A stretch of 64,000 nt of DNA from an uncultured Dokdonia sp. (lineage in GTDB: Bacteria; Bacteroidota; Bacteroidia; Flavobacteriales; Flavobacteriaceae). Location of the stretch: NCBI RefSeq assembly GCF_947492535.1, contig NZ_CANLNH010000018.1, positions 1 through 64,000 of the forward strand, written 5' to 3'. Below are positions 1 to 64,000 of this stretch, in pieces. Position 1 is the first letter of the stretch. Every line of letters starts with the position of its first letter. A program made the translations under genes and the position numbers. Below the pieces are notes generated by a model. The model saw only the letters and a list, made by a program, of their open reading frames with translations. It was not told where the DNA came from and searched no databases.

Positions 1-164
1 TAGGAGTTTAGGAGTTTAGAAAAGATATATAAGATACGATTATAGTAATTTATATTGAAGTATTTAATAATAAGATTCCCTTTTTCAAGGGAATGAAATA
101 GACTATGTGAGGTAATTGAGTGATTTTCGCGAAAAGCGAAAATAGTATCGAAATTACCGACTGG

Positions 165-203
165 AAATAGAGTAATACTCTAAAATAGAATGTTACTCTA
201 TTT
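165..203. repeat. 11-bp perfect inverted repeat
   Basis: AAATAGAGTAA at 165-175 is the exact reverse complement of TTACTCTATTT at 193-203, with a 17-nt loop. No T-run follows on either strand, so it is not an obvious terminator. Confidence 0.6.
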
Positions 204-221
204 AATGTTTTAAAAAAGCTT

Positions 222-290
222 CTTCCCTTGGAGAGGGAAGGTAACTGTATCGAGGTGACGAGATACAGACGGAAGGGAGAGGAAAGCCCC
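222..290. repeat. Tandem-hairpin intergenic element (REP-like)
   Basis: Two adjacent stem-loops are visible: CTTCCCT (222-228) with AGGGAAG (234-240), and CTGTATC (245-251) with GATACAG (262-268). A further GGAAGGGAG follows at 271-279 and could pair with the first arm. I recall similar CTTCCC...GACGGAAGGG elements scattered between genes in flavobacterial genomes, but a genome-wide search would be needed to confirm a family. Confidence 0.45.
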
Positions 291-311
291 TTAATTCTCG
301 AAAAGGGAAAT

Positions 312-344
312 AAAAAAAGAGACTATTAATAAAATAGTCTCTTT
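312..344 (-). terminator. Rho-independent terminator of secA
   Basis: AAAGAGACTA (316-325) and TAGTCTCTTT (335-344) form a perfect 10-bp stem with a 9-nt loop. Read on the minus strand the stem is followed by a T-rich tail, 24 nt after the secA stop codon. This is a textbook intrinsic terminator for secA. Confidence 0.85.
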
Positions 345-367
345 AATAACGTGTATTCTCTAAAAAA

Positions 368-3300
368 TTACTCTTCTACAAGTACCCACTGTCCTTTTGC
401 AATGAGGGGTTCTGCTTGTTTGTATTTGACTTCTTTGTTTTCTCCTGTCATTACATTTTTAATAGTGACACGATCGTTACGTCCTATTTTTGGACGATCA
501 CGTACAATAGTCTCTGTGACTTGCTGTTGCTGAGGTTGTGTGTTACCAGCTGCTCTCGCTTGCGCAGAACGCTCATCCATATTAGGAATTTCTTCTTTAG
601 ACGTCTCTAATTGTTCTTTTGGACGTCTCACTTTTCCTGCATCTGCAACTTGTTGCTGGTTTCCTTGAGGGATTTCTCCTTTAAATAAGAAAGAGATCAC
701 TTCTTTATTTACTTTATCAATCATTACTTTGAAAAGTTCGAAGGCTTCAAACTTGTAGATTAATAAAGGATCTTTTTGTTCGTGAACAGCTAATTGTACA
801 CTTTGTTTTAATTCATCCATTTTACGTAAATGCGTTTTCCAAGCATCATCGATAATGGCAAGTGTAATATTCTTTTCGAAGTCAGTTACTAGTTGTTTTC
901 CTTCAGATTCGTAGGCATCTTTAAGATTTGTGACAACACGTAATTCTTTTGTTCCATCTGTAAAAGGAACGACGATACGCTCAAAATTACTAGCAGGATC
1001 TTCATATACTCTTTTAATAATAGGAAGTGCAAGATCTGCATTACGCGTCATTTTATCTTTATAATGATCAAATGCGGCATGGTATACTTTGTCTGTGATG
1101 TCTTTCGCCGAAAGGCTACCAAAATCAGATTGAGAGATAGGACTACTCATAGAGAAGTAGCGTATTAACTCAAATTCAAAGTTTTTAAAGTCCTGTGCTT
1201 GCTTATTAGCTTCTACAATAACTTCAGAAGTATCATAGATCATATTGGCTAAATCTACGCGTAAACGCTCTCCATGTAGGGCATGACGACGACGTTTGTA
1301 AACCACCTCACGCTGTGCATTCATCACATCATCATACTCAAGTAATCGCTTACGAACACCGAAGTTATTTTCTTCTACTTTTTTCTGCGCACGTTCTATA
1401 GATTTAGAAATCATACCATGTTGTATCACTTCTCCTTCTTTAAGACCCATACGGTCCATCATCTTAGCGATACGCTCACTTCCGAAAAGACGCATTAGAT
1501 TGTCTTCTAACGACACATAAAATTGCGAACTTCCTGGATCTCCCTGACGTCCCGAACGACCACGTAACTGTCTGTCTACACGACGTGAATCATGGCGTTC
1601 TGTACCTATGATGGCAAGTCCTCCAGCATCTTTTACTTGATCAGAAAGTTTAATGTCAGTACCACGCCCTGCCATGTTTGTTGCAATGGTTACAATACCG
1701 GCGTTACCAGCTTCGGCAACAATATCTGCTTCTTTTTTGTGAAGCTTTGCGTTCAGTACATTATGTGGCACTTTACGTATGGTAAGCATACGACTCAGTA
1801 ACTCAGAAATTTCTACAGAGGTGGTTCCAATAAGAACAGGCCTTCCTGCATTAGAAAGTTGTGTTACTTCTTCTATAACTGCGTTGTATTTTTCACGTTT
1901 TGTTTTATAAACAAGATCATCTCTATCTTTACGAGCAATAGGTCTATTTGTTGGGATTTCAATAACATCTAATTTGTAGATTTCCCAAAGTTCTCCAGCT
2001 TCTGTAATCGCAGTACCTGTCATACCAGATAATTTACGATACATACGGAAGTAATTCTGTAATGTTACGGTAGCAAATGTTTGTGTAGCATCTTCAATTT
2101 TTACATTCTCTTTTGCTTCAATTGCTTGATGAAGGCCATCACTATAACGGCGCCCGTCCATGATACGTCCTGTTTGCTCATCGACGATCATTACTTTGTT
2201 TTCCATCACAACATACTCCGTATCTTTTTCAAAAAGCGTATAGGCTTTTAGTAACTGGTTCATGGTATGAATACGTTCTGACTTTACGCTAAATTCACGG
2301 AAGAGTTCTTCTTTTTCTTCAGCTTCTTGTTCGGGTGTAAGTCCTTTTTCTTCAATTTTAGAAATCTCCATCCCCATTTCTGGCATCACAAAGAAGTTTG
2401 GGTCTTCTGCTCCAGAAAGGTATTCTATTCCGCGATCGGCAAGTTCGATTTGATTATTCTTCTCATCAATAGTGAAGTATAATTCTGCATCAATCTTAGG
2501 CATCTCACGATTATTATCTTGCATGTAGAAGTTTTCTGTCTTTTGTAATAATTGACGAATTCCTTCTTCACTTAGATATTTAATAAGTGCTTTGTTTTTT
2601 GGAAGACCACGATATACACGTAGTAATTGTACGCCTCCTTCTTTCGTATCTCCAGCAGCAATTAATTTTTTTGCCTCTGCAAGTGTTCCAACTAATTGTT
2701 GGCGTTGTATAGAAACTAATTTTTCTATTTGTGGTTTTAGAGCATCAAATTCATGGACATCTCCTTTTGGTACAGGTCCAGAAATAATAAGCGGTGTACG
2801 AGCATCATCTACAAGTACCGAGTCAACTTCATCTACAATAGCATAATTGTGAGGACGTTGTACTAAGTCATCTGGCGCATGTGACATATTATCACGTAAG
2901 TAATCAAAACCAAATTCATTGTTGGTACCATAGGTAATATCTGCGGCATACGCTGCACGACGTTCTGGACTATTCGGTCTGTGATAATCGATACAGTCTA
3001 TCGTCAATCCATGGAATTGAAAAATTGGAGCCATCCATGCGCTATCACGTTTTGCTAAGTAATCATTTACAGTTACTAAGTGAACTCCATTACCCGTAAG
3101 CGCATTAAGATATACAGGTAAGGTAGCCACAAGTGTTTTACCTTCTCCTGTTTGCATTTCGGCAATTTTACCTTGATGCATGGCAACACCTCCAATAAGC
3201 TGCACATCATAGTGGATCATATCCCAAGTAACTTCTTTACCTGCAGCATCCCAACTATTTGCCCATATGGCTTTATCACCATTTAGAGTCACATACTCTT

Positions 3301-3730
3301 TAGTACCACTTAAGAGTCTGTCATATTCTGAGGCAGTCACTTCTAGTGAAGTATTATGAGTAAAACGTTTTGCTGTTTCTTTAACAACAGCAAAAGCTTC
3401 AGGAAGAATGTCATTTAATGTTTTTTCAGAAACCGTATATGATTCGTCTTTTAAGCCATCTATTTGTGTGTAGATTTCTTCTCTATGATCTATATCTTCG
3501 GTAGTTTCTGCTTCAGATTGTAATGCTGAGATACGATCGTTTATCTCTTGTAATGCATCAGCAAGACGTTTTTTAAATTCGACAGTCTTTCCTCTTAACT
3601 CGTCTAAGGAAATAGCTTCAAACTCACTTTCGTATGACTTGATCTTATCTACAATAGGTGTAATAGCCCCAACATCTTGTTTAGACTTATCACCTACAAA
3701 TACTTTTAATACTTTGTCTAATAATCCCAT
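368..3730 (-). CDS. secA: Preprotein translocase ATPase SecA
   Basis: This is the motor ATPase that pushes unfolded preproteins through the SecYEG channel at the inner membrane. The 1120-residue product starts MGLLDKVLKVFVGDK. It carries Walker A MQTGEGKT (192-199), the DEVD box in IVDEVDSVLVDDART (about 299-304), the nucleotide-binding domain 2 motif TNMAGRGTDI and the helical wing/scaffold region. It is longer than E. coli SecA (901 residues), as is usual in Bacteroidota. The C-terminus keeps the KIGRND lead-in but then runs into VTIKNVMTGENKEVKY and has no CxCxSG...CH zinc motif. The gene appears monocistronic, with its own terminator. Confidence 0.98.
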   Translation of the reverse strand: MGLLDKVLKVFVGDKSKQDVGAITPIVDKIKSYESEFEAISLDELRGKTVEFKKRLADALQEINDRISALQSEAETTEDIDHREEIYTQIDGLKDESYTVSEKTLNDILPEAFAVVKETAKRFTHNTSLEVTASEYDRLLSGTKEYVTLNGDKAIWANSWDAAGKEVTWDMIHYDVQLIGGVAMHQGKIAEMQTGEGKTLVATLPVYLNALTGNGVHLVTVNDYLAKRDSAWMAPIFQFHGLTIDCIDYHRPNSPERRAAYAADITYGTNNEFGFDYLRDNMSHAPDDLVQRPHNYAIVDEVDSVLVDDARTPLIISGPVPKGDVHEFDALKPQIEKLVSIQRQQLVGTLAEAKKLIAAGDTKEGGVQLLRVYRGLPKNKALIKYLSEEGIRQLLQKTENFYMQDNNREMPKIDAELYFTIDEKNNQIELADRGIEYLSGAEDPNFFVMPEMGMEISKIEEKGLTPEQEAEEKEELFREFSVKSERIHTMNQLLKAYTLFEKDTEYVVMENKVMIVDEQTGRIMDGRRYSDGLHQAIEAKENVKIEDATQTFATVTLQNYFRMYRKLSGMTGTAITEAGELWEIYKLDVIEIPTNRPIARKDRDDLVYKTKREKYNAVIEEVTQLSNAGRPVLIGTTSVEISELLSRMLTIRKVPHNVLNAKLHKKEADIVAEAGNAGIVTIATNMAGRGTDIKLSDQVKDAGGLAIIGTERHDSRRVDRQLRGRSGRQGDPGSSQFYVSLEDNLMRLFGSERIAKMMDRMGLKEGEVIQHGMISKSIERAQKKVEENNFGVRKRLLEYDDVMNAQREVVYKRRRHALHGERLRVDLANMIYDTSEVIVEANKQAQDFKNFEFELIRYFSMSSPISQSDFGSLSAKDITDKVYHAAFDHYKDKMTRNADLALPIIKRVYEDPASNFERIVVPFTDGTKELRVVTNLKDAYESEGKQLVTDFEKNITLAIIDDAWKTHLRKMDELKQSVQLAVHEQKDPLLIYKFEAFELFKVMIDKVNKEVISFLFKGEIPQGNQQQVADAGKVRRPKEQLETSKEEIPNMDERSAQARAAGNTQPQQQQVTETIVRDRPKIGRNDRVTIKNVMTGENKEVKYKQAEPLIAKGQWVLVEE

Positions 3731-3766
3731 AATATATGGTGTCTGTTATGTGTAATTTATAAACAT

Positions 3767-3774
3767 CAAATTTA
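3767..3774 (-). promoter_or_regulatory. Possible -7 element of the secA promoter
   Basis: On the minus strand this reads TAAATTTG, a match to the Bacteroidota -7 consensus TAnnTTTG, 37 nt upstream of the secA start. No good -33 TTTG lies at the usual distance because the upstream gene's terminator occupies it, so the assignment is tentative. Confidence 0.35.
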
Positions 3775-3777
3775 CTC

Positions 3778-3806
3778 AAAAAAAAAGCCTCTATGCGAGA
3801 CTTTTT
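3778..3806 (-). terminator. Intrinsic terminator of the DUF2795 gene
   Basis: On the minus strand AAAAGTCTC and GAGGCTTTT form a 9-bp stem with one T-G wobble and loop GCATA, followed by a run of T. It lies about 25 nt after the stop codon of the gene at 3831-4052 and just upstream of secA. Confidence 0.75.
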
Positions 3807-3830
3807 ATAGTGTTTTAACGTAATGTTTTA

Positions 3831-4052
3831 TTAATATTCATCTTCGTTCCAGAGATAATCTTCATCAGAAGGATAATCTGGCCAAATCTCTTCGATTGAA
3901 TCATAAGAGTCACCTTCATCTTCAATTGCTTGTAGATTTTCAACTACTTCTAGAGGTGCTCCAGTTCTTATCGCATAATCGATCAATTCATCTTTTGTTG
4001 CCGGCCAAGGTGCATCACTTAAATACGAAGCTAGTTCTAATGTCCAGTACAT
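3831..4052 (-). CDS. Small acidic DUF2795 protein
   Basis: The 73-residue product begins MYWTLELASYLSDAPWPATK and ends in an acidic, aromatic tail (PSDEDYLWNEDEY). I recognise it as the DUF2795 family, which is almost invariant among flavobacteria and usually a stand-alone gene. Its function is unknown. There is no signal peptide or membrane segment, so it should be cytosolic. The strong conservation I recall argues for a core role, perhaps as a small adaptor or partner protein, but that is a guess. Confidence 0.85.
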   Translation of the reverse strand: MYWTLELASYLSDAPWPATKDELIDYAIRTGAPLEVVENLQAIEDEGDSYDSIEEIWPDYPSDEDYLWNEDEY

Positions 4053-4077
4053 ATCAAATATGTTTTTAAATTTTGTG

Positions 4078-4107
4078 CAAAAATAATTTTTCTAAGCAGA
4101 AAACCAA
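4078..4107 (-). promoter_or_regulatory. Possible promoter of the DUF2795 gene
   Basis: On the minus strand TATTTTTG (4078-4085) matches TAnnTTTG, and a weak TTGG lies about 18 nt further upstream near 4104-4107. The element is 26 nt upstream of the start codon, a typical distance in this phylum. Confidence 0.4.
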
Positions 4108-4225
4108 GTGAAATGACGATTATTTCAAAATAAATTTAAGAACGTATATATCAGAGGCATGTCAGTACGGCTATAATTCTTACTTGGGAGCACTGTTTTT
4201 GCTTGATGGATAGCAGGGGTATTCT

Positions 4226-4801
4226 TTATTCTATTTTTTTCGGGATCCATTTGATCTCGTCTGCTTGTAAGTCATGGGACAACTTCCGTGCCAGTACAAA
4301 AAGGTAGTCAGAAAGTCTGTTTAGGTACTTTAAAGTATACTCGTCAAAAGGTTCTGCTTCATAAAGTGCTGTGGCTAAACGCTCTGCTCTACGGCATACA
4401 CAGCGAGCTATGTGACAATATGACACTGTTGTGTGTCCGCCAGGCAATACAAAATGTGTCATGGGAGGTAAATGATCATTCATGGTATCCATCTCTGTTT
4501 CTAGAAGTGTGATATCTTCTTCATCTACACGAGGGATATTAAGCCTGTCTTTTCCATTTTTTAATGTCATTTTCTCTGGATCGGTTGCAAGAACCGCCCC
4601 TACCGTAAAAAGTCTATCTTGTATATGTACTAGAATTTCTTTGCTTCTAGGATCAATCTCTTGATCACGTATGAGTCCTATATGAGAATTAAGTTCGTCT
4701 ACAGTTCCATAGCTATCTATTCTAATATGATGTTTAGGAACACGTGTGCCTCCAAAAAGTGCTGTGGTTCCTTTATCTCCTGTTTTTGTGTATATTTTCA
4801 T
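4226..4801 (-). CDS. pduO: Cob(I)alamin adenosyltransferase, PduO type
   Basis: This enzyme transfers the adenosyl group of ATP to the cobalt of cob(I)alamin, making adenosylcobalamin (vitamin B12 coenzyme). The 191-residue protein has the N-terminal ATP-binding signature YTKTGDKGTTALFGGTRV (residues 4-21), and the helical-bundle motif with CHIARCVCRRAERLATAL in the second half. Both are diagnostic of the PduO family as opposed to CobA or EutT. No other B12 gene is nearby. It probably serves salvage for B12-dependent enzymes encoded elsewhere. A 7-bp hairpin sits immediately upstream of the start codon. Confidence 0.93.
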   Translation of the reverse strand: MKIYTKTGDKGTTALFGGTRVPKHHIRIDSYGTVDELNSHIGLIRDQEIDPRSKEILVHIQDRLFTVGAVLATDPEKMTLKNGKDRLNIPRVDEEDITLLETEMDTMNDHLPPMTHFVLPGGHTTVSYCHIARCVCRRAERLATALYEAEPFDEYTLKYLNRLSDYLFVLARKLSHDLQADEIKWIPKKIE

Positions 4802-4804
4802 TAC

Positions 4805-4822
4805 TACTCGCGAAGGCGAGTA
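4805..4822 (-). repeat. Hairpin directly upstream of the adenosyltransferase start
   Basis: TACTCGC (4805-4811) and GCGAGTA (4816-4822) form a perfect 7-bp stem with a 4-nt loop. On the mRNA it would end 3 nt before the ATG at 4801, so it could limit ribosome access. No riboswitch core is recognisable, and a B12 riboswitch is not apparent. Confidence 0.45.
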
Positions 4823-4900
4823 TCTTATCTCGCTATCGACTTTTTATAGAAAGGGATACATCATGTATACCTTAGATTAATAGTTGTTCGTTTTTATGAG

Positions 4901-4925
4901 TTTTCCGTCTTCACGGAAAATTTTT
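4901..4925. repeat. 8-bp hairpin with T-run on the plus strand
   Basis: TTTTCCGT (4901-4908) and ACGGAAAA (4913-4920) pair around CTTC and are followed on the plus strand by TTTTT. It looks like a terminator in the plus direction, but no plus-strand gene precedes it. It lies about 75 nt beyond the end of the small minus-strand gene at 4998. Confidence 0.4.
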
Positions 4926-4997
4926 GAATTTCTTTTTCACTTTCCTAATATTCCTAGTCCTAAATAAAATTCAAATACGCGTGTTATCCAGCACATC

Positions 4998-5177
4998 TTA
5001 TTCTTCTTTGTTTTTTCTTTTTGCTTCGTAATTGTCTTTGAAATTACGTCTCTTGCGGTGATATAGTTTGTCTTTATTTCGCTTATTATTTGCAAAAACA
5101 ACCATAAATAGAACAGCAAGTCCTATAAAGACAACAAATATTTGTGTGGTTGTAGATAATGAATCGAAGAATTTCAT
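4998..5177 (-). CDS. Small single-pass membrane protein (59 aa)
   Basis: Reading the minus strand from ATG at 5175-5177 gives a 59-residue protein, MKFFDSLSTTTQIF..., ending at TAA (4998-5000). An N-terminal hydrophobic segment (about residues 11-29, QIFVVFIGLAVLFMVVFAN) is followed by a very basic, polar tail rich in Lys and Arg with NNKRNKDKLYHRKRRN and ending KRKNKEE. That is a classic one-transmembrane topology with a cytoplasmic basic tail. I recall similar proteins next to the adenosyltransferase in other flavobacteria. Function unknown. The overlapping frame at 4937-5119 is a shadow. Confidence 0.72.
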   Translation of the reverse strand: MKFFDSLSTTTQIFVVFIGLAVLFMVVFANNKRNKDKLYHRKRRNFKDNYEAKRKNKEE

Positions 5178-5248
5178 GACATTATTTTGTATGTGAATAA
5201 GGTACTGCGCTTATAAGAAATTTGCAAACTTTTAAAGAGCTTTGAGTT

Positions 5249-6337
5249 TTAATTTTTTATACGTTCTACAACATAATATTCAGTGTCAAATTCATTTTTA
5301 CGAGGACCTTTAATTGTATACATATTTGCGATTTCTTCTGCTCCAATAACATTCCATTTTTTTAAATTCTCTATCCAGTCTTTTGATGCTACGTGTGCAT
5401 TTTGAAGAGATACTCCACTGAGGTTTGTATTTTCTAAAGTAGCATTTTCTAAAAAGGCATCATCGAGAATAGCATCTGTTAAATTTGCATGATCTAGTTG
5501 TGCAAATCGTACATCGGTATGTGTAAGATTTGCTTTCCCAAGTTTTGAATAACTGAGGTTTACTTTGTAGAGATTTGCATTTTTGAGATTAGATTGCCAT
5601 AAATCTGCTCCTTGGAAGTCTGAGAAAGGCATATCTATATTTTCTAGCGATACACCAAACAGATTTGCATCTTTAAGGTATATATTATTAAAAGATGCAG
5701 TAAAGATTTCTTGCATACTCTTATTACTTATATCACTATGGATCAGTGCTAATAAAAATTGCCCTTTTTCAGGACTTAGTGGCTCGGTAAGTTGCTCTCC
5801 TTCCAGAAACTTATAAGGTCTAAACCCATACATTAATGATTTTATACGGGCTGTAGTAGATTGTGTAAGATTTTTAGAATCATAAAGTTCTTCGTGCACA
5901 ATGTCTAACACATTATCCATTAGAAATACAAGATTGTTACGTCTACTTGCCTCTTCTAGATATACTTGTTGTTGTATTTTTTGGTTTTGCCGTTCTAGTT
6001 TTTGATTTTGTTGGAATAAAATAGTTGTTTGTACAAGGAGTACAAGTGCAGGAATCACAGCAAATAACAGCGTGAAAAGTCCGATACGAGTTAATCGTTT
6101 TGCGATACTCGCAGAAAGTTGTGCAAATGATTTTTTAGAAACATTTGGGAGCTCTTCAAAAACAATATTAAAACTATTTTTTAAATCAGCACCCGCCCAT
6201 ATACCAACACCTTTTATAGATGCTTTTAAGAGTCTGTCTTTGTTTTGATTTTGTTTAGATGAAATTTCATCTAATCTTTTTTTTAAGTCTTTATTCTCTT
6301 GTAGAATGTGCTGGATATTTTCTTCCGAAAGATTCAT
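5249..6337 (-). CDS. Membrane-anchored pentapeptide-repeat protein
   Basis: The 362-residue protein has a charged N-terminal coiled-coil-like region (residues 1-35), one transmembrane segment (about 85-108, IGLFTLLFAVIPALVLLVQT) and a Gln-rich coiled coil (108-130). A C-terminal right-handed beta-helix of pentapeptide repeats follows (about 215-315), with repeated A(N/D)L units such as KDANLFG, KNANLYK, GKANLTH, DHANLTD and ENTNLSG. Such repeats mediate protein-protein contacts. The molecular target is unknown. A 5-bp hairpin lies directly before the start codon. It may share a transcript with the ABC ATPase upstream, but a 120-nt gap with a palindrome separates them. Confidence 0.8.
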   Translation of the reverse strand: MNLSEENIQHILQENKDLKKRLDEISSKQNQNKDRLLKASIKGVGIWAGADLKNSFNIVFEELPNVSKKSFAQLSASIAKRLTRIGLFTLLFAVIPALVLLVQTTILFQQNQKLERQNQKIQQQVYLEEASRRNNLVFLMDNVLDIVHEELYDSKNLTQSTTARIKSLMYGFRPYKFLEGEQLTEPLSPEKGQFLLALIHSDISNKSMQEIFTASFNNIYLKDANLFGVSLENIDMPFSDFQGADLWQSNLKNANLYKVNLSYSKLGKANLTHTDVRFAQLDHANLTDAILDDAFLENATLENTNLSGVSLQNAHVASKDWIENLKKWNVIGAEEIANMYTIKGPRKNEFDTEYYVVERIKN

Positions 6338-6404
6338 GCTGGTTATTTCCAGCTAAAAGTAGTGTACTTTTAGAAAATTTGAAAGTAATGTATAAAGCTA
6401 GGGT

Positions 6405-6422
6405 ACGCTTTCGCGAAAGCGT
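6405..6422. repeat. Intergenic copy of the GCTTTCGCGAAAGC palindrome
   Basis: ACGCTTTCGCGAAAGCGT is a perfect 18-bp palindrome between the pentapeptide-repeat gene and the ABC ATPase gene. It is followed by ATAAAG, exactly as in the other intergenic copy at 56950. The exact 14-bp core is 6407-6420. Confidence 0.9.
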
Positions 6423-6457
6423 ATAAAGAAAAAATATATTTCAAGGAAAGCAAGGAG

Positions 6458-7147
6458 TTACTTTTTATTTCTCACATCACTCTCTATAATACCATCTCGT
6501 AAGCGTATGACACGGTGTGCATGTTCTGCAATTTCTTCTTCGTGCGTAACTAGGATAACGGTATTTCCAGCGGCATGAATTTCATCAAACAAGGCCATGA
6601 TCTCTACAGATGTTTTTGAATCTAGGTTTCCTGTAGGCTCATCTGCTAGAATAATAGAAGGTTTATTTACTAAGGCTCTACCTACGGCTACACGCTGGCG
6701 TTGACCTCCAGAAAGTTGATTAGGTTTATGATCCATACGATCTGCAAGACCTACATCAGTAAGTACCTCTTCGGCACGTTTGCGACGATCTGTTTTGGAA
6801 GATCCTGCATATACCATGGGTAAGGCTACATTATCTAACGCTGTAGTACGCGGAAGTAAATTAAATGTTTGAAAAACAAAACCTATTTCTGTATTACGTA
6901 CATCAGCAAGTTCATCATCAGACATGCTACTCACATCACGATTATTGAGAATATAGCTACCAGACGTAGGCGTGTCTAAGCATCCTAAAAGATTCATTAA
7001 AGTAGATTTTCCAGAACCTGATGGCCCCATAAATGCTACATACTCACCTTTATCAATATCTAAATCAATACCCTTAAGTACGTATACAATTTCACTTCCT
7101 AATCGAAAGTTTCTTCGAATATCTCGAATCTTAATCAAATTACTCAT
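6458..7147 (-). CDS. ABC transporter ATP-binding protein, LolD/MacB family
   Basis: This cytoplasmic ATPase belongs to the LolD/MacB/FtsE-type group, which drives lipoprotein release, peptide efflux or envelope remodelling rather than classical import. In the 229-residue protein I see Walker [10 protein letters not shown] (41-49), Q-loop [10 protein letters not shown], signature [10 protein letters not shown] (145-154), Walker B IILADEP (165-171) and the H-loop LVTHEEE. The [22 protein letters not shown] start and GCLDTPTSG loop are typical of this family. Its permease (FtsX/MacB-like) is not in the window, so the substrate cannot be named. Confidence 0.9.
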
Positions 7148-7242
7148 ACTATGTAATTACTGTATTGTTATTTGAGGAATAACAAATGGTTTTGCTATTA
7201 GAAGACTAAAGTAAAGGATTGTTACAAGTTTGCCTATAATAA

Positions 7243-7259
7243 TTTCGCTTAAAGCGAAA
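7243..7259. repeat. 17-nt palindrome related to the TTTCGCGAAA family
   Basis: TTTCGCTTAAAGCGAAA is a perfect palindrome around a central A, in the 261-nt gap upstream of the ABC ATPase. Its arms resemble half of the GCTTTCGCGAAAGC word. I see no other feature in the gap. Confidence 0.5.
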
Positions 7260-7408
7260 AAACATAAAGAATGAATCAATAAGAAAGCATGTTTAATTGT
7301 TATAAACATGCTATTCCCTTTACATAGTCTATAAAAAGTATGATGTAGAAATAATGGGAATCAACCTATTTGAGAATAGAGTTGAAGAGTATTTTGTTTC
7401 CTCAATAT

Positions 7409-8179
7409 TTATAACCTAATAGAAAAATGCTCTTTGTGTTGCTCTTTTCTAAAGAAAACAAAGCCTACCCAGAAACAGTCTATCGTTACTGTAACTTCTG
7501 GAAGTTCTTTAATTTCATTCCACGCCTTTGTCATTTCTGATGACCAATGAATGTCATCAAAAACCCAGACTGTTTCATTGGTAGTAGTTACTACTAAATC
7601 TTGCGCATATTGTAAGGTAGCTTCTCTGGAATGATTGCCATCAAAATAAATGAGATCATAGGTGTTATCTTGAATTTTTTTTATGCTTTCGCTAAACTCT
7701 CCAATGATGATTTCTATATCTGGATGCTTAAAATCCTGAAGATGTGTTTTTGCAATTTTAGCCGTTTCAGGACACCCTTCTAAACTTGTGAGTTGTGCCT
7801 TTCTATGAGATGCTAAAGCAATAGTACCCATACCAAGAGAGGTGCCAATTTCTAATATATGGTTAGGAGAAAAATACTGAACTATACGTTGTATAAGTTG
7901 CATACGGTTTAACGTAGCGCCTGCATATTTGGCAATTTTTTTTACTTTTCTTTTGTTGGACGAAAAGACACGTGATCCAGCGCCATAATCTGTCACTGAG
8001 ATTGTTTGATTGTTTTTTAAAAGTGTATTTCTATACGTTTTTAAAAGTTCATAAGTATCTTTATTTGTGTTGCTTTTGAGACACTTTTTTTCAAATGAAA
8101 ACACAAAAGGGGAGTGTATCCCGTGAAGATGGAAGGTAGTAGGAAGCCATTTAAGATATGTTATGAGTTGGTGTAACAC
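7409..8179 (-). CDS. Class I SAM-dependent O-methyltransferase-like protein
   Basis: A 256-residue Rossmann-fold methyltransferase of the O-methyltransferase/Methyltransf_24 type. The SAM-binding motif I is ILEIGTSLGMGTIALA (about 109-124), followed by an acidic strand end SLEG. A YFDGNHSREATLQY segment (motif equivalent to the catalytic Asp/Asn region of catechol-type enzymes) and FDDIHW follow. The N-terminal HGIHSPFVF motif is common in the Bacteroidota members I know. The substrate is unknown. The gene stands alone, and an eight-copy heptamer array lies 107-162 nt upstream of its start. Confidence 0.8.
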   Translation of the reverse strand: MLHQLITYLKWLPTTFHLHGIHSPFVFSFEKKCLKSNTNKDTYELLKTYRNTLLKNNQTISVTDYGAGSRVFSSNKRKVKKIAKYAGATLNRMQLIQRIVQYFSPNHILEIGTSLGMGTIALASHRKAQLTSLEGCPETAKIAKTHLQDFKHPDIEIIIGEFSESIKKIQDNTYDLIYFDGNHSREATLQYAQDLVVTTTNETVWVFDDIHWSSEMTKAWNEIKELPEVTVTIDCFWVGFVFFRKEQHKEHFSIRL

Positions 8180-8285
8180 TATCTATTGTTTCATTTTTAT
8201 ATTTCTCAAACCTTAAATCCAATATTTATGTTCTCAGTTGTGGTTTATAATTTACAACGAGAGGGAGTTTGTAATTTTTTTTATT

Positions 8286-8341
8286 TTAACACTTAACACT
8301 TAACACTTAACACTTAACACTTAACACTTAACACTTAACAC
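8286..8341. repeat. Tandem heptamer array, eight copies of TTAACAC
   Basis: Eight perfect head-to-tail copies of the 7-mer TTAACAC fill 8286-8341 and end 3 nt beyond the stop codon of the ABC-F gene. The perfection indicates recent slippage, so copy number is likely variable between strains. It lies in the upstream region of the methyltransferase gene, where length changes could alter promoter geometry. Confidence 0.95.
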
Positions 8342-8344
8342 TAG

Positions 8345-10258
8345 TCATTCTTCCATTTTTGCAGAGAGTTCAAACCAGCGTTCTTCTTTAGTTTCGAGAG
8401 CTGTTATAATTTTTTCTAAAGCGGTAGATGCTTCTGTGATTTGATCTTGTGTTAAATCTGGATTTAAGAATTCCTTTTCTTTTTCAGTTTTATCTCTTTC
8501 TAGCTGTGCAATTTCACGTTCTAATTTTGTGTGTTCTTTTTGCTCTTGATACGTTAGTTTGCCAGCATGTTGCTTTTCTTTCCATGACTTAGTTTCTGTT
8601 GAAGAAGAAGTCTCTGTCGCATTTGCAATTATTTTTTGATTACTAACTTTAGTTGCTGTGTCTGTATTGTTAAAACTTACATTCCCTTCATATGTACGAT
8701 AGTCTGAATAATTTCCTGGAAAATTATCAATAATGGCATTCCCTTTAAAGACAAAAAGATGATCTACAATCTTATCCATAAAGTAACGATCGTGAGATAC
8801 TACAACAAGACATCCTGGGAAATCCAATAAAAAGTTTTCAAGTACATTTAAGGTAACGACATCAAGATCGTTTGTTGGTTCATCCAGTATTAGAAAATTT
8901 GGGTTCTGTATAAAAACAGTACATAAGTATAAACGTCTGCGTTCACCACCGCTTAATTTTTCTACAAAATCATATTGCTTTTTTGCATCAAAAAGGAAAC
9001 GTTCTAATAATTGTCCTGCCGAGATAATTCTTCCTTTTTTAAGAGGAATAAAATCACCAAATTCTTTAATAACATCAATTACTTTTTGACCTGGTTTGAT
9101 ATCGATTCCTTTTTGAGTATAATACCCAAATTTTACAGTGTCTCCTACAATGACCTTCCCCGCATCTGCAGGCAAAGCACCCGTCATAATATTAAGAAAT
9201 GTAGATTTGCCAGTTCCATTTTTTCCTATAACTCCAATACGCTCTCCTGTTTTAAACACGTACTCGAACTGATTCAGTATTTTTAAATCTCCAAAAGCTT
9301 TACTTACTTTATGGAATTCAAGAATTTTACTTCCCAAACGCTCCATATTAATTTCTAATTGGACTTGATGGTCATTTCGTCGCTGACTCGCCTTTTCTTT
9401 GATTTTATGAAAATCATCTATACGAGATTTTGATTTTGTAGTACGCGCTTTAGGTTGACGACGCATCCATGCAAGTTCTTTTTTGTAAAGTAATTTTGTT
9501 TTTGCTAATTCAGTAGATTCATTTGCGAGACGCATTTCTTTGTTCTCAAGATAGTATGCATAATTTCCTTTGTAACTATATAGTTTTCCTTGATCAAGCT
9601 CTATGATTTCATTACATACATTTTCTAAAAAATACCGATCATGCGTAACCATAAAAATGGTGAGATTTTCTTTCTTAAAATAGTCTTCTAGCCATTCGAT
9701 CATTTCAAGATCTAAATGGTTTGTAGGCTCATCAAGAATAACTAAATCAGGTTTACTAAGAAGAAGCGAAGCTAGTGCGAGACGTTTTTTTTGTCCTCCA
9801 CTTAATAAGGCTACTTTTCTATCTAGATCGTGTAGTTTTAATTTTGATAGTATCTGTTTGTATTGTGTTTCAAAATCCCAAGCATCCATTGCATCCATGG
9901 CTTCAAATGCTTTTTGGTAAGAGTCTTGATCTTCTGGGTTTGCTAATGCTTTTTCATAAGCAGCAATTGTTTTGACAATTTGATTGTCACCCGTAAATAT
10001 GGTTTCTTCTATCGTAAGCGAAGGAGATAAATTAGGCTCTTGTGGTAAGTAAGAGATCGTAATTCCTTTGCGAGATACTACTTGGCCACTATCTGTTTCT
10101 TCTAGTCCTGCTATAATTTGTAGCATGGAAGTTTTTCCAGTTCCATTTTTTGCTACAAAACCTATTTTTTGATCTTTATTAATGCCAAAGGAGATGTCTT
10201 TAAATAAGGCATGTTCTCCAAATGATTTTGATATTTGCTCAACCGAAAGGTAATTCAA
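8345..10258 (-). CDS. ABC-F family ATPase (Uup/EttA-like)
   Basis: A 637-residue soluble tandem ABC protein with no membrane domain, as in ABC-F translation factors that act on the ribosome. The first ATPase half has Walker A AKNGTGKT (36-43; Ala replaces the first Gly), signature LSGGQKKRLALA and LVILDEPTNHLD. The interdomain linker is charged (MRRQPKARTTKSKSR), as expected for the P-site tRNA interaction motif. The second half has GKNGTGKS, LSGGERRRLYL and LILDEPTNDLD. A C-terminal coiled coil (about 560-637, LEREIAQLERDKTEKEKE) resembles Uup. It is more likely a housekeeping factor than a resistance protein, but subfamily assignment by eye is uncertain. Confidence 0.9.
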   Translation of the reverse strand: MNYLSVEQISKSFGEHALFKDISFGINKDQKIGFVAKNGTGKTSMLQIIAGLEETDSGQVVSRKGITISYLPQEPNLSPSLTIEETIFTGDNQIVKTIAAYEKALANPEDQDSYQKAFEAMDAMDAWDFETQYKQILSKLKLHDLDRKVALLSGGQKKRLALASLLLSKPDLVILDEPTNHLDLEMIEWLEDYFKKENLTIFMVTHDRYFLENVCNEIIELDQGKLYSYKGNYAYYLENKEMRLANESTELAKTKLLYKKELAWMRRQPKARTTKSKSRIDDFHKIKEKASQRRNDHQVQLEINMERLGSKILEFHKVSKAFGDLKILNQFEYVFKTGERIGVIGKNGTGKSTFLNIMTGALPADAGKVIVGDTVKFGYYTQKGIDIKPGQKVIDVIKEFGDFIPLKKGRIISAGQLLERFLFDAKKQYDFVEKLSGGERRRLYLCTVFIQNPNFLILDEPTNDLDVVTLNVLENFLLDFPGCLVVVSHDRYFMDKIVDHLFVFKGNAIIDNFPGNYSDYRTYEGNVSFNNTDTATKVSNQKIIANATETSSSTETKSWKEKQHAGKLTYQEQKEHTKLEREIAQLERDKTEKEKEFLNPDLTQDQITEASTALEKIITALETKEERWFELSAKMEE

Positions 10259-10441
10259 TGTATGTTGTTTTGAAGGATGAATACAACCTTGCTAAGGGTA
10301 ATTCAAGTTAGTTGTTTTTAGGCGTTAAAATACGCGCTTTTTTGATGTTGCTAAAATACCTAATCTATAGATAGGATTACAAATAATCGCAATTCCTTTT
10401 TAGAAAATAGCAAGACAATATGCGTTAAAGCTCTATGAAAG

Positions 10442-10472
10442 TTTCATTATTAACGATGAACGCCTATATTTG
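10442..10472 (+). promoter_or_regulatory. Probable promoter of the polysaccharide locus
   Basis: TATATTTG (10465-10472) fits the Bacteroidota -7 consensus TAnnTTTG, and a TTTC near-match to the -33 TTTG element lies at 10442-10445, 19 nt upstream. The start codon of the first export gene follows 20 nt after the -7 box. It lies in the 234-nt gap between divergent genes, so it is a good candidate for driving the long plus-strand operon. Confidence 0.6.
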
Positions 10473-10492
10473 CTATTCATAACCTTAACCTG

Positions 10493-11284
10493 ATGAAATA
10501 CCCAGCTGTGCTTTTATTGCTCGTTATCCTTGCGAGCATTTCTTCTTGTATCCCTACTAAAAAGCTTACGTATCTTCAAGAAAATACTAAGAAAGCTAAT
10601 GATAGCCTTATAAGTTTACATTTACAACAACAACCCTATAGGGTTCAGGTAGGTGATGTGTTAAGTGTCCGTTTAAAGGCTTTAGATCAGGAGCTTGTAG
10701 AATTTTTTAATCCTATTGGATCAGGGTCTACCAGCCTAGATGAAGGATATTATTATGATGGATTTGCTGTAGATAGACATGGGAATATACGGATGCCTAC
10801 CCTTGGAGAACTAAATGTATTAGGCCGTACTACAGAAGAAATACGTGGCATTGTAGAAGGGAAATTGTTGGAAGATTATTTTGAAGAAGAAGCTAATATT
10901 TTTGTAACAGTGAAGTTAGCAGGTATACGATATACGATGGTTGGAGAGATAGGAGGTCCAGGTGTTAAGACAGAACTTACAGAAAAACTATCTGTCATGC
11001 AGGCGATTGCAAACGCTGGAGATATTTCATTAACAGGAGATCGTACCGATGTTATTATTATACGGCAATATCCAGGAGGACAAAAAATACATCATATCGA
11101 TTTAACGACTATCGATGCTATGAACTCTCCTTATTATTATATACAACCTAATGATATGATTGTGGTAAACCCATTACCGCAGAAGAGCTTAGGAGCAGGA
11201 ACAACAGGGTTAGATACGTTTAGAACAATCCTTACCGTAGTAACCGCCCTTACCACAACGATATTATTATTTACACGTCTATAA
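10493..11284 (+). CDS. wza: Polysaccharide export lipoprotein, Wza-like
   Basis: This is the outer-membrane/periplasmic export channel component for capsule or exopolysaccharide. The 263-residue protein has a lipoprotein signal peptide ending ISSC with the lipidated Cys at 19. A Poly_export domain follows (about 50-140, with YRVQVGDVLSV and GNIRMPTLGELNVLG), then an SLBB-type domain (about 145-225, YTMVGEIGGPG and ANAGDISLTGDR) and a hydrophobic C-terminal helix (about 240-262). It opens the locus and is followed by wzc after 3 nt, the classical pairing. It is shorter than E. coli Wza (379 residues), as is normal for Bacteroidota. Confidence 0.93.
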   Translation: MKYPAVLLLLVILASISSCIPTKKLTYLQENTKKANDSLISLHLQQQPYRVQVGDVLSVRLKALDQELVEFFNPIGSGSTSLDEGYYYDGFAVDRHGNIRMPTLGELNVLGRTTEEIRGIVEGKLLEDYFEEEANIFVTVKLAGIRYTMVGEIGGPGVKTELTEKLSVMQAIANAGDISLTGDRTDVIIIRQYPGGQKIHHIDLTTIDAMNSPYYYIQPNDMIVVNPLPQKSLGAGTTGLDTFRTILTVVTALTTTILLFTRL

Positions 11285-11287
11285 ATT

Positions 11288-13747
11288 ATGGATGAAGATT
11301 TTGACATACAGGATTCAGGTAGTTTCTTTGACTTTAAGGGATTTCTTCTTAAAGTATTAAGTTTTTGGCCTCTTTTTGTAATCTGTTTAGGAATTGCATT
11401 TGGAGTTGCCTACAATAAAAATATACGTAAACAACCTGTATATAGACTTAGTAATATGATCTCTATTAAAGATGATCAAAATCCTTTATTTACTGGAAAT
11501 ACAAGTTTAGTGTTTAATTGGGGCGGGACCACTGATAAAGTACAAACGAGTATTATTCTTTTTAAATCTCGGACACATACAGAAAAAGTAGTTTCTTATT
11601 TACAGTATTATATCAGCTATTTACAACAAGGGAAATATAATTTAATTGATGTCTATGGAAAAACACCCTTTAAATTTAAACTAGACGATACACAAGAGCA
11701 ATTATACGGCACACGTATTACGATAAAGGATATAGGAGACGGACTTTTTGAATTTACGATTCCTTTTACAAAGGATAAAGCACGAGTATACAATTATAGT
11801 ACCCACAAATTTAATTATGTATCTGTTCCCACTCCTGAATTTAAAGAAACAGTAAAACTTGGAGATACCTTAAATTTCCCTTTTTTGAAAGGCGTTTTTG
11901 AATCTACAGAAGTACAACCTAGATCTGGAAGAGAATATTATGTTAGTTTTGGAAATTTTAATAGCACTGTAAAAAGATACCGAGGTATTTCTGTAGCACA
12001 AAACCCAAGAGGTTCTTCTATTTTAGAGTTAAGCCTTTCTGGAACTAATAAGTACCGTATTGTAGATTACTTAAATGCATCTGTTTTAGTTAGGGAAAAA
12101 GATCAATTAGAGCGTAAAAATTTATTTGCAACCAACACGATTAAGTTTATAGATAGTAGTCTGGTAGATCGTAATGAAGATTTGCAAGCTGTTATAAACG
12201 AACTTAATGAATTTAAAAATAATAATATAGATGTAGCTCTTAAAGGAGGGTCAGCTACTTTAACAGGAAAACTAAAACAGTACGATACTGAAAAAGAGGA
12301 ATTAGAACAGCGGTTGTCTTATTATAAAATACTGGAAGATTATCTTACTTCAAGAACAGACTACACAAGTGTTCCTGCTCCTTCAGTGTCTGGAATAGAA
12401 GAAGCAAATATATCATCAAGTGTTAGTAAGATCATCGCATTGTCTGTAGAGCGTAGTGATTTACGATATTCTGCAAAAGAGAGTAATCCTAAGTTTAGAG
12501 AGATAGATCGAAGTATCAATGCAGAAAAAGAAGTGCTTCTAGAAAACATTGCTTCATCTACAAGTCTTATCAATAGGGAGATTCGAGACGTTAATCGTGA
12601 CATAAGTATTGCCGAGTCAGAGTTACGTAAATTTCCAGAAGCAGAACAAAAACTCGCTAATATTCAGCGTAAATTTGCGTTAAGTGAAGGAGCTCGTAAT
12701 CTGTATTTATCAAAACGAAGTGAAGCGACCATTATAAAAGCTTCTAATGTTTCGGATATACTCTATATAGATGAGGCAAAAGATGTAGGCGGTGGGCAAG
12801 TAGGCCCTAATACACGCCTTAATTATATCATAGCGGCTATTGTAGGAGGGGTAATTCCCCTTGTACTTGTATTTTTATTGGTATTTTTTAATACGAAGAT
12901 TGGTAATCCAGATGAAATTAAGAAACTTTCAAAAATTCCTATTTTAGGAGTTGTAGGAAAGAGTAAGCATCGTAATAATTTAGTAGTACGTGACCGGTCT
13001 CGCTCAGCTATCGCAGAAGCCTTTCGTGGGATACGCTCAAGCTTACAGTTTATGTATCGTAAACAAGACATAGAAGGCGCAAAAACGGTATTGGTTACTT
13101 CTTCTGTAAGTGGAGAGGGAAAAACATTTACCTCTATTAATATAGCCTCTGTTTTCGCGTTAAGCGAAAAGAAAACCGTATTAGTAGGACTAGATTTACG
13201 TAAACCTAAAATCTTTGATGATTTTGATTTATCTAATGAAACGGGTGTTGTTAATTATTTGATAGGTCAAAATACCATTGACGAAATTAAACAAGAAAGT
13301 GGTATTCCTTGTTTAGATATCATACTATCGGGTCCTATCCCTCCTAATCCTTCAGAACTGTTACTAAGTGATGGTATGAAAGCGTTTATGGAAGAATTAA
13401 AAAAAACCTATGATTATATCATTTTAGATACACCTCCTGTAGGACTTGTGGCTGATGCTCTTGAAATTATGAATTATGCCGATGCTTCTTTATATATGAT
13501 ACGCCAAGGGTATACCAAAAAGGGAATGCTAGGATTGATTAATGAAAAATACGCAAAGGGAGAAGTGAAAAATGTGAGCTTTATCTTAAATTATTTTCAA
13601 ACAAAAGGAAAATATGGCTATGGCTACGGGTATGGTTACGGCTATGGGTACGGCGCATATGGAAACGGGTATCATGAAGATATTAAGAGAGCGCCTTTTT
13701 TTAAACGTTGGCATAGAAAGATTAAAAAAATATTTAAAAAGAAGTAA
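11288..13747 (+). CDS. wzc: Chain-length determinant fused to BY-kinase, Wzc-like
   Basis: An 819-residue inner-membrane co-polymerase and tyrosine autokinase that controls chain length and export together with the Wza-like channel. Transmembrane segments lie at about 22-42 and 510-534, flanking a periplasmic Wzz domain with coiled coils. The cytoplasmic kinase has Walker A VSGEGKT (about 606-612), Walker A' LVGLDLRKP (about 629) and Walker B IILDTPP (about 710). The C-terminus carries the autophosphorylation cluster: seven YG repeats and two further Tyr (nine Tyr between about 776 and 797). A TTTTCGCGTTAAGCGAAAA inverted repeat lies inside the kinase region at 13152-13170. Confidence 0.95.
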   Translation: MDEDFDIQDSGSFFDFKGFLLKVLSFWPLFVICLGIAFGVAYNKNIRKQPVYRLSNMISIKDDQNPLFTGNTSLVFNWGGTTDKVQTSIILFKSRTHTEKVVSYLQYYISYLQQGKYNLIDVYGKTPFKFKLDDTQEQLYGTRITIKDIGDGLFEFTIPFTKDKARVYNYSTHKFNYVSVPTPEFKETVKLGDTLNFPFLKGVFESTEVQPRSGREYYVSFGNFNSTVKRYRGISVAQNPRGSSILELSLSGTNKYRIVDYLNASVLVREKDQLERKNLFATNTIKFIDSSLVDRNEDLQAVINELNEFKNNNIDVALKGGSATLTGKLKQYDTEKEELEQRLSYYKILEDYLTSRTDYTSVPAPSVSGIEEANISSSVSKIIALSVERSDLRYSAKESNPKFREIDRSINAEKEVLLENIASSTSLINREIRDVNRDISIAESELRKFPEAEQKLANIQRKFALSEGARNLYLSKRSEATIIKASNVSDILYIDEAKDVGGGQVGPNTRLNYIIAAIVGGVIPLVLVFLLVFFNTKIGNPDEIKKLSKIPILGVVGKSKHRNNLVVRDRSRSAIAEAFRGIRSSLQFMYRKQDIEGAKTVLVTSSVSGEGKTFTSINIASVFALSEKKTVLVGLDLRKPKIFDDFDLSNETGVVNYLIGQNTIDEIKQESGIPCLDIILSGPIPPNPSELLLSDGMKAFMEELKKTYDYIILDTPPVGLVADALEIMNYADASLYMIRQGYTKKGMLGLINEKYAKGEVKNVSFILNYFQTKGKYGYGYGYGYGYGYGAYGNGYHEDIKRAPFFKRWHRKIKKIFKKK
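13152..13170. repeat. Degenerate palindrome inside wzc
   Basis: TTTTCGCGTTAAGCGAAAA has 7-bp arms and resembles the GCTTTCGCGAAAGC family. It encodes VFALSEKK, which fits the usual kinase sequence at this site, so it could be coincidental. Confidence 0.35.
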
Positions 13748-13771
13748 TTAAAGGCCCTTAAATATAAGATT

Positions 13772-14638
13772 TTGAATAAAACAGAAGACACAAAATGGTT
13801 GTATGAAATAAAGCCAAAAGGGAAATTTATAGATCTTAATTTTAAAGAGATATGGCGCTACCGTGACTTATTAGTTTTATTTATAAAACGAGATATTGTC
13901 ACAGTATACAAACAGACTGTTTTAGGTCCTTTATGGTATTTAATACAACCGCTATTTACTTCGGTAATCTTTACCTTAGTGTTTAATAATGTAGCGGGAA
14001 TAAAAATAGATGGAGCTCCTTCATTTCTTTTTAATCTTGCAGGGATTACTTTATGGACCTATTTTAAAGAGTGTCTTACAAATACATCAGTCACTTTTGC
14101 TACCAATGCAGGTCTATTTGGTAAAGTGTATTTTCCAAGGGTTATTTCTCCTTTATCTAGAATACTATCTGGTCTTTTTAAGTATGGTATACAACTTACG
14201 ATATTTATAGTTTTCTTTCTCTATTATCTTTTGTACAAAGAAAAACCCATTAGTGTAGGAAGTACGATTTACTTATTGCCTATAGCCATTGCTACTGTTG
14301 CAATGTTTGGATTAGGAGTAGGAATGATCTTAAGCGCATTTGCTACAAAATATAGGGATGTTAAAATATTAATTTCTTTTGGAATGCAATTACTTTTGTA
14401 TTTATCTGCCGTGATGTATCCTTTATCTTTAGTAAAAGAAAAACTATCAGATTATGCCTGGGTGGTTGAATATAATCCGATCGCGCAAGTTATAGAAGCG
14501 TATCGTTATATGTTATTAAACGTTGGTCAGGCAAATATGAGTGGCTTATGGATAAGTTTTGGCTTAAGTATTTTATTTGTTTTCTTGGGGCTTATTGTAT
14601 TTAATAAGACAGAAAAAACCTTTATAGACACAGTGTAA
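13772..14638 (+). CDS. wzm: ABC-2 polysaccharide exporter permease, Wzm-like
   Basis: The 288-residue integral membrane protein is the permease of an ABC exporter that flips completed, lipid-linked polysaccharide across the inner membrane. It shows the family hallmark YKQTVLGPLWYLIQPLF near residues 46-62 and about six hydrophobic segments, with WVVEYNPIAQVIEAYRYMLL close to the C-terminus. The start is a TTG at 13772: there is no in-frame ATG upstream or until far into the protein. Its ATPase partner is at 15458, separated by one gene. Confidence 0.92.
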   Translation: MNKTEDTKWLYEIKPKGKFIDLNFKEIWRYRDLLVLFIKRDIVTVYKQTVLGPLWYLIQPLFTSVIFTLVFNNVAGIKIDGAPSFLFNLAGITLWTYFKECLTNTSVTFATNAGLFGKVYFPRVISPLSRILSGLFKYGIQLTIFIVFFLYYLLYKEKPISVGSTIYLLPIAIATVAMFGLGVGMILSAFATKYRDVKILISFGMQLLLYLSAVMYPLSLVKEKLSDYAWVVEYNPIAQVIEAYRYMLLNVGQANMSGLWISFGLSILFVFLGLIVFNKTEKTFIDTV

Positions 14639-14642
14639 TGAT

Positions 14643-15461
14643 ATGAGAAAACAAATCCCTCTTTTTTATTGGTCTTCCAAGGTTTTTGAAAATAAAGCCC
14701 AAGAAAACTATGGAGATATTTTATCTGCTCAAATAGTTTCATGGGTGAGTGGTAAGGAAGTGTCTTTTTATAATGCACCTCATAAAAGAAAAAGTTGGTT
14801 TAAAAAGCCATATCTCATGGCGATAGGAAGTATTATGTCATATACACAAGCCAAAGCTATGGTCTGGGGAAGTGGTATTATTTCTAGAAAAGATCAATTT
14901 TCTAAGGCTAGGTTTTGTGCAGTTCGGGGTCCGCTTTCGCGAAAACGTATACTAGCCCTTGGCTATTCCTGTCCAGAAATATATGGAGATCCTGCTATTT
15001 TATTGCCAGACTATTACCAACCTACCATCGAAAAAAAATACGAATACGGGTTTATTCCGCATTATGTAGATCAAGATATTGTTTCAAAATGGTATGGAGA
15101 AGAGAAAGAGGCTACGGTCTTAAATCTTATTCATGACGATATATTTTATACAACAGATCGTATCTTAGAGTGTAAGAAAGTGATCAGTTCGTCACTACAT
15201 GGGGTGATTGTCGCTCAAACCTATGGTATTCCAGCCATTTGGGTGCAATTTTCAAATAAGTTAAGTGGTGATAATGTAAAGTACGAGGATTATTTTTTAT
15301 CTGTTGATATGAAACCTTATAGCGCTACCTATATAGATCAAAAACAACCGATGTCAACCTATGATACTATCTTTTCTGAAGTAGAAACACTACCAAGTGA
15401 AGAGAAATTAAAAGAAATACGAAATGCGCTTAAACATGCATTTCCAAAAGAGTTTATATGA
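14643..15461 (+). CDS. Polysaccharide pyruvyl transferase family protein
   Basis: A 272-residue protein of the PS_pyruv_trans family, which adds pyruvate ketals to sugars of surface glycans using phosphoenolpyruvate, or in some members acts as a sugar transferase. I see NYGDILSAQIVSW (about 22-34), WGSGII, AVRGPLSRKRILALG (about 93-107), EIYGDPAILLP and the C-terminal SSLHGVIVAQTYGIPAIW. It sits between the exporter permease (gap 4 nt) and ATPase (overlap 4 nt), so pyruvylation may be linked to export. A one-mismatch copy of the palindromic word encodes the LSRKR in the conserved motif. Confidence 0.87.
   Translation: MRKQIPLFYWSSKVFENKAQENYGDILSAQIVSWVSGKEVSFYNAPHKRKSWFKKPYLMAIGSIMSYTQAKAMVWGSGIISRKDQFSKARFCAVRGPLSRKRILALGYSCPEIYGDPAILLPDYYQPTIEKKYEYGFIPHYVDQDIVSKWYGEEKEATVLNLIHDDIFYTTDRILECKKVISSSLHGVIVAQTYGIPAIWVQFSNKLSGDNVKYEDYFLSVDMKPYSATYIDQKQPMSTYDTIFSEVETLPSEEKLKEIRNALKHAFPKEFI
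14933..14946. repeat. One-mismatch palindrome copy in the pyruvyltransferase gene
   Basis: GCTTTCGCGAAAAC differs from the 14-bp word by one base. It encodes LSRKR (residues 98-102) within a motif that is conserved in the protein family, so here the DNA word coincides with a pre-existing protein motif. Confidence 0.7.
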
Positions 15462-16732
15462 GCGATATTATCTTAAAAGCAGAGCATATATCTAAACAGT
15501 ACCGCTTGGGACAAGTAGGTCTGGGCTCGTTAGGACATGATGTAAATCGTTTTTGGCATAAAATACGCGGCAAAGAAGATCCTTATCTTACCGTAGGGAG
15601 TGTAAATGATCGTAGTGCAAAAGCAAGTTCAGACTATGTATGGGCATTACAAGATATCAATTTTGAAGTAAAGCGAGGAGAAGTTCTTGGTATTATAGGA
15701 AAGAATGGTGCAGGAAAATCTACCTTGCTAAAAATACTATCTAGAGTTACAGCTCCAACCAAAGGGAATATTAAAACAGCAGGACGTATTGCAAGTTTAC
15801 TAGAAGTGGGAACCGGGATGCATCCAGAACTGACAGGAAGAGAGAATATCTTTTTAAATGGGGCCATTCTTGGAATGACAAAGGTCGAGATCTCAAGTAA
15901 AATAGATGAGATCATCGAGTTTTCAGGATGTGAGATGTATATAGATACGCCTGTAAAGCGTTATTCTAGCGGGATGCGAGTACGTTTAGGGTTTGCGGTA
16001 GCTGCCTTTTTAGAGCCCGAAATATTAGTAGTAGATGAGGTATTAGCGGTAGGTGATGCTGAATTCCAAAAGAAGGCTATTGGGAAGATGCAGGATATTT
16101 CTAATGAAGGAGGGAGGACTGTCTTATTTGTAAGTCATAATATGGGAAGTGTGCAAAGTTTATGCTCTAGATGTATATTGTTAGAGGATGGAAAACTAGT
16201 AAAAGATGGAAAAACTGAAGAAGTTATAAATTATTATTTATCTGGCAGTAAAGAGTCACATGTAGATTTGTATCATATTAAAGATAGAAAAGGAAGAGGA
16301 AATGTTGTTTTTTCTAAACTAACACTAAATGACAAGAAATCTCATGAGACAGTTTTTAAACTTGGAGATTTTTTAAATTTTAATTTTGAGTTTAAGATAA
16401 AAAAAGACATTGTTTCTAATAATTTTAGAATTATTGTAGGTGTCTATAATATAAAAGAAGAAGGGATTTTACGATTTGATAGCCAGAGTCAAGGGGCATT
16501 AAAATTTAAAGAAAATGGGATCACTAAAATAACATGTTCTTTAGAAGATCATCTTACTATTATGCCAGGACGATATACCGTTAATGTTGCATTGTTTAAC
16601 GACGGGATATTAGAGGACTATCTTGTAGGAAAAGTAGCGTTTGATATTGTAAATGATAATTATTTAGGGAGTAGTAGAATGTTAGATACAGATAGTCTTT
16701 CTAAAGTACTGTATAAACATAGTTGGAGTTAA
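15458..16732 (+). CDS. wzt: ABC polysaccharide exporter ATPase with Wzt C-terminal domain
   Basis: This is the ATP-binding partner of the Wzm-like permease. In 424 residues it has Walker A GKNGAGKST (81-89), a long LEVGTGMHPELTGREN loop (115-130) typical of O-antigen/teichoic exporters, signature YSSGMRVRLGFA (169-180) and Walker B ILVVDE (189-194). An extra domain of about 165 residues (260-424) matches the beta-sandwich Wzt carbohydrate-binding domain, which recognises the capped non-reducing end of the polymer before export. The start overlaps the upstream gene by 4 nt. Confidence 0.93.
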   Translation: MSDIILKAEHISKQYRLGQVGLGSLGHDVNRFWHKIRGKEDPYLTVGSVNDRSAKASSDYVWALQDINFEVKRGEVLGIIGKNGAGKSTLLKILSRVTAPTKGNIKTAGRIASLLEVGTGMHPELTGRENIFLNGAILGMTKVEISSKIDEIIEFSGCEMYIDTPVKRYSSGMRVRLGFAVAAFLEPEILVVDEVLAVGDAEFQKKAIGKMQDISNEGGRTVLFVSHNMGSVQSLCSRCILLEDGKLVKDGKTEEVINYYLSGSKESHVDLYHIKDRKGRGNVVFSKLTLNDKKSHETVFKLGDFLNFNFEFKIKKDIVSNNFRIIVGVYNIKEEGILRFDSQSQGALKFKENGITKITCSLEDHLTIMPGRYTVNVALFNDGILEDYLVGKVAFDIVNDNYLGSSRMLDTDSLSKVLYKHSWS

Positions 16733-16746
16733 TATTATAATAAAAT

Positions 16747-18075
16747 ATGACTAAAGATGAATTTGATAACTTATTAGCAACGCCATCACTATTTGATGCT
16801 GGAGGCAAATTATTAATAGAGAATAGAAAAGTATATAGAGTAGTTAAAGATTCTGCAAGAATTAATCTCTATAACACTTTAATTAATTCTCCAAATTATA
16901 ATGATTTGTTAAAATTAGGGTTAGTTTCAACAAAAATTATTGAAAAATATTCTTCAGATACTTGCCTTATTCTCAATCATGAATATATACCGTATATTTT
17001 AAATCCATCGGAATATACAAATATGATGTTTTGGGAAGCATCTTATAAATTTGTGACTTTGTGTAAGGAATTATACATAAATCATGGTGCTTTATTATTT
17101 GATGCTCATCCTTGGAATATTACTTATAATGGGAGTGATTTTAAATTTTTTGATTTTACATCGATTTATAAAGGAGATTCGATTTCAGATTCATGGATGA
17201 ATGAATTTGAAACATATTTTATTCTTCCTCTTGTTTTGGCTTCATCTAAGAAAGTAAACTCTGATATGTCAGGATTATATAGACGAGAACATGTGAAAGG
17301 ACTAGGAATTTCTCTTAAAAGAGAAGGTGTTTTTCGTAAAATAATTAACTATAAGAGACCATCATTTTTTAAGTTTTCAAACCAACCTGAGATTTTTTTC
17401 AGTAAACTACTCGATTATATTAAAAATTTAAAATCTATAAAAGCAAAACAAGAATATTGGAATAATTATGAGCAAGCACATCTAGCAGAAATTAGTGAGC
17501 CAAAAACAGTTAAGCAACAATTTGTTTATACTATTATTAAAGAAAAACAACCTTTTAAAGTTTTGGATTTAGCATGTAATAAAGGGTTTTATTCTCTTAT
17601 GGCTAGCCATTTAGGAGCGCAAGTAGCCGCTTTTGATTATGAAGAAAGTACAATAGATATTTGTAGGCAAATCATAAATCAAGAAAAAGGGAATGTGACG
17701 GTTTGTCAAATGGATTTTAATCACCCTACGCCTGCATCTGGAGTAGGTTTAATCAATAGATCTTCATTTGATAGATTCAAATCAAACATAGTATTATCTT
17801 TAGGGTTAATCCATCATATCTGTTTAAGGCAAAGCATACCTGTATCTATTTTTTGTAATATATGTTTATCATACGCTAAGGAAGGCGTTATATTAGAGTT
17901 TGTTGACCCTAATGATATACACGTACAAAAATGGAACATAAATCCTCCAGAGGACTATACTATTGAATCTGTGAAAAAGTATTTTAGTTGTAAATTTCCA
18001 AAAATAAAAATTGAAAAAATAATAAACGATAATGGGGTGAATAGAAGTTTATTGTTTTTTTCGAAAGATATATAG
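16747..18075 (+). CDS. Two-domain SAM methyltransferase with kinase-like N-terminus
   Basis: A 442-residue protein. The N-terminal half carries LLFDAHPWNITYNG and FFDFTSIYKGD (about 119-145), reminiscent of the HxDxHPxN...DF signature of aminoglycoside/choline-kinase-like folds and of NoeA-type nodulation proteins. The C-terminal half is a class I methyltransferase with motif I VLDLACNKGFYSLMASHLGA (about 277-296) and an acidic AFDYEEST strand. It probably methylates a glycan or lipid-linked intermediate, and the role of the first domain is unclear. The gene is strikingly AT-rich compared with the export genes, suggesting separate acquisition. It runs into the next gene with a 1-nt overlap. 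Confidence 0.72.
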   Translation: MTKDEFDNLLATPSLFDAGGKLLIENRKVYRVVKDSARINLYNTLINSPNYNDLLKLGLVSTKIIEKYSSDTCLILNHEYIPYILNPSEYTNMMFWEASYKFVTLCKELYINHGALLFDAHPWNITYNGSDFKFFDFTSIYKGDSISDSWMNEFETYFILPLVLASSKKVNSDMSGLYRREHVKGLGISLKREGVFRKIINYKRPSFFKFSNQPEIFFSKLLDYIKNLKSIKAKQEYWNNYEQAHLAEISEPKTVKQQFVYTIIKEKQPFKVLDLACNKGFYSLMASHLGAQVAAFDYEESTIDICRQIINQEKGNVTVCQMDFNHPTPASGVGLINRSSFDRFKSNIVLSLGLIHHICLRQSIPVSIFCNICLSYAKEGVILEFVDPNDIHVQKWNINPPEDYTIESVKKYFSCKFPKIKIEKIINDNGVNRSLLFFSKDI

Positions 18076-19016
18076 TGATAAAAAAATATATACATATCAT
18101 CCGAGACAAATTTGATGAAATCATTGTTTTATTAAAAGATATTAGAAAACGATTGTCAAAATCAGAAAAAGTATATGAGATACAAACATTCCAATATGGT
18201 CAACTTTTGACATCTCAACTTAAATTGAAAGGGGAACTTCATAATTTACATGATGCTGAATTTAAAGTTTTTTCGCAATGGGGAGATGATGGGATTATTC
18301 AATATTTAATAAATTATTTAGCTATCCCCAATACAATATTTGTAGAATTTGGAGTAGAAGATTATAAAGAATCAAATACGCGATTTCTTCTAATGAATAA
18401 CAATTGGTCGGGACTGGTATTAGATGGAAGTTCTGCAAATATTAATACTATAAAAAATAGTACCATTTATTGGAAATATGATTTACAGGCAACACATGCT
18501 TTTATTACTGTAGAAAATATAAATACTCTGATTTCTGATGCTGGATTTTCTGGAGAAATAGGTTTATTGCACATTGATATTGATGGTAATGATTATTGGA
18601 TTTGGAAAGCACTTGAAGTAGTGACGCCAATTATTATGATTGTGGAGTATAATAGTATATTTGGATCAGATAGATCAATTACAATCCCTTACAGGTCTGA
18701 TTTTGTTAGAAGTAAAGCACATTATAGCAACCTATATGCTGGGAGTTCATTACCAGCTTTATGTGATTTAGCTTTAGAAAAAGGATATGTATTTATAGGA
18801 AGTAATAGTGCAGGAAATAATGCTTACTTTTTGAAAAAAGGATACGAGAAAAATATAAAAACCCTTGATGTTAAGAAAGGATATGTAGTTTCGAAATTCA
18901 GAGAGTCTAGAAATAAGGATGGTAAATTAACGTATCTTAGAGGTGATGATAGATTGAAAGAGCTTAAGGGAATGCCTGTTTTTAATACAATAACCAATCA
19001 AATAGAAGAAATTTAA
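18075..19016 (+). CDS. FkbM/Rossmann-like protein of a glycan cluster, function unknown
   Basis: A 313-residue protein starting with GTG (TAGTG overlap with the previous stop). It contains FSQWGDDGIIQYLINYL, TIFVEFGVEDYKESNTRFLL, WSGLVLDGS and GLLHIDIDGNDYWIWKAL. The EFG/LDG/DIDG spacing fits a class I SAM-binding or FkbM-like fold, and I have seen this SQWGxDGIIQYLI family as hypothetical proteins in O-antigen loci. A methyltransferase role is plausible but not proven. It is AT-rich like its upstream neighbour and seems to form a pair with it. Confidence 0.6.
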   Translation: MIKKYIHIIRDKFDEIIVLLKDIRKRLSKSEKVYEIQTFQYGQLLTSQLKLKGELHNLHDAEFKVFSQWGDDGIIQYLINYLAIPNTIFVEFGVEDYKESNTRFLLMNNNWSGLVLDGSSANINTIKNSTIYWKYDLQATHAFITVENINTLISDAGFSGEIGLLHIDIDGNDYWIWKALEVVTPIIMIVEYNSIFGSDRSITIPYRSDFVRSKAHYSNLYAGSSLPALCDLALEKGYVFIGSNSAGNNAYFLKKGYEKNIKTLDVKKGYVVSKFRESRNKDGKLTYLRGDDRLKELKGMPVFNTITNQIEEI

Positions 19017-20113
19017 TGTCAGAAATAAAATATCCTGTATATCAACCTTCTTTGAATGGAAATGAAAAGAAGTATGTGAATGAATGTCTAGATTCTACTT
19101 GGATTTCTAGTAAAGGAAAGTTTGTCGATTTATTTCAAAAAGAATTTGCTAGTACTATTGGAGTTCAGCATGCGGTTGCAGTATGTAATGGAACTGTAGC
19201 ATTGCATTTAGCTCTAGAAGCCTTAGGGATAGGAGAAGGTGACGAGGTAATTGTGCCAACTCTAACTTATATAGCCTCTGTAAATGCTATTACATATACA
19301 GGAGCAAAACCAATATTTGTTGATAGTTTGGAAACTACCTGGCAAATAGATTCAGAAGATATAAAAAAGAAAATAACTAAGAATACAAAGGCAGTATTAT
19401 GTGTTCATCTATATGGACACGCATGTGATATGGATGCATTGACACAAATTTGTGAAGCACATCAATTATTTTTAATTGAAGATTGTGCAGAAGCAGTTGG
19501 TACTTCATTTAAAGGAAAACATGTTGGTACTTTTGGAGATGTTTCTACCTTTAGTTTTTATGGTAATAAAACAATTACTACTGGTGAAGGAGGTATGGTT
19601 GTAACAAATCATGAGACATTATATGAACGTATAATGCATCTAAAAGGACAAGGACTTGCAAAATATAGAGAGTATTGGCATGATATTGTAGGATATAATT
19701 ATAGAATGACAAATATCTGTGCAGCTATAGGGTATGCGCAATTAGAACAAATCGAAACAATTTTAAAAAAGAAAAAACAAATTGCTAATTGGTATCAAGA
19801 AGCTTTTCAAGGCTCTGATATTGATTTTCATCAGGAAGCTAAAAATACGATCCATTCATACTGGATGTGTACGATTTTATTACCTACTCATATAGATAGA
19901 GAAGCTTTAAAACAATTTTTAGTTCAGCAAGGTATAGAAACACGTCCTATGTTCTACCCAATTCATACCATGCCTATTTATTCTAAGCAATACGAAAAAC
20001 ATCTTGTTGCTGAGAAATTATCTAGAAGAGGTATGAATTTGCCAAGTTATCCAGAATTACATAAAGAAGATATATTATATATAGTTGATAAATTAAAAGA
20101 ATATATATTTTGA
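19016..20113 (+). CDS. PLP-dependent nucleotide-sugar aminotransferase (DegT/DnrJ family)
   Basis: A 365-residue aminotransferase that converts a keto-sugar nucleotide to an amino sugar using glutamate and PLP. Family motifs are NGTVALHLALEALG (59-72), EVIVPTLTYIASVNAI, LIEDCAEAVG with the PLP-pairing Asp, and FSFYGNKTITTGEGGM containing the Schiff-base Lys. The overall sequence resembles GDP-perosamine synthases more than the UDP-linked ArnB/PglE enzymes. The overlapping formyltransferase downstream supports an N-formyl amino-sugar pathway. The dehydratase that would make the 4-keto substrate is not in this window. Confidence 0.9.
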   Translation: MSEIKYPVYQPSLNGNEKKYVNECLDSTWISSKGKFVDLFQKEFASTIGVQHAVAVCNGTVALHLALEALGIGEGDEVIVPTLTYIASVNAITYTGAKPIFVDSLETTWQIDSEDIKKKITKNTKAVLCVHLYGHACDMDALTQICEAHQLFLIEDCAEAVGTSFKGKHVGTFGDVSTFSFYGNKTITTGEGGMVVTNHETLYERIMHLKGQGLAKYREYWHDIVGYNYRMTNICAAIGYAQLEQIETILKKKKQIANWYQEAFQGSDIDFHQEAKNTIHSYWMCTILLPTHIDREALKQFLVQQGIETRPMFYPIHTMPIYSKQYEKHLVAEKLSRRGMNLPSYPELHKEDILYIVDKLKEYIF

Positions 20114-20820
20114 AAGTGATTTTATGTGGATATAATTGGATTGGCTGTAAGGTACTATCGTTATTACTTAGTAAGGGATATGATGTTTTTGTATATACAC
20201 ATGAAAATCCAAGTTATATTAATAGTTTGATAGAATATTGTGATAAAAAAGAGATCTCATATTCTTTAGAAAAAATTAAATTAAATAACTTGCCTTTTAA
20301 ACCAGATATAGTATGTAGTATCTATTATAGGTATATAATACCTAAAGATATAATAGAAATAACATCAGGTAAAATTTTTAATTTACATCCATCATTACTT
20401 CCAGAATATAAAGGTTGTAGTAGTTTGACTTGGGCACTTATAGAAGGAGAAAATAATGTAGGGTATACCTATCATTATATAGAAGGAGGTATTGACACAG
20501 GAAATATTATTTTGCAAGAAATAATTGAAATAGAAGAAAGGGATACGCAAATTACCCTTTATCATAGAGTCATGTTTGAGGCGTCAAAATCATTTATGAC
20601 TGCTTTTAATAGAGTTCTAAATGGTTATGAAGGAGAGTCTCAGAAATCAATGGGTAAGTATTACAAGAGAGGATGTCCTCATAATGGTGATATTAATATT
20701 AATTGGTCAGAACTAAAAATAGAACGTTTTATAAGAGCCATGAACTATCCACCATTACCTTATGCTACATTTAAGGGTAAAGAGGTTAAAACATTTACTG
20801 ACTTTAAAAATATAACTTAA
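20110..20820 (+). CDS. Sugar N-formyltransferase
   Basis: A 236-residue formyltransferase-fold protein that would move a formyl group from N10-formyl-tetrahydrofolate to an amino sugar. The catalytic signature is FNLHPSLLPEYKG (Asn-His pair) followed by GGIDTG with the catalytic Asp. It is too short and in the wrong context for methionyl-tRNA formyltransferase. It starts with TTG at 20110 and overlaps the aminotransferase stop by 4 nt. Together they resemble the perosamine N-formylation pair known from Brucella O-antigen (WbkB/WbkC), which is an inference from order and motifs. Confidence 0.85.
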   Translation: MKVILCGYNWIGCKVLSLLLSKGYDVFVYTHENPSYINSLIEYCDKKEISYSLEKIKLNNLPFKPDIVCSIYYRYIIPKDIIEITSGKIFNLHPSLLPEYKGCSSLTWALIEGENNVGYTYHYIEGGIDTGNIILQEIIEIEERDTQITLYHRVMFEASKSFMTAFNRVLNGYEGESQKSMGKYYKRGCPHNGDININWSELKIERFIRAMNYPPLPYATFKGKEVKTFTDFKNIT

Positions 20821-20825
20821 TAAAT

Positions 20826-22028
20826 TTGAATAATATTATTTTCTATATTCCTGATGTAGATCAAACCCACGGAGGAGTAAGGCAGTATTCTATTAATTTA
20901 CTAACTACAATAGCAAATTTTGATCAAGATTCATTTCATTTTTATATCTATCATAATTTAAAAGATCCCGAAGTATTAGAGATTATAAAGTCCTATAAGA
21001 ATTGTACATTAATTACCGATAAGGATATATATATACCAGCAATAAGTAGGAGAAATTTTTGGAGAAAAAAAATAACCTTACTATCTCAATTTTTTATAGG
21101 GAAACAACCCTACAGGTTTAAAACAATAGATGCTTTTGATGTGTTTTTAAAAGAAAAAAAAATAGAATATGTACATATTCCATATCAATTTATACCAAAA
21201 ACAAATTTGAGTGCAAAAGTGATATGTACATTACACGATGTACAAGAGCTACATTTCCCTGCATTTTTTCCTGCAAAAGTAAGAGCTTATAGAGCTAATA
21301 TGTATTTGGATTGTGTAACAAAATCCCATAAAGTAGTCGTTAGTTATCAACATATTGCTCAAGATTTAATTACATATTTTAATACTTCGCCTAATAAAAT
21401 ACAAGTTTGTTTATTAAATATGAAAGACCTGTGGTTTAATAAATTAGAACAAGAATATAAAAATACAATACCATCAAATCCATATAAAGAAGATTACTTA
21501 TTATATCCTGCAAATTTCTGGAAACATAAAAATCATCAAAGATTGATAGAAGCTTTTTCTATATTTAAAAAACAAACTGATGCTACTACTCAATTAGTTC
21601 TCACGGGTAATAATGATAATGAAGAAGGCATTGTAGTTAAACAATTGGTAGATAAGTTAGGTCTTAATGGTGATGTTATTTTTGCAGGTATATTAGATGA
21701 ACAAACCTTATATGCAACATATAAGAATGCGTTAGGAGTTGTAGTACCTACTCTTTATGAAGCAGGAAGTTTTCCCCTTATGGAATCTATTATTATGGGA
21801 ATACCTGTAATCTGTTCTAATGTAACATCATTACCAGAAACAATAGGAGATAAACAATTTGTATTTGACCCTTTTGATATAGAGGATATGACATCAAAAA
21901 TAAAACAATTAGTTACAGATGAGACGTATCGTCATCAATCAAGGTTAAATGGGAAAAAGATGTCAGGACGTATTAAGAAAACTGGCGCTGAAGAAATAAT
22001 CAAATATATATATTTAAATAAAAATTAG
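20826..22028 (+). CDS. GT4-family glycosyltransferase
   Basis: A 400-residue GT-B enzyme of the GT4 family, cytoplasmic or membrane-associated, transferring a sugar from a nucleotide donor onto the growing lipid-linked glycan. It has the N-terminal GGVRQYSINLL loop, LYPANFWKHKNHQRLIEAF at the start of the donor domain (about 223-241), and the E-x7-E type motif in PTLYEAGSFPLMESIIMG (about 315-332). The first codon is TTG at 20826, since no in-frame ATG lies near. Donor and acceptor cannot be assigned. The sequence is AT-rich. Confidence 0.87.
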   Translation: MNNIIFYIPDVDQTHGGVRQYSINLLTTIANFDQDSFHFYIYHNLKDPEVLEIIKSYKNCTLITDKDIYIPAISRRNFWRKKITLLSQFFIGKQPYRFKTIDAFDVFLKEKKIEYVHIPYQFIPKTNLSAKVICTLHDVQELHFPAFFPAKVRAYRANMYLDCVTKSHKVVVSYQHIAQDLITYFNTSPNKIQVCLLNMKDLWFNKLEQEYKNTIPSNPYKEDYLLYPANFWKHKNHQRLIEAFSIFKKQTDATTQLVLTGNNDNEEGIVVKQLVDKLGLNGDVIFAGILDEQTLYATYKNALGVVVPTLYEAGSFPLMESIIMGIPVICSNVTSLPETIGDKQFVFDPFDIEDMTSKIKQLVTDETYRHQSRLNGKKMSGRIKKTGAEEIIKYIYLNKN

Positions 22029-22182
22029 TCCATTTTTAATAGTAATCCTATATGCTTACTATTCTGCAAATTATATAAGTATTACTATTTTATATCAAGA
22101 ATAAGATGATTATAAATATTATATTTTGAAAATTATACGAGCACATTTATGCTAGTACGTATTTCCATTTGATGAATTAGCT

Positions 22183-23004
22183 ATGAAAATTTCAATAATC
22201 ACCATAAATTATAATAATGCCAATGGCCTTGATAAAACATTAGAGTCCGTAGCTAGTCAAACCTATGCTAATATAGAACACATTATAATTGACGGGAATT
22301 CTTCAGATGGAAGTAAAGATATACTTGAGGCCTATGAACTTCCTAATGCCATTAAAATTTCAGAACCAGATTCAGGAATTTATAATGCCATGAATAAAGG
22401 AGTTAAAAAAGCTTCAGGAGACTATTTGCTATTTATAAATAGTGGAGATAGTTTACGATCTAATGATAGTATTGAAACAATTGTACCTCTGTTATCTGGA
22501 GGTAAAGATTTTTATTATGGAGATCTTATGATGCAATTTACAGAAGGAGATCGTATCCGAAAATACCCAGATACACTTAGTTTTTATTATTTTTTCCATA
22601 AAGGTAGTTTACCACACCCGTCGTTATTTTTTAAGAAAACATTATTTACCCAACTAGGACTGTATAATGAGAAGTTTAAGATCGTAGCAGATTGGGATTA
22701 TTATGTAAAGGCTATATGTAAGCATGATGCTAGTTACGAACACATTCCCATCGTAGTTTCAAACTTTGATGCCTATGGAATCTCTAGTGATCCGAAGTAT
22801 CGAGCATTACTACTAAAGGAAAAAGAGGAAAGTATTACAGATCATTTCTCAAGTTTTAAATCTGATTATGAGGTATTACAGATGTTACAGCAAGATAAAA
22901 ATGCTTCATTAGTAAGATCGGTACATAAAATATCACATAATAGATACGCAATGAAATTTTTCACCATCTTTATAAAAATATTATCAAAAGTGTTTAAAAA
23001 ATAG
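22183..23004 (+). CDS. GT2-family glycosyltransferase, WcaA-like
   Basis: A 273-residue GT-A enzyme. The N-terminus is ISIITINYNNANGLDKTLES, with IIDGNSSDGS as the nucleotide-binding loop and LLFINSGDSL as the metal-binding DxD equivalent. PDSGIYNAMNKG (about 66-77) is typical of the colanic-acid type of GT2. It probably adds one sugar to the repeat unit. A 154-nt AT-rich gap separates it from the previous gene, so a promoter may lie there, but I could not define one. Confidence 0.87.
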   Translation: MKISIITINYNNANGLDKTLESVASQTYANIEHIIIDGNSSDGSKDILEAYELPNAIKISEPDSGIYNAMNKGVKKASGDYLLFINSGDSLRSNDSIETIVPLLSGGKDFYYGDLMMQFTEGDRIRKYPDTLSFYYFFHKGSLPHPSLFFKKTLFTQLGLYNEKFKIVADWDYYVKAICKHDASYEHIPIVVSNFDAYGISSDPKYRALLLKEKEESITDHFSSFKSDYEVLQMLQQDKNASLVRSVHKISHNRYAMKFFTIFIKILSKVFKK

Positions 23005-23009
23005 ACTGT

Positions 23010-23702
23010 ATGTTGAGCGTTTTAAAAAGAAAGATTGGAAAGACAGCATTTGGTAAAAGGCTAAAAAAAATCCTTGGAAAGGAAACTGTTGTTGATACTT
23101 TTATTGGATCCAAAAAATATTGGGAGAATAGATATGTAGCAGATGGAAATTCTGGAAGTGGAAGTTATGGTAGATTAGCACTTTATAAAGCGGAGTTTAT
23201 AAACAACTTTGTTCTCGAAAATAAGATTGATAAAGTCATTGAATTTGGGTCTGGTGATGGCCACCAACTTACACTCGCAAAATACCCTAGTTATACAGGG
23301 TTTGATGTATCTCAAAAGGCAGTAGATCTATGTCAGGAACTTTTTAAAGATGATCATTCAAAAACGTTTTTATTAGTTACGGAAGAGAATTTGAAAAATC
23401 AGCAGGCAGCACTTACAATGTCACTAGATGTAATTTATCACCTTATTGAAAATGAGGTGTATGAAACGTATATGAATACGCTATTTTCGGCATCTACAAA
23501 ATATGTTATAATTTATGCCAGTAATTATGATGAAAGAATTGCACCTCATGTATTATCACGTAAGTTTACTACTTGGGTAGCAAACAATATGTTAAATTGG
23601 GAATTAGCTACTCATGAAAAAAATCCTTACCCTTATGATCCTACGAACCCTGATCATACATCTATAGCAGATTTTTATGTCTATAAAAAAAGGGACCTCT
23701 AG
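23010..23702 (+). CDS. Class I SAM methyltransferase
   Basis: A 230-residue methyltransferase. Motif I is VIEFGSGDGHQLTLA (about 71-85), with the acidic end of strand 2 in GFDVSQKAVDLC, and MSLDVIYHLIENEVYETYM in the motif IV/V region. The N-terminal VDTFIGSKKYWENRYVADGNSGSGSYG is a common lead-in for this subfamily in O-antigen loci. It lies 5 nt after a GT2 gene, so it probably methylates a sugar hydroxyl on the glycan or its nucleotide precursor. Confidence 0.83.
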   Translation: MLSVLKRKIGKTAFGKRLKKILGKETVVDTFIGSKKYWENRYVADGNSGSGSYGRLALYKAEFINNFVLENKIDKVIEFGSGDGHQLTLAKYPSYTGFDVSQKAVDLCQELFKDDHSKTFLLVTEENLKNQQAALTMSLDVIYHLIENEVYETYMNTLFSASTKYVIIYASNYDERIAPHVLSRKFTTWVANNMLNWELATHEKNPYPYDPTNPDHTSIADFYVYKKRDL

Positions 23703-23797
23703 AATTATAATTTCGATATTGATACAATACTGTTATAGTATGCCTGAATGATGTATTTTGTATAAGTTTCCATAAAATATGTATAGCCTATAAAATC

Positions 23798-25009
23798 TTG
23801 AGAAAATTAATTTATAAAGTAAGAGAGATTCCTTTGGCTTCAGAAACGTTTGTAGTTTCTCACATTGCTCACGCCATTAAAAATAATTTTTTTGTAGAGA
23901 TTATTGCAGATAAAACATACCCTGCACATACTTCTTCCCAAGCAGCTCTTATAGAAGAAATGGAGTTGTTAGAAAAAGTGCGTCACTATACTTCGCCTAG
24001 CATTAAATCAAAAAGAATTAAAGAAGTAATAGCATTATTTGTACGTTATCCATCTTTAGTATACTTTTTTGTAAAACTTTGTTCCTTATATAAAAAGTAT
24101 ACTTGGGAATATCTTTTTTATTTAAAATTCTATAAGTCATATACAGCTCAAGATGTATTTCACGTACATTTTGCAAAAGCCATGGGGCCTTTATTGAACT
24201 TAAAAAAAATAGGCTTTTTAAAATCTAAAATTGTAGTTACCTTCCATGGATATGATGCATATGCGTTGCCCGAAGGTGCTGCTTTGTCAGAATTAATTAA
24301 AGATTATAAAACGCATATACATGCTATTACTGTAAATAGTGAGTTTTTGAAAAATCAATTAATCTCAAAAGGATTTGACGGAAATAGCATAACTGTTGTG
24401 CCAGTAGGTATAGATACATTATACTTTGCAAATAACGATAAAATCAAACAGCCTCGAACTCCTTTTAAAATGATTAGTGTTGGAAGATTAATTCCTTTAA
24501 AAGGGCACATATACGGAATTCAAGTCGTAAAACAACTCGTAGAAAAAGGGTATGATGTGAAGTATACTATTGTTGGATATGGAGAGGCTATGGAAACTAT
24601 AAAAAATACCATAGCTACCTTATCGCTTCAGGATCATGTGTTATTAGTAGGGCTTCAAACACAAGAAGCGATTAAAGCACTGTTGCAAGAGAGTGATGTA
24701 TTTTTAATGACAAGTACCTATAATGAAAAAGGACGTAGAGAAGCATTAGGAATCGTATCGTTAGAAGCTCAAGCATCTGGAGTGCCTGTGATTGGTTTTG
24801 ATTCAGGTGGGTTTCCAGAGACAATAGACCCAAATACTACAGGATTTATTGTTCCAGATAGAGATGTTGATGCCATGGCTAAAGCTGTTGAAAAACTTAT
24901 GGTAGACAATGAACTTTTACAATCAATGAAAGAAAAAGCTATTGTGCATGCACATACACATTTTGATATTAGAAAAGTTGCTGAAGATTATTTTAAATTG
25001 TACACTTAA
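23798..25009 (+). CDS. GT4-family glycosyltransferase
   Basis: A 403-residue GT-B fold enzyme. The N-terminal IPLASETFVVSHIAHAI and VVTFHGYDAYALPEG are typical of colanic-acid/exopolysaccharide GT4 enzymes (WcaL-like). The donor site contains MISVGRLIPLKGHIYGIQVV and the motif GRREALGIVSLEAQASGVPVIG. The start is TTG at 23798, preceded by a 95-nt gap. It is probably a cytoplasmic-face retaining transferase, with unknown donor. Confidence 0.88.
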   Translation: MRKLIYKVREIPLASETFVVSHIAHAIKNNFFVEIIADKTYPAHTSSQAALIEEMELLEKVRHYTSPSIKSKRIKEVIALFVRYPSLVYFFVKLCSLYKKYTWEYLFYLKFYKSYTAQDVFHVHFAKAMGPLLNLKKIGFLKSKIVVTFHGYDAYALPEGAALSELIKDYKTHIHAITVNSEFLKNQLISKGFDGNSITVVPVGIDTLYFANNDKIKQPRTPFKMISVGRLIPLKGHIYGIQVVKQLVEKGYDVKYTIVGYGEAMETIKNTIATLSLQDHVLLVGLQTQEAIKALLQESDVFLMTSTYNEKGRREALGIVSLEAQASGVPVIGFDSGGFPETIDPNTTGFIVPDRDVDAMAKAVEKLMVDNELLQSMKEKAIVHAHTHFDIRKVAEDYFKLYT

Positions 25010-25021
25010 ACCCATCGTATA

Positions 25022-26023
25022 ATGATCTCCATTATCATCCCATCCTATAACAGAGCGTCCCTTATCAAAGAAACGCTTCAGTCTGTTATATCACAATCTA
25101 GTTCAGATTGGGAATGTATTGTGGTAGATGATGGAAGTACAGATAATACGGTTGCTACTGTTTCCGCTTTCGCGAAAGCGGACGCAAGAATACACCTTTT
25201 AGAAAGAACGAAAGAGTATGCCTCTGGAGGAAATGGCGCACGGCAAATGGGAGTAGATCATGCCAACTATGATTGGGTGATGTTTCTAGATTCTGATGAT
25301 TTACTAGGTTCAGATTGTGTAAAAAATCGCATTGCACTCATAGAAGACACGATAGATCTATTTGTGTTTCATACAGCTTCTTTTAAACAAGAGCTAAAAG
25401 ACACCGATGTATATTGGAATATTTTGCAACAAGGAGAAACAAGTGAAGAATATCTGATACGATTTCTTCGTCAAGATATGCCTTGGCATACCACTGGGGT
25501 GTTGTGGAATAAAGCATTTTTGCAAAAAATAGGGGGATGGAATCAAGAACTCATCGCTTGGCAAGATTGGGAACTTCACGTGAGAGCACTTACGTACAAT
25601 CCACGAATAAAAGCTACTATTGGAAAGGCCGATAATTACTACAGGCGTGATGTTGAAAATTCTATTGCTACAAAAAAACAATCTTTAGCGTACATTGAAG
25701 CAATAAAAAAAGCAATAGCATCTATAGAAAGAAATGTATTAGGAAATAATAATTTAGCGGATGCTAAAGGACATCTCCGATTTTTGATTTATCGTAATTT
25801 GATAGCCTATCCTATCAAGTGGAAACTCATGAAAATGCCTTTTCAATTAGTTAGATCAGGATTCAATTTTCAGAGCGTATCTAAGACTAGATTTATAGGT
25901 GCCTACTGGAAAGAACGTATATATGCGATTACAATTATAAAACGAATTTTAAAGAACAAACTTAAACTTGACTATTATAAACGCATGTATCCAGTAACTA
26001 CTTTTTTGAGAAAACGATTATAA
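25022..26023 (+). CDS. GT2-family glycosyltransferase
   Basis: A 333-residue GT-A enzyme with ISIIIPSYNRASLIKETLQS at the N-terminus, CIVVDDGSTDNT (36-47), MFLDSDDLL as DxD region and WHTTGVLWNKAFLQKIGGWNQELIAWQDWEL as acceptor-side motif. The palindromic word encodes SAFAKA at residues 48-53, inside the helix after the DDGSTDNT loop. It sits 12 nt after one glycosyltransferase and 2 nt before an acyltransferase, so it is part of the same operon. Confidence 0.9.
   Translation: MISIIIPSYNRASLIKETLQSVISQSSSDWECIVVDDGSTDNTVATVSAFAKADARIHLLERTKEYASGGNGARQMGVDHANYDWVMFLDSDDLLGSDCVKNRIALIEDTIDLFVFHTASFKQELKDTDVYWNILQQGETSEEYLIRFLRQDMPWHTTGVLWNKAFLQKIGGWNQELIAWQDWELHVRALTYNPRIKATIGKADNYYRRDVENSIATKKQSLAYIEAIKKAIASIERNVLGNNNLADAKGHLRFLIYRNLIAYPIKWKLMKMPFQLVRSGFNFQSVSKTRFIGAYWKERIYAITIIKRILKNKLKLDYYKRMYPVTTFLRKRL
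25166..25179. repeat. Palindromic word in a GT2 gene (frame SAFAKA)
   Basis: An exact GCTTTCGCGAAAGC, extended to an 18-bp palindrome CCGCTTTCGCGAAAGCGG at 25164-25181. It is read as SAFAKA (residues 48-53). Confidence 0.95.
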
Positions 26024-26025
26024 GT

Positions 26026-27123
26026 ATGCAGTATATTAAACAATTGGATAGTATAAGAGCAATAGCTGTTATTATGGTGATTATAAGTCACTGGTTACCC
26101 AATCAAAATATATTGAACAGCATACCTAATGGACAAATTGGAGTTGACATATTTTTTGTACTGAGTGGATTTTTAATATCAAAAATATTATTTGATAATC
26201 GAGATAAAGCCGCAGCCCTGAATATGTCAACAGCTACAGTGCTAAAGAATTTTTACATCCGAAGGTCGTTGCGTATTTTCCCTATATATTATCTCACGAT
26301 TATAGTAGTCTATATGGTTACAGCATATGCCAATACGCCTATTAAAGACCCGTTTATATATTATGCTACGTATACTTCAAATTTTTATTTCTTTAATCAA
26401 CAATCCTGGGATGTTATGCTTCCCCATTTGTGGTCTCTTGCTGTAGAAGAGCAGTATTATTTAATATGGCCTTGGTTAGTTTTATTAGTGAATAGAAAAT
26501 ATATACTTCCCATAATTTTATGTTTTATTGTTATAGGGATTGGAGGACAGTTACTAGTAAGTGGAATGAAAATGAGTAGAATACTTACGTTTACTTGTTT
26601 TGATGCTTTTGGACTTGGCTCGTTACTTGCGTGGTGCATTACGTATAAAAAAGAGAAAGTTCCCGTGTATTTTAAACAGTTGTCTATTGCTGCTATTATT
26701 GTTTTCTTCTACTTTTTATATGGGGCGATTACAAAGCAATGGCTTGTTTTATCTGTACGCACTACAGTATCTATACTATCACTCTGGCTGATTTGTTATA
26801 TATACATACACCATAAAAAAGATACTCTTAGAGGAAAGTTTATTTTAAATAATAGGATATTGATTTTTATAGGAAAAATAAGTTATGGGATATATTTATA
26901 CCATAATATTATTCCTAGTATGATTACAAAAAAGTATATTGATGTATACTTTAATCCGCTGTTACCCGATTTTTTTAATGTAAAATATAAAATGGTGTTA
27001 TTGATTTTTGAAAACTCGATACTTGTTATTTTAATTTCATGGCTCTCTTTTGTGCTTATAGAAAAGCAATTTCTGAAACTCAAAAATAAATTTAATTATA
27101 TACCTAAAAACACATCGCGATGA
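26026..27123 (+). CDS. Acyltransferase 3 family membrane protein (OafA-like)
   Basis: A 365-residue polytopic inner-membrane acyltransferase that adds acetyl or similar groups to sugars. The N-terminus shows LDSIRAIAVIMVIISHW with the conserved His, then GVDIFFVLSGFLISKIL and FYIRRSLRIFPIYYL, and HLWSLAVEEQYYLIWPW. These are all signature segments of the family. There are about ten hydrophobic segments and no C-terminal SGNH domain. It likely O-acetylates a residue of the surface glycan. It overlaps the next gene by 4 nt (ATGA). Confidence 0.92.
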   Translation: MQYIKQLDSIRAIAVIMVIISHWLPNQNILNSIPNGQIGVDIFFVLSGFLISKILFDNRDKAAALNMSTATVLKNFYIRRSLRIFPIYYLTIIVVYMVTAYANTPIKDPFIYYATYTSNFYFFNQQSWDVMLPHLWSLAVEEQYYLIWPWLVLLVNRKYILPIILCFIVIGIGGQLLVSGMKMSRILTFTCFDAFGLGSLLAWCITYKKEKVPVYFKQLSIAAIIVFFYFLYGAITKQWLVLSVRTTVSILSLWLICYIYIHHKKDTLRGKFILNNRILIFIGKISYGIYLYHNIIPSMITKKYIDVYFNPLLPDFFNVKYKMVLLIFENSILVILISWLSFVLIEKQFLKLKNKFNYIPKNTSR

Positions 27124-28013
27124 GTATGGTGCAAGAAAAAGGAATCTCTGTAATTATTTGTTTTTACAATAGTAGTAGTCGTATCACTCCTACCATGAAA
27201 AGTATTTTCTGTCAAGAAGGATTAGAGGCTGTTCCTTGGGAGTTAATTCTAGTAGATAACGCAAGTACAGATACTAGTGTCGCATTAGCTCAAGATCTTA
27301 TCAAAGAATCTTCTTTTCCTAATGCGCGTATTGTAAGTGAGTCTAAACCTGGACTTAATTATGCGCGTAAAAAAGGAATTGATAGTGCTCAGTATGATAC
27401 CATTCTTTTTTGTGATGATGATAATTGGTTAAATACCAGGTATGTAAAAACCTTATATGATTTTCTAGAAGAAAATGAAAGCTATGGGGTTGTTGGCGGA
27501 AATGGCGTAGAAGCTTGTGAAATAGAAGCGCCTGCATGGTTTGAAAAGTTTAAAAGCATCTATGCCTTAGGATGTCGAAGAGATGGTGATGTGACTAATG
27601 TTTATGGCGCAGGAATGTGTTTTAGAAAATCTATTTTTGATGATTTTGAACCTAAAATGACTGATAGGAAAGGAAAGAGCTTATCTTCTGGAGGAGATTC
27701 AGAAATGTGCGAATATGCAGTGTCTAAAGGATATAAGATTCGACAAATTTGTGATAATACATTCCAGCATTTTATTCCCAAAGACCGACTCACAAAATCG
27801 TATTTATATAGAATGGCTAGAGGAAAAGGCCAGACCATGGCTCAGTTAATTCTTCTAAGAAAAAATAATTCTAAAATGGCTACAGGGGTATTTTATCGTA
27901 TGCGACTGGATACAAAAAAACTTTTTACTCATTTATTTAAACTAGATAATGTTAGATTTGTTTTTGAGCTAAATAGAGTGTATTCTTATTGGATAACACT
28001 TATTCGTGCATAA
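27120..28013 (+). CDS. GT2-family glycosyltransferase
   Basis: A 297-residue GT-A enzyme with ISVIICFYNSSSRITPTMKS, ILVDNASTDTS (42-52), the FCDDDNWLN metal-binding stretch and GGNGVEACEIEAPAWFEKF further on. The last motif recurs in a Bacteroidota GT2 group. It begins inside the acyltransferase stop codon and is followed by a 67-nt gap. Sugar specificity is unknown. Confidence 0.87.
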   Translation: MSMVQEKGISVIICFYNSSSRITPTMKSIFCQEGLEAVPWELILVDNASTDTSVALAQDLIKESSFPNARIVSESKPGLNYARKKGIDSAQYDTILFCDDDNWLNTRYVKTLYDFLEENESYGVVGGNGVEACEIEAPAWFEKFKSIYALGCRRDGDVTNVYGAGMCFRKSIFDDFEPKMTDRKGKSLSSGGDSEMCEYAVSKGYKIRQICDNTFQHFIPKDRLTKSYLYRMARGKGQTMAQLILLRKNNSKMATGVFYRMRLDTKKLFTHLFKLDNVRFVFELNRVYSYWITLIRA

Positions 28014-28080
28014 AGGGTATATTTAAATGACCTAATAGGGTGCTAAAGTAGTACCATAAGCCACATGTATTAAAGAACCA

Positions 28081-28989
28081 ATGAAAAAAGTATTGATATT
28101 TTCATCTTTATGTAAGTCTAAAGAAGTCCTAGAAGTGGTGCTTCCCTCTTGGGTTGCATTAGACACAGGAAGTTGTCAGGTAGATATGCTTCTGTATGAT
28201 GATAATAATGAAAAGAAAGCCATTCATTTTCTTGCAGATTTTGAAGCAAAAAACCCAAATGTACAGGTGCAAAGAGATTGGATAGAAAGCGATTCTAATT
28301 ATAAAACTCATAATTGGAATAGACCTCTTACGGATAGAATTACTTTTATAAAAAATAAAGCGATTTCATATGCTTTGGACGAAGGCTATGATTATATTTT
28401 TCTTTTAGATGCAGATTTAGTGATACACCCAACCCTTTTACAGCATTTAATGAGCTGTAATAAAGACTTTGTGTTTGAAGTTTTCTGGACGGTTTTTCAT
28501 GATCAGACCTTTGCAAAACCGAATTGTTGGGATATCCATTCTTGGAATTATATTTATCCTGAAACAATATTACAGCTCCCAACGCCTGGAACGTATAAAG
28601 TAGGTGCAGGAGGTGCTTGTACATTGCTTACAAGAAATGCCTTAGAGAAAGGTGTTAATTTTGAACGTATAGAGAATATGCCGTATGCAGGAGAAGATAG
28701 ACATATTTGTACGCGTGCAGAAGTATTAGGAGTAGACATTTATATAGATACACATTATCCTGCTTTTCATATTTTTAAAAATGAACAGAGTAAAGAAGCT
28801 AGCACTTGGTATACAAAGGGCTGCAATCCTAGGTATTTTGATACTTGGTTAGATGAACATTGGAAAACGGAAGTACATAAGTTATTTGTAGAAGCAAAAG
28901 TGATACCTCCTAAAAATAAAATAGATAAATATAGGCGTGCGTTGTATAAAGCAAAACGTGCTTATATTAATTATATGCGATATAATTAA
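28081..28989 (+). CDS. Glycosyltransferase, GT-A fold (GT2-like)
   Basis: A 302-residue protein with KKVLIFSSLCKSKEVLEVVLPS at the start, YDYIFLLDADLVIHPTLLQHL carrying the DxD metal-binding motif (about 101-121), and VGAGGACTLLTRNAL. Near the acceptor side it has MPYAGEDRHICTRAEVLG, where GEDRHxCxRA is conserved in a family of predicted transferases. The basic C-terminus (KYRRALYKAKRAYINY) suggests membrane association. It fits the glycan-assembly context. No finer assignment is possible. Confidence 0.75.
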   Translation: MKKVLIFSSLCKSKEVLEVVLPSWVALDTGSCQVDMLLYDDNNEKKAIHFLADFEAKNPNVQVQRDWIESDSNYKTHNWNRPLTDRITFIKNKAISYALDEGYDYIFLLDADLVIHPTLLQHLMSCNKDFVFEVFWTVFHDQTFAKPNCWDIHSWNYIYPETILQLPTPGTYKVGAGGACTLLTRNALEKGVNFERIENMPYAGEDRHICTRAEVLGVDIYIDTHYPAFHIFKNEQSKEASTWYTKGCNPRYFDTWLDEHWKTEVHKLFVEAKVIPPKNKIDKYRRALYKAKRAYINYMRYN

Positions 28990-29008
28990 TCAAATCTAAT
29001 ACTAGCTA

Positions 29009-30262
29009 GTGAATACATCGTTAAAGATATTAATAGTAGCAGATACATTAGATGTAGATGCCAGTAGTGGAGCAAAGACGAGTCTGGCATTGGTAGAAAG
29101 TCTAATAGCTTGTGGGTATGACCTGAAAGTTCTTCACTATTCTAGAAAAGAAATTCCTATTGATAAAACAACGACGATTTCTATAAAGGAGAAAAAGAGT
29201 TCTATCTACTATCTACTTGCTAAAATTCAAATTTTTACCAAAAGAATCTTAGGAATATCATTACATAAAAAAACGGAATCTCGTAGAGGGTTTTCATATA
29301 CACATACCTATGATGTTGCAAGTATTCAACAAGCAATACAAAAAGAAAACCAAGATCAGTATGACTGGGTCGTAGCACTAAGTTATGCAGGAAGTTTTAG
29401 AGCGCATATGGCGTTAACAAAACTGCCTATTTGGCATCGTAAATTTATAGCATATATCCATGATCCATATCCTCAGCATTCATATCCTAGACCTTATGAT
29501 TGGGTAGAACCAGGGCATCAACAAAAAAGAGATTTCTTTGTAGAAATGTCTCATAGTGCCAAATATATGATGTACCCTAGTCAGTACTTAGGTGATTGGA
29601 TGGAAAGCTATTATCATAAATCAAGAGGAAAAGCAGTGATCATTCCTCATCAGATACCCGATGTGATTGTAAGTGATGAAACTCCTGACTTTTTTGATGA
29701 AGAGAAATTTACCGTCATGCATGCAGGTTCTATGATGAGCGCTCGTAACCCAATGGCATTGACAGAGGCTTTCTGTGTATTGACAGAAGAGAATAAAGAA
29801 TTTAAAAAGGATGCACAACTTATTTTTATAGGAAATAGATCTGTTTTTCATGATGAGTTAGAAAAGATTTCAAAAAATTATTCGGCTTTGTATGTACATC
29901 CGGGGTATTTGAATTTTGATAGTGTTTTATCTATGCAATATAAAACGTCAGTCAATGTAGTGCTGGAAGCCAAAGGTCCTTTTAGTCCTTTTTTACCGGG
30001 TAAAATACCACATTGTATAAAAGCAAATACACCGATACTACTTTTAGGTCCTTATAAAAGTGAAACCAAAAGATTGCTAGGTGATGCCTATCCTTATTGG
30101 TCTGAAATAGACGATGTGCTAATGATAAAAAAACACTTACAGCACTTATATACACTTTGGAAAAAAGATAAAAACAGTCTAACTTTAGAAGTAGATACAA
30201 TTACAGACTTAACTTATTATTTTTCTCCTGAATATGTAGCGGGTCAATTTAAAACACTATAA
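29009..30262 (+). CDS. GT-B fold glycosyltransferase-like protein
   Basis: A 417-residue protein starting with GTG at 29009. The N-terminal LKILIVADTLDVDASSGAKTSLALVESL is a Rossmann start as in GT4 enzymes, and YAGSFRAHMAL, IAYIHDPYPQHSYPRP and FTVMHAGSMMSARNPMALTEAF follow. The canonical E-x7-E motif is not obvious, being replaced by LGPYKSETKRLLGDAYPYW. It could therefore be a divergent GT4 member or a different GT-B family. It is 5 nt upstream of the next glycosyltransferase. Confidence 0.7.
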   Translation: MNTSLKILIVADTLDVDASSGAKTSLALVESLIACGYDLKVLHYSRKEIPIDKTTTISIKEKKSSIYYLLAKIQIFTKRILGISLHKKTESRRGFSYTHTYDVASIQQAIQKENQDQYDWVVALSYAGSFRAHMALTKLPIWHRKFIAYIHDPYPQHSYPRPYDWVEPGHQQKRDFFVEMSHSAKYMMYPSQYLGDWMESYYHKSRGKAVIIPHQIPDVIVSDETPDFFDEEKFTVMHAGSMMSARNPMALTEAFCVLTEENKEFKKDAQLIFIGNRSVFHDELEKISKNYSALYVHPGYLNFDSVLSMQYKTSVNVVLEAKGPFSPFLPGKIPHCIKANTPILLLGPYKSETKRLLGDAYPYWSEIDDVLMIKKHLQHLYTLWKKDKNSLTLEVDTITDLTYYFSPEYVAGQFKTL

Positions 30263-30267
30263 TACTC

Positions 30268-31350
30268 ATGAGCCTTACTATTGTTATTCCTAATAGAAAT
30301 AGAGATTTGGTTACTGTAAAACGTACCCTAGCATCTATTGCTATTCAATTACATGCTGATGTTAAGGTTGTTGTTATAGATTATGGAAGTGAGGTCGTAT
30401 ATCAAAAAGAACTTGAACAATATATTGCAGTATTAGAAAACGTGTCACTTATGTGTTGCCCTACCCAAGGGCAGTTATGGCAAAAAACCAGAGCGATTAA
30501 TATCGTATTACAACAATGCGATACAGCGTATTTTATGGTGGCAGATATGGATATGTTATTTCATCCTGAGTTTGTGATAAAAATCCAACAATACGTTCAT
30601 CCTGATGAGGTCACTTATTTTAAAGTAGGAATACTAACAGAAGAAGAAAGTACACTTGAAAAAGAATTTGGAGACTATCAAGTGAAATTTTACACCAATG
30701 AGGAAGCAACGGGAATGACATTATTCCCTGTAACTATTTTAAAAAAAATACGTGGATTTGATGAGTTTTATCATGGCTGGGGTTCGGAAGATACAGATGT
30801 GCATATACGATTACGAAATCTTGGAATCCCCGTACACTTCAATGAAAAGGAAACATTGCTTTTACATCAATGGCATCCTAAATTTTATAGATCAAAAGAG
30901 AGTACAGCACCTTATCATTACTATTTAGAGCGTGTGAACTATGAATATCTTATGCTTTCGCGAAAGCATAAAAAGGTACATGCTAATGTAGGAAAAGAAT
31001 GGGGTGTTCTTCCTAATGAGACAGCATATAAGGCATTGAATACTCCCGAAATAACCATTGATTGTACAAGTACACTAAATGCCCTTACAGCACTTTGTTT
31101 TCAGTTGTCAGAAGGAGTTTGGGAAGGTGTCGTTCAAATAGTGATACAATTACATCCAGATGCAACATCATTAAAAACAACGATCAAGAAAATAGCTAAG
31201 AAGAGAACGCCACTTTTTATATCACTAGAAGCATCAAATAGTATGCTTTTGGAAACCATCATAAAGAATCACCGTAATACTCCATATAATTACGTTTTTG
31301 ATAGGAATAAAGAAATTATTAGTTGTACCATGAATCTATCATCACTATGA
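30268..31350 (+). CDS. GT2-family glycosyltransferase with galactosyltransferase-type motif
   Basis: A 360-residue GT-A enzyme. It has LTIVIPNRNRDLVTVKRTL, AYFMVADMDMLFHPEF with the DxD motif, and GFDEFYHGWGSEDTDVHIRL (about 166-185), matching the WGxEDxD motif of the Glyco_transf_7C type. About 100 residues beyond the catalytic domain have no clear assignment. The palindromic word encodes LSRKH at 230-234, just after the catalytic domain. It overlaps the following GT4 gene by 4 nt. Confidence 0.87.
   Translation: MSLTIVIPNRNRDLVTVKRTLASIAIQLHADVKVVVIDYGSEVVYQKELEQYIAVLENVSLMCCPTQGQLWQKTRAINIVLQQCDTAYFMVADMDMLFHPEFVIKIQQYVHPDEVTYFKVGILTEEESTLEKEFGDYQVKFYTNEEATGMTLFPVTILKKIRGFDEFYHGWGSEDTDVHIRLRNLGIPVHFNEKETLLLHQWHPKFYRSKESTAPYHYYLERVNYEYLMLSRKHKKVHANVGKEWGVLPNETAYKALNTPEITIDCTSTLNALTALCFQLSEGVWEGVVQIVIQLHPDATSLKTTIKKIAKKRTPLFISLEASNSMLLETIIKNHRNTPYNYVFDRNKEIISCTMNLSSL
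30951..30970. repeat. Palindromic word in a GT2 gene (frame LSRKH)
   Basis: TATGCTTTCGCGAAAGCATA is a perfect 20-bp palindrome containing the exact 14-bp core at 30954-30967. It is read as MLSRKH near residues 229-234 and is followed by AAAAG, as at several other copies. Confidence 0.95.
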
Positions 31351-32471
31351 GAATATTAATGGTATCAATGAACTCAATACACTTTCGCCGTTGGGTAGCA
31401 CAATTAGAACATAGCGAGCATGAGGTGTATTGGTTTGATATTAATGACCAAGGCTATATCGAATCATTACCATGGGTACATCAAGTAACCGCCTGGAAAA
31501 AACGCGTATTAAAGAAACGAGGGCGGTATTTTATAAAAAGTAAACTTCCTTATTTATATAAGCAGTTATCAAATGTATTTGATATTCCTTTAGAGACCGC
31601 ATTTACAGAGGCTGTAAATGAGATACAACCTGATGTTATTCATAGCTTTGCTTTATTTATAGGGTGTAAGCCTATTATGAATTTTATGGAAAAAAATAAA
31701 CAAATTCCTTGGTTGTATTCTTCTTGGGGGAGTGATATTTATTTCAGAGAAAACAAAGCAGGAGAAACTTCATTTATTTCGAATGTATGTAGCCGTTTAG
31801 ATTATGCTATTACCGATTGTGAAAGGGATAAGCATATTCTTATAAAAGAAGGATTTAAAGGAGAACATCTAGGCGTTTTTCCAGGCGGCGGCGGATACCC
31901 TAAACGTATATCTTCTACAAAAACAAGAAAGAAAAATAGCTTTATTGTAAAAGGATATCAAAATGAACACGGTAGAGCATTGCCAGTCATTAAGGCTCTT
32001 TTAGAATTAAAAAAAGAAGGAAAAGAGGTATCTGTCTTTGTATTTGGTGTTTCTGATGATTTTTATAAGCTTTTAGAAAAAGAAAACCTTGTCACAATTG
32101 AAAATGTAGAGATAAGGAAAAACATAGATCATGCATTATTATTAGAAGCTATGGAGTCTCATGAGTTTTATATAGGAAATAGTATTTCTGACGGAACTCC
32201 TAATACCTTAATAGAAGCTATTATTTCGGGATGTATTCCTATTCAGTCAAATCCAGGGAATGCTACTGCAGAAATTATAAAAGATGGAGTTAGTGGATAC
32301 TTAATAGAACATCCAGAGGATATAGGCCATATACGTCAAGTGATGAAAAATGCCATTGAACATAACATTTCAGAAGAAGGAATTGCTCATAATGACTATT
32401 TGAAAAATACTACATTTGATCGAACTGTAGTGACTCAAAAAGTGCTAGAAGCATATTCGAAAATCTCATGA
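31347..32471 (+). CDS. GT4-family glycosyltransferase
   Basis: I chose the ATG at 31347, which overlaps the upstream TGA in an ATGA junction, over an upstream TTG at 31323. The product is 374 residues, MRILMVSMNSIHFRRW... It has the GT-B features DVIHSFALFIGCKP, SSWGSDIYFRENK and the donor-site motif SISDGTPNTLIEAIISGCIPI. It lacks the classical first Glu (DGTPN in its place), common in this subgroup. It is coupled to the PP-loop gene downstream by a 4-nt overlap. Confidence 0.87.
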   Translation: MRILMVSMNSIHFRRWVAQLEHSEHEVYWFDINDQGYIESLPWVHQVTAWKKRVLKKRGRYFIKSKLPYLYKQLSNVFDIPLETAFTEAVNEIQPDVIHSFALFIGCKPIMNFMEKNKQIPWLYSSWGSDIYFRENKAGETSFISNVCSRLDYAITDCERDKHILIKEGFKGEHLGVFPGGGGYPKRISSTKTRKKNSFIVKGYQNEHGRALPVIKALLELKKEGKEVSVFVFGVSDDFYKLLEKENLVTIENVEIRKNIDHALLLEAMESHEFYIGNSISDGTPNTLIEAIISGCIPIQSNPGNATAEIIKDGVSGYLIEHPEDIGHIRQVMKNAIEHNISEEGIAHNDYLKNTTFDRTVVTQKVLEAYSKIS

Positions 32472-33613
32472 AGATCTCTCACCTAACATATACGCAAGAA
32501 GAAGCACATATTAAGAGGAGTGTCACAGTTGATATTTTTCCGTCTGCATTGTTTTATACGATAGATCGTGCATATGAATCGTTTGTAGAAAAAGAAACGT
32601 ATGATGCGTTTGTGATTGCTTTGATACCTTTTATGTTAGAAAATTCAGAAGATTTATACGTAGATGGTACTGTAGATGAGGTATTACTCACTCATTTGAA
32701 TACACAATTTTTACCTCAGTTAGCAGTAATTTCAAAATGTAAGAAGACGCCACAAATTAGTGCAAAACATACACATAGGAGTAAGAGTAAGAATTCGCAG
32801 ATTGGCACTGGATTTTCTTGTGGGGTAGACTCTTTTACGACCTTGTATGATTTCATACAAAGTAGGATCAGTGTTCGATATGTTACATTTTTAGACGCAG
32901 GTTCTCATGGTAAGTACGGAAAAGAACATACAAAACAAATTAAAGAATTTAGGAGACAAAATGCAGCAAAGGCAGCTCAGGGTTTGGATATGGAAATGAT
33001 ATGCATAAGCTCTAATATAAGTTCCTTTGTCACCTCTAGTTTTGAAAGTTCGCACAGTCTAGTGAATCTTTCCTGTGTCTATCATTTGAGTAATTTATAT
33101 AGCGATTATTATTATTCTTCTGCTTTTTCAGAAAAGCAATCTACATTAAAAGGAGGGGATACCAGTAATTGGGATAGCTTGTTACTTCCTTATATATCTA
33201 GTTCTTATCTCACGATAAAATCGACTGCATTAGATAAAACACGATTGCAAAGAACGGCCTTCATTAGTGAGGAGAACACCGTTCAAAACTATTTGGATGT
33301 ATGTACAAATTCGTTACTTGCAAAAGAGAGAGGGTATCAAAATTGTTCTTCTTGCCATAAATGCGCCAAAACGATGACAAGCTTAGCTCTATTAGATAGA
33401 TTGTCACAATTTGGAAATGTCTTTGATCTAAATAGGTATGTGGCTACTAGAGATATGTACATTAGTACGTACTTGCTACAAAAAAAGTTAAATCCAATTG
33501 ATCAAGAAATATTAGATACTCTTAAAGAAAAGAAAGAAGTGGTTTTAAAACATTATTTTTCTGCTTTTATCTTTAGATTAAAAAAGAACGTCAAAAAAAT
33601 ACTTAAAAAGTAA
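32468..33613 (+). CDS. PP-loop ATP pyrophosphatase-like protein, function unknown
   Basis: A 381-residue protein with no known function. GTGFSCGVDSFTTLYDF contains SCGVDS (117-122), a variant of the SGGxDS PP-loop that adenylates substrates in GuaA, AsnB, TilS and QueC enzymes. About 170 residues later NCSSCHKCAKTM provides C293-x2-C296-x2-C299, a possible zinc or Fe-S site as in QueC or thiolation enzymes. The N-terminal 110 residues match nothing I recognise. It immediately precedes neuB (13-nt gap) and is coupled to a glycosyltransferase. By analogy with WbpG/PseA, which are PP-loop enzymes amidating sugars, a role in modifying a nonulosonic acid is plausible but unproven. Confidence 0.65.
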   Translation: MKISHLTYTQEEAHIKRSVTVDIFPSALFYTIDRAYESFVEKETYDAFVIALIPFMLENSEDLYVDGTVDEVLLTHLNTQFLPQLAVISKCKKTPQISAKHTHRSKSKNSQIGTGFSCGVDSFTTLYDFIQSRISVRYVTFLDAGSHGKYGKEHTKQIKEFRRQNAAKAAQGLDMEMICISSNISSFVTSSFESSHSLVNLSCVYHLSNLYSDYYYSSAFSEKQSTLKGGDTSNWDSLLLPYISSSYLTIKSTALDKTRLQRTAFISEENTVQNYLDVCTNSLLAKERGYQNCSSCHKCAKTMTSLALLDRLSQFGNVFDLNRYVATRDMYISTYLLQKKLNPIDQEILDTLKEKKEVVLKHYFSAFIFRLKKNVKKILKK

Positions 33614-33626
33614 TCAAGATATATTT

Positions 33627-34628
33627 ATGTTTATCATAGCAGAAATAGCACAAGCACATAACGGAAGTATCCAAAAAGTATATGACTATATAGAAGCGCT
33701 TTCTGGAACAGGCATAGACGCTATTAAGTTTCAAACGCATATTGCAGAGGCAGAAAGTAGCATTCATGAGCCTTTTAGAGTGAAGTTTTCAGATCAAGAT
33801 GCCACGCGTTTTGATTATTGGAAACGTATGGAGTTTTCTAAAGAACAGTGGGTAGAAATAAAAAAACGCTGTGATCAAGCCGGATTAGAATTTATGTCTT
33901 CTCCATTTAGTAATGCAGCGGTAGACCTTTTGGAGGACATAGGAATTAAACGCTATAAAATTGGCTCTGGAGAAGTCAATAACTTTCTGTTATTAGAAAA
34001 AATTGCTGCTACAGGAAAACCGGTTATTGTATCTTCTGGGATGAGTTCTTTCAAAGAACTAGATGAGACGGTCGCTTTTTTAAAAGGAAAGAACGTAGAT
34101 TTTTCAATTTTACAATGCACAACGAGTTATCCTACAGCTCCAGAACAATACGGATTAAATGTGATACAAGAATTAAAAGATAGATATAAGGTACCTATAG
34201 GATATTCAGATCATTCGGCAGATATAGGAACCTGTATTGCGGCGACGGCATTAGGAGCAGAAATCTTAGAATTTCATGCTGTTTTTAATCATACTGATTT
34301 TGGACCCGATGCAACCTCTTCTATAGAAATTAAAGATATCCCAGTAATGACAAAAAGTGTTAGGGGTATTACGCTTTCGCGAAAGCATCCTATTGATAAA
34401 TCAAACAATAGCCAATTTGCCGAATTAAAACGTATTTTTGAAAAATCTTTATCGGTAAATAAAGCATTGCCGAAGGGACATATACTCACTTTTGATGATT
34501 TAGAAGCAAAAAAACCAAAAGGATATGGTATAGATGCTTCTCAATTTGAAACCGTAATTGGAAGACCAATTACAAAAGAATTACAAAAGTGGGACTTTCT
34601 AACCGAATCTGATATTGAACATGAGTAA
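33627..34628 (+). CDS. neuB: Sialic-acid (nonulosonate) synthase NeuB
   Basis: This enzyme condenses a 6-carbon N-acetyl-mannosamine-type sugar with phosphoenolpyruvate to give a 9-carbon sialic-type acid. The 333-residue protein has IIAEIAQAHNGS at the start, DAIKFQTH, EFMSSPF, KIGSGEVNNFLLLEKIA, PVIVSSGMSS, GYSDHSADIGTCIAATALGA and FHAVFN, all standard NeuB motifs. The last 60 residues are the SAF/antifreeze-like domain (NKALPKGHILTFDDLEAKKP). The palindromic word encodes LSRKH at 250-254, between barrel and SAF domain. The stop lies within the start region of neuC. Confidence 0.93.
   Translation: MFIIAEIAQAHNGSIQKVYDYIEALSGTGIDAIKFQTHIAEAESSIHEPFRVKFSDQDATRFDYWKRMEFSKEQWVEIKKRCDQAGLEFMSSPFSNAAVDLLEDIGIKRYKIGSGEVNNFLLLEKIAATGKPVIVSSGMSSFKELDETVAFLKGKNVDFSILQCTTSYPTAPEQYGLNVIQELKDRYKVPIGYSDHSADIGTCIAATALGAEILEFHAVFNHTDFGPDATSSIEIKDIPVMTKSVRGITLSRKHPIDKSNNSQFAELKRIFEKSLSVNKALPKGHILTFDDLEAKKPKGYGIDASQFETVIGRPITKELQKWDFLTESDIEHE
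34373..34386. repeat. Palindromic word in neuB (frame LSRKH)
   Basis: An exact GCTTTCGCGAAAGC, read as LSRKH (residues 250-254) in the segment linking the barrel to the SAF domain. Confidence 0.95.
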
Positions 34629-35778
34629 CCGAAAAGTATGTGTGGTAGTAACAGCGAGACCTTCATATAGTAGGATTAAAACCGCTTTACAAGCTATCAA
34701 AAAACATCCTAACTTAGAATTGCAACTCGTGATTGCAGGTTCTGCCTTATTAGGACGTTATGGAAATGCGGTCGATTATATAGAACAAGATGGTTTTGAA
34801 ATTGCCGAGAAAGTATTTATGGTACTGGAAGGTGAGAACAAAACAGCCATGGCAAAAACCACAGGATTAGGTGTCATGGAACTCGCAACCGTATTTTACA
34901 AACTACAACCCGATATGGTTGTGACCATTGCAGATCGTTTTGAAACCATCGCAACCTCTATTGCAGCAGCTTATCAAAATATTCCATTAGTACATATACA
35001 AGGGGGTGAGGTTACAGGAAATATAGACGAGAAAGTACGTCATGCCAATACCAAACTAGCAGATATTCATCTCGTAGCAAGTGAGAGTGCAAAGTCACGT
35101 GTGCTTAAATTAGGAGAAGAAGAAAAGATGGTATATAATACCGGATGCCCCTCTATAGATATTGCCAAAAATGTAAAAGAAAATCCAGCACTTACGTTTC
35201 ATCCATCAGAAAAATATGGAGGTGTAGGAGCAACTATTGCAAAAGATGCAGCATATCTAGTGGTGATGCAACACCCTGTAACTACAGAGTATGGGCAAGC
35301 CAAAAAAGATGTAATGACCACTCTTGAAGTGGTGCACGAATTAGGGATTCCTACCTATTGGTTTTGGCCTAATGTAGATGCAGGATCTGATGGAACGAGT
35401 AATGGGATTAGAAGTTTTCGTGAAAGCGTAAACCCAAAAAATATACGTTTCTTTAAAAATATGGAACCGAACGACTTTTTGAGACTTCTTGTCAATTCAA
35501 AATGTCTCATAGGAAATAGTAGTGTCGGGATACGTGAATGCGCTTATTTGGGCGTGCCTGTAGTAAATATAGGAACGCGTCAACACGGAAGAGACCGTGG
35601 AGATAATGTCATTGATGTAAATTATACCAAAGAAGCCATTAGAGAGGCTATTAAGCAACAGATAGCGGCTCCTAGTAAAACATCATCGCCTATTTATGGA
35701 GATGGAGAAGCAGGAGAAAAAATAGCCGATATATTAGCTACATGTACATTGTCATATCATAAAACGATTACGTATTAA
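34621..35778 (+). CDS. neuC: UDP-GlcNAc 2-epimerase (hydrolysing) NeuC
   Basis: It converts UDP-N-acetylglucosamine (or a close analogue) to free N-acetylmannosamine for NeuB. I take the ATG at 34621 (8-nt overlap with neuB) over a TTG at 34615, giving 385 residues. Motifs are VTARPSYSRIK, VTIADRFETIATSIAAAYQN, VHIQGGEVTGNIDEKVRHA, YNTGCPSID, CLIGNSSVGIRECAYLGVPVVNIGTRQHGR and DRGDNVIDV, all diagnostic of the epimerase 2 family. A two-mismatch palindrome copy (35414-35427) encodes SFRES. Confidence 0.93.
   Translation: MSNRKVCVVVTARPSYSRIKTALQAIKKHPNLELQLVIAGSALLGRYGNAVDYIEQDGFEIAEKVFMVLEGENKTAMAKTTGLGVMELATVFYKLQPDMVVTIADRFETIATSIAAAYQNIPLVHIQGGEVTGNIDEKVRHANTKLADIHLVASESAKSRVLKLGEEEKMVYNTGCPSIDIAKNVKENPALTFHPSEKYGGVGATIAKDAAYLVVMQHPVTTEYGQAKKDVMTTLEVVHELGIPTYWFWPNVDAGSDGTSNGIRSFRESVNPKNIRFFKNMEPNDFLRLLVNSKCLIGNSSVGIRECAYLGVPVVNIGTRQHGRDRGDNVIDVNYTKEAIREAIKQQIAAPSKTSSPIYGDGEAGEKIADILATCTLSYHKTITY
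35414..35427. repeat. Two-mismatch palindrome copy in neuC
   Basis: GTTTTCGTGAAAGC differs at two positions from the core word and encodes SFRES (265-269), the same reading frame as the interrupted copy at 47758. It could be a decayed copy or a chance match. Confidence 0.4.
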
Positions 35779-36476
35779 TGAAAGTACTAGGGCTTATACC
35801 TGCTCGAGGCGGAAGTAAAGGAATTCCTGGTAAAAACAAAAAACTACTAGGAGGGAAGCCTTTATTACAATATACCATAGCCGCAGGATTACAAGCCTCA
35901 CAATTAGACACCTTAATTTTTTCTTCAGAAGATAAAGAGTTAATGGCGCTTGCCAGTGATTTAGGCGTTTCTGTTCCTTTTACACGTCCACAAGAATTGG
36001 CCGAAGATCGTTCTGGGTCATTAGGTGTGGTACAGCATGCATTGCGATATATGCAAGCACAAGGAAAGCAGTATGATGCTGTATGTTTATTACAGGTAAC
36101 CAATCCTTTTCGTAGTGCAACTATGATTGATGATGCTGTTTCCGCTTTCGCGAAAGCAAACACAGATTCATTAGTCTCTGTATTAAAAGTACCTCATGAA
36201 TATAATCCGCATTGGGTATTTGAAGCCTCAGAAGATGGAAAACTACATATTGCTACAGGCGAAAAAGAAATCATAAAAAGGAGACAAGATTTACCTGATG
36301 CATATATCCGTGATGGTGCTATTTATATTACAAAAAGTGACGTGTTGCTAGAGCAAAATTCGCTGTATGGTTCAAGTATTAGTTATATAGAATCTGATCC
36401 TGAATGGCATGTGAATATTGATACGATGGAGGATTGGAAACTAGCAGAAGAACTCGTTAAAAAGTTTCAAGACTAA
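35778..36476 (+). CDS. neuA: CMP-nonulosonate (acylneuraminate) cytidylyltransferase NeuA
   Basis: It activates the 9-carbon acid with CTP to give the CMP-sugar donor. The 232-residue protein begins VLGLIPARGGSKGIPGKNKK (3-22), the nucleotide-binding signature, and continues with FTRPQELAEDRSGSLGVVQHAL, LLQVTNPFRSATMIDDAV and PDAYIRDGAIYITK, all typical. No C-terminal esterase domain is present. The palindromic word encodes SAFAKA at 122-127, in a helix after DDAV. Start and stop codons overlap its neighbours by 1 nt on both sides. Confidence 0.94.
   Translation: MKVLGLIPARGGSKGIPGKNKKLLGGKPLLQYTIAAGLQASQLDTLIFSSEDKELMALASDLGVSVPFTRPQELAEDRSGSLGVVQHALRYMQAQGKQYDAVCLLQVTNPFRSATMIDDAVSAFAKANTDSLVSVLKVPHEYNPHWVFEASEDGKLHIATGEKEIIKRRQDLPDAYIRDGAIYITKSDVLLEQNSLYGSSISYIESDPEWHVNIDTMEDWKLAEELVKKFQD
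36144..36157. repeat. Palindromic word in neuA (frame SAFAKA)
   Basis: An exact GCTTTCGCGAAAGC preceded by TCC, read as SAFAKA (residues 122-127). Confidence 0.95.
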
Positions 36477-38179
36477 TGTGTGGTATTGCCGGAATTATAG
36501 GAAATAAAGCTTCACAAACACAACTCGATGCTATGCTTCAAGCACAAACGCATCGAGGTCCTGATGATACAGGAAGATATATTGAAGACGGAGTAGCTTT
36601 AGGACATAATAGATTGGCTATTATAGATTTATCTTCAGAAGCAAATCAGCCTTTTTTTTCTCAGGATAAGCGATATATCATTGTTTTTAATGGAGAGATT
36701 TATAACTATATAGAACTCAAAGAGGAATTAGCAGCTGCATATTCTTTTACAACACACTCAGATACCGAAGTTTTATTAGCAGCATATCAAAAGTGGGGAG
36801 AGGCATGTCTTTCTAAACTTAATGGAATGTTTGCCTTTGCGATTTGGGACACCCAAGAGCAGTACCTTTTTGCTGCTAGAGACCGTTTTGGTGTAAAACC
36901 GTTTTATTATACCATTGTACATGATACCTTTTATTTTGCTTCAGAAATAAAAAGTTTGTTTGCTGCAGGAATTTCTAAATCACCCAACGAGTCTGTTTGG
37001 GCAAATTACTTTGCGTTTGGAAGTTATGGAATGCCTGAAGAGACATTTTGGGAAGGCATACAACAATTGCCAGGAGGTCATTCTTTAACATTGAATACGT
37101 CATTACCTGAAATACAAAAATGGTATCATTTTGAAGAGGAGGTAAAGAAATATAAAACTGCACTTTCTTTTGAAGAAGTTAAGTCGCAGTATTTACAATT
37201 GTTAGATCATAGTATTCAACTTCGTTTTAGAGCAGATGTGCCTATAGGATTTAATGTAAGTGGAGGATTGGATAGTTCAGCTTTGCTTGCTTTGGTAAAT
37301 CGGTTGGATGATGGAGAGAATATAGAAGCTTTTACATTTTATACAGGAGATGATCGATACGATGAACTTCCTTGGGTAAAAGGACTTATTTCACATACTA
37401 AAAATCCATTAACAAAAGTAAAACTGAAGGTAGATGACTTGGCATCTCTTGCAGAAACAATGAGTGCTCAACAAGATGAACCTTATGGAGGTGTACCTAC
37501 GGTAGCCTATGGTGAACTTTTTAAAGAAGCACGTTCCAAAGGAGTGAAGGTGCTCTTAGATGGTCAAGGAATGGATGAGCAATGGGCAGGTTATGATTAT
37601 TATACGAAGAATTCTAATAGTGTGATTCAAGGGGTGTCCAAATCTCCGTTTCGAACTTCTGTACTGGCTGAGGAATTTTTCGCGAAAGCAAAAAAACCAA
37701 CATACCCAACACCATTTGATGATCGTGTCTTAAATCTACAATACCGAGATTTATTTTACACGAAAATCCCAAGAGCATTGCGTTTTAATGATCGTGTGTC
37801 TATGCAATCTAGTACGGAGTTAAGAGAGCCTTTTTTGGATTATAGATTGGTAGAGTTTGCATTTGCACAGCCCTTAGCGTATAAAATTCATGAAGGTATT
37901 CAGAAATATGTATTGCGATCTATAGTCTCTGAATATCTATCAGATACGATTACGTACGCACCTAAACGTCCTTTACAAACACCGCAACGGGAATGGCTAG
38001 CAGAAGACCTTAAAGATTGGGTGTCTGAGACGTTAGACGTCTTTAAAGAGCATCCTTGGTTTGAGTATGAAAAATTAAAAGAAGAATGGGACGCCTATAT
38101 AAACGGAGATCAAGATAGTAGTTTTCATATTTGGCAATGGGTCAATACAAGCTTATTAGTATCTTCGCTTCGTCATTAA
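36476..38179 (+). CDS. asnB: Asparagine synthase-like amidotransferase (glutamine-hydrolysing)
   Basis: A 567-residue class II glutamine amidotransferase. Cys2 of MCGIAGIIG is the glutaminase nucleophile, and AQTHRGPDDTG, LGHNRLAIIDLS and VFNGEIYNY belong to that domain. The synthase domain has the PP-loop NVSGGLDSSALLAL (about 262-275). Inside sugar loci such proteins often amidate uronic acids or other carboxylates instead of making asparagine. The 1-nt overlap with neuA strongly suggests a glycan role. A two-mismatch copy of the palindrome encodes FFAKA (401-405). Confidence 0.85.
   Translation: MCGIAGIIGNKASQTQLDAMLQAQTHRGPDDTGRYIEDGVALGHNRLAIIDLSSEANQPFFSQDKRYIIVFNGEIYNYIELKEELAAAYSFTTHSDTEVLLAAYQKWGEACLSKLNGMFAFAIWDTQEQYLFAARDRFGVKPFYYTIVHDTFYFASEIKSLFAAGISKSPNESVWANYFAFGSYGMPEETFWEGIQQLPGGHSLTLNTSLPEIQKWYHFEEEVKKYKTALSFEEVKSQYLQLLDHSIQLRFRADVPIGFNVSGGLDSSALLALVNRLDDGENIEAFTFYTGDDRYDELPWVKGLISHTKNPLTKVKLKVDDLASLAETMSAQQDEPYGGVPTVAYGELFKEARSKGVKVLLDGQGMDEQWAGYDYYTKNSNSVIQGVSKSPFRTSVLAEEFFAKAKKPTYPTPFDDRVLNLQYRDLFYTKIPRALRFNDRVSMQSSTELREPFLDYRLVEFAFAQPLAYKIHEGIQKYVLRSIVSEYLSDTITYAPKRPLQTPQREWLAEDLKDWVSETLDVFKEHPWFEYEKLKEEWDAYINGDQDSSFHIWQWVNTSLLVSSLRH
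37676..37689. repeat. Two-mismatch palindrome copy in asnB
   Basis: TTTTTCGCGAAAGC keeps the core TTTCGCGAAAGC and is read as FFAKA (residues 401-405), the same frame as the SAFAKA copies. Confidence 0.6.
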
Positions 38180-38189
38180 TTCCCCTTAT

Positions 38190-39140
38190 ATGCTTACTGT
38201 AAGTAATTATCACTACATAAGAGACGATTTTACCACTCCGTACCCTAGTATTTTTGGGGTAACACCTACCTTCTTTAAAGAACAATTACTCGCTATCAAA
38301 GAAATAGGGACCTATATCACACCTCAAGAATTACTTGAAAATTATGATGAAGTTATAAAATCACCTACCAATTATGTGTTAATCACCTTTGATGACGGGC
38401 TTAAAGAACAATATCTTAAAGCAAAACCTATCTTAGATGCACTAGATGTCAAAGCGTTATTCTTTATCAATAGTCTCAATTTTATTGAGAAAGAAGTCAC
38501 CTTAGTACATAAGATACATCTACTTCGATCTCAAATGTCTACATCTGACTTTTTTGATATTCTTAAAAAGTTTGATGCGAAAGGAAAAACACAATTATCC
38601 GATAAAGAGAAAAAACAGGCTGTTGTACATTATAATTATGATGATGAAGAAACGGCTTGCTTAAAATTTACATTGAATTTTAAATTATCACTTCAAGAAC
38701 AGCATAATCTTATACAAACTATTTTTGACGCCCATTTTGATAGTCATCAAGTAGTGAATGATCTTTATATGACAGAAGAACATCTTATACAGCTTGCAAA
38801 AGAAGGCATGTTAGGTAATCATACACACAGTCATGTGCCATTAGGATATTTAGATCGTCATGAGATTATGAAGGAGTTTGTAACTTCAAAAAACTATCTA
38901 GAACAACTTACCAACCAAGGGATTCCTTATGTAAGTTACCCGTATGGTAGCCAAGAGGCGTGTGCCTCTCCGGTAGATGAAATAGCTAAAAACACAGGAC
39001 ATCAATTAGGGTTTACTATGGAAAGAAGTATCAATACAGGAAATGAACACCCTTTGTTGCTAAAACGTTTTGACTGTAATGACTTACCTTTAGGTAAAAA
39101 CCAAAAAGCTTTTGAGCATGCGCATCGCCTTATTCACTAG
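38190..39140 (+). CDS. Polysaccharide deacetylase family (CE4) protein
   Basis: A 316-residue NodB-fold deacetylase. VLITFDDGLKEQYLKAKPIL carries the TFDDG metal-binding motif, GNHTHSHVPLGYL the His motif and PYVSYPYGSQEA the third motif. It lacks a signal peptide (starts MLTVSNYHYIRDD), so it should act in the cytoplasm, probably on a nucleotide sugar or lipid-linked intermediate. It overlaps the formyltransferase gene by 23 nt. A deacetylase followed by an N-formyltransferase would swap an N-acetyl for an N-formyl group, which is an inference from order. Confidence 0.87.
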   Translation: MLTVSNYHYIRDDFTTPYPSIFGVTPTFFKEQLLAIKEIGTYITPQELLENYDEVIKSPTNYVLITFDDGLKEQYLKAKPILDALDVKALFFINSLNFIEKEVTLVHKIHLLRSQMSTSDFFDILKKFDAKGKTQLSDKEKKQAVVHYNYDDEETACLKFTLNFKLSLQEQHNLIQTIFDAHFDSHQVVNDLYMTEEHLIQLAKEGMLGNHTHSHVPLGYLDRHEIMKEFVTSKNYLEQLTNQGIPYVSYPYGSQEACASPVDEIAKNTGHQLGFTMERSINTGNEHPLLLKRFDCNDLPLGKNQKAFEHAHRLIH

Positions 39141-39927
39141 TAATCATCTTAGACACAAATATATTGCTGCACAATTGAAATCGCAGCTAGATATTGTGGT
39201 TATTATCACCGAAGAAAAAAGTCAAAAGATTGAAGATAGTAGTGGGTATCCTGAAGAAGATCAGCAATTGTTAGACACGCATTTTAAAGATAGAACCGCA
39301 ACGGAAGAGCAGTTTTTTGGAGCATATAAAAGCTTTCCAGAAGAGGTGCCACATATTTCTTTAAAGTATGGCACTATAAATTCTGAGCAGACGTTAGCGC
39401 GTTTAGAAGCGTATAACGTTGATTATATAGTACTATTTGGAACCTCTATTATAAAGCCGATGATTCTGGAAAAGTTTCCTAATAAAGTACTCAATCTTCA
39501 CTTAGGGCTTTCTCCTTATTACAAAGGATCTGGAACCAATTTTTTTCCAATTGTCAATAATGAATTTGAATGCATAGGAGCCACCATACACATAGCCACT
39601 ATAAAAGTAGATGCGGGTGGGATTTTACACCAAGTACGGCTTGAAGAATTATATGAAGATGATACCATTCATAGTATAGGTAATAGGTTGATTGAAAAAG
39701 CAGGTGCATTATATCCCGCTATTGTAAAAGGGTATATAATGAATACGATACAACCTGTATCTCAAAGAGAAACAGAAAGCTCTAAAGAATACCGCATCAA
39801 AGATTTTACTCCAGATACGATTAGAAAAGCTCATGATGTGTTAGCAAATCAAGGGATTGTACTATATTTGAAGCAAGCACACCTACATAAAACAAACAAA
39901 CCAATCATTACTGCCTCGTATGAGTAA
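39118..39927 (+). CDS. Formyltransferase-fold protein of the nonulosonate module
   Basis: I place the start at ATG 39118 (MRIALFTSN...), giving 269 residues; a TTG two codons upstream is less likely. The formyltransferase signature appears as VLNLHLGLSPYYKGSGTNFF (Asn-His pair) and IKVDAGGILHQ with the catalytic Asp, so the Asn-His-Asp triad is intact. HLGLSPYYKG instead of HPSLLPxYKG marks a subgroup different from the formyltransferase at 20110. It is probably an amino-sugar N-formyltransferase, and it overlaps both neighbouring genes. Confidence 0.8.
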   Translation: MRIALFTSNHLRHKYIAAQLKSQLDIVVIITEEKSQKIEDSSGYPEEDQQLLDTHFKDRTATEEQFFGAYKSFPEEVPHISLKYGTINSEQTLARLEAYNVDYIVLFGTSIIKPMILEKFPNKVLNLHLGLSPYYKGSGTNFFPIVNNEFECIGATIHIATIKVDAGGILHQVRLEELYEDDTIHSIGNRLIEKAGALYPAIVKGYIMNTIQPVSQRETESSKEYRIKDFTPDTIRKAHDVLANQGIVLYLKQAHLHKTNKPIITASYE

Positions 39928-41320
39928 AAAAGTACTTGTGTTATTGCCTGATGGTGTAAGCCTTAGGAATTTTGCATACACTTCTTTTTATAAAAAAGGA
40001 TTAGAAAAAGGACACGAAGTCTTATTCTGGAATCATACTCCTTTTGACCTTGAAGAATTAGGGTTTAATCAAGTGGTTTTTAAAAAAGAAAAACCGCACT
40101 GGCTTACAGATGTATTAAAAACCGCATGTATACGTATTGAATTAAATCTTTTTTCAAAACGCGATCAAGATGAGGTATATCAATCATATAAGTTTCCATT
40201 ACCCTCAGGTTCCTTAAAAGCGAGACTAAAAAAAGCGTTAATAAAATGGTTTTGTTATAGATACGGTTCTGAATCTGGTTTATTGACGATTCGAAAACGT
40301 ATGATTGCTCAAGAGCGTAAAACAGCGTATTATCGTTCTTGTAAAGAAATGCTGGAAAGAGAGCAACCGGATATATTATTTTGTGCAAGTCAACGATCTG
40401 TGATTGCCATATCCCCACTTACAGCAGCACAAGACTTAGGAATACCTACAACATCCTATATTTTTTCGTGGGATAATGTGCCTAAAGCTACGACAGTGGT
40501 CACAAGTGATCATTATTTTGTATGGAGTGATCATATGAAAAAAGAGTTGTTACATTATCAACGTTATATACAACCTGAACAAATTATAATCACAGGGACT
40601 CCTCAGTTTGAACCTCATTTTCAAAAAGAAGCGTTACTAAACAAAGAAGCATTTTATAAAGAACATACCCTAGATCTTACCAAGAAATATATTTGTTTTA
40701 GTGGTGATGATATTACAACCTCTCCTAAAGACGAATTATACCTTAGAGATATAGCTAGCGCAGTGCGTACTTTAAATGGAAAAGGACATGCGTTAGGGCT
40801 TATTTTTAGGAGATGTCCTGTTGATTTTTCTACGCGATATGATGCAGTAATTAATGAATTTCAAGATGTGATTGTAGTACTCCCTCCTTTATGGAATAAA
40901 ATAGGAGATGGATGGAATACCATACTACCTACAAGAGAAGATATACACTTACAAATTAATCTAATAGCACATACAGAATTTGTTATTAATCTGGCTTCTA
41001 GTATGGTATTCGATTATGTAACAGCAGGAAAGGCTTGTGCGTATATGAATTACAATTATCTTAACGATAAGGAAGAGGCTCAGAAAGGCGTATATTTATA
41101 TGATTTTGTACATTTTAGATCTATGCCATCACCCGAAGCAGTGATATGGTTAGATCATCCAAATATCATTGCTAGTTCTATAGAAAAGATGTTACAAGGA
41201 GTTCCTAACACGGTAGCTGCCGCTCATGATTGGTTTGCAGTGATTAATAAACAACCAGCGATAGAAGCTCCGAATAGAATATGGAACGGTATTGAGAAAT
41301 TAGTAAGACGTACTCAATAG
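39920..41320 (+). CDS. Predicted GT-B glycosyltransferase (possible nonulosonate transferase)
   Basis: A 466-residue protein with a KKVLVLLPDGVSLRNFAYTSF start, PDILFCASQRSVIAISPLTAAQDLGIP, YIFSWDNVPKATT, FVWSDHMKKELLHY and IIITGTPQFEPHF. This series of motifs is seen in GT-B proteins related to CDP-glycerol or sialic-type transferases. No signal peptide is seen. It closes the nonulosonate module (8-nt overlap with the formyltransferase), so it is my best candidate for the enzyme that uses the CMP-sugar. That role is inferred only from position and fold. Confidence 0.62.
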   Translation: MSKKVLVLLPDGVSLRNFAYTSFYKKGLEKGHEVLFWNHTPFDLEELGFNQVVFKKEKPHWLTDVLKTACIRIELNLFSKRDQDEVYQSYKFPLPSGSLKARLKKALIKWFCYRYGSESGLLTIRKRMIAQERKTAYYRSCKEMLEREQPDILFCASQRSVIAISPLTAAQDLGIPTTSYIFSWDNVPKATTVVTSDHYFVWSDHMKKELLHYQRYIQPEQIIITGTPQFEPHFQKEALLNKEAFYKEHTLDLTKKYICFSGDDITTSPKDELYLRDIASAVRTLNGKGHALGLIFRRCPVDFSTRYDAVINEFQDVIVVLPPLWNKIGDGWNTILPTREDIHLQINLIAHTEFVINLASSMVFDYVTAGKACAYMNYNYLNDKEEAQKGVYLYDFVHFRSMPSPEAVIWLDHPNIIASSIEKMLQGVPNTVAAAHDWFAVINKQPAIEAPNRIWNGIEKLVRRTQ

Positions 41321-41345
41321 TATATGTTAAACTTGCTTTGATCCT

Positions 41346-41370
41346 CAGTAAAACTCATTTTACTGTTTTA
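41346..41370. terminator. Candidate terminator closing the first plus-strand run
   Basis: CAGTAAAA (41346-41353) and TTTTACTG (41358-41365) form a perfect 8-bp stem with loop CTCA, followed by TTTTA. It is AT-rich and therefore weak, but it lies 25 nt after the last plus-strand stop and could act in both directions for the convergent genes. Confidence 0.45.
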
Positions 41371-41429
41371 CTAAACTTGTGTACACTAAATTCGTTTCAA
41401 TATTTTGAAGGGATCTGATTTATTACCTT

Positions 41430-41840
41430 TTATTGATGATTGGCTTTATAGACAAATATTTTAAAAACAATAAAACGTAAAGGCATTAATATAGCACTTG
41501 TTAATATTGTGGAAACCAGGTAATGGAATCCTAGATAAAGTCCCAAATTATATAAAAGATTTGCACAGATATAGAAAAATAAAAGAGCAGCACAAAAACG
41601 TATTAATTTATAAGAATCATGTGCTGTTTTAAATAAGTGAGTTAATTGTACTTTATATAAGAAAATATAAGCAATCCCGTATGTTATAATAAAAGCAAGG
41701 GTTTTATTTATGTGAAATATATCTATTAAAAGATACAAACTAGAAAACACAAACCCATAACTAATAAGACTGATAACAATATACCTCTTAAATAGTGTAC
41801 TGTTTTTTGAAATGATAGTCTTAATTTTCTTTAAATACAC
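41430..41840 (-). CDS. GtrA-family membrane protein
   Basis: A 136-residue protein with four hydrophobic segments (about 20-38, 43-61, 81-100 and 105-128), the topology of the GtrA family. GtrA proteins are thought to flip undecaprenyl-phosphate-linked glucose (or another sugar) across the inner membrane. The segment YVVSLISYGF-like start (YIVISLISYGFVFSS) and the basic C-terminus fit. It is the last gene of a minus-strand four-gene block with a DPM1/GtrB-like and a GT-C protein, its usual partners. Confidence 0.8.
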   Translation of the reverse strand: MYLKKIKTIISKNSTLFKRYIVISLISYGFVFSSLYLLIDIFHINKTLAFIITYGIAYIFLYKVQLTHLFKTAHDSYKLIRFCAALLFFYICANLLYNLGLYLGFHYLVSTILTSAILMPLRFIVFKIFVYKANHQ

Positions 41841-41884
41841 AGTAATTTGCTCTTAACGTATAGGTATGGTTTGAAATCTTTGAT

Positions 41885-42517
41885 TTAAGATGTATGCTTC
41901 TTTGCCAGTATTATGGTCCAAGGAATAGGGTTTTCTACAGCGATTACTTTTCCAAATTTTGCTTCGATTAATTTGATAAGTGATTTTTTTGACCAATGAT
42001 TTAAATGTCCAGGCGTGTTACCTAAATCTTTTAAGTATTTAAATCTTGCCATATTAAGAATGCGCCATAAAGGTTCTCGAGGAACTCCTAAAATTAAATA
42101 TTCTTTTGATATCCTCTTTATTTCATCCAAAGCAACATCAGGATAATCAAGATGTTCTAATACTTCTAATAAAAAAACTAGATCTACGTGTTCATTTTCA
42201 TATTTGAGCTCGTAGACACTCTCCTGAAAAATGGAAAGAGTAGGATTGTTTTTTTTTGCTAATGGAACCAAATGTTCTACAAATTCAGAACCCGATAAAT
42301 TTGGAACAAGTTCACTCAAAATAGAGGTAGATCTTCCTTCTCCGATTCCAATTTCATGAGCTGATTGTACAGTAGGGATTTTTTCAAGTAGTTTGCGTAC
42401 AGACTTGAAATAATTAGTAACAAGGTATTTTGCTATCATACCTTCATTTTCATATTTTCCAGCAAAATCTTCTGTCTCTGGAGTTGCTTTTAATTTAGAA
42501 TGGTCAATCTCTGTCAT
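41885..42517 (-). CDS. Class I SAM methyltransferase
   Basis: I choose the ATG at 42517 (MTEIDHSKLKATPETEDF, 210 residues) because the longer frame from 42574 would overlap the upstream gene by 71 nt. Motif I is SAHEIGIGEGRSTSIL, with LVFLLEVLEHLDYPDVALDE as the LEHxxxP motif and YLILGVPREP, typical of the Methyltransf_11 type. The overlap of 14 nt with the GT2 gene indicates coupling. It probably methylates the sugar or lipid handled by this block. Confidence 0.82.
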   Translation of the reverse strand: MTEIDHSKLKATPETEDFAGKYENEGMIAKYLVTNYFKSVRKLLEKIPTVQSAHEIGIGEGRSTSILSELVPNLSGSEFVEHLVPLAKKNNPTLSIFQESVYELKYENEHVDLVFLLEVLEHLDYPDVALDEIKRISKEYLILGVPREPLWRILNMARFKYLKDLGNTPGHLNHWSKKSLIKLIEAKFGKVIAVENPIPWTIILAKKHTS

Positions 42518-43457
42518 ACAAGCGAAGTTTTGTAAGAAGTAATATTTTCTCTTGATTTTGTCGTATTCCTCCAAGCATATCTGCGAGTAATGCCAATACT
42601 AAGAATAATATTGAAGTTAAAAACAATATTAAACTTAGAATCCCTAATGACTTATAAGGTGTAATATAACCAGTAGATAACCAATGAATAAATACAAATA
42701 TTCCTAGAAATAACGCAATTGAAAAAAAGAAAAGTGCGATACCCCCAAAAAAATAAAATGGTTTATAGTTTCTAAAGCATTTTAAAATAATCTTGGATGT
42801 CTTAAATCCATAAGCTATAACATTATTAGCAACCCTAGAAACTCGATTTTCAAAGTATGTAACTTTAACAGGAATTTGTTTTACAATAAAACCTTTATTG
42901 ATTAAATCAAGTATGGTTTCGTGCGTATATGTAAAATCTCCAAGTAAATTAAGGTTTATTAAAGCATTTTTAGAGTAGGCTCTAAAGCCGCAAGACGCGT
43001 CTTCAATTTTTTCTTTACATATAAAGCTTACAATACTATTTACCTTCTTATTCCCAAAATACTTAATAGAAGGCATGTTCTGAGGCTTTATACCATGAAA
43101 TCTATTACCTATACAAAAATCAGCTTCTTTATTTACAATAGGAGCTACCATCTCTTGGATTTGATTTACATCAAATTGTCCGTCTGCATCAATACTTACT
43201 ATAATAGTAGCTTTGACCTTTAGAGCATAATTAACGGCTGTTTGAAAAGCCATTCCAACTCCTTTATTTGTTTTGTGGTTTATTACATGAGCACCCGCAT
43301 TGAGGGCTTCTTTTTCAGTATTATCAGTACTGCCATCATTTATGACAAGTAGATCTACTTTTGTAAACCCAGCTATTTTTTTAGGAACAGAGTTTAGTAC
43401 AGAAGCAATAGTTTCTGCTTCATTAAGAGCTGGCATATACACTAAAAGCGAAGACAT
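42504..43457 (-). CDS. DPM1/GtrB-like polyprenyl-phosphate glycosyltransferase
   Basis: A 317-residue GT2 enzyme with a cytoplasmic GT-A domain (SSLLVYMPALNEAETIASVL, LLVINDGSTDNT, VSIDADGQFD, EDASCGFRAYS) and two C-terminal transmembrane helices (about 237-258 and 270-294). This architecture is that of GtrB and dolichol-phosphate mannose synthase, which transfer one sugar from a nucleotide donor to undecaprenyl phosphate. It would supply the lipid-linked sugar flipped by GtrA and used by the GT-C protein. Confidence 0.88.
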   Translation of the reverse strand: MSSLLVYMPALNEAETIASVLNSVPKKIAGFTKVDLLVINDGSTDNTEKEALNAGAHVINHKTNKGVGMAFQTAVNYALKVKATIIVSIDADGQFDVNQIQEMVAPIVNKEADFCIGNRFHGIKPQNMPSIKYFGNKKVNSIVSFICKEKIEDASCGFRAYSKNALINLNLLGDFTYTHETILDLINKGFIVKQIPVKVTYFENRVSRVANNVIAYGFKTSKIILKCFRNYKPFYFFGGIALFFFSIALFLGIFVFIHWLSTGYITPYKSLGILSLILFLTSILFLVLALLADMLGGIRQNQEKILLLTKLRLYDRD

Positions 43458-43490
43458 AGATAGTGGTTTATTTAATAAAAGGTTTACGAA

Positions 43491-44642
43491 TTATAAATGC
43501 GCAGTAATGACCATATAATCAAGTCTGAGTTCATTAAGAACATATACTATAGAAATACATTTTGTAATACGGATAAACCATTCATCTTTTAATTTAAACG
43601 TTTTATATATATAATAATATCCTAAATAAAAACCAGGAAGTAATAGTAACCAATATCGACTGAATCCCGTACCAGCAAGAATAAAACCTACCATAATTAT
43701 AAGGATATTACTAAACAAAATTACGATACCATAACTCTTCTTTGCTTTGATATAGCCTAACAAAAATAAAACAATTAAAACAATACTAATTAGAAAGTTT
43801 CGCAATCCTGTTATGGGTACAAATAATGAGATAAATGCAGGAATACCGTTTATTTTATTTACTTCGTGATGTTGTAGTAATCCTAAACCACACTTTATAT
43901 TATATATGAAGATATTATCTTCCTTAAATCTATGAAAATAACTGATGCCCGATGTTTGATTTTGTTCAATAAAATACACGTATTTAAACCATATTAATAA
44001 TGGAATCGCAATTACTAATGAACTTAATATAATATGAATATTGTCGCGACGATTCAATGCTTTTTTATAAAAGCATTTGTAATAGTATATGAGAACAAAT
44101 ACTCCCAATAAAATATATAAATATCTTGTAAGAGTTAATAGCGCAAAAAAGAACAGCATCTTTCTAAAATTAGAAATAGATATTTCTTTTGTGTAATAAT
44201 ATAAAAACCCCCAAAAACTAAAAAATAAAATAGCTTCAGGATATATTCTAGAAAACCAAGCAATACTCGTCGTATTTGTAAGAGTAAGAACTAGTATAGC
44301 AGTGACAATTCGTATATCAACACCTTGCGATTTTAGAAATAAATAAACATATCTGAATCCAAAACACATCATTAGTATATTGAAACATTTCATAAGTATA
44401 ATGCCTACTGTAGGAGCCAATGCGCTATAAAACAAAGACATGATAAAAGGAATGACGGGTGTAACTGTAGATGGTTGGTTGTTTAAATAATACCTACCTT
44501 CCATGATGCTGTCTGCTAGGTTTTTATAGGTAATTTCATCTGCGAAAATAGGAACGATAAGAGCTCTTAATAATGATAAAAAACTCAAAGTAATTAAAAC
44601 AAAATACAACGTATCTTTTTTGATATATGTTGTTATTTTCAT
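43491..44642 (-). CDS. Polytopic GT-C-like membrane glycosyltransferase
   Basis: I take the ATG at 44642 (383 residues); a GTG at 44669 would add nine. About ten to eleven hydrophobic segments are visible. Early in the protein LIVPIFADEITYKNLADSI places an Asp-Glu pair in the first extracytoplasmic loop, the hallmark of GT-C enzymes that use lipid-phosphate sugars. Its position upstream of a GtrB-like and a GtrA gene suggests it is the serotype-specific transferase of a gtr-type module. The specific sugar is unknown. The sequence is highly AT-rich. Confidence 0.72.
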   Translation of the reverse strand: MKITTYIKKDTLYFVLITLSFLSLLRALIVPIFADEITYKNLADSIMEGRYYLNNQPSTVTPVIPFIMSLFYSALAPTVGIILMKCFNILMMCFGFRYVYLFLKSQGVDIRIVTAILVLTLTNTTSIAWFSRIYPEAILFFSFWGFLYYYTKEISISNFRKMLFFFALLTLTRYLYILLGVFVLIYYYKCFYKKALNRRDNIHIILSSLVIAIPLLIWFKYVYFIEQNQTSGISYFHRFKEDNIFIYNIKCGLGLLQHHEVNKINGIPAFISLFVPITGLRNFLISIVLIVLFLLGYIKAKKSYGIVILFSNILIIMVGFILAGTGFSRYWLLLLPGFYLGYYYIYKTFKLKDEWFIRITKCISIVYVLNELRLDYMVITAHL

Positions 44643-44939
44643 AAGCAGTTTTTCCCTGATTTTTAACACGAATTATTGTTGCAATTTACAATTAAAATAG
44701 TTGATTCAACTTATGATAAAATATTATCTTATAAGGGTACTAAAAAGATACATTCAGAATATTACAACAGAATAGAATAAGAATCAATTGATTATAAAAA
44801 TTCAATAACTAGAAAAAATCATAATGCTATAAAGATATCTTTTATATTAGTCAATATTCCCCTAATATTGCAACTAGGAATTACCATTTTGTGGTAAAAA
44901 TTTTATAAAACGCATTGTTAACGATTTATTCGAAATTAA
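44643..44939. other. AT-rich divergent intergenic region
   Basis: This 297-nt gap separates the minus-strand gtr-like block from the second plus-strand run, so it should hold promoters for both. I could not identify a convincing TAnnTTTG element. A 6-bp hairpin (TTACCA 44881-44886 with TGGTAA 44892-44897) lies 43 nt before the plus-strand start. Otherwise I see nothing in it. Confidence 0.4.
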
Positions 44940-46079
44940 ATGCATATTGCCTTTCTTACTCCAGAATACCCACATCCACGTATACAACGCGCAGCGGGAA
45001 TAGGGACTAGTATTAAAAATCTTGCTGTTGCGCTTTCGCGAAAGCATATAAAAGTAACCGTATTTGTATATAGCCAATCTGAAGATGTCGTATTGGAAGA
45101 TCAAGGTGTTACTTTACATCTTATCAAACATAAAAACTACCGAATAGGAGGATGGTTTTTATATAGAAAACACATTAATCGTTATATAAATAAGGTTGTA
45201 AAACAAACCAATATAACGGCAATAGAAGCTCCAGATTGGACAGGCATTACTTCATTTATGAAATTTCAAATTCCTGTAGTGATAAGGCTGCATGGATCAG
45301 ATACATACTTTTGTCATTTAGAAGGAAGATCTCAAAAAAAGAAGAATTATTATTTTGAGAAAAAAGCATTGACAAACGCAAATTATATTCTATCAGTAAG
45401 TGTTTTTGCAGCTGAAAAGACCGTTTCATTATTTGGAATAAAAAAAACAATTACGACCATACATAATGGAGTAGATGTTACAATGTTTACACCAGACCAT
45501 AGTAAGATCGTGCCTAAGTCTATTTTATATTTTGGAACGATAATTCGTAAAAAAGGAGTACTTGCACTAGCCGAAGCTTTTAATAAAGTAATTCAAGAAG
45601 AACCTGAAGCTCAACTGACATTTATAGGTAAGGATGTTACAGACGTAAAAACAGGGAGTAGTACAATAAAATTGATACAATCTATATGCAGTAAAGAGGC
45701 ATTAGCTCAAATAACATATACATCTCAAATCCCATATAGTGAAGTCGCAGATGCTATTAGAAAAGCTCAAATAGTATGCCTTCCAAGCTACGCAGAGGCA
45801 TTTCCTATGACTTGGCTGGAGGCGATGGCATTAGAAAAAGCGATGGTAACATCAGATATTGGATGGGCAAAAGAGTTAATGGTAAACGGAGAAACAGGCT
45901 ATATTTCAGATCCTGATGATACACAGAAAGTATCAAAAGCAATCGTTACTTTGATACAAGATATGGACCTTTCAAGAAAAATGGGTACACAAGCGCGCAA
46001 ACGTATTATATCAAATTTTACTCAAGACGAAATCGCAGAAAAGAATATCAAGTATTATAAACGTATTACTTCTGTATGA
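44940..46079 (+). CDS. GT4-family glycosyltransferase
   Basis: A 379-residue GT-B enzyme with IAFLTPEYPHPRIQRAAGIGTSIKNLA at the N-terminus, EAPDWTGITSFM, VVIRLHGSDTYFCHLEG, ILYFGTIIRKKGVLALAEAF as the donor-domain start and the motif LPSYAEAFPMTWLEAMALEKAMV. The palindromic word encodes LSRKH (residues 32-36) in the first helix, exactly where GT4 enzymes have the ALxxxGHxV segment. It opens the second plus-strand run and overlaps the next gene by 4 nt. Confidence 0.9.
   Translation: MHIAFLTPEYPHPRIQRAAGIGTSIKNLAVALSRKHIKVTVFVYSQSEDVVLEDQGVTLHLIKHKNYRIGGWFLYRKHINRYINKVVKQTNITAIEAPDWTGITSFMKFQIPVVIRLHGSDTYFCHLEGRSQKKKNYYFEKKALTNANYILSVSVFAAEKTVSLFGIKKTITTIHNGVDVTMFTPDHSKIVPKSILYFGTIIRKKGVLALAEAFNKVIQEEPEAQLTFIGKDVTDVKTGSSTIKLIQSICSKEALAQITYTSQIPYSEVADAIRKAQIVCLPSYAEAFPMTWLEAMALEKAMVTSDIGWAKELMVNGETGYISDPDDTQKVSKAIVTLIQDMDLSRKMGTQARKRIISNFTQDEIAEKNIKYYKRITSV
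45032..45045. repeat. Palindromic word in a GT4 gene (frame LSRKH)
   Basis: An exact GCTTTCGCGAAAGC followed by ATATAAAAG, read as LSRKH (residues 32-36) in the first helix of the enzyme. Confidence 0.95.
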
Positions 46080-47617
46080 TCTTTTTATATCACATACACA
46101 ATACTGTAAAAACGATAGTAGATGATCAGAATATACCTATCTCTATACAAGAAGAAAAGCCTACTCAAGCTTTACTAGCTATTGCTAAAAATTATCCAGA
46201 AGAATGGATTGTTTGGTGTCATTTTGATAATAAAGATATATTGAATACAGAGGTATTTTCAAATCTATTACATCATAAAAGACGAATGATAAGTAATGGA
46301 GATGCTTCATCACCTTTTTTATCACCATCTATAGGCTATATAGAAGACAGTCCCTTTTTAAAAATAAATACAAGTACTACATACCCTACTTGGTGTATGA
46401 GTAGCGCTGCTGGAGCCATACATGCCAGTGTTTTACTAGCAATAGGAAACCAGATTACTGTTACTAGAGGTTTTGATTACTTTTTAAATTCGCTTGCGCG
46501 AAAAGGACAGACATCGGGATTACTCTGTTATCATGAGCCGTTGTTACTACATTCAGACCCCCAAAAAAGTACACTAAGAAAAGCAAGCTTACACAAGCAG
46601 TATGCTTTTGTGAAAGAACATTTTAAGACATCATGGCTTTTTTTCTTATGCATATCTCAAATGAGATATGAGAAAAAATTTCCACTCATTGCATTTGTAT
46701 ATGCATTATTATTTGTGAAGAGAAATACACCTCATTTAGACATCGCTAAGATTCCGATACAATCCTCGAAAACGGTGTTAGATATATTTGAAGTAGATGT
46801 GGTTATTCCAACTTTGGGCAGGAAGAAATATTTATATGATGTACTTAACGATTTTTCTAAACAAACGATTCTTCCTAAGAAAATTATAATTGTAGAACAA
46901 AATCCTGACCTAAATAGCACCTCTGAATTGGGGTATATAACTTCAGAAGAATGGCCGTTTTCTATAGAGCATCAGTTCATCCATCAAACAGGCGCTTGTC
47001 ATGCACGTAATCTTGCATTGTCAAAAATAAGCTCAGATTGGGTTTTCTTCTTTGATGATGATATTAGGTTTGACACTGATATTTTAGAGAAAATTGAAAA
47101 TGCTATTAAAGAAACTGGAACTCATTGTATTAATATATCTTGCTTACAAGAAGGAGAAGTAGAAAAACACAGCACTTATAAACAATGGAAGACATTTGGC
47201 TCTGGATGTTCTGTAGTACATAAAGACGTCGTTGAAAATACATCTTTTGATATGGCATTAGAACACGGATATGGAGAAGATGTAGATTTTGGCATGCAAA
47301 TACGTACACTTGGATATGATGTGATTTATGCACCAGATATTCAGATTAAGCATCTAAAAGCACCCATAGGAGGCTTTAGAAGTTTACCTGTATTCCCTTG
47401 GGATGATGATAAAATACGTCCAAAACCTGCACCTCAAATTCTTTATCATCGTATAAAAAATACCACTGAAGAGCAGTTAAAAGGGTATAAATGGATACTT
47501 TTCTTTAAATATTATTTTAATCAAGATATCAAAAATCCTTTTTCTTATATTTCATACTTCAAGAAGGCTTGGAAAAACAGTACTCATTGGGCTAAAAAAT
47601 TACCTCTAGATGCATAA
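46076..47617 (+). CDS. Large GT2 glycosyltransferase with N-terminal extension
   Basis: A 513-residue protein. The C-terminal half (about 240-480) is a clear GT-A domain: VDVVIPTLGRKKYLYDVL, IIIVEQNP, GACHARNLALSKISSDWVFFFDDDIRFD and GYGEDVDFGMQIRTLGYDVIY. The first 235 residues contain WIVWCHFDNKDILN, SPSIGYIEDSPFLKI and SSAAGAIHASVLLAIG. They may be a degenerate second GT2-like domain, but I cannot show this. A three-mismatch palindrome copy (46492-46505) encodes SLARKG there. It overlaps the next gene by 8 nt. Confidence 0.8.
   Translation: MIFLYHIHNTVKTIVDDQNIPISIQEEKPTQALLAIAKNYPEEWIVWCHFDNKDILNTEVFSNLLHHKRRMISNGDASSPFLSPSIGYIEDSPFLKINTSTTYPTWCMSSAAGAIHASVLLAIGNQITVTRGFDYFLNSLARKGQTSGLLCYHEPLLLHSDPQKSTLRKASLHKQYAFVKEHFKTSWLFFLCISQMRYEKKFPLIAFVYALLFVKRNTPHLDIAKIPIQSSKTVLDIFEVDVVIPTLGRKKYLYDVLNDFSKQTILPKKIIIVEQNPDLNSTSELGYITSEEWPFSIEHQFIHQTGACHARNLALSKISSDWVFFFDDDIRFDTDILEKIENAIKETGTHCINISCLQEGEVEKHSTYKQWKTFGSGCSVVHKDVVENTSFDMALEHGYGEDVDFGMQIRTLGYDVIYAPDIQIKHLKAPIGGFRSLPVFPWDDDKIRPKPAPQILYHRIKNTTEEQLKGYKWILFFKYYFNQDIKNPFSYISYFKKAWKNSTHWAKKLPLDA
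46492..46505. repeat. Three-mismatch palindrome-like sequence
   Basis: GCTTGCGCGAAAAG retains the CGCGAAA core of the word and is read as LARKG, similar to the LSRK frame. It may be a decayed copy. Confidence 0.3.
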
Positions 47618-48638
47618 CAGGAAACTGAGTTTAATTGTTTGTACCTACATGCGACCAGTAGCGGTGTGTACATTACTAGATAGTGTCCAGTTGCAATCAA
47701 AATACCCAGATGAGATTTTGATTATTGATGGTTCTACAGATAATGCTACCGAAGACCGCTTTCGCGAACCTGCCTCGCCGGCAGGCAGGAGCGTATATAA
47801 AAACCTTACCTATTATAAAGTACCTCCAGCGCATAGAGGGCTGACAAAGCAACGTAATTATGGAATTGATCGGGTAGGAGATGCCATCGAAATTGTATGC
47901 TTCCTTGATGATGATATTGTGTTAGAACCTACTTATTTTGAAGAAATACTTACCACCTATCAAGAATATCCTGAAGCATTAGGAGTAGGCGGTTATATTG
48001 TTAATGAGGTTTCGTGGGAAAAAGTAGAACAACCCTTTACACCGGCAATCAATCAGTTTTATTATGATGGCTATGTGCGCTCTGATGGTTCTAGATATGT
48101 CTTGCGAAAGAAGTTAGGGCTAGATGCTAATAGACCTCCGGGATTTTTACCCACCTTCTCTCATGGAAGATCGATTAGTTTTTTACCTCCTTCAGGAAAA
48201 ACGTATCAAGTAGAACAATTAATGGGAGGTGTCGCTTCTTATAGAATATGTGCCTTAAAGTCTCAGAAATTTTCTGAATATTTTGAAGGATATGGACTCT
48301 ATGAAGATGCAGATTATACATTGCGTTTGTCAAAAAAAGGACATCTGTATATAAATACAAATGCACAATTACACCATTACCATGATCCTGGAGGAAGACC
48401 TAATCATTTTAAATATGGCAAAATGGTACTCCGTAATGGATGGTATATATGGAGAAGTAAATACGAAAACCCTACTTTGAAACAACGGCTTTTATGGAAC
48501 CTCACCGCTTTTGTGCTAACATTGGTAAGAGTAAGTAATGCAATACGAGGTCAAGACAAAAAAGCAGCACTTAACGAAAGTTTAGGTCGAATTTATGGAT
48601 GGTTAAGCCTTATATTTAACAAACCAAAACACATATAA
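47610..48638 (+). CDS. GT2-family glycosyltransferase interrupted by nested repeats
   Basis: A 342-residue GT-A enzyme: LSLIVCTYMRPVAVCTLLDS, ILIIDGSTDNAT, HRGLTKQRNYGIDRVGD, VCFLDDDIVLE and YFEGYGLYEDADYTLRLSKKG. The palindromic word is present at residues 50-53 and 61 (RFRE...S). It is split by a 21-nt GC-rich palindromic insertion that adds seven residues (PASPAGR, 54-60) without shifting the frame. The insertion lies in a surface-type loop after the nucleotide-binding motif, so the enzyme may still work. Confidence 0.88.
   Translation: MHNRKLSLIVCTYMRPVAVCTLLDSVQLQSKYPDEILIIDGSTDNATEDRFREPASPAGRSVYKNLTYYKVPPAHRGLTKQRNYGIDRVGDAIEIVCFLDDDIVLEPTYFEEILTTYQEYPEALGVGGYIVNEVSWEKVEQPFTPAINQFYYDGYVRSDGSRYVLRKKLGLDANRPPGFLPTFSHGRSISFLPPSGKTYQVEQLMGGVASYRICALKSQKFSEYFEGYGLYEDADYTLRLSKKGHLYINTNAQLHHYHDPGGRPNHFKYGKMVLRNGWYIWRSKYENPTLKQRLLWNLTAFVLTLVRVSNAIRGQDKKAALNESLGRIYGWLSLIFNKPKHI
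47758..47792. repeat. Palindromic word split by a second element
   Basis: GCTTTCGCGAA (47758-47768) and AGC (47790-47792) rebuild an exact GCTTTCGCGAAAGC if the 21 bases between them are removed. The restored reading would be EDRFRESVYK. Confidence 0.9.
47769..47789. repeat. 21-nt GC-rich palindromic insertion element
   Basis: The element begins CCTGCC and ends GGCAGG, with arms CCTGCC-CGCCGGCAGGCAGG that are nearly self-complementary around a central CGCCGG. It is much richer in GC than its surroundings. It sits exactly inside a copy of the 14-bp word, is a multiple of three, and encodes PASPAGR. Confidence 0.88.
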
Positions 48639-48643
48639 AATCC

Positions 48644-49189
48644 ATGCGATTTACAGAAGACCTCATAAAGTATAAGAAGTATAGTGGCAAGTCTACACTC
48701 ATACTTTTAATGACCCAGCAAGGGTTGTGGGCTTTGTGTTGTTATCGCTTTTTTAATAGTATTTACAGAAGTAAATTACCGAAACCTATTAAAAGTATTC
48801 TTCTTTTATGGGGGGTGTTTTCTCAAAAGTATATAGAAATTGTTACTGGCATTCAATTACCCTACAGCGCAACAGTAGGACATAAGTTCTATATAGGACA
48901 TTTTGGAGGCATTATTATCAATGCCAATGCTGTGATAGGTGATAATTGCAATATATCACAAGGAGTTACTATAGGAGTAAGTGGAAGGGGAGCACATCGA
49001 GGTGTTCCTGTAGTAGGAGATAATGTATATATTGGAGCAAATGCAACACTAGCTGGAGATATTACTATAGGAAATAATGCAGTGATAGGCGCTAATTCTT
49101 TAGTAGTAAAAGATGTAGAAGAGGCAACTACAGTAGTTGGGGTTCCAGCGAAGGCAGTAAGTACTAATGATTCAAAAGGATATATTTGA
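48644..49189 (+). CDS. Hexapeptide-repeat O-acetyltransferase (CysE/LbH family)
   Basis: A 181-residue left-handed beta-helix acyltransferase of the serine acetyltransferase-like group. It has GHKFYIGHFGGIIINANAVIGDNCNISQGVTIGVSGRG (about 85-122) and then VGDNVYIGANATLAGDITIGNNAVIGANSLVV, with the hexapeptide I/V-G-x4 repeats and catalytic His in the GHFGGI region. In a glycan locus it probably acetylates a sugar using acetyl-CoA rather than serine. It is followed by a GT4 gene with a 1-nt overlap. Confidence 0.87.
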   Translation: MRFTEDLIKYKKYSGKSTLILLMTQQGLWALCCYRFFNSIYRSKLPKPIKSILLLWGVFSQKYIEIVTGIQLPYSATVGHKFYIGHFGGIIINANAVIGDNCNISQGVTIGVSGRGAHRGVPVVGDNVYIGANATLAGDITIGNNAVIGANSLVVKDVEEATTVVGVPAKAVSTNDSKGYI

Positions 49190-50298
49190 TGCGCTTTCTA
49201 GTTATCACATTAGCACCTACACTTTTAGAAAATAGCGCGTATTATTCGTATGCACCCTATGTAAAAGAAATGAATCTTTGGTTTTCGCATGTAGATCAGG
49301 TAACTATAATTTCTCCTACGTCTTATGAAAAAAAGCTATTAAAAGCTCCTTTTGACAGAAAAGATATAGACGTTATTTCTATACCCGCTATTAGTTTTGG
49401 AACAATCACTGCTATTTTTAAATCAATTATTGCAATTCCTATAATCGTTTTTCGATTATTTAAAGCAATGCAACAAGCAGATCATATTCATTTACGTTGT
49501 CCGGCGACCATAGCTTTAATAGCTTCGGTGGTGCAATTGTTTTTTCCATCGAAGAAAAAAACAGTAAAATATGCAGGTAATTGGAGTCCAAAAGCAAAAC
49601 AACCTATAAGTTACAAGCTCCAAAAATGGATTGTAGGAAATGAGTTTTTGACCAGAAACATGCAAGTATTGGTTTATGGTAATTGGCCGAATCAAAGTAA
49701 AAATATCAAATCCTTTTTTACAGCTACTTATAGAGATGATGATGTACCTACTATTAAGACACCCATTTTTGAGAATCCAATCACAATTCTCTTTGTAGGG
49801 AGTTTATCTCCAGGGAAACGACCTTTGTATGTTTTAGAATGGGCAAAAGCTTGCCTTGATCAAGACTTAGATATACACTTAGATATATATGGTGAAGGTC
49901 AAGAAAGAGAACTACTTGAAAAATATCTGACATCTCATAAGCTACATACTAAGGTTATATTACATGGTAATCAACCTACAGAAGTCGTTCAACAAGCATA
50001 TAAAAATGCTCACTTTTTGATACTACCTTCTAAGTCAGAAGGATGGCCTAAAGTGATTGCAGAGGCTATGTTTTGGGGAGTAATTCCACTAGTGACTCCA
50101 ATTTCCTGTGTCCCGTGGATGGTAGGAGAAGGGACAAGAGGAGTATTATTAGATATGGATGTGAGTAAGGATGTTTCCGCTTTCGCGAAAGCGTTAAAAG
50201 ACAAAAAGCAATTAGAGAAAATGGCTGTAAATGGACAGCAATGGTCTCATCAATATACGTTAGATACGTTTGAAAATTCAATAAAAGAATTGCTATGA
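49189..50298 (+). CDS. GT4-family glycosyltransferase
   Basis: I use the ATG at 49189 (TGATG overlap with the previous stop), giving 369 residues, MRFLVITLAPTLLE... The donor domain begins ILFVGSLSPGKRPLYVLEWA (about 201-220) and has LPSKSEGWPKVIAEAMFWGVIPL, the E-x7-E-type motif. The palindromic word encodes SAFAKA at 330-335 in the C-terminal helix after MDVSKDV. It overlaps the next gene by 4 nt. Confidence 0.88.
   Translation: MRFLVITLAPTLLENSAYYSYAPYVKEMNLWFSHVDQVTIISPTSYEKKLLKAPFDRKDIDVISIPAISFGTITAIFKSIIAIPIIVFRLFKAMQQADHIHLRCPATIALIASVVQLFFPSKKKTVKYAGNWSPKAKQPISYKLQKWIVGNEFLTRNMQVLVYGNWPNQSKNIKSFFTATYRDDDVPTIKTPIFENPITILFVGSLSPGKRPLYVLEWAKACLDQDLDIHLDIYGEGQERELLEKYLTSHKLHTKVILHGNQPTEVVQQAYKNAHFLILPSKSEGWPKVIAEAMFWGVIPLVTPISCVPWMVGEGTRGVLLDMDVSKDVSAFAKALKDKKQLEKMAVNGQQWSHQYTLDTFENSIKELL
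50178..50193. repeat. Palindromic word in a GT4 gene (frame SAFAKA)
   Basis: CGCTTTCGCGAAAGCG, with the exact 14-bp core at 50179-50192, preceded by TTTC and read as SAFAKA (residues 330-335). Confidence 0.95.
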
Positions 50299-51368
50299 GG
50301 GTATTACAACTTATTGATACACTAGATGCAGGAGGAGCAGAACGTATGGCTGTAAATCTTGCAAATGCAAGTGTAAATCATTCGTTTTTTGCAGCTATTT
50401 GCGCAACTCGTAGAGGAGGTATTTTAGAAAGTGCCATTCATCAGGAAGTTCCTGTTTTTATAGCAGATAAGCGAAGTTTTTATGACCTTAAAGCAGTGCG
50501 AAAAATTATAAAGTTTATAAAACAGCATAAAATAGATGTGTTACATGCACACTCAACATCTGTTTATACCGCTTTTCTTATAAAATTGATGCATCCTACC
50601 CTTAAACTTATATGGCATGATCATTATGGTCTAAGTGAATTTGTACAAGAAAGACCTTCGCAGGAATTACTTAAAGTTATTTCTAAGTATATGTCGGGCA
50701 TTGTTGCATGTAATGAAGATTTGGCAACTTGGGCAAAGACTCATTTGCATTGCAAAGAAGTGATTTTTCTCCCTAATTTTGTTGTAGAAAATAAGAACCA
50801 AGAGCTAACAACCGAAATTTCAGGAATAGACGGAAAACGTATTGTATGTCTTGCAAATTTACGCCCTCAGAAAAATCATATAGGACTATTGAGGATCTTT
50901 AAAGAAATTACTACTCAATTTCCAGATTGGACACTACATTTGGTGGGAAAAGATTTTAATGATGATACCAGTGCTTCTGTAAAAGAATTTATAACTTCCC
51001 ATGATCTTTCTAATGTAGTTTCTTTGTACGATAGTAGAAAAGATGTTGCTGCAATTTTAAAGAAGATGGATATAGGTGTGTTAGCTTCTACATCTGAAGG
51101 ATTGCCTTTGGCATTATTAGAATATGGAATTGCAGGATTAGCAGTGATGGTCACAAATGTGGGGCAATGTGCACAGGTGATTCAAGAAAATGGTGAAGTG
51201 ATTGATGATCTAGAAAAACAAGGACCTGAAGTTTTAATGAAGTTAATGAATAATACATCATATCGATCTAAGAAAGGAGCTGATTTTAAGAATAGGGTAT
51301 CCAATTTTTATAGTGAATCATCTTCAGTACAATTATTATTAAATTTTTATACTGAACTAAGCGCATGA
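50295..51368 (+). CDS. GT4-family glycosyltransferase
   Basis: A 357-residue GT-B enzyme with VLQLIDTLDAGGAERMAVNLA at the N-terminus, the glycine-rich acceptor loop typical of this family, IDVLHAHSTSVYTAFLIKL, IVCLANLRPQKNHIGLLRIF and VLASTSEGLPLALLEYGIAGLAVM with the donor-site Glu residues. It has ATGA junctions on both sides, so it is translationally coupled with the GT4 before it and the polymerase/ligase-like gene after it. Confidence 0.9.
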   Translation: MRVLQLIDTLDAGGAERMAVNLANASVNHSFFAAICATRRGGILESAIHQEVPVFIADKRSFYDLKAVRKIIKFIKQHKIDVLHAHSTSVYTAFLIKLMHPTLKLIWHDHYGLSEFVQERPSQELLKVISKYMSGIVACNEDLATWAKTHLHCKEVIFLPNFVVENKNQELTTEISGIDGKRIVCLANLRPQKNHIGLLRIFKEITTQFPDWTLHLVGKDFNDDTSASVKEFITSHDLSNVVSLYDSRKDVAAILKKMDIGVLASTSEGLPLALLEYGIAGLAVMVTNVGQCAQVIQENGEVIDDLEKQGPEVLMKLMNNTSYRSKKGADFKNRVSNFYSESSSVQLLLNFYTELSA

Positions 51369-52729
51369 AACTTTTGAAAAATCCATACCTGTTTTTGATT
51401 ACCATACATGTAGTTATTGGGTTTGCAATTTATGCATTTAGACCTTTTGCAAAGTTTTATTTTGTAGCAAGCATAGGAATTTTTCTTTTTTACTTATTTA
51501 AAAATGGGAATAAGAATAATGAAGCATTATATGCCGCAGCTTATGTGACTGGTGCCGAAGTGCTTTTTAGGATGACAGATGCTTCTCCTATTCCTGTATA
51601 CGAAGCAGGTAAATATGGTGTTATTGGATTTATATTATTAGGCCTTTTTTTTAGTGGAACATCTAGAAAATCTGGTCCATATTGGTTATACTTATTATTA
51701 TTAATTCCTGGTATTATATATGCTTCTTCTACGCTTGATTATGGTACTGATTTTAGAAAAGCAGTTATTTTTAATTTAAGCGGTCCCTTTTGTTTAGGAA
51801 TAGCAGCACTATATTGTGTTGATCGTAAAATTACTAGAAAACAATTACAGTATGTCTTATGGTCACTTTTAATGCCTACAGTTGCTATGGGGGTATATTT
51901 ATTTTTTTATACGCCAGATACTAGAGATATATTATCAGGTACAGGCTCTAATTATGCAGCATCTGGAGGTTTTGGACCTAACCAAGTAGCTACAGCTATA
52001 GGAATAGGTATGTTTTGTCTCGTAGTACAGCTATTTATGAATAGTAAAAATGTAATTATGTTGGCTGTTAACTTAGGACTTTTATCGTTGCTAACGTATA
52101 GAGGTATTGTTACGTTTTCAAGAGGAGGTGTGCTTACGGCTTTAATTATTAGTGTAGCATTTATCTTGTTTTATTTTAAAGCAGTTAATATTAAAAAGAA
52201 AAAACGAATACTAGGTCCTATATTATTTCTCGTACTTACGGCTTCCTTTACGTATCTATTAACCTCTGTAAGAACTTCTGGGCTTATTGATAAAAGATAT
52301 GCAAATAAAGATGCAGCGGGGCGTATAAAAGAAGATCTAAGTACAGGAAGAAAAGAATTGATATCATCAGAATTGGAAGCTTTTTTTGATAACCCATTAA
52401 CTGGCATTGGGGTTGGAAAGATTAAAGAATATAGAGAAGAAACTGAAGGAATATCGGCAGCATCTCATAATGAATTGAGTCGTATGTTATCAGAACATGG
52501 ATTATCTGGCCTTTTAGCACTTATAATTCTAGGTGTTTACCCTTTAATTTATAGGCTAGCAAATAGGCGCAATTTCTTATTTTTCTCTATGCTTGGTTTT
52601 TGGTTTTTAACTATAAATCACTCCTCTATGCGTATAGCAGCACCCGCTTTTATTTATTCGTTATGCCTTTTAAATATCGTAAATGAAAAGAAAAAAAGTC
52701 CTATACATAGGGAACGCATTAACGCATAA
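51365..52729 (+). CDS. O-antigen polymerase/ligase-like membrane protein (Wzy/WaaL)
   Basis: A 454-residue polytopic inner-membrane protein with about ten to twelve hydrophobic segments and a large periplasmic loop. GGFGPNQVATAIGIGMFCL, TFSRGGVLTALIISVAF and TGIGVGKIKEYREETEGISAASHNEL match the Wzy_C/O-antigen ligase family (SRGG and SHNE motifs). It either polymerises repeat units (Wzy) or ligates the polymer to lipid A-core (WaaL). As an ABC exporter is present, ligase is possible. The gene ends 47 nt inside the next coding region. Confidence 0.85.
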   Translation: MKLLKNPYLFLITIHVVIGFAIYAFRPFAKFYFVASIGIFLFYLFKNGNKNNEALYAAAYVTGAEVLFRMTDASPIPVYEAGKYGVIGFILLGLFFSGTSRKSGPYWLYLLLLIPGIIYASSTLDYGTDFRKAVIFNLSGPFCLGIAALYCVDRKITRKQLQYVLWSLLMPTVAMGVYLFFYTPDTRDILSGTGSNYAASGGFGPNQVATAIGIGMFCLVVQLFMNSKNVIMLAVNLGLLSLLTYRGIVTFSRGGVLTALIISVAFILFYFKAVNIKKKKRILGPILFLVLTASFTYLLTSVRTSGLIDKRYANKDAAGRIKEDLSTGRKELISSELEAFFDNPLTGIGVGKIKEYREETEGISAASHNELSRMLSEHGLSGLLALIILGVYPLIYRLANRRNFLFFSMLGFWFLTINHSSMRIAAPAFIYSLCLLNIVNEKKKSPIHRERINA

Positions 52730-53699
52730 AAACGTTACTGTAACTACGATAGAAACACTTAGTACATCACTACGTGAAGAAGGATATGATGTCATTGTTG
52801 TATCATGCATTAAGAATAAAATAGGCCGTTTTTTGGATATGATTTCTGCTGTACGTAAACATAGAAAACATATTGATATCGTGCTGATAGATACCTATAG
52901 TACTACAAACTATTGGTATGCAGTATATGTAGCTAAACTCTGTAGATTATATAAAATACCATATATCCCAATCCTTCATGGAGGGAATTTGCCAGAACGT
53001 ATTAGGAGAAGTGTTTCTAGTGCTAGAAAACTTTTTCAAAATGCATATATAAACATCGCCCCATCTCATTATTTGATGGAAGCTTTTCAAAAAGAAGGAT
53101 ATACAAACATACGTCATATTCCAAATACAATAGATCTTTCTAAATACCCTTTTAAAGAAAGAGAAAGATATACACCTAAACTATTATGGGTACGTTCTTT
53201 TGCAACTATCTATAATCCTATGATGGCGCTTCAGGTTTTACAAGAACTTCAAAAAACCTATCCAGAAGCAACATTAACCATGATTGGGCCTAAAAAAGAT
53301 GAAAGTTTTGATCGTTGTTCCGCTTTCGCGAAAGCGCATAACCTTCCAGTGACATTTACAGGGAAATTATCGAAGGAAGCATGGATCTCACTTGCAGCCT
53401 CTCATGATATATTTATAAATACGACCAATTTTGATAATACCCCTGTTAGCATTATAGAAGCAATGGCTTTAGGACTCCCTGTCGTATCAACAAACGTAGG
53501 TGGTATTCCGTTTTTAATAAAAGATACACAGAACGGTCTTTTATGTCCGCCAGAAAATATAGGAACTTTTGTAGAAAAACTTATATTATTGATTGATAAT
53601 ACTGATATTGCACGTGAAATATCAGTACAGGCAAGAGAAAGTGTTCAAAATTTTGATTGGAGACTTGTCAAAATTTCTTGGAACGAGGTGCTCTCCTAA
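52683..53699 (+). CDS. GT4-family glycosyltransferase
   Basis: A 338-residue GT-B enzyme with KKVLYIGNALTHKNVTVTTIETL, VLIDTYSTTNYWYAVYVAKLC, IPYIPILHGGNLPERI and the donor motif NTTNFDNTPVSIIEAMALGLPVVSTNVGG. The palindromic word encodes SAFAKA at 213-218, in the helix preceding VTFTG. The first 47 nt overlap the end of the membrane protein gene, an unusually long overlap. Confidence 0.88.
   Translation: MKRKKVLYIGNALTHKNVTVTTIETLSTSLREEGYDVIVVSCIKNKIGRFLDMISAVRKHRKHIDIVLIDTYSTTNYWYAVYVAKLCRLYKIPYIPILHGGNLPERIRRSVSSARKLFQNAYINIAPSHYLMEAFQKEGYTNIRHIPNTIDLSKYPFKERERYTPKLLWVRSFATIYNPMMALQVLQELQKTYPEATLTMIGPKKDESFDRCSAFAKAHNLPVTFTGKLSKEAWISLAASHDIFINTTNFDNTPVSIIEAMALGLPVVSTNVGGIPFLIKDTQNGLLCPPENIGTFVEKLILLIDNTDIAREISVQARESVQNFDWRLVKISWNEVLS
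53321..53336. repeat. Palindromic word in a GT4 gene (frame SAFAKA)
   Basis: CGCTTTCGCGAAAGCG, with the exact 14-bp core at 53322-53335, read as SAFAKA (213-218) in the helix before the VTFTG strand. Confidence 0.95.
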
Positions 53700-53735
53700 A
53701 AAAATATAATATCTTTACCCTAACTAACCCCCTTT

Positions 53736-55130
53736 ATGGCACTATTACCAGATATTCATTTTGAAATTTCTGAACGTAAAATCCTTTTGCGTATACTGGA
53801 TACGTTATTTGTGCTTGCATGTTTACAATTGGTTGGTAATTTTTTTGATTTTGATTACTTTAAAATAAGTCAAGAAAACTGGTTGTGGATTATTTTATTA
53901 ACCGGGTATCTAAATATCTTCGGGACTGTATTTGAATTATACAACCTACAACAAGCCTCAAAGTTTCAAACCATTCTTAAAAATACAATCCTTACGGTAT
54001 CTGTAACTGCATTGTTTTATTTATTAACTCCTTTTTATACACCAGAATTACCAGAGAATCGACTCCAAATTATTTACTTTTTCTTAGCCATGACCTTTGG
54101 TATATTAGTGTGGAGATGGTTGTATATTACACTTATATCATCCCCACGTTTTTATAAAAGAGTATTAATTGTTGGAGATTCATTTGATATTAAAAAAATC
54201 ATTAATAATCTTGAAGGAGCAGATCCTAATTATAAAATAGTAGGATATATCAATACAGATAGCTCTAATGGAGTAGGGGAAGTGCCCGAAACAGTAGAAG
54301 AATACCCTATAGAAAATTTGACGTTTACGGTGTCTAGAAATGGGATTTCTGAAATTGTAGTAGCAAGTGATTATAGTGATGGTGTCTCTAAACCCCTATA
54401 TTTACAACTCATAAATTTATTGGAATCTGGTTTTCCTATACGAGAATATATGCAGGTATATGAGGAGATTACACAACGTATTCCTGTACAGTATGTAGAT
54501 AAAGATTTTTATCGTTACTTTCCTTTTAGTAGAAGTAATCAAAATAAGTTCTATAAGCTATTTCATAGATTATTTGATATTATTATGGCACTCATTGGAA
54601 TTGCTTTTTTCTTAGTGATTTTTCCATTTATTTTAATAGGAAATTTAATAGGAAATAGAGGGCCAATTTTCTATACACAAAAACGTATAGGTCGTAATGG
54701 TTTTGCTTTTAAAATCATAAAGTTACGTACTATGGTGACTGATGCCGAAAAAGATGGGGCAATGTGGGCACAAAAAAATGATACGCGTATTACGCGTTTT
54801 GGTAAATTTTTGAGACGTTCTAGAATAGATGAAATTCCACAATTTTTTAATGTCCTTTTTGGAGAAATGAGCGTTATAGGACCAAGACCAGAACGTCCCG
54901 TTTTTGTAAGAGAGCTTTCTGAAAAAATTCCTTTTTATGAAACCAGACATGTTGTTAAACCCGGATTAACAGGTTGGGCACAAGTAATGGGGAGTTATGG
55001 TAGTTCTACAGACGATGCTTTAGAAAAATTACAGTTTGATTTGTATTATATAAAACGCCGTAACTTATTTATGGATTTAAGTATTGTGCTTAAAACAATA
55101 AGTACTGTTGTATTTTACAGAGGTCAATAA
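53736..55130 (+). CDS. wcaJ: Initiating undecaprenyl-phosphate glycosylphosphotransferase, WcaJ-like
   Basis: A 464-residue polyisoprenyl-phosphate hexose-1-phosphate transferase that starts glycan assembly by loading a sugar-1-phosphate on undecaprenyl phosphate. Four N-terminal transmembrane helices and a nucleotide-binding-like domain (KRVLIVGDSFDIKKI) are followed by another membrane helix (about 279-302). The C-terminal catalytic domain has FKIIKLRTM, RRSRIDEIPQFFNVLFGEMS, VIGPRPERP and KPGLTGWAQV, all canonical. It closes the locus, 36 nt after the last GT4 gene, and converges with the minus-strand gene 6 nt beyond its stop. Confidence 0.95.
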   Translation: MALLPDIHFEISERKILLRILDTLFVLACLQLVGNFFDFDYFKISQENWLWIILLTGYLNIFGTVFELYNLQQASKFQTILKNTILTVSVTALFYLLTPFYTPELPENRLQIIYFFLAMTFGILVWRWLYITLISSPRFYKRVLIVGDSFDIKKIINNLEGADPNYKIVGYINTDSSNGVGEVPETVEEYPIENLTFTVSRNGISEIVVASDYSDGVSKPLYLQLINLLESGFPIREYMQVYEEITQRIPVQYVDKDFYRYFPFSRSNQNKFYKLFHRLFDIIMALIGIAFFLVIFPFILIGNLIGNRGPIFYTQKRIGRNGFAFKIIKLRTMVTDAEKDGAMWAQKNDTRITRFGKFLRRSRIDEIPQFFNVLFGEMSVIGPRPERPVFVRELSEKIPFYETRHVVKPGLTGWAQVMGSYGSSTDDALEKLQFDLYYIKRRNLFMDLSIVLKTISTVVFYRGQ

Positions 55131-55136
55131 CATACA

Positions 55137-56354
55137 TTATTGAGTAGTCTCTCTACTTTTCTTTATCACTTTTAACATATAGATGTATCGTATTGCTAGG
55201 GCAATAAATAAAGGGATAAGTGCATAGGCAAATCGTTGTACTCCTACTATCCAATGAAACCCCAATAAAGCTAACATAATAATAGAAAGTTTTATATAGG
55301 GATATATCCATTTAGGAGGTGTTGCTTTTCTAATAACAAAACTGGCTATGATGTGAAATGGGAATGCCCATAATAAATCGTAATTCCATTTTGTAGTGCT
55401 ATGTTCTGTACCAAACCATAAAAAGGCTAAGAGAAGTCCTATGATTCCTGTAAACAATAAGATAAGTGTATCTACAAGTCCTAAAGACGTTTCATTTTTA
55501 TAATCTCTATACGTTATATATACTAAAAGTAAAGAAAGAAGACTTATAATAACAATAGGGCTTACGATAAAAGATTCTTTATAAATATTTTCTTCTTCAG
55601 GAATGTGCAATGTTTCCGTTTTTAAAACAAGAGGTCGTTGGATCGTTCCATCCGAAATCTTTGAATTAGCAAAAGCCTCCATTGTATACTCGGGTAAGAA
55701 GGCATATTCTTTTTTTGTTGCAAGTTTATCTGTTACAGAACCTATAGCTACATCCATTCCTAGCATTCCCCATGTATTCCAATGCACATTGTGGCGTATG
55801 AGGTCTCTATGGGTAAATCCTTCTGGAAAACTACTATAATCAATTGTAAGCTGCTCATCAATTACTTTTTCTAATCCATCTACAGGTCGTGTTGCGCAAT
55901 TATCATAAAAGAAATCATATTGATATGATCTGTTTTTCGGACTTGCATTTTTTTTAAGGAATTCAAAAAAGGTGGTTTTCTCTTGATAATTTAAGGATAG
56001 CGTTTGAGATTTTACCCAACGTCGCTGCTCTTTATATCCATCAATGAAATCTTCATATTTTGTTACTGCTAGGATGTATAGTAACTTTCCCCTAGCAAAT
56101 TTTGTGTAAAAATTGGGAGTGTCAAAATCAAAATACCCATAATTAAAAACCCAATCGATATCAATAGCATCATCGTGTACTCGTATAGCTGTATGTCCAA
56201 AAGAGTCATATAGATCGGGACCAGGACCTATGGTAATAATACTTATTTCTGCATCTTCAGAAAGTCGTTTAAACTGATTTTGAGCTTGAAGGTTCGTTGT
56301 GAAAACACATGCTAAAACAAGAATAATAGCGATTACAGATAGCTTTTTAATCAT
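55137..56354 (-). CDS. DUF4105 membrane protein (putative lipoprotein N-acyltransferase type)
   Basis: A 405-residue protein with a signal peptide or anchor (about 5-24, ending LQAQ), a soluble domain and five C-terminal transmembrane helices (about 263-400). The soluble part has DLYDSFGHTAIRVHD (His motif) and FFYDNCATRPVDG (Cys motif), the diagnostic DUF4105 pair that resembles a papain-like Cys-His site. From memory, DUF4105 proteins have been implicated in lipoprotein N-acylation in Bacteroides; I cannot confirm that for this gene. It faces the locus-terminal gene with only 6 nt between stops. Confidence 0.8.
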   Translation of the reverse strand: MIKKLSVIAIILVLACVFTTNLQAQNQFKRLSEDAEISIITIGPGPDLYDSFGHTAIRVHDDAIDIDWVFNYGYFDFDTPNFYTKFARGKLLYILAVTKYEDFIDGYKEQRRWVKSQTLSLNYQEKTTFFEFLKKNASPKNRSYQYDFFYDNCATRPVDGLEKVIDEQLTIDYSSFPEGFTHRDLIRHNVHWNTWGMLGMDVAIGSVTDKLATKKEYAFLPEYTMEAFANSKISDGTIQRPLVLKTETLHIPEEENIYKESFIVSPIVIISLLSLLLVYITYRDYKNETSLGLVDTLILLFTGIIGLLLAFLWFGTEHSTTKWNYDLLWAFPFHIIASFVIRKATPPKWIYPYIKLSIIMLALLGFHWIVGVQRFAYALIPLFIALAIRYIYMLKVIKKSRETTQ

Positions 56355-56418
56355 GAGGTAAAGATAGGAAGCAAAAATAAATTAGCAATAGGTCTATTCA
56401 TAATGTATTTATAAAAAT

Positions 56419-56445
56419 AAAAGCCGAGTGATGAGCTCGGCTTTT
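56419..56445 (-). terminator. Intrinsic terminator of the small exported protein gene
   Basis: AAAAGCCGAG (56419-56428) and CTCGGCTTTT (56436-56445) form a perfect 10-bp stem with a 7-nt loop. Read on the minus strand the T-rich tail continues into ATTTTTAT. It lies 26 nt after the stop of the gene at 56472. Confidence 0.9.
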
Positions 56446-56471
56446 ACAAATGATAATTTAATGTGTACTAC

Positions 56472-56810
56472 TTAAACGGCGGGTACAATACGCACAGGTA
56501 CAACCCACTCCTCTCCAGTTTTTAGTGTGTTTAATTTTTTGTAATTAAGTCTACTTTTAATAAAAGCATCTACACTTTCGTTTTTTGTGTCTACATTAAT
56601 AACAACAAGTTCTTTTTTGTCATTCACCATAAAAGTCACTTTTGCTTTAATGTCTTCATTAATCTCCATTTCTGGATTTTTAAGCAATTCTGCAATTTGA
56701 GTAGTAACATCTACTTTTTTTTCTTCAACTTTAGGAGTTGAGTTGTTTGCAAATACGGTTGTTCCTGCTGCTAATAAAATAGCTACTACATACATTTTTA
56801 GATTTTTCAT
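56472..56810 (-). CDS. Small exported protein, function unknown
   Basis: A 112-residue protein with an N-terminal signal peptide (about 1-21, MKNLKMYVVAILLAAGTTVFA with an A-x-A-type cleavage before NNS). The mature part has INEDIKAKVTFMVNDKKELVVINVDTKNESVDAFIKSRLNYKKL, an alternating strand-rich domain, and ends TGEEWVVPVRIVPAV. The second half resembles the TonB-C-like fold of small periplasmic proteins in Bacteroidota, but I cannot assign a function. A strong terminator and an array of phased TTAAC boxes upstream suggest it is individually regulated. Confidence 0.75.
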   Translation of the reverse strand: MKNLKMYVVAILLAAGTTVFANNSTPKVEEKKVDVTTQIAELLKNPEMEINEDIKAKVTFMVNDKKELVVINVDTKNESVDAFIKSRLNYKKLNTLKTGEEWVVPVRIVPAV

Positions 56811-56893
56811 AATTGTTCGTTTTTAAAGATTAAAAGATTGATATACCAAAGAGACGAACATTTCTTGTATTTCGTTACATAGTCATGCGTAGT

Positions 56894-56929
56894 TTAACCA
56901 TTGTTTAACGATTATTAACGGTGGTTAAC
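56894..56929. promoter_or_regulatory. Four helically phased TTAAC boxes
   Basis: TTAAC begins at 56894, 56905, 56915 and 56925, so the spacings are 11, 10 and 10 nt, one DNA turn apart. The outer boxes also make an inverted repeat (TTAACCA 56894-56900 with TGGTTAA 56922-56928). The cluster lies 84-119 nt upstream of the small exported protein start, where an activator would bind. It is suggestive of a transcription-factor array binding one face of the helix. Confidence 0.6.
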
Positions 56930-56949
56930 GTTCGGGTAATTGTTTAATA

Positions 56950-56967
56950 ACGCTTTCGCGAAAGCGT
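56950..56967. repeat. Intergenic copy of the GCTTTCGCGAAAGC palindrome
   Basis: ACGCTTTCGCGAAAGCGT is a perfect 18-bp palindrome identical to 6405-6422 and, like it, is followed by ATAAAG. It lies between the small exported protein gene and sucC, 20 nt from the TTAAC boxes. Confidence 0.95.
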
Positions 56968-57030
56968 ATAAAGCATCTTTTTAAAAGAATACATAAATAG
57001 TTATATGATTGATACTAAAATGCTTAAAAA

Positions 57031-57069
57031 CAAAAAGCTCTTTCAACGTATTACGCTAAAAGAGCTTTT
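57031..57069 (-). terminator. Intrinsic terminator of sucC
   Basis: AAAAGCTCTTT (57033-57043) and AAAGAGCTTTT (57059-57069) form an 11-bp stem with a 15-nt loop, 20 nt after the sucC stop. On the minus strand a T-rich tract follows. Confidence 0.88.
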
Positions 57070-57089
57070 ATTCTTATTGTTAAGGTAGT

Positions 57090-58280
57090 TTATGCTAAAA
57101 CCGCCTGAACTTTATCTGCAGCCTCTTGGAATTCTACAGCACTTTGTACATCAAGACCACTATTATCTATTAATTCTTTTGCAATATCTGCATTTGTTCC
57201 TTGTAAACGAACAATGATAGGTACTTCTATATTCCCCATGTTTTTGTATGCATCTACAATACCTTGCGCAACACGATCACAACGTACAATACCTCCAAAT
57301 ATATTTACAAGAATTGCTTTTACGTTTGGATCTTTAAGGATTAGATCAAATGCTATTTCAACACGTTCTGCATCTGCAGTACCTCCTACGTCAAGGAAGT
57401 TTGCAGGCTCTCCTCCAGCTTGTTTGATAAGATCCATTGTTGCCATAGCAAGTCCGGCTCCGTTTACCATACATCCTACATTTCCATCTAAATCAACATA
57501 GTTAAGACCTACAGCTTTAGCTTCTACTTCTACTGCATTTTCTTCACGCTCATCACGTAATGCTGCAAGATCTTTATGACGGAAAAGTGCATTTTCATCT
57601 AAAGATACTTTAGAATCGACAGCCATTATTTTATCATCACTCGTTTTAAGAACAGGGTTGATTTCAAATAATGAACTATCTGTAGAAACATATGCCTTAT
57701 ATAAAGAAGCAACAAATTTTGTCATTTCTTTAAAAGCAGTACCACTTAATCCTAAATTGAAAGCAATTTTACGGGTTTGAAATGGTAATAATCCTGTAGC
57801 AGGATTTATTTCTTCAGTAAAGATAAGATGCGGTGTCTCTTCTGCAACCGTTTCTATATCCATACCACCTTCTGTAGAATACATAATCATATTACGACCT
57901 GTACTTCTATTTAAAAGGACAGACATATAATATTCTTCTGGTTCATTATCTCCTGGATAGTATACATCTTCAGCAATTAGTACTTGGTGTACTTTTTTTC
58001 CTTCTGCACTTGTTTGCGGAGTCACAAGATTCATTCCTATGATTTGACCAGCAATTTCTTCTACTTGTTCAAGACTTTTGGCAAGTTTTACACCACCACC
58101 TTTACCACGGCCACCGGCGTGAACTTGTGCTTTTATAACGTGCCAACCTGTTCCAGTTTCTTCAGTAAGTTTTTTTGCAGCAGCAACAGCCTCTGCAGGT
58201 GTAGTGGCAACAATACCTCTTTGGATACGTACGCCAAAACTAGCTAACATTTCTTTTCCTTGATACTCGTGTAGATTCAT
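57090..58280 (-). CDS. sucC: Succinyl-CoA ligase (ADP-forming) beta subunit
   Basis: The beta subunit of the citric-acid-cycle enzyme that makes ATP (or GTP) from succinyl-CoA. The 396-residue protein begins MNLHEYQGKEMLASFGVRIQ and has the ATP-grasp domain (HVIKAQVHAGGRGKGGGVKL, about 47-66) and the C-terminal ligase-CoA domain (FLDVGGTADAERVEIAF, VNIFGGIVRCDRVAQGIV). Length is close to E. coli SucC (388). The alpha-subunit gene is not adjacent here. It has its own promoter and terminator. Confidence 0.97.
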   Translation of the reverse strand: MNLHEYQGKEMLASFGVRIQRGIVATTPAEAVAAAKKLTEETGTGWHVIKAQVHAGGRGKGGGVKLAKSLEQVEEIAGQIIGMNLVTPQTSAEGKKVHQVLIAEDVYYPGDNEPEEYYMSVLLNRSTGRNMIMYSTEGGMDIETVAEETPHLIFTEEINPATGLLPFQTRKIAFNLGLSGTAFKEMTKFVASLYKAYVSTDSSLFEINPVLKTSDDKIMAVDSKVSLDENALFRHKDLAALRDEREENAVEVEAKAVGLNYVDLDGNVGCMVNGAGLAMATMDLIKQAGGEPANFLDVGGTADAERVEIAFDLILKDPNVKAILVNIFGGIVRCDRVAQGIVDAYKNMGNIEVPIIVRLQGTNADIAKELIDNSGLDVQSAVEFQEAADKVQAVLA

Positions 58281-58315
58281 AATACCTTTTTATATGGTGC
58301 TTTATTTATGCTGTG

Positions 58316-58346
58316 CAAAAGTAACAAAAGCGCTACGGGAGCACAA
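58316..58346 (-). promoter_or_regulatory. Probable sucC promoter
   Basis: On the minus strand TACTTTTG (58316-58323) matches TAnnTTTG, with a TTG (58344-58346) 20 nt upstream as the -33 element. The -7 box lies 36 nt before the start codon. Confidence 0.6.
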
Positions 58347-58402
58347 TAGTTTTTAGATTAAAATTAAATGATATGTCTAAGTATTTGTAGAAAGCTTACT
58401 AA

Positions 58403-58678
58403 TCATACGATTTCAGCGCTTAAACCAGCCTGTAAAAGTTTAGAACATCTTGGTTTAAGATCATCATAGTCTCCTGTTTTTACAGTACATTTTCCTTTGT
58501 AATGTACAATTAAGGAGCATTGGTGTGCTTGTTCTTCCGTATGGTCGCAAGCTCCTATAAGACAGTTAATAACATGATCAAATGTATTTACTTCATCATT
58601 GTATAATACAATCTCATGCTGCTTTTGTTCTTCTGTGAGGACGTCTACGTCTTCTTGGTATTTTTCTTTTGTACTCAT
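58403..58678 (-). CDS. clpS: ClpAP adaptor protein ClpS
   Basis: A 91-residue adaptor that delivers N-end-rule substrates to the ClpAP protease and blocks others. The pocket motif VLYNDEVNTFDHVINCLIGA (24-43) contains the conserved Asn-Asp and the N-terminal-residue binding helix, and HTEEQAHQCSLIVHYKGKC and VKTGDYDDLKPRCSKLLQAGLSAEI follow. The N-terminal 20 residues are flexible and acidic as usual. It sits 78 nt after prmA, a common flavobacterial arrangement. Confidence 0.95.
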   Translation of the reverse strand: MSTKEKYQEDVDVLTEEQKQHEIVLYNDEVNTFDHVINCLIGACDHTEEQAHQCSLIVHYKGKCTVKTGDYDDLKPRCSKLLQAGLSAEIV

Positions 58679-58756
58679 GAGAGTAAACTTTTTGAATAGA
58701 AATTTACAAAATAAATTGCTTATTACTTATAATAGTAATGTTTTATAACATAAAAT

Positions 58757-59623
58757 TTAAGAAGTTCTTTTTTCAAATTTACAAGCTACCCAATTATTAC
58801 GTTCATAGTTACCAACGAAATAAAGTCCGTTTTCATTGCATTTTTCTGTAATTAAAGCAATGTCTTCAGTATAAAAACCACTTAACAGTAAAATACCACC
58901 CGAAGAAAGACAAGCAGCATATGTAGCAATGTCTTGTAATAAGATGTTCCTGTTAATATTAGCAATTACTAAATCATAGGCTTTGTCTTTCAGTAAAGAG
59001 GCATCGCCTTCATATACTGTTATATGCTTACGGTTATTTCTCTCTGCATTTTCTATAGAATTAAGATAACACCAATTATCAATATCAATAGCATCTATAG
59101 GATGAGCCCCTTTCATTTCGGCTAGGATGGCAAGTACTCCAGTACCACAACCCATATCCAAGGTCTTTTTATCTGTGATATCAAGTTTTAAAAGATGCTT
59201 TATCATCATATGAGTAGTCTCATGATGACCTGTGCCAAATGACATTTTTGGCTCAATAACAATATCAAACTCTACGTCTGTTTTTTCATGAAAAGGAGCG
59301 CGTACAGCACAGCGTCCATCTACTTCAATAGGGTCGAAGTTTTTTTCCCATTCTTCATTCCAATTTACCTGTTCAATTTCTTGAGCAGTATATGAAATTT
59401 CAAATTCGTCAGATTTTAAAATTTGAATATCAGTGAGTAAATGTTCAAAATCTAAAGGTGTATTATTCGGAAAAGCTTCTTCTTTTTGAATATAGGCAAT
59501 TACGCCCGTTTCGGTTTCTGTAAAACTTTCAAAACCAGCATAGCCTAATTCAGCTATTAAAATTTCGGTAGCAGGAACAGTAGGTTGTATTGTAAACGTA
59601 TATCCTAGATATATGGGTGTCAT
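58757..59623 (-). CDS. prmA: Ribosomal protein L11 methyltransferase PrmA
   Basis: A 288-residue SAM-dependent enzyme that trimethylates lysines of ribosomal protein L11. It has FGTGHHETTHMMIKHLL (about 131-147), TLDMGCGTGVLAILAEMKGA as motif I (about 156-175), DIDNWC and VIANINRNILLQDIA as the catalytic-loop region (about 213-227). It overlaps the upstream serine protease gene by 4 nt, so they are co-transcribed. That is unusual, since PrmA normally follows tpiA. Confidence 0.94.
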   Translation of the reverse strand: MTPIYLGYTFTIQPTVPATEILIAELGYAGFESFTETETGVIAYIQKEEAFPNNTPLDFEHLLTDIQILKSDEFEISYTAQEIEQVNWNEEWEKNFDPIEVDGRCAVRAPFHEKTDVEFDIVIEPKMSFGTGHHETTHMMIKHLLKLDITDKKTLDMGCGTGVLAILAEMKGAHPIDAIDIDNWCYLNSIENAERNNRKHITVYEGDASLLKDKAYDLVIANINRNILLQDIATYAACLSSGGILLLSGFYTEDIALITEKCNENGLYFVGNYERNNWVACKFEKRTS

Positions 59624-61230
59624 TCTTTAATTTCTTTGCAGTTATAAGACGTGTTTGAATCAATTTTTAGTAAAATTTCTCCATTTTCGTCCGGCAAAAG
59701 TACAGTTTCATTTTCAATTAAGATTTCATTTTTTGCAGTAAAATCTACAGAAACACTATCCGTGAATTTTTGATTTTTGATTTTTAATTTATAAGGAGCT
59801 TGTAGTTTAAAGTTCCAACGACTAAAGTTTTGATTTTCAATAACAGTATATAATTCTAGTTGTAACATGTTATAACTCATTTTTACTGCACGGCCAGTAT
59901 GTAAACTACCAGCACCATACATTCCTTTAAATGGGGCATTTGCTTTTATGTGATCTATATTGGTTGCTGTTAATTTTATAATGCTATTCACTTCATCTAC
60001 AGATAAACAAGGGTTAATAGAAAACATAAGCCCTATAGTCCCAGTTACTAATGGAGCAGCGGGGGATGTTTTTTCAACTTTGTTATATAGAATTTCCCCA
60101 TCTTCTAAATACTTATTATATCTAAATATAAAGTTGCCAGGTGCGAGAATATCTACCTGTGGGTCTAGATTATTTGTAGAAGCTTGAAAAATAAATTGCT
60201 CTCCATTGATGTCATTTTTTTTAAAACCTACAGTTCTTCCCACATAATATTTTAAACCTATCGCATATGTATTTCCTTTTTCACTGGTATGTAATGTTTC
60301 TGTGATATCATCAAATCTATGCTGTATGCTTCCCACAGAAATAACATGTTCATAAGCGCCTGGGTATCTAGGAGCTTTTCCTTTCGTTTTGTTAAATGAT
60401 GCATTATGCGGTACAGAAACAATCACAGTACCGTTATCTCTCATCTCATTAATGGCTTCTTGGGCTGTTTCATAATAACGAGTACTACCCCAACTACAAT
60501 TAATTACTTTTGCGCCTGCTCTAGATAATTCTAATAATTGATTTAAAAATTTAAAATCTCCATATGTAGTTGTATAAACACTACAATTGTAGCAGATTCC
60601 CGTACTGCCATAACCATTATCTCCTTGCCCAACGGCAGTTTCTGCGATAGCAATTCCATGACCTTTAGAATAGGAGCTTTTTTTAAACACTTTAATTTTT
60701 CCTTTAAACTCTGGGTTTTCGGGATCAACATATCCATCAGAAATACCTACAATGATATCTCTACTACCCGTTGTGTAATACCACGCTTCAGGAACGCCTA
60801 GAAAGTCATAATAATCTAAATACGCCTGTATTCCTTGATTACTTCCTGTTGTACTTGTTGTTCCATAATCGTTAGGTTCATATATCTTTATGGTTTCTGG
60901 TAATAGGCTTTCGCCAAATTCAAAAATGTCTGACACCTCTTCTAATAATGCTTTCTGGAAATTAGGACTAGTGGCAATGACAAAATATGTGCGCTTTAAC
61001 TTATCTCGATCTGCATATTTAAACCCTTTTCTAAATACTTTCACTTGGTATTTTTTAAAAAGAGATTTTAGTTTTTGATGATCTCCTGTATAGGACACAA
61101 TAGAATCTTTTGTAACAACAGGTATTTCAATATCTTCATCTATAGCTCGGATGTAAAAACGATCTTCTTGCGCATAGATAGCCGAGGAGCATAGTATTCC
61201 AAAAATGATATAAAGGTATATAGTTTTCAC
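59620..61230 (-). CDS. Subtilisin-like secreted serine protease (S8 family)
   Basis: A 536-residue exported protease with a signal peptide (about 1-20, ending AIYA). The S8 catalytic residues appear as Asp165 (VGISDGYVD), His191 (KGHGIAIAETAVG), Asn276 (VPHN) and Ser389 (KTSPAAPLVTGTIG). The residues are present but the flanking motifs are divergent (GHGIAI instead of GHGTHV, KTSPAAP instead of GTSMAxP). The C-terminus (about 430-536) is a beta-rich domain without a clear type IX secretion tail. The gene begins 4 nt after the tail-fibre-like gene and overlaps prmA. Confidence 0.88.
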   Translation of the reverse strand: MKTIYLYIIFGILCSSAIYAQEDRFYIRAIDEDIEIPVVTKDSIVSYTGDHQKLKSLFKKYQVKVFRKGFKYADRDKLKRTYFVIATSPNFQKALLEEVSDIFEFGESLLPETIKIYEPNDYGTTSTTGSNQGIQAYLDYYDFLGVPEAWYYTTGSRDIIVGISDGYVDPENPEFKGKIKVFKKSSYSKGHGIAIAETAVGQGDNGYGSTGICYNCSVYTTTYGDFKFLNQLLELSRAGAKVINCSWGSTRYYETAQEAINEMRDNGTVIVSVPHNASFNKTKGKAPRYPGAYEHVISVGSIQHRFDDITETLHTSEKGNTYAIGLKYYVGRTVGFKKNDINGEQFIFQASTNNLDPQVDILAPGNFIFRYNKYLEDGEILYNKVEKTSPAAPLVTGTIGLMFSINPCLSVDEVNSIIKLTATNIDHIKANAPFKGMYGAGSLHTGRAVKMSYNMLQLELYTVIENQNFSRWNFKLQAPYKLKIKNQKFTDSVSVDFTAKNEILIENETVLLPDENGEILLKIDSNTSYNCKEIKE

Positions 61231-61234
61231 AAGC

Positions 61235-61750
61235 TTATCCTTTTATAACTTCTTGAATATGCTTGATTTGCTGTTGAAGATCATCATATTGTTCTTGTAG
61301 TTTTTCAACTTGATGTTCTTTTTCAATAAGATGTAAGGTGAGTTCTTCTATTTTTTTTAGAAGTAATGTATTCATCTGTCCTAATTCAATACCATTTTTT
61401 TGAACTTCTTCCGTAGTAGGAACTTCAGGTAAGTGGCCATAGGTATTGATGTATTTTTCTATTTCGCGTAAGCGCATTAAATCATATCCATCTTCAAACA
61501 CATAATCTGCCCATTCTTTAAGATCTAGTTTTGCAGATTTAGCATGGATTTGTCCATTTACTTCCAGTTTATCTGTTGGATCTTTTTTGCCAATTCCTAC
61601 ATATCCATCTTTTGTGATATATACAGCATTTTGCTCTTTAGTATTTTCAAGAAGTGTAAGAGAACCATCTGTATTGGTAATTACTTGTTGCGCTTGGCAA
61701 GAGAAGCAAATGCTAATACAAAGAAAAAGGAGTAAATAAGAAACTTTCAT
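61235..61750 (-). CDS. Exported coiled-coil protein with tail-fibre-like domain
   Basis: A 171-residue protein with a signal peptide; FSCQAQ (Cys at 18) may be a lipobox. The mature part has YITKDGYVGIGKKDPTDKLEVNGQIHAKSAKL, the VGIG...P..KLxVNG motif of Bacteroidota tail-fibre/collar-like domains, then INTYGHLPEVPTTEEVQKNGI and a C-terminal coiled coil (about 130-171). Such proteins are often described as cell-surface or secreted structural proteins. It is the first gene of an apparent three-gene operon with the protease and prmA. Confidence 0.8.
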   Translation of the reverse strand: MKVSYLLLFLCISICFSCQAQQVITNTDGSLTLLENTKEQNAVYITKDGYVGIGKKDPTDKLEVNGQIHAKSAKLDLKEWADYVFEDGYDLMRLREIEKYINTYGHLPEVPTTEEVQKNGIELGQMNTLLLKKIEELTLHLIEKEHQVEKLQEQYDDLQQQIKHIQEVIKG

Positions 61751-62208
61751 CTATTTAAAAATTTTTATTAGAAATGAAGTAAATAAAAATTTTCTGCTTA
61801 GATCAACCGCTTTGCTTTCGCATAAAAAATTTAATTGTTTCGATAGGCAAGCAAAAAATTAATTTTGTTTATGCTCATTTCATAGTCTATAGTTATAGAC
61901 CTAAGGTATAAAAATACTATGAAAGTTGCTTTAAAATATATGTAAGTGCTTTATTGGCACCGACAAAAGGCTGAAAAATCCGATGTCTGGCTCGAAATTA
62001 GAATTCAGTTTCGTATAAATGTATTATGACCTATTGTGCATTTTGAGTAATTTCATCGATTTTTTCCCTAACCCTAAAGGGAATATCGACGAAATTTTTA
62101 GTTCTTCCTTTAGGATTGAGGTAAAAACTAAAAATTTCACTAGAAAATTAGAGTGATGAACATCTAAATGCACAACGGGTTGTTATAGACGTATCTCAAG
62201 GGAGTTTA
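61751..62208. other. 458-nt intergenic region without a gene, rich in inverted repeats
   Basis: I find no convincing coding sequence. The left part has the hairpin GTCTATA/TATAGAC (61885-61900) and a half-copy of the palindrome (GCTTTCGCATAAAA near 61812). The right part (62034-62175) is a nested inverted-repeat element described separately. Promoters for the 61750 gene should lie near its left end but are not obvious. Confidence 0.6.
62034..62175. repeat. Nested inverted-repeat element (142 nt) downstream of tpiA
   Basis: TTGTGCATTT (62034-62043) and AAATGCACAA (62166-62175) close the element with a perfect 10-bp stem. Inside, TTCATC (62052-62057) pairs with GATGAA (62155-62160). Two hairpins follow: TTCCCT/AGGGAA (62064-62083) and the 13-bp perfect stem GAAATTTTTAGTT/AACTAAAAATTTC (62091-62103/62126-62138). 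The arrangement looks like a folded junction, as in a structured RNA or a small mobile element. It begins 34 nt after the tpiA stop. Confidence 0.6.
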
Positions 62209-62961
62209 CTAGAAAGCATTTACGATTTCAAAAAAGTCATCTGCTTTTAAAGAAGCACCACCAATAAGGCCACCATCAACATCTGGCTTTGAGAAAATTT
62301 CTTTTGCATTTCCTGGTTTTACAGAACCTCCATATAATATAGAGACTTGATCTGCAGTCGTTGCATCATAAGAATCTTTTACTGTTTTTCGTATAAATGC
62401 ATGCATTTCTTGTGCTTGTTCTGGAGATGCTGTCTCTCCAGTTCCTATAGCCCAAACAGGTTCATATGCTAATACGATATGTGACCATTGTGCCGAAGTA
62501 AGGTGAAAAATTGCATTTTTAAGTTGGCTTTCTACCACATCAAAATGCTTTCCAGATTTACGATCTTCCAGTTCTTCTCCAAAACAAAAAATAACAGTAA
62601 ATCCATGCGCTATGGCCGTTGTGACTTTTTGAGTAAGTAATGCATCATCTTCATGGAAGTAAGCACGACGCTCACTATGTCCTAAAATGACTGTGTTTAC
62701 ACCAATGCTATCAATCATACTAGCTGATATTTCACCAGTGTATGCGCCACTTTCTGCTTGATGCATATTTTGAGCTGCTACTTGTATCTCACTGTCTTGT
62801 AATGTAGTCACAGCCGCATGTAAATTAATGGATGTAGGGGCTACAATTACTTGAGCATCTCCTGTGTTTTTCTTTTCTTTAAGCGCAGTCAGTAAAGCTT
62901 GCGTTTCAGAAAGATTTTTATTCATTTTCCAGTTTCCAGCGACAATATGTTTTCTAGACAT
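62209..62961 (-). CDS. tpiA: Triosephosphate isomerase
   Basis: The glycolytic enzyme that interconverts dihydroxyacetone phosphate and glyceraldehyde 3-phosphate. The 250-residue TIM barrel shows Asn10-Lys12 (GNWKMN), the catalytic His95 (VILGHSERRAYF) and Glu167 (AYEPVWAIGTG), then ILYGGSVKPGNAKE and DGGLIGGASLKADDF. The length and all active-site motifs are normal. Confidence 0.98.
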   Translation of the reverse strand: MSRKHIVAGNWKMNKNLSETQALLTALKEKKNTGDAQVIVAPTSINLHAAVTTLQDSEIQVAAQNMHQAESGAYTGEISASMIDSIGVNTVILGHSERRAYFHEDDALLTQKVTTAIAHGFTVIFCFGEELEDRKSGKHFDVVESQLKNAIFHLTSAQWSHIVLAYEPVWAIGTGETASPEQAQEMHAFIRKTVKDSYDATTADQVSILYGGSVKPGNAKEIFSKPDVDGGLIGGASLKADDFFEIVNAF

Positions 62962-63038
62962 GTAAGATGTGTTTTTATTAGTGAAACACTATTTTGAAAA
63001 GTTGTATAACAACGTATTCAAAATAGTTAGTTGAACTA

Positions 63039-63086
63039 ACCCCGCTTTTTCAGCGGGGTCCTTGGTTGAAGATTTTTTATCTTCAA
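63039..63086. repeat. Two adjacent strong hairpins upstream of tpiA
   Basis: ACCCCGCT (63039-63046) with AGCGGGGT (63052-63059) and TTGAAGAT (63066-63073) with ATCTTCAA (63079-63086) form two 8-bp stems with 5-nt loops. The first is GC-rich. No long T-run follows, so they may be an attenuator-like or repeat element rather than a classical terminator. They lie 78-125 nt upstream of tpiA. Confidence 0.5.
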
Positions 63087-63249
63087 GTACAAAAATATCA
63101 ATAAGATTGATAATCTTCTTATAAAATAGAAGAAGAAATGTATTATTGTGAATGTCTCAATAGGGAAGACTTGCAGCTATTGATACGTGAAAAAAAAGAT
63201 GTTTTTCTGTATTTCATTGCATAAAATGTAACAAAAGAGAAAAAAGTAA

Positions 63250-63525
63250 TTAGCGTCTGGATAATTTAAAGACCCTCCAAAGAATATAGATGGCTGTTGT
63301 CTGTAAAAGTGTGTTAACTAATATTAATATACCTATAAATGAAGAGGAACCATTAACATAGTATGGGTAATCTTTACTTATAAAATATAATGGGATAGAA
63401 GTAATAAAGTTTAAAATAGAAACAATAAGCGTATTAGATGATATTTGGTATGTGAGATTAGCAATAAAAGAAATCACTAAGTCAAATATAAGAATAGAAA
63501 AGAAGAATTTAATAAACATTTTCAT
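63250..63525 (-). CDS. Small hydrophobic membrane protein, function unknown
   Basis: A 91-residue protein with three hydrophobic stretches (about 5-25, 32-49 and 61-85) and a basic C-terminus (WRVFKLSRR), consistent with a three-pass inner-membrane protein. It matches no family I recognise. It lies 25 nt downstream of the peptide-permease gene and in the same direction, so it may be co-transcribed with it. The coding assignment is moderately secure because of the clean membrane pattern. Confidence 0.55.
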   Translation of the reverse strand: MKMFIKFFFSILIFDLVISFIANLTYQISSNTLIVSILNFITSIPLYFISKDYPYYVNGSSSFIGILILVNTLLQTTAIYILWRVFKLSRR

Positions 63526-63550
63526 ACGCTAATGTGAAATGAGTTTGCAA

Positions 63551-64000
63551 TTATGACAAACGTATTTTTGGGTCTAACCATCCATAAATCAGGTCTACAA
63601 AAATATTAATAACAATAAATAGTGTAGCAATCACAATTACAGCACCCATAATAATAGGTAAGTCTAACGTATTAAGTGCATCTACAATTTCTTTTCCTAA
63701 TCCATTCCAACCAAAAATATATTCTACAAATACCGCTCCAGCAAGCATAGATGCAAACCAACCTGAAACAGCAGTAACTACTGGATTCAATGCATTTTTT
63801 AAAGCATGTTTTCGTATAATTTGAAAGTTACTTAATCCTTTAGCCTTGGCCGTTCGAATGTATTCTTGATTATATACTTCTAATAAAGAATTACGCATGA
63901 GTTGTATCACCACAGCAAGCGGTCGTATTCCTAATACAAAAGCAGGAAGGATCAAATTTTTCCATTGTATCGTGATATGCTCCCCAAAATCATCCATAGC
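63551..64000 (-). CDS. Oligopeptide/dipeptide ABC transporter permease (OppB/DppB-like), truncated by window edge
   Basis: The C-terminal part of a binding-protein-dependent peptide permease. Within about 148 visible residues are QEYIRTAKAKGLSNFQIIRKHALKNALNP, the EAA loop that contacts the ATPase, and GAVFVEYIFGWNGLGKEIVDAL and ILVNIFVDLIYGWLDPKIR-type end (INIFVDLIYGWLDPKIRLS), typical of OppB. The 5' half lies beyond position 64000: the Met at 63997 is internal, since full-length homologues have over 300 residues. Confidence 0.9.
   Translation of the reverse strand, partial: AMDDFGEHITIQWKNLILPAFVLGIRPLAVVIQLMRNSLLEVYNQEYIRTAKAKGLSNFQIIRKHALKNALNPVVTAVSGWFASMLAGAVFVEYIFGWNGLGKEIVDALNTLDLPIIMGAVIVIATLFIVINIFVDLIYGWLDPKIRLS

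Follow-up and report, generated by a model that had tools for sequence, protein, structure and literature searches.

The window, by which we mean the whole 64,000-nt stretch of an uncultured Dokdonia sp. (genome G000) analysed here, contains a polysaccharide cluster with genes for glycosyltransferases, a NeuB-family protein and a cytidylyltransferase. Within these genes and in spacers of the window lie copies of a palindromic 14-mer, GCTTTCGCGAAAGC, which a preliminary description of this DNA had reported as massively over-represented. All nine exact copies listed there are present, as are the near-copies and the split copy (Table 1). The palindrome extends beyond the core in several cases, as had been noted, with lengths of 14, 14, 14, 16, 16, 18, 20, 20 and 22 bp for the nine copies. 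Allowing up to two mismatches, the window holds 12 matches, compared with 0.10 expected from 100 dinucleotide shuffles (maximum 1).

Table 1. Copies and near-copies of GCTTTCGCGAAAGC in the window (ORFs on the reverse strand are marked with a minus sign; "read" gives the translation of the word).
Feature	Position	Strand	Details
Full ~50-bp site	6389..6438	.	core 6407-6420, 20-bp palindrome; between ORFs 5249-6337(-) and 6458-7147(-)
Full ~50-bp site	25148..25197	.	core 25166-25179, 20-bp palindrome; in glycosyltransferase ORF 25022-26023, read AFAKA
Full ~50-bp site	30936..30985	.	core 30954-30967, 22-bp palindrome; in glycosyltransferase ORF 30268-31350, read LSRK
Full ~50-bp site	34355..34404	.	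core 34373-34386; in NeuB-family ORF 33627-34628, read LSRK
Full ~50-bp site	36126..36175	.	core 36144-36157; in cytidylyltransferase ORF 35778-36476, read AFAKA
Full ~50-bp site	45014..45063	.	core 45032-45045; close to start of glycosyltransferase ORF 44940-46079, read LSRK
Full ~50-bp site	50161..50210	.	core 50179-50192; in glycosyltransferase ORF 49186-50298, read AFAKA
Full ~50-bp site	53304..53353	.	core 53322-53335; in glycosyltransferase ORF 52683-53699, read AFAKA
Full ~50-bp site	56934..56983	.	core 56952-56965, 18-bp palindrome; between ORFs 55137-56354(-) and 57090-58280(-)
Near-copy, half-word type	14933..14946	.	1 mismatch, one half intact
Near-copy	35414..35427	.	2 mismatches
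Near-copy	37676..37689	.	2 mismatches
Weak near-copy	46492..46505	.	3 mismatches; may be chance
Split word	47758..47792	.	interrupted by a 21-base GC-rich imperfect palindrome, 47769-47789; in glycosyltransferase ORF 47610-48638

The scale of the over-representation goes beyond the original claim. A genome-wide exact count gave 827 copies of GCTTTCGCGAAAGC in the 4.86 Mb of G000, and the density in the polysaccharide cluster is near the genome average. As the copies are dispersed across genes, spacers and the whole genus, they do not stem from one duplicated locus. All 18 Dokdonia genomes analysed carry 369-905 copies each; 288-857 were counted in each of the 23 genomes analysed of a second genus, most probably Nonlabens, and 408 in one genome of a third. 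Among 299 sampled genomes of the family, the word is absent from 238 and occurs 1-19 times in another 56. The iterated word is restricted to few genera and marks two of them together with one genome of a third. One-mismatch forms amount to 7-16% of the exact-copy frequency: 400 kb of G000 contain 68 exact words and 11 with one mismatch (one word per 5.9 kb), whereas 107 and 8 were counted in 400 kb of G299 (one word per 3.7 kb). In the literature searched, no mention of GCTTTCGCGAAAGC or CTTTCGCGAAAG was found, and broader topical searches likewise gave none among the matches listed.

Other palindromes of 8-14 bp did not reach comparable density in small samples (19-60 kb) of 26 genomes that belong to none of the three word-rich genera, giving no evidence of dialects; samples L256, L259, L262, L273, L280 and L286 (1-5 kb) were omitted from this survey. 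Dialect candidates of 14 bp from G006 and G144 were rejected, as a further 40 kb yielded no additional copies. TGATGGTACCATCA was seen six times in G032 and TCACACTAGTGTGA twice in G211 (20 kb).

The word forms the centre of a larger site. It spans about 50 bp and consists of a palindrome of 14-22 bp and, 3' of it on either strand, a G-poor arm of about 15 nt. In 175 sites from two genomes, 254 of 350 arms (73%) contain at most one G, compared with 24% of random 15-mers of G299; the window itself shows this more weakly, with 9 of 18 arms. G-poor arms accompany coding and intergenic sites alike and are also found at Nonlabens sites. The site is symmetric and the information in the arms drops off at about +25 (3 of 206 sites near stretch ends were excluded from the G299 profile). 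On the strand that a Chi-like mechanism would turn into the 3' tail, the arms are C-poor and GT-rich. The (A/G)TATAAA tail described previously is seen locally but is not general, as CGCTTTCGCGAAAGCGTATAAA occurs only twice per strand in 400 kb of G000 with 68 words, and it was rejected as part of the motif; the general rule beside the word is a G-poor stretch 3' on each strand. Deamination of C was discarded as the source of the arms, because in its simple form it does not account for the accompanying increase of C on that side. The coding frame explains part of a 3-base periodicity of A seen in the arms.

Intergenic DNA, which makes up 7.3-7.5% of positions, holds 27 of 68 words in G000 and 59 of 107 in G299, with a peak 0-20 bp past stop codons; the enrichment is weak in G305 (4/20) and G190 (2/13). 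This peak would suit a transcription terminator or regulatory element. Such a role is scarcely credible, however, since many words (41 of 68 and 48 of 107) are genic, occupying all three frames and spread over the full length of the genes, and an Rfam search of the window returned nothing at gathering score. Words within genes are translated as AFAKA, RFRES or LSRK.

Between closer species, an exact word was kept at most 80 bp from its expected place for 16 of 18, 16 of 19 and 16 of 21 words with homologous flanks, whereas by simple arithmetic about 4-12% of average 14-mers are expected to stay unchanged at 80-86% flank identity. These counts leave aside words whose flanks had no homologue in the DNA sampled, which for G000 versus G299 applies to 63 of 68. 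In six of six species pairs, the arms are less conserved than DNA farther out; the word identity of 1.00 in this profile is given by construction and is not evidence. Few places are shared across genera, and none of the 13 G299 words with homologous flanks has a word there in G190. A few species differences resemble insertions.

A mobile or REP-like palindrome put in place by a transposase, one of the roles first suggested, would be in agreement with such differences, with Y1 transposases in both Nonlabens genomes tested and with the 8 of 31 alignable intragenic words that sit at an alignment gap relative to word-poor relatives. This role is disfavoured because the other 23 of these words are gap-free and because a RAYT (Y1_Tnp) transposase is absent from nine of ten Dokdonia-type genomes tested, namely G000 and eight more (G206 has one); G190 also lacks it. 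The places kept between close species and the decay of words by point substitution, observed between species, likewise argue against transposition, which we consider very improbable.

The word had also been compared with HIP1 of cyanobacteria. As a description the likeness holds, both being exact palindromes found genome-wide (according to the accessible part of PMC4390886). It is nevertheless improbable that a solitary DNA methyltransferase together with mismatch repair makes and keeps the word: 9 of 15 word-rich genomes have no member of the C5 methyltransferase family, the N6/N4 family is over the cut-off in only 2 of 15, and neither of these two families was found in G000. Moreover, HIP1 is not known to have a ~50-bp armed site or a spacing rule.

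This spacing rule concerns close pairs. Only 4 pairs of GCTTTCGCGAAAGC less than 1 kb apart were observed in G299, compared with 29.8 expected from an intergenic-weighted null, and 1 compared with 11.5 in G000; the scarcity is similar in other stretches and species. The distances between words in G299 have their mode at about 3 kb. Along the G299 chromosome, words show no positional trend, with a variance-to-mean ratio of 0.46 over 40 segments of 20 kb. One AT-rich segment of this size in G299 holds 1 word, and two others (GC 0.285 and 0.329) hold 4 each.

Regular spacing with an exclusion of about 1 kb, the lack of a chromosomal trend, a symmetric site whose arm information ends near +25 and a word presence independent of pilus genes are consistent with a nucleoid-protein role, as had been proposed: a dimer of a genus-specific nucleoid or segregation protein would bind about 800 evenly spaced 50-bp sites and set loops or compaction. 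PMC1939737, in the part available, cites Karlin's even spacing of uptake sequences and describes them as spaced less evenly than a compaction signal should be; the even spacing of GCTTTCGCGAAAGC therefore also fits an intracellular architectural site. The role survives as a candidate, with objections. Just one ParB_N protein is encoded by 12 of 13 word-rich genomes (G300 has two), and all 17 word-poor genomes have ParB_N as well, which rules out an additional Noc-like ParB as the binder; a candidate binding protein was not found. DNA-binding proteins as a rule accept mismatched sites, whereas mismatched words are rare here. Altogether, we regard an architectural role as possible, if on the unlikely side.

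A recombination-site role, suggested at the outset as well, also survives as a candidate. Here, the palindrome would stop an AddAB-type helicase-nuclease whichever side it came from, and RecA would be loaded on the GT-rich 3' tail provided by the arms. The word densities in G299 and G000 resemble that of Chi, RecA prefers GT-rich DNA and AddB-like PDDEXK proteins were detected in 17 of 17 genomes tested. In addition, two related Nonlabens phages (71 kb) contain neither the word nor TTCGCGAA; a BLAST search of plasmids and phages with a 30-base word query gave no match, which is weak evidence because such a query barely reaches the detection limit. On the other hand, known Chi sites are 5-8 nt long, non-palindromic and read as single strands, the six word-poor relatives tested possess the same enzyme family, and a Chi-like stop would not predict the scarcity of close pairs. 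We therefore judge this explanation unlikely.

Of the surviving roles, the uptake-like signal named in the preliminary description fits best. Its observed basis is the abundance and exactness of the word, the arms, the even spacing, the kept places, the absence from two related phages and the restriction to few genera. We tentatively propose, with confidence somewhat short of even, that GCTTTCGCGAAAGC forms the centre of a symmetric own-DNA mark of ~50 bp in Dokdonia and Nonlabens, which functions in the manner of a DNA uptake sequence. The palindrome, together with the G-poor 3' arms, would be read in an all-or-none manner by a dimeric receptor or processing enzyme, and own DNA would preferentially be taken in or recombined where each exchanged fragment carries one site or more. 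Every such event would rewrite decayed sites, so that the word would stay exact and spread to tolerant positions behind stop codons and in permissive protein stretches, while another site less than about 1 kb away would add no gain.

What does not fit the uptake-like signal is the usual pilus motor, which is missing from 8 of the 13 word-rich genomes tested. T2SSE/PilB/PilT ATPases (PF00437) exceed the family cut-off in only five of them; G000 has none over the cut-off and two sub-threshold matches. Word counts are no lower in genomes without these ATPases. The small number of places shared across genera and the weak intergenic enrichment in G305 and G190 also speak against this role. The data on foreign DNA point both ways: the two phages lack the word, but two AT-rich 20-kb segments of G299 hold four copies each and the density in the polysaccharide cluster of the window is near average. 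A ComEC-family protein is present in 17 of 17 genomes tested, including all six word-poor ones, and thus does not discriminate. To our knowledge, no competence is known in Dokdonia or Nonlabens, and narrow literature searches showed none among the matches listed. On the best reading, uptake would run via a putative non-pilus machine. We see about an even chance that the site represents a new self-mark of the Bacteroidota, ~50 bp long and symmetric with an exclusion of ~1 kb, built of an exact palindrome and of arms that nearly lack one base on one strand, which is kept without a type IV pilus motor or C5 and N6/N4 methyltransferases by a putative recognition machine whose imprint is visible in protein sequences.

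Few bacterial lineages are, as far as we know, known to carry such iterated words, and it is disputed whether these are maintained by drive, selection or repair. Dokdonia and Nonlabens offer a sharp case: they are marine and partly cultured, and their word is nearly exact, evenly spaced and written into proteins. As relatives within the same family lack the word, pull-down and comparison with them offer a way to search for the recognising protein. A further use of GCTTTCGCGAAAGC would be to spot DNA of Dokdonia or Nonlabens origin in other bacteria to which it has been transferred.

Among known systems, HIP1 (GCGATCGC) is likewise an exact palindrome repeated very many times throughout whole genomes, but has 8 bp instead of a 14-20 bp core with arms; close pairs of GCTTTCGCGAAAGC are rare and G000 has no C5 or N6/N4 methyltransferase. 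REP/RAYT elements are also short palindromes in many copies, whereas GCTTTCGCGAAAGC is genic in 41 of 68 cases, mostly gap-free, and nine of ten Dokdonia-type carriers have no RAYT. Noc/parS-type sites are likewise palindromes with TTTC...GAAA halves; the spacer of GCTTTCGCGAAAGC is different, its sites are far more numerous and show no trend along the chromosome, and 12 of 13 carriers have no extra ParB. With Chi, the word has in common its density, the absence from two phages and a GT-rich strand toward the site, but it is longer (14-22 bp), palindromic and confined to few genera, even though the enzyme family is also present in word-poor relatives.

Known uptake sequences are non-palindromic and have more one-mismatch forms. 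In contrast to the DUS of Neisseriaceae and the USS of Pasteurellaceae, GCTTTCGCGAAAGC is palindromic and symmetric with two G-poor arms, its density is lower, and pilus motor ATPases are missing from 8 of 13 carriers tested. The accessible part of Treangen et al. (2008, PMC2397512) describes the Neisseria DUS as strictly conserved in permissive core regions, absent from recently acquired genes and spaced in accordance with conversion fragments, with new copies too diverged to have arisen by point mutation. Like GCTTTCGCGAAAGC, DUS and USS are limited to certain taxa, occur in hundreds to thousands of copies in genes and intergenic regions, are conserved above their flanks and are evenly spaced, and they are scarcer in strain-specific DNA (PMC7811141, PMC1939737 and PMC2397512, as far as accessible). 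Finally, the USS consists of a core plus flanking bases, just as the GCTTTCGCGAAAGC site consists of a core plus arms.

All nine exact copies of the word and the near-copies listed in the preliminary description are present in the window, and the over-representation claimed there held, with 12 sites matching at two or fewer mismatches where 0.10 were expected. The genome-wide count it called for gave 827 copies in the genome of the uncultured Dokdonia sp. (G000; 4,863,283 bases, 73 contigs, of which C18 supplies the window as its positions 1-64000); the word pattern read backwards, our control, had none. A strand-bias test is inapplicable because the word is palindromic. The density in the window (nine per 64 kb) is close to the genome mean of one per 5.9 kb despite the polysaccharide-cluster content: nine of the ten ORFs scanned with Pfam were glycosyltransferase, NeuB, cytidylyltransferase or pyruvyl-transferase genes, each with a word, split word or near-copy. 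The NeuB-family and cytidylyltransferase genes suggest a nonulosonic-acid sugar (see table).

High counts were found in five of 299 family genomes: G000, another genome of its genus (G206, 857), two of genus g11 (G010, 578; G242, 664) and one of genus g191 (G190, 408). The next-highest counts were 19, 17 and 16; 56 genomes had 1-19 copies and 238 had zero. Within the genera, all 18 genomes examined of the window's genus (g1) carried 369-905 copies and all 23 examined of g11 carried 288-857. We infer that g1 is Dokdonia and g11 Nonlabens. In named genomes, the 20-bp form matched at least 103 stretches; among the 80 matches listed by title, 63 were from Dokdonia, 12 from Nonlabens, three from Flavobacteria bacterium BBFL7 and one each from Muricauda sp. 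TY007 and a Flavobacteriaceae MAG. By ClpX identity to G000, G190 (88%) is close to Dokdonia, and g11 (82%) is not closer than the word-poor genera tested (82-85%).

The low counts of other genera were frequently grouped in short clusters. Two such stretches, from G215 and G087, were read. The one of genome G215 (L473) shares 88.6% identity over 2.1 kb with a stretch of Muricauda sp. TY007 (L314), and its segment, with an ORF of ~1070 amino acids, is 95% identical to one in G101 (L032). A word pair separated by 933 bp is common to G101, G078, G215 and G087, and the G087 stretch matches a word-poor stretch (L463) of the Dokdonia-type genome G299 at 79% identity across 2.8 kb. Judged by these alignments, the segments in G215 and G087 look like DNA transferred in one direction or the other.

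The site is nearly invariant: 400 kb of G000 held 68 exact words versus 11 one-mismatch forms, and 400 kb of G299 held 107 versus eight, all 42 neighbours summed. The same G000 sequence (contig C1, L059-L078) also contains 16 one-sided half-words by CGCTTTCGCGA, which may be asymmetric sites or sites in decay. Extended, the consensus reads TACGCTTTCGCGAAAGCGTA. Outside it, the 3' flank of either strand has little G until about +25 and a near-normal share beyond. Mean G at +11..+25 versus +27..+40 was 0.070 versus 0.159 in G000, 0.067 versus 0.144 in G299 and 0.052 versus 0.139 in Nonlabens G242 (18 sites), with a weaker contrast in G190 (0.177 versus 0.250, 13 sites). At most one G was present in 254 of 350 arms of G000 and G299 versus 24% of random G299 15-mers, and the rule is true of intergenic (n=86) and coding (n=89) sites of both genomes; 9 of the 18 arms in the window satisfy it. 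Read inward to the centre, both strands are rich in G+T and poor in C. This GT-rich 3'-tail geometry lends some weight to a Chi-like reading, in which the word would be a recombination site.

Using a simple ORF caller, we found 27 of 68 words in G000 and 59 of 107 in G299 to be intergenic, versus 7.3-7.5% of random positions. Smaller samples gave 11/19 (G302), 12/21 (G304) and 8/18 (G242), and low shares in the small samples of G305 (4/20) and G190 (2/13). Words pile up 0-20 bp after stop codons (G000, 15 versus 4.9 expected; G299, 26 versus 9.9) and avoid the last 10 bp upstream of start codons (0 versus 1.9; 0 versus 4.3). Intragenic words use all three frames, yielding the peptides AFAKA, RFRES or LSRK; some lie in recognisable conserved genes that, from reading the sequences, we take to encode RNase HII, a RadC-like protein and an ABC ATPase.

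Neighbouring words are rarely close. With the coding/intergenic preference retained in the null, adjacent words less than 1 kb apart numbered one versus 11.5 expected in G000 and four versus 29.8 in G299. Under a uniform null, the deficit was 3 versus 19.2 in 20 further G299 stretches, 0 versus 3.8 in G302, 1 versus 4.7 in G304, 1 versus 4.2 in G305 and 0 versus 3.5 in G242; in G190 it was below significance (0 versus 1.8, P = 0.13). The interval CVs, 0.745 in G000 (P = 0.004) and 0.725 in G299 (0/3000), are those of words falling at random outside dead zones of 1.5 kb and 1 kb, respectively, and the modal interval in G299 is 3.0-3.5 kb. Forty 20-kb windows of G299 (20 adjoining) averaged 5.15 words with a variance/mean of 0.46, and the 20 spread ones had no trend (quarters 23, 26, 23 and 27). 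Such spacing lends some weight to a reading in which the word would have an architectural role. One of the longest word-free gaps of G299 contains a 4951-codon open frame (see table).

Among words with homologous flanks, we scored a place as kept when an exact word lay no more than 80 bp from the predicted position. This was so in 16/18 cases for G302/G304, 16/19 for G302/G299, 16/21 for G304/G299 and 4/5 for G000/G299, where the sample offered no homologous flank for the other 63 of 68 words. The values were 0/13 for G299/G190 and 2/7 for G000/G190. By arithmetic, about 4-12% of 14-mers are expected unchanged at 80-86% flank identity. In conservation the arms fell short of DNA 240-500 bp away in all six species pairs, the difference ranging from 0.01 to 0.13 (0.78 versus 0.83 and 0.60 versus 0.73, for instance), indicating that their composition, not their sequence, is preserved. 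Thirteen of 14 Dokdonia-type genomes carry the word upstream of clpX, as do both Nonlabens genomes, at 114 bp; this region lacks it in G305, G190 and 13 word-poor genomes. Losses occurred partly by point substitution, and some species differences are short stretches replaced or inserted. From 281 intragenic words, some of them contributed by one gene in more than one species, we obtained 31 alignments with word-poor genera that span the word (six at only 25-36% identity, several within one stretch, L266); 23 were gap-free nearby and eight gapped.

A second GC-rich palindrome, CCTGCCTGCCGGCAGGCAGG with variants, lies inside the word at two places in G000 and adjoins a half-word at another, as if a small element preferred the word or its hairpin as target. 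In G190 it sits within tandem tRNA 3' halves (T-arm and acceptor end). A longer repeat opening with the half-word TTTCGCGAAATCGAA... includes it in two of three copies. Separately, a 20-kb stretch of genome G032 (L277) contains TGATGGTACCATCA six times, possibly a repeat gene.

Coordinates of repeats and other features
Feature	Genome	Position
Second palindrome inside word	G000	window 47769-47789; C1 near 278807 (L072)
Second palindrome adjoining half-word	G000	C1 near 296369 (L073)
Tandem tRNA 3' halves with second palindrome, behind tRNA-Gly and tRNA-Thr genes	G190	L401 about 9150-9290; L251 about 16850-16990
Longer repeat, three copies	G000	C1 near 158523 (L066); near 199345 (L068); near 389499 (L078)
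Perfect tandem array, 8.1 copies of TTAACAC, adjoining ORF 8345-10258(-)	G000	window 8286-8342
NeuB-family and cytidylyltransferase genes	G000	window 33627-36476
Open frame without word	G299	L094 5125-19980

No machine family tested tracks the word. Y1/RAYT transposases were found in G206 and both Nonlabens genomes, and none in nine of ten Dokdonia-type genomes or in G190. Of the word-rich genomes, 12 of 13 encode a single ParB_N protein, as do 13 of 17 that are word-poor; the remainder have two. T2SSE ATPases exceeded the cut-off in 5/13 word-rich and 2/17 word-poor genomes, with none in G000 or G299. Nine of 15 word-rich genomes had no C5 methyltransferase, and an N6/N4 methyltransferase family was above cut-off in two of 15. 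AddB-like nuclease and ComEC were each present in 17/17 genomes, six of them word-poor. The search covered chosen protein families rather than complete gene sets, and any protein outside these families may be the recogniser.

The Nonlabens phages P12024S and P12024L carry neither the word nor TTCGCGAA in 71,352 bases, where about 14-16 words would be expected at the density of G242, from which that of the phage host may differ; with most of the gene map common to both, the two phages amount to little more than a single observation. Three words lie in the 11.3 kb of a stretch from an IMG/VR record (L150).

Our literature search, beyond whose reach most subscription papers lay, found no published mention of the word or its 12-base core, and a term search of the accessible part of the HIP review by Elhai (PMC4390886) returned neither 'Flavobact' nor 'Bacteroid'. 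Our leading reading, at somewhat less than even odds, is that the word is a self-DNA signal that would act like an uptake sequence via another machine. Going by the available portions of Treangen et al. (2008, PMC2397512), it resembles the Neisseria DUS in exactness, even spacing, tolerant positions, places kept with fast-evolving arms and absence from the two phages; for USS, the portions consulted of PMC1939737 and PMC7811141 describe regular spacing, with a lower density in DNA that is strain-specific. Unlike DUS and USS, however, the site is symmetric, its arms follow a single-base rule and the pilus motor is missing from most word-rich genomes tested; since this pilus feature was tested for and not found, we do not class the word with either.
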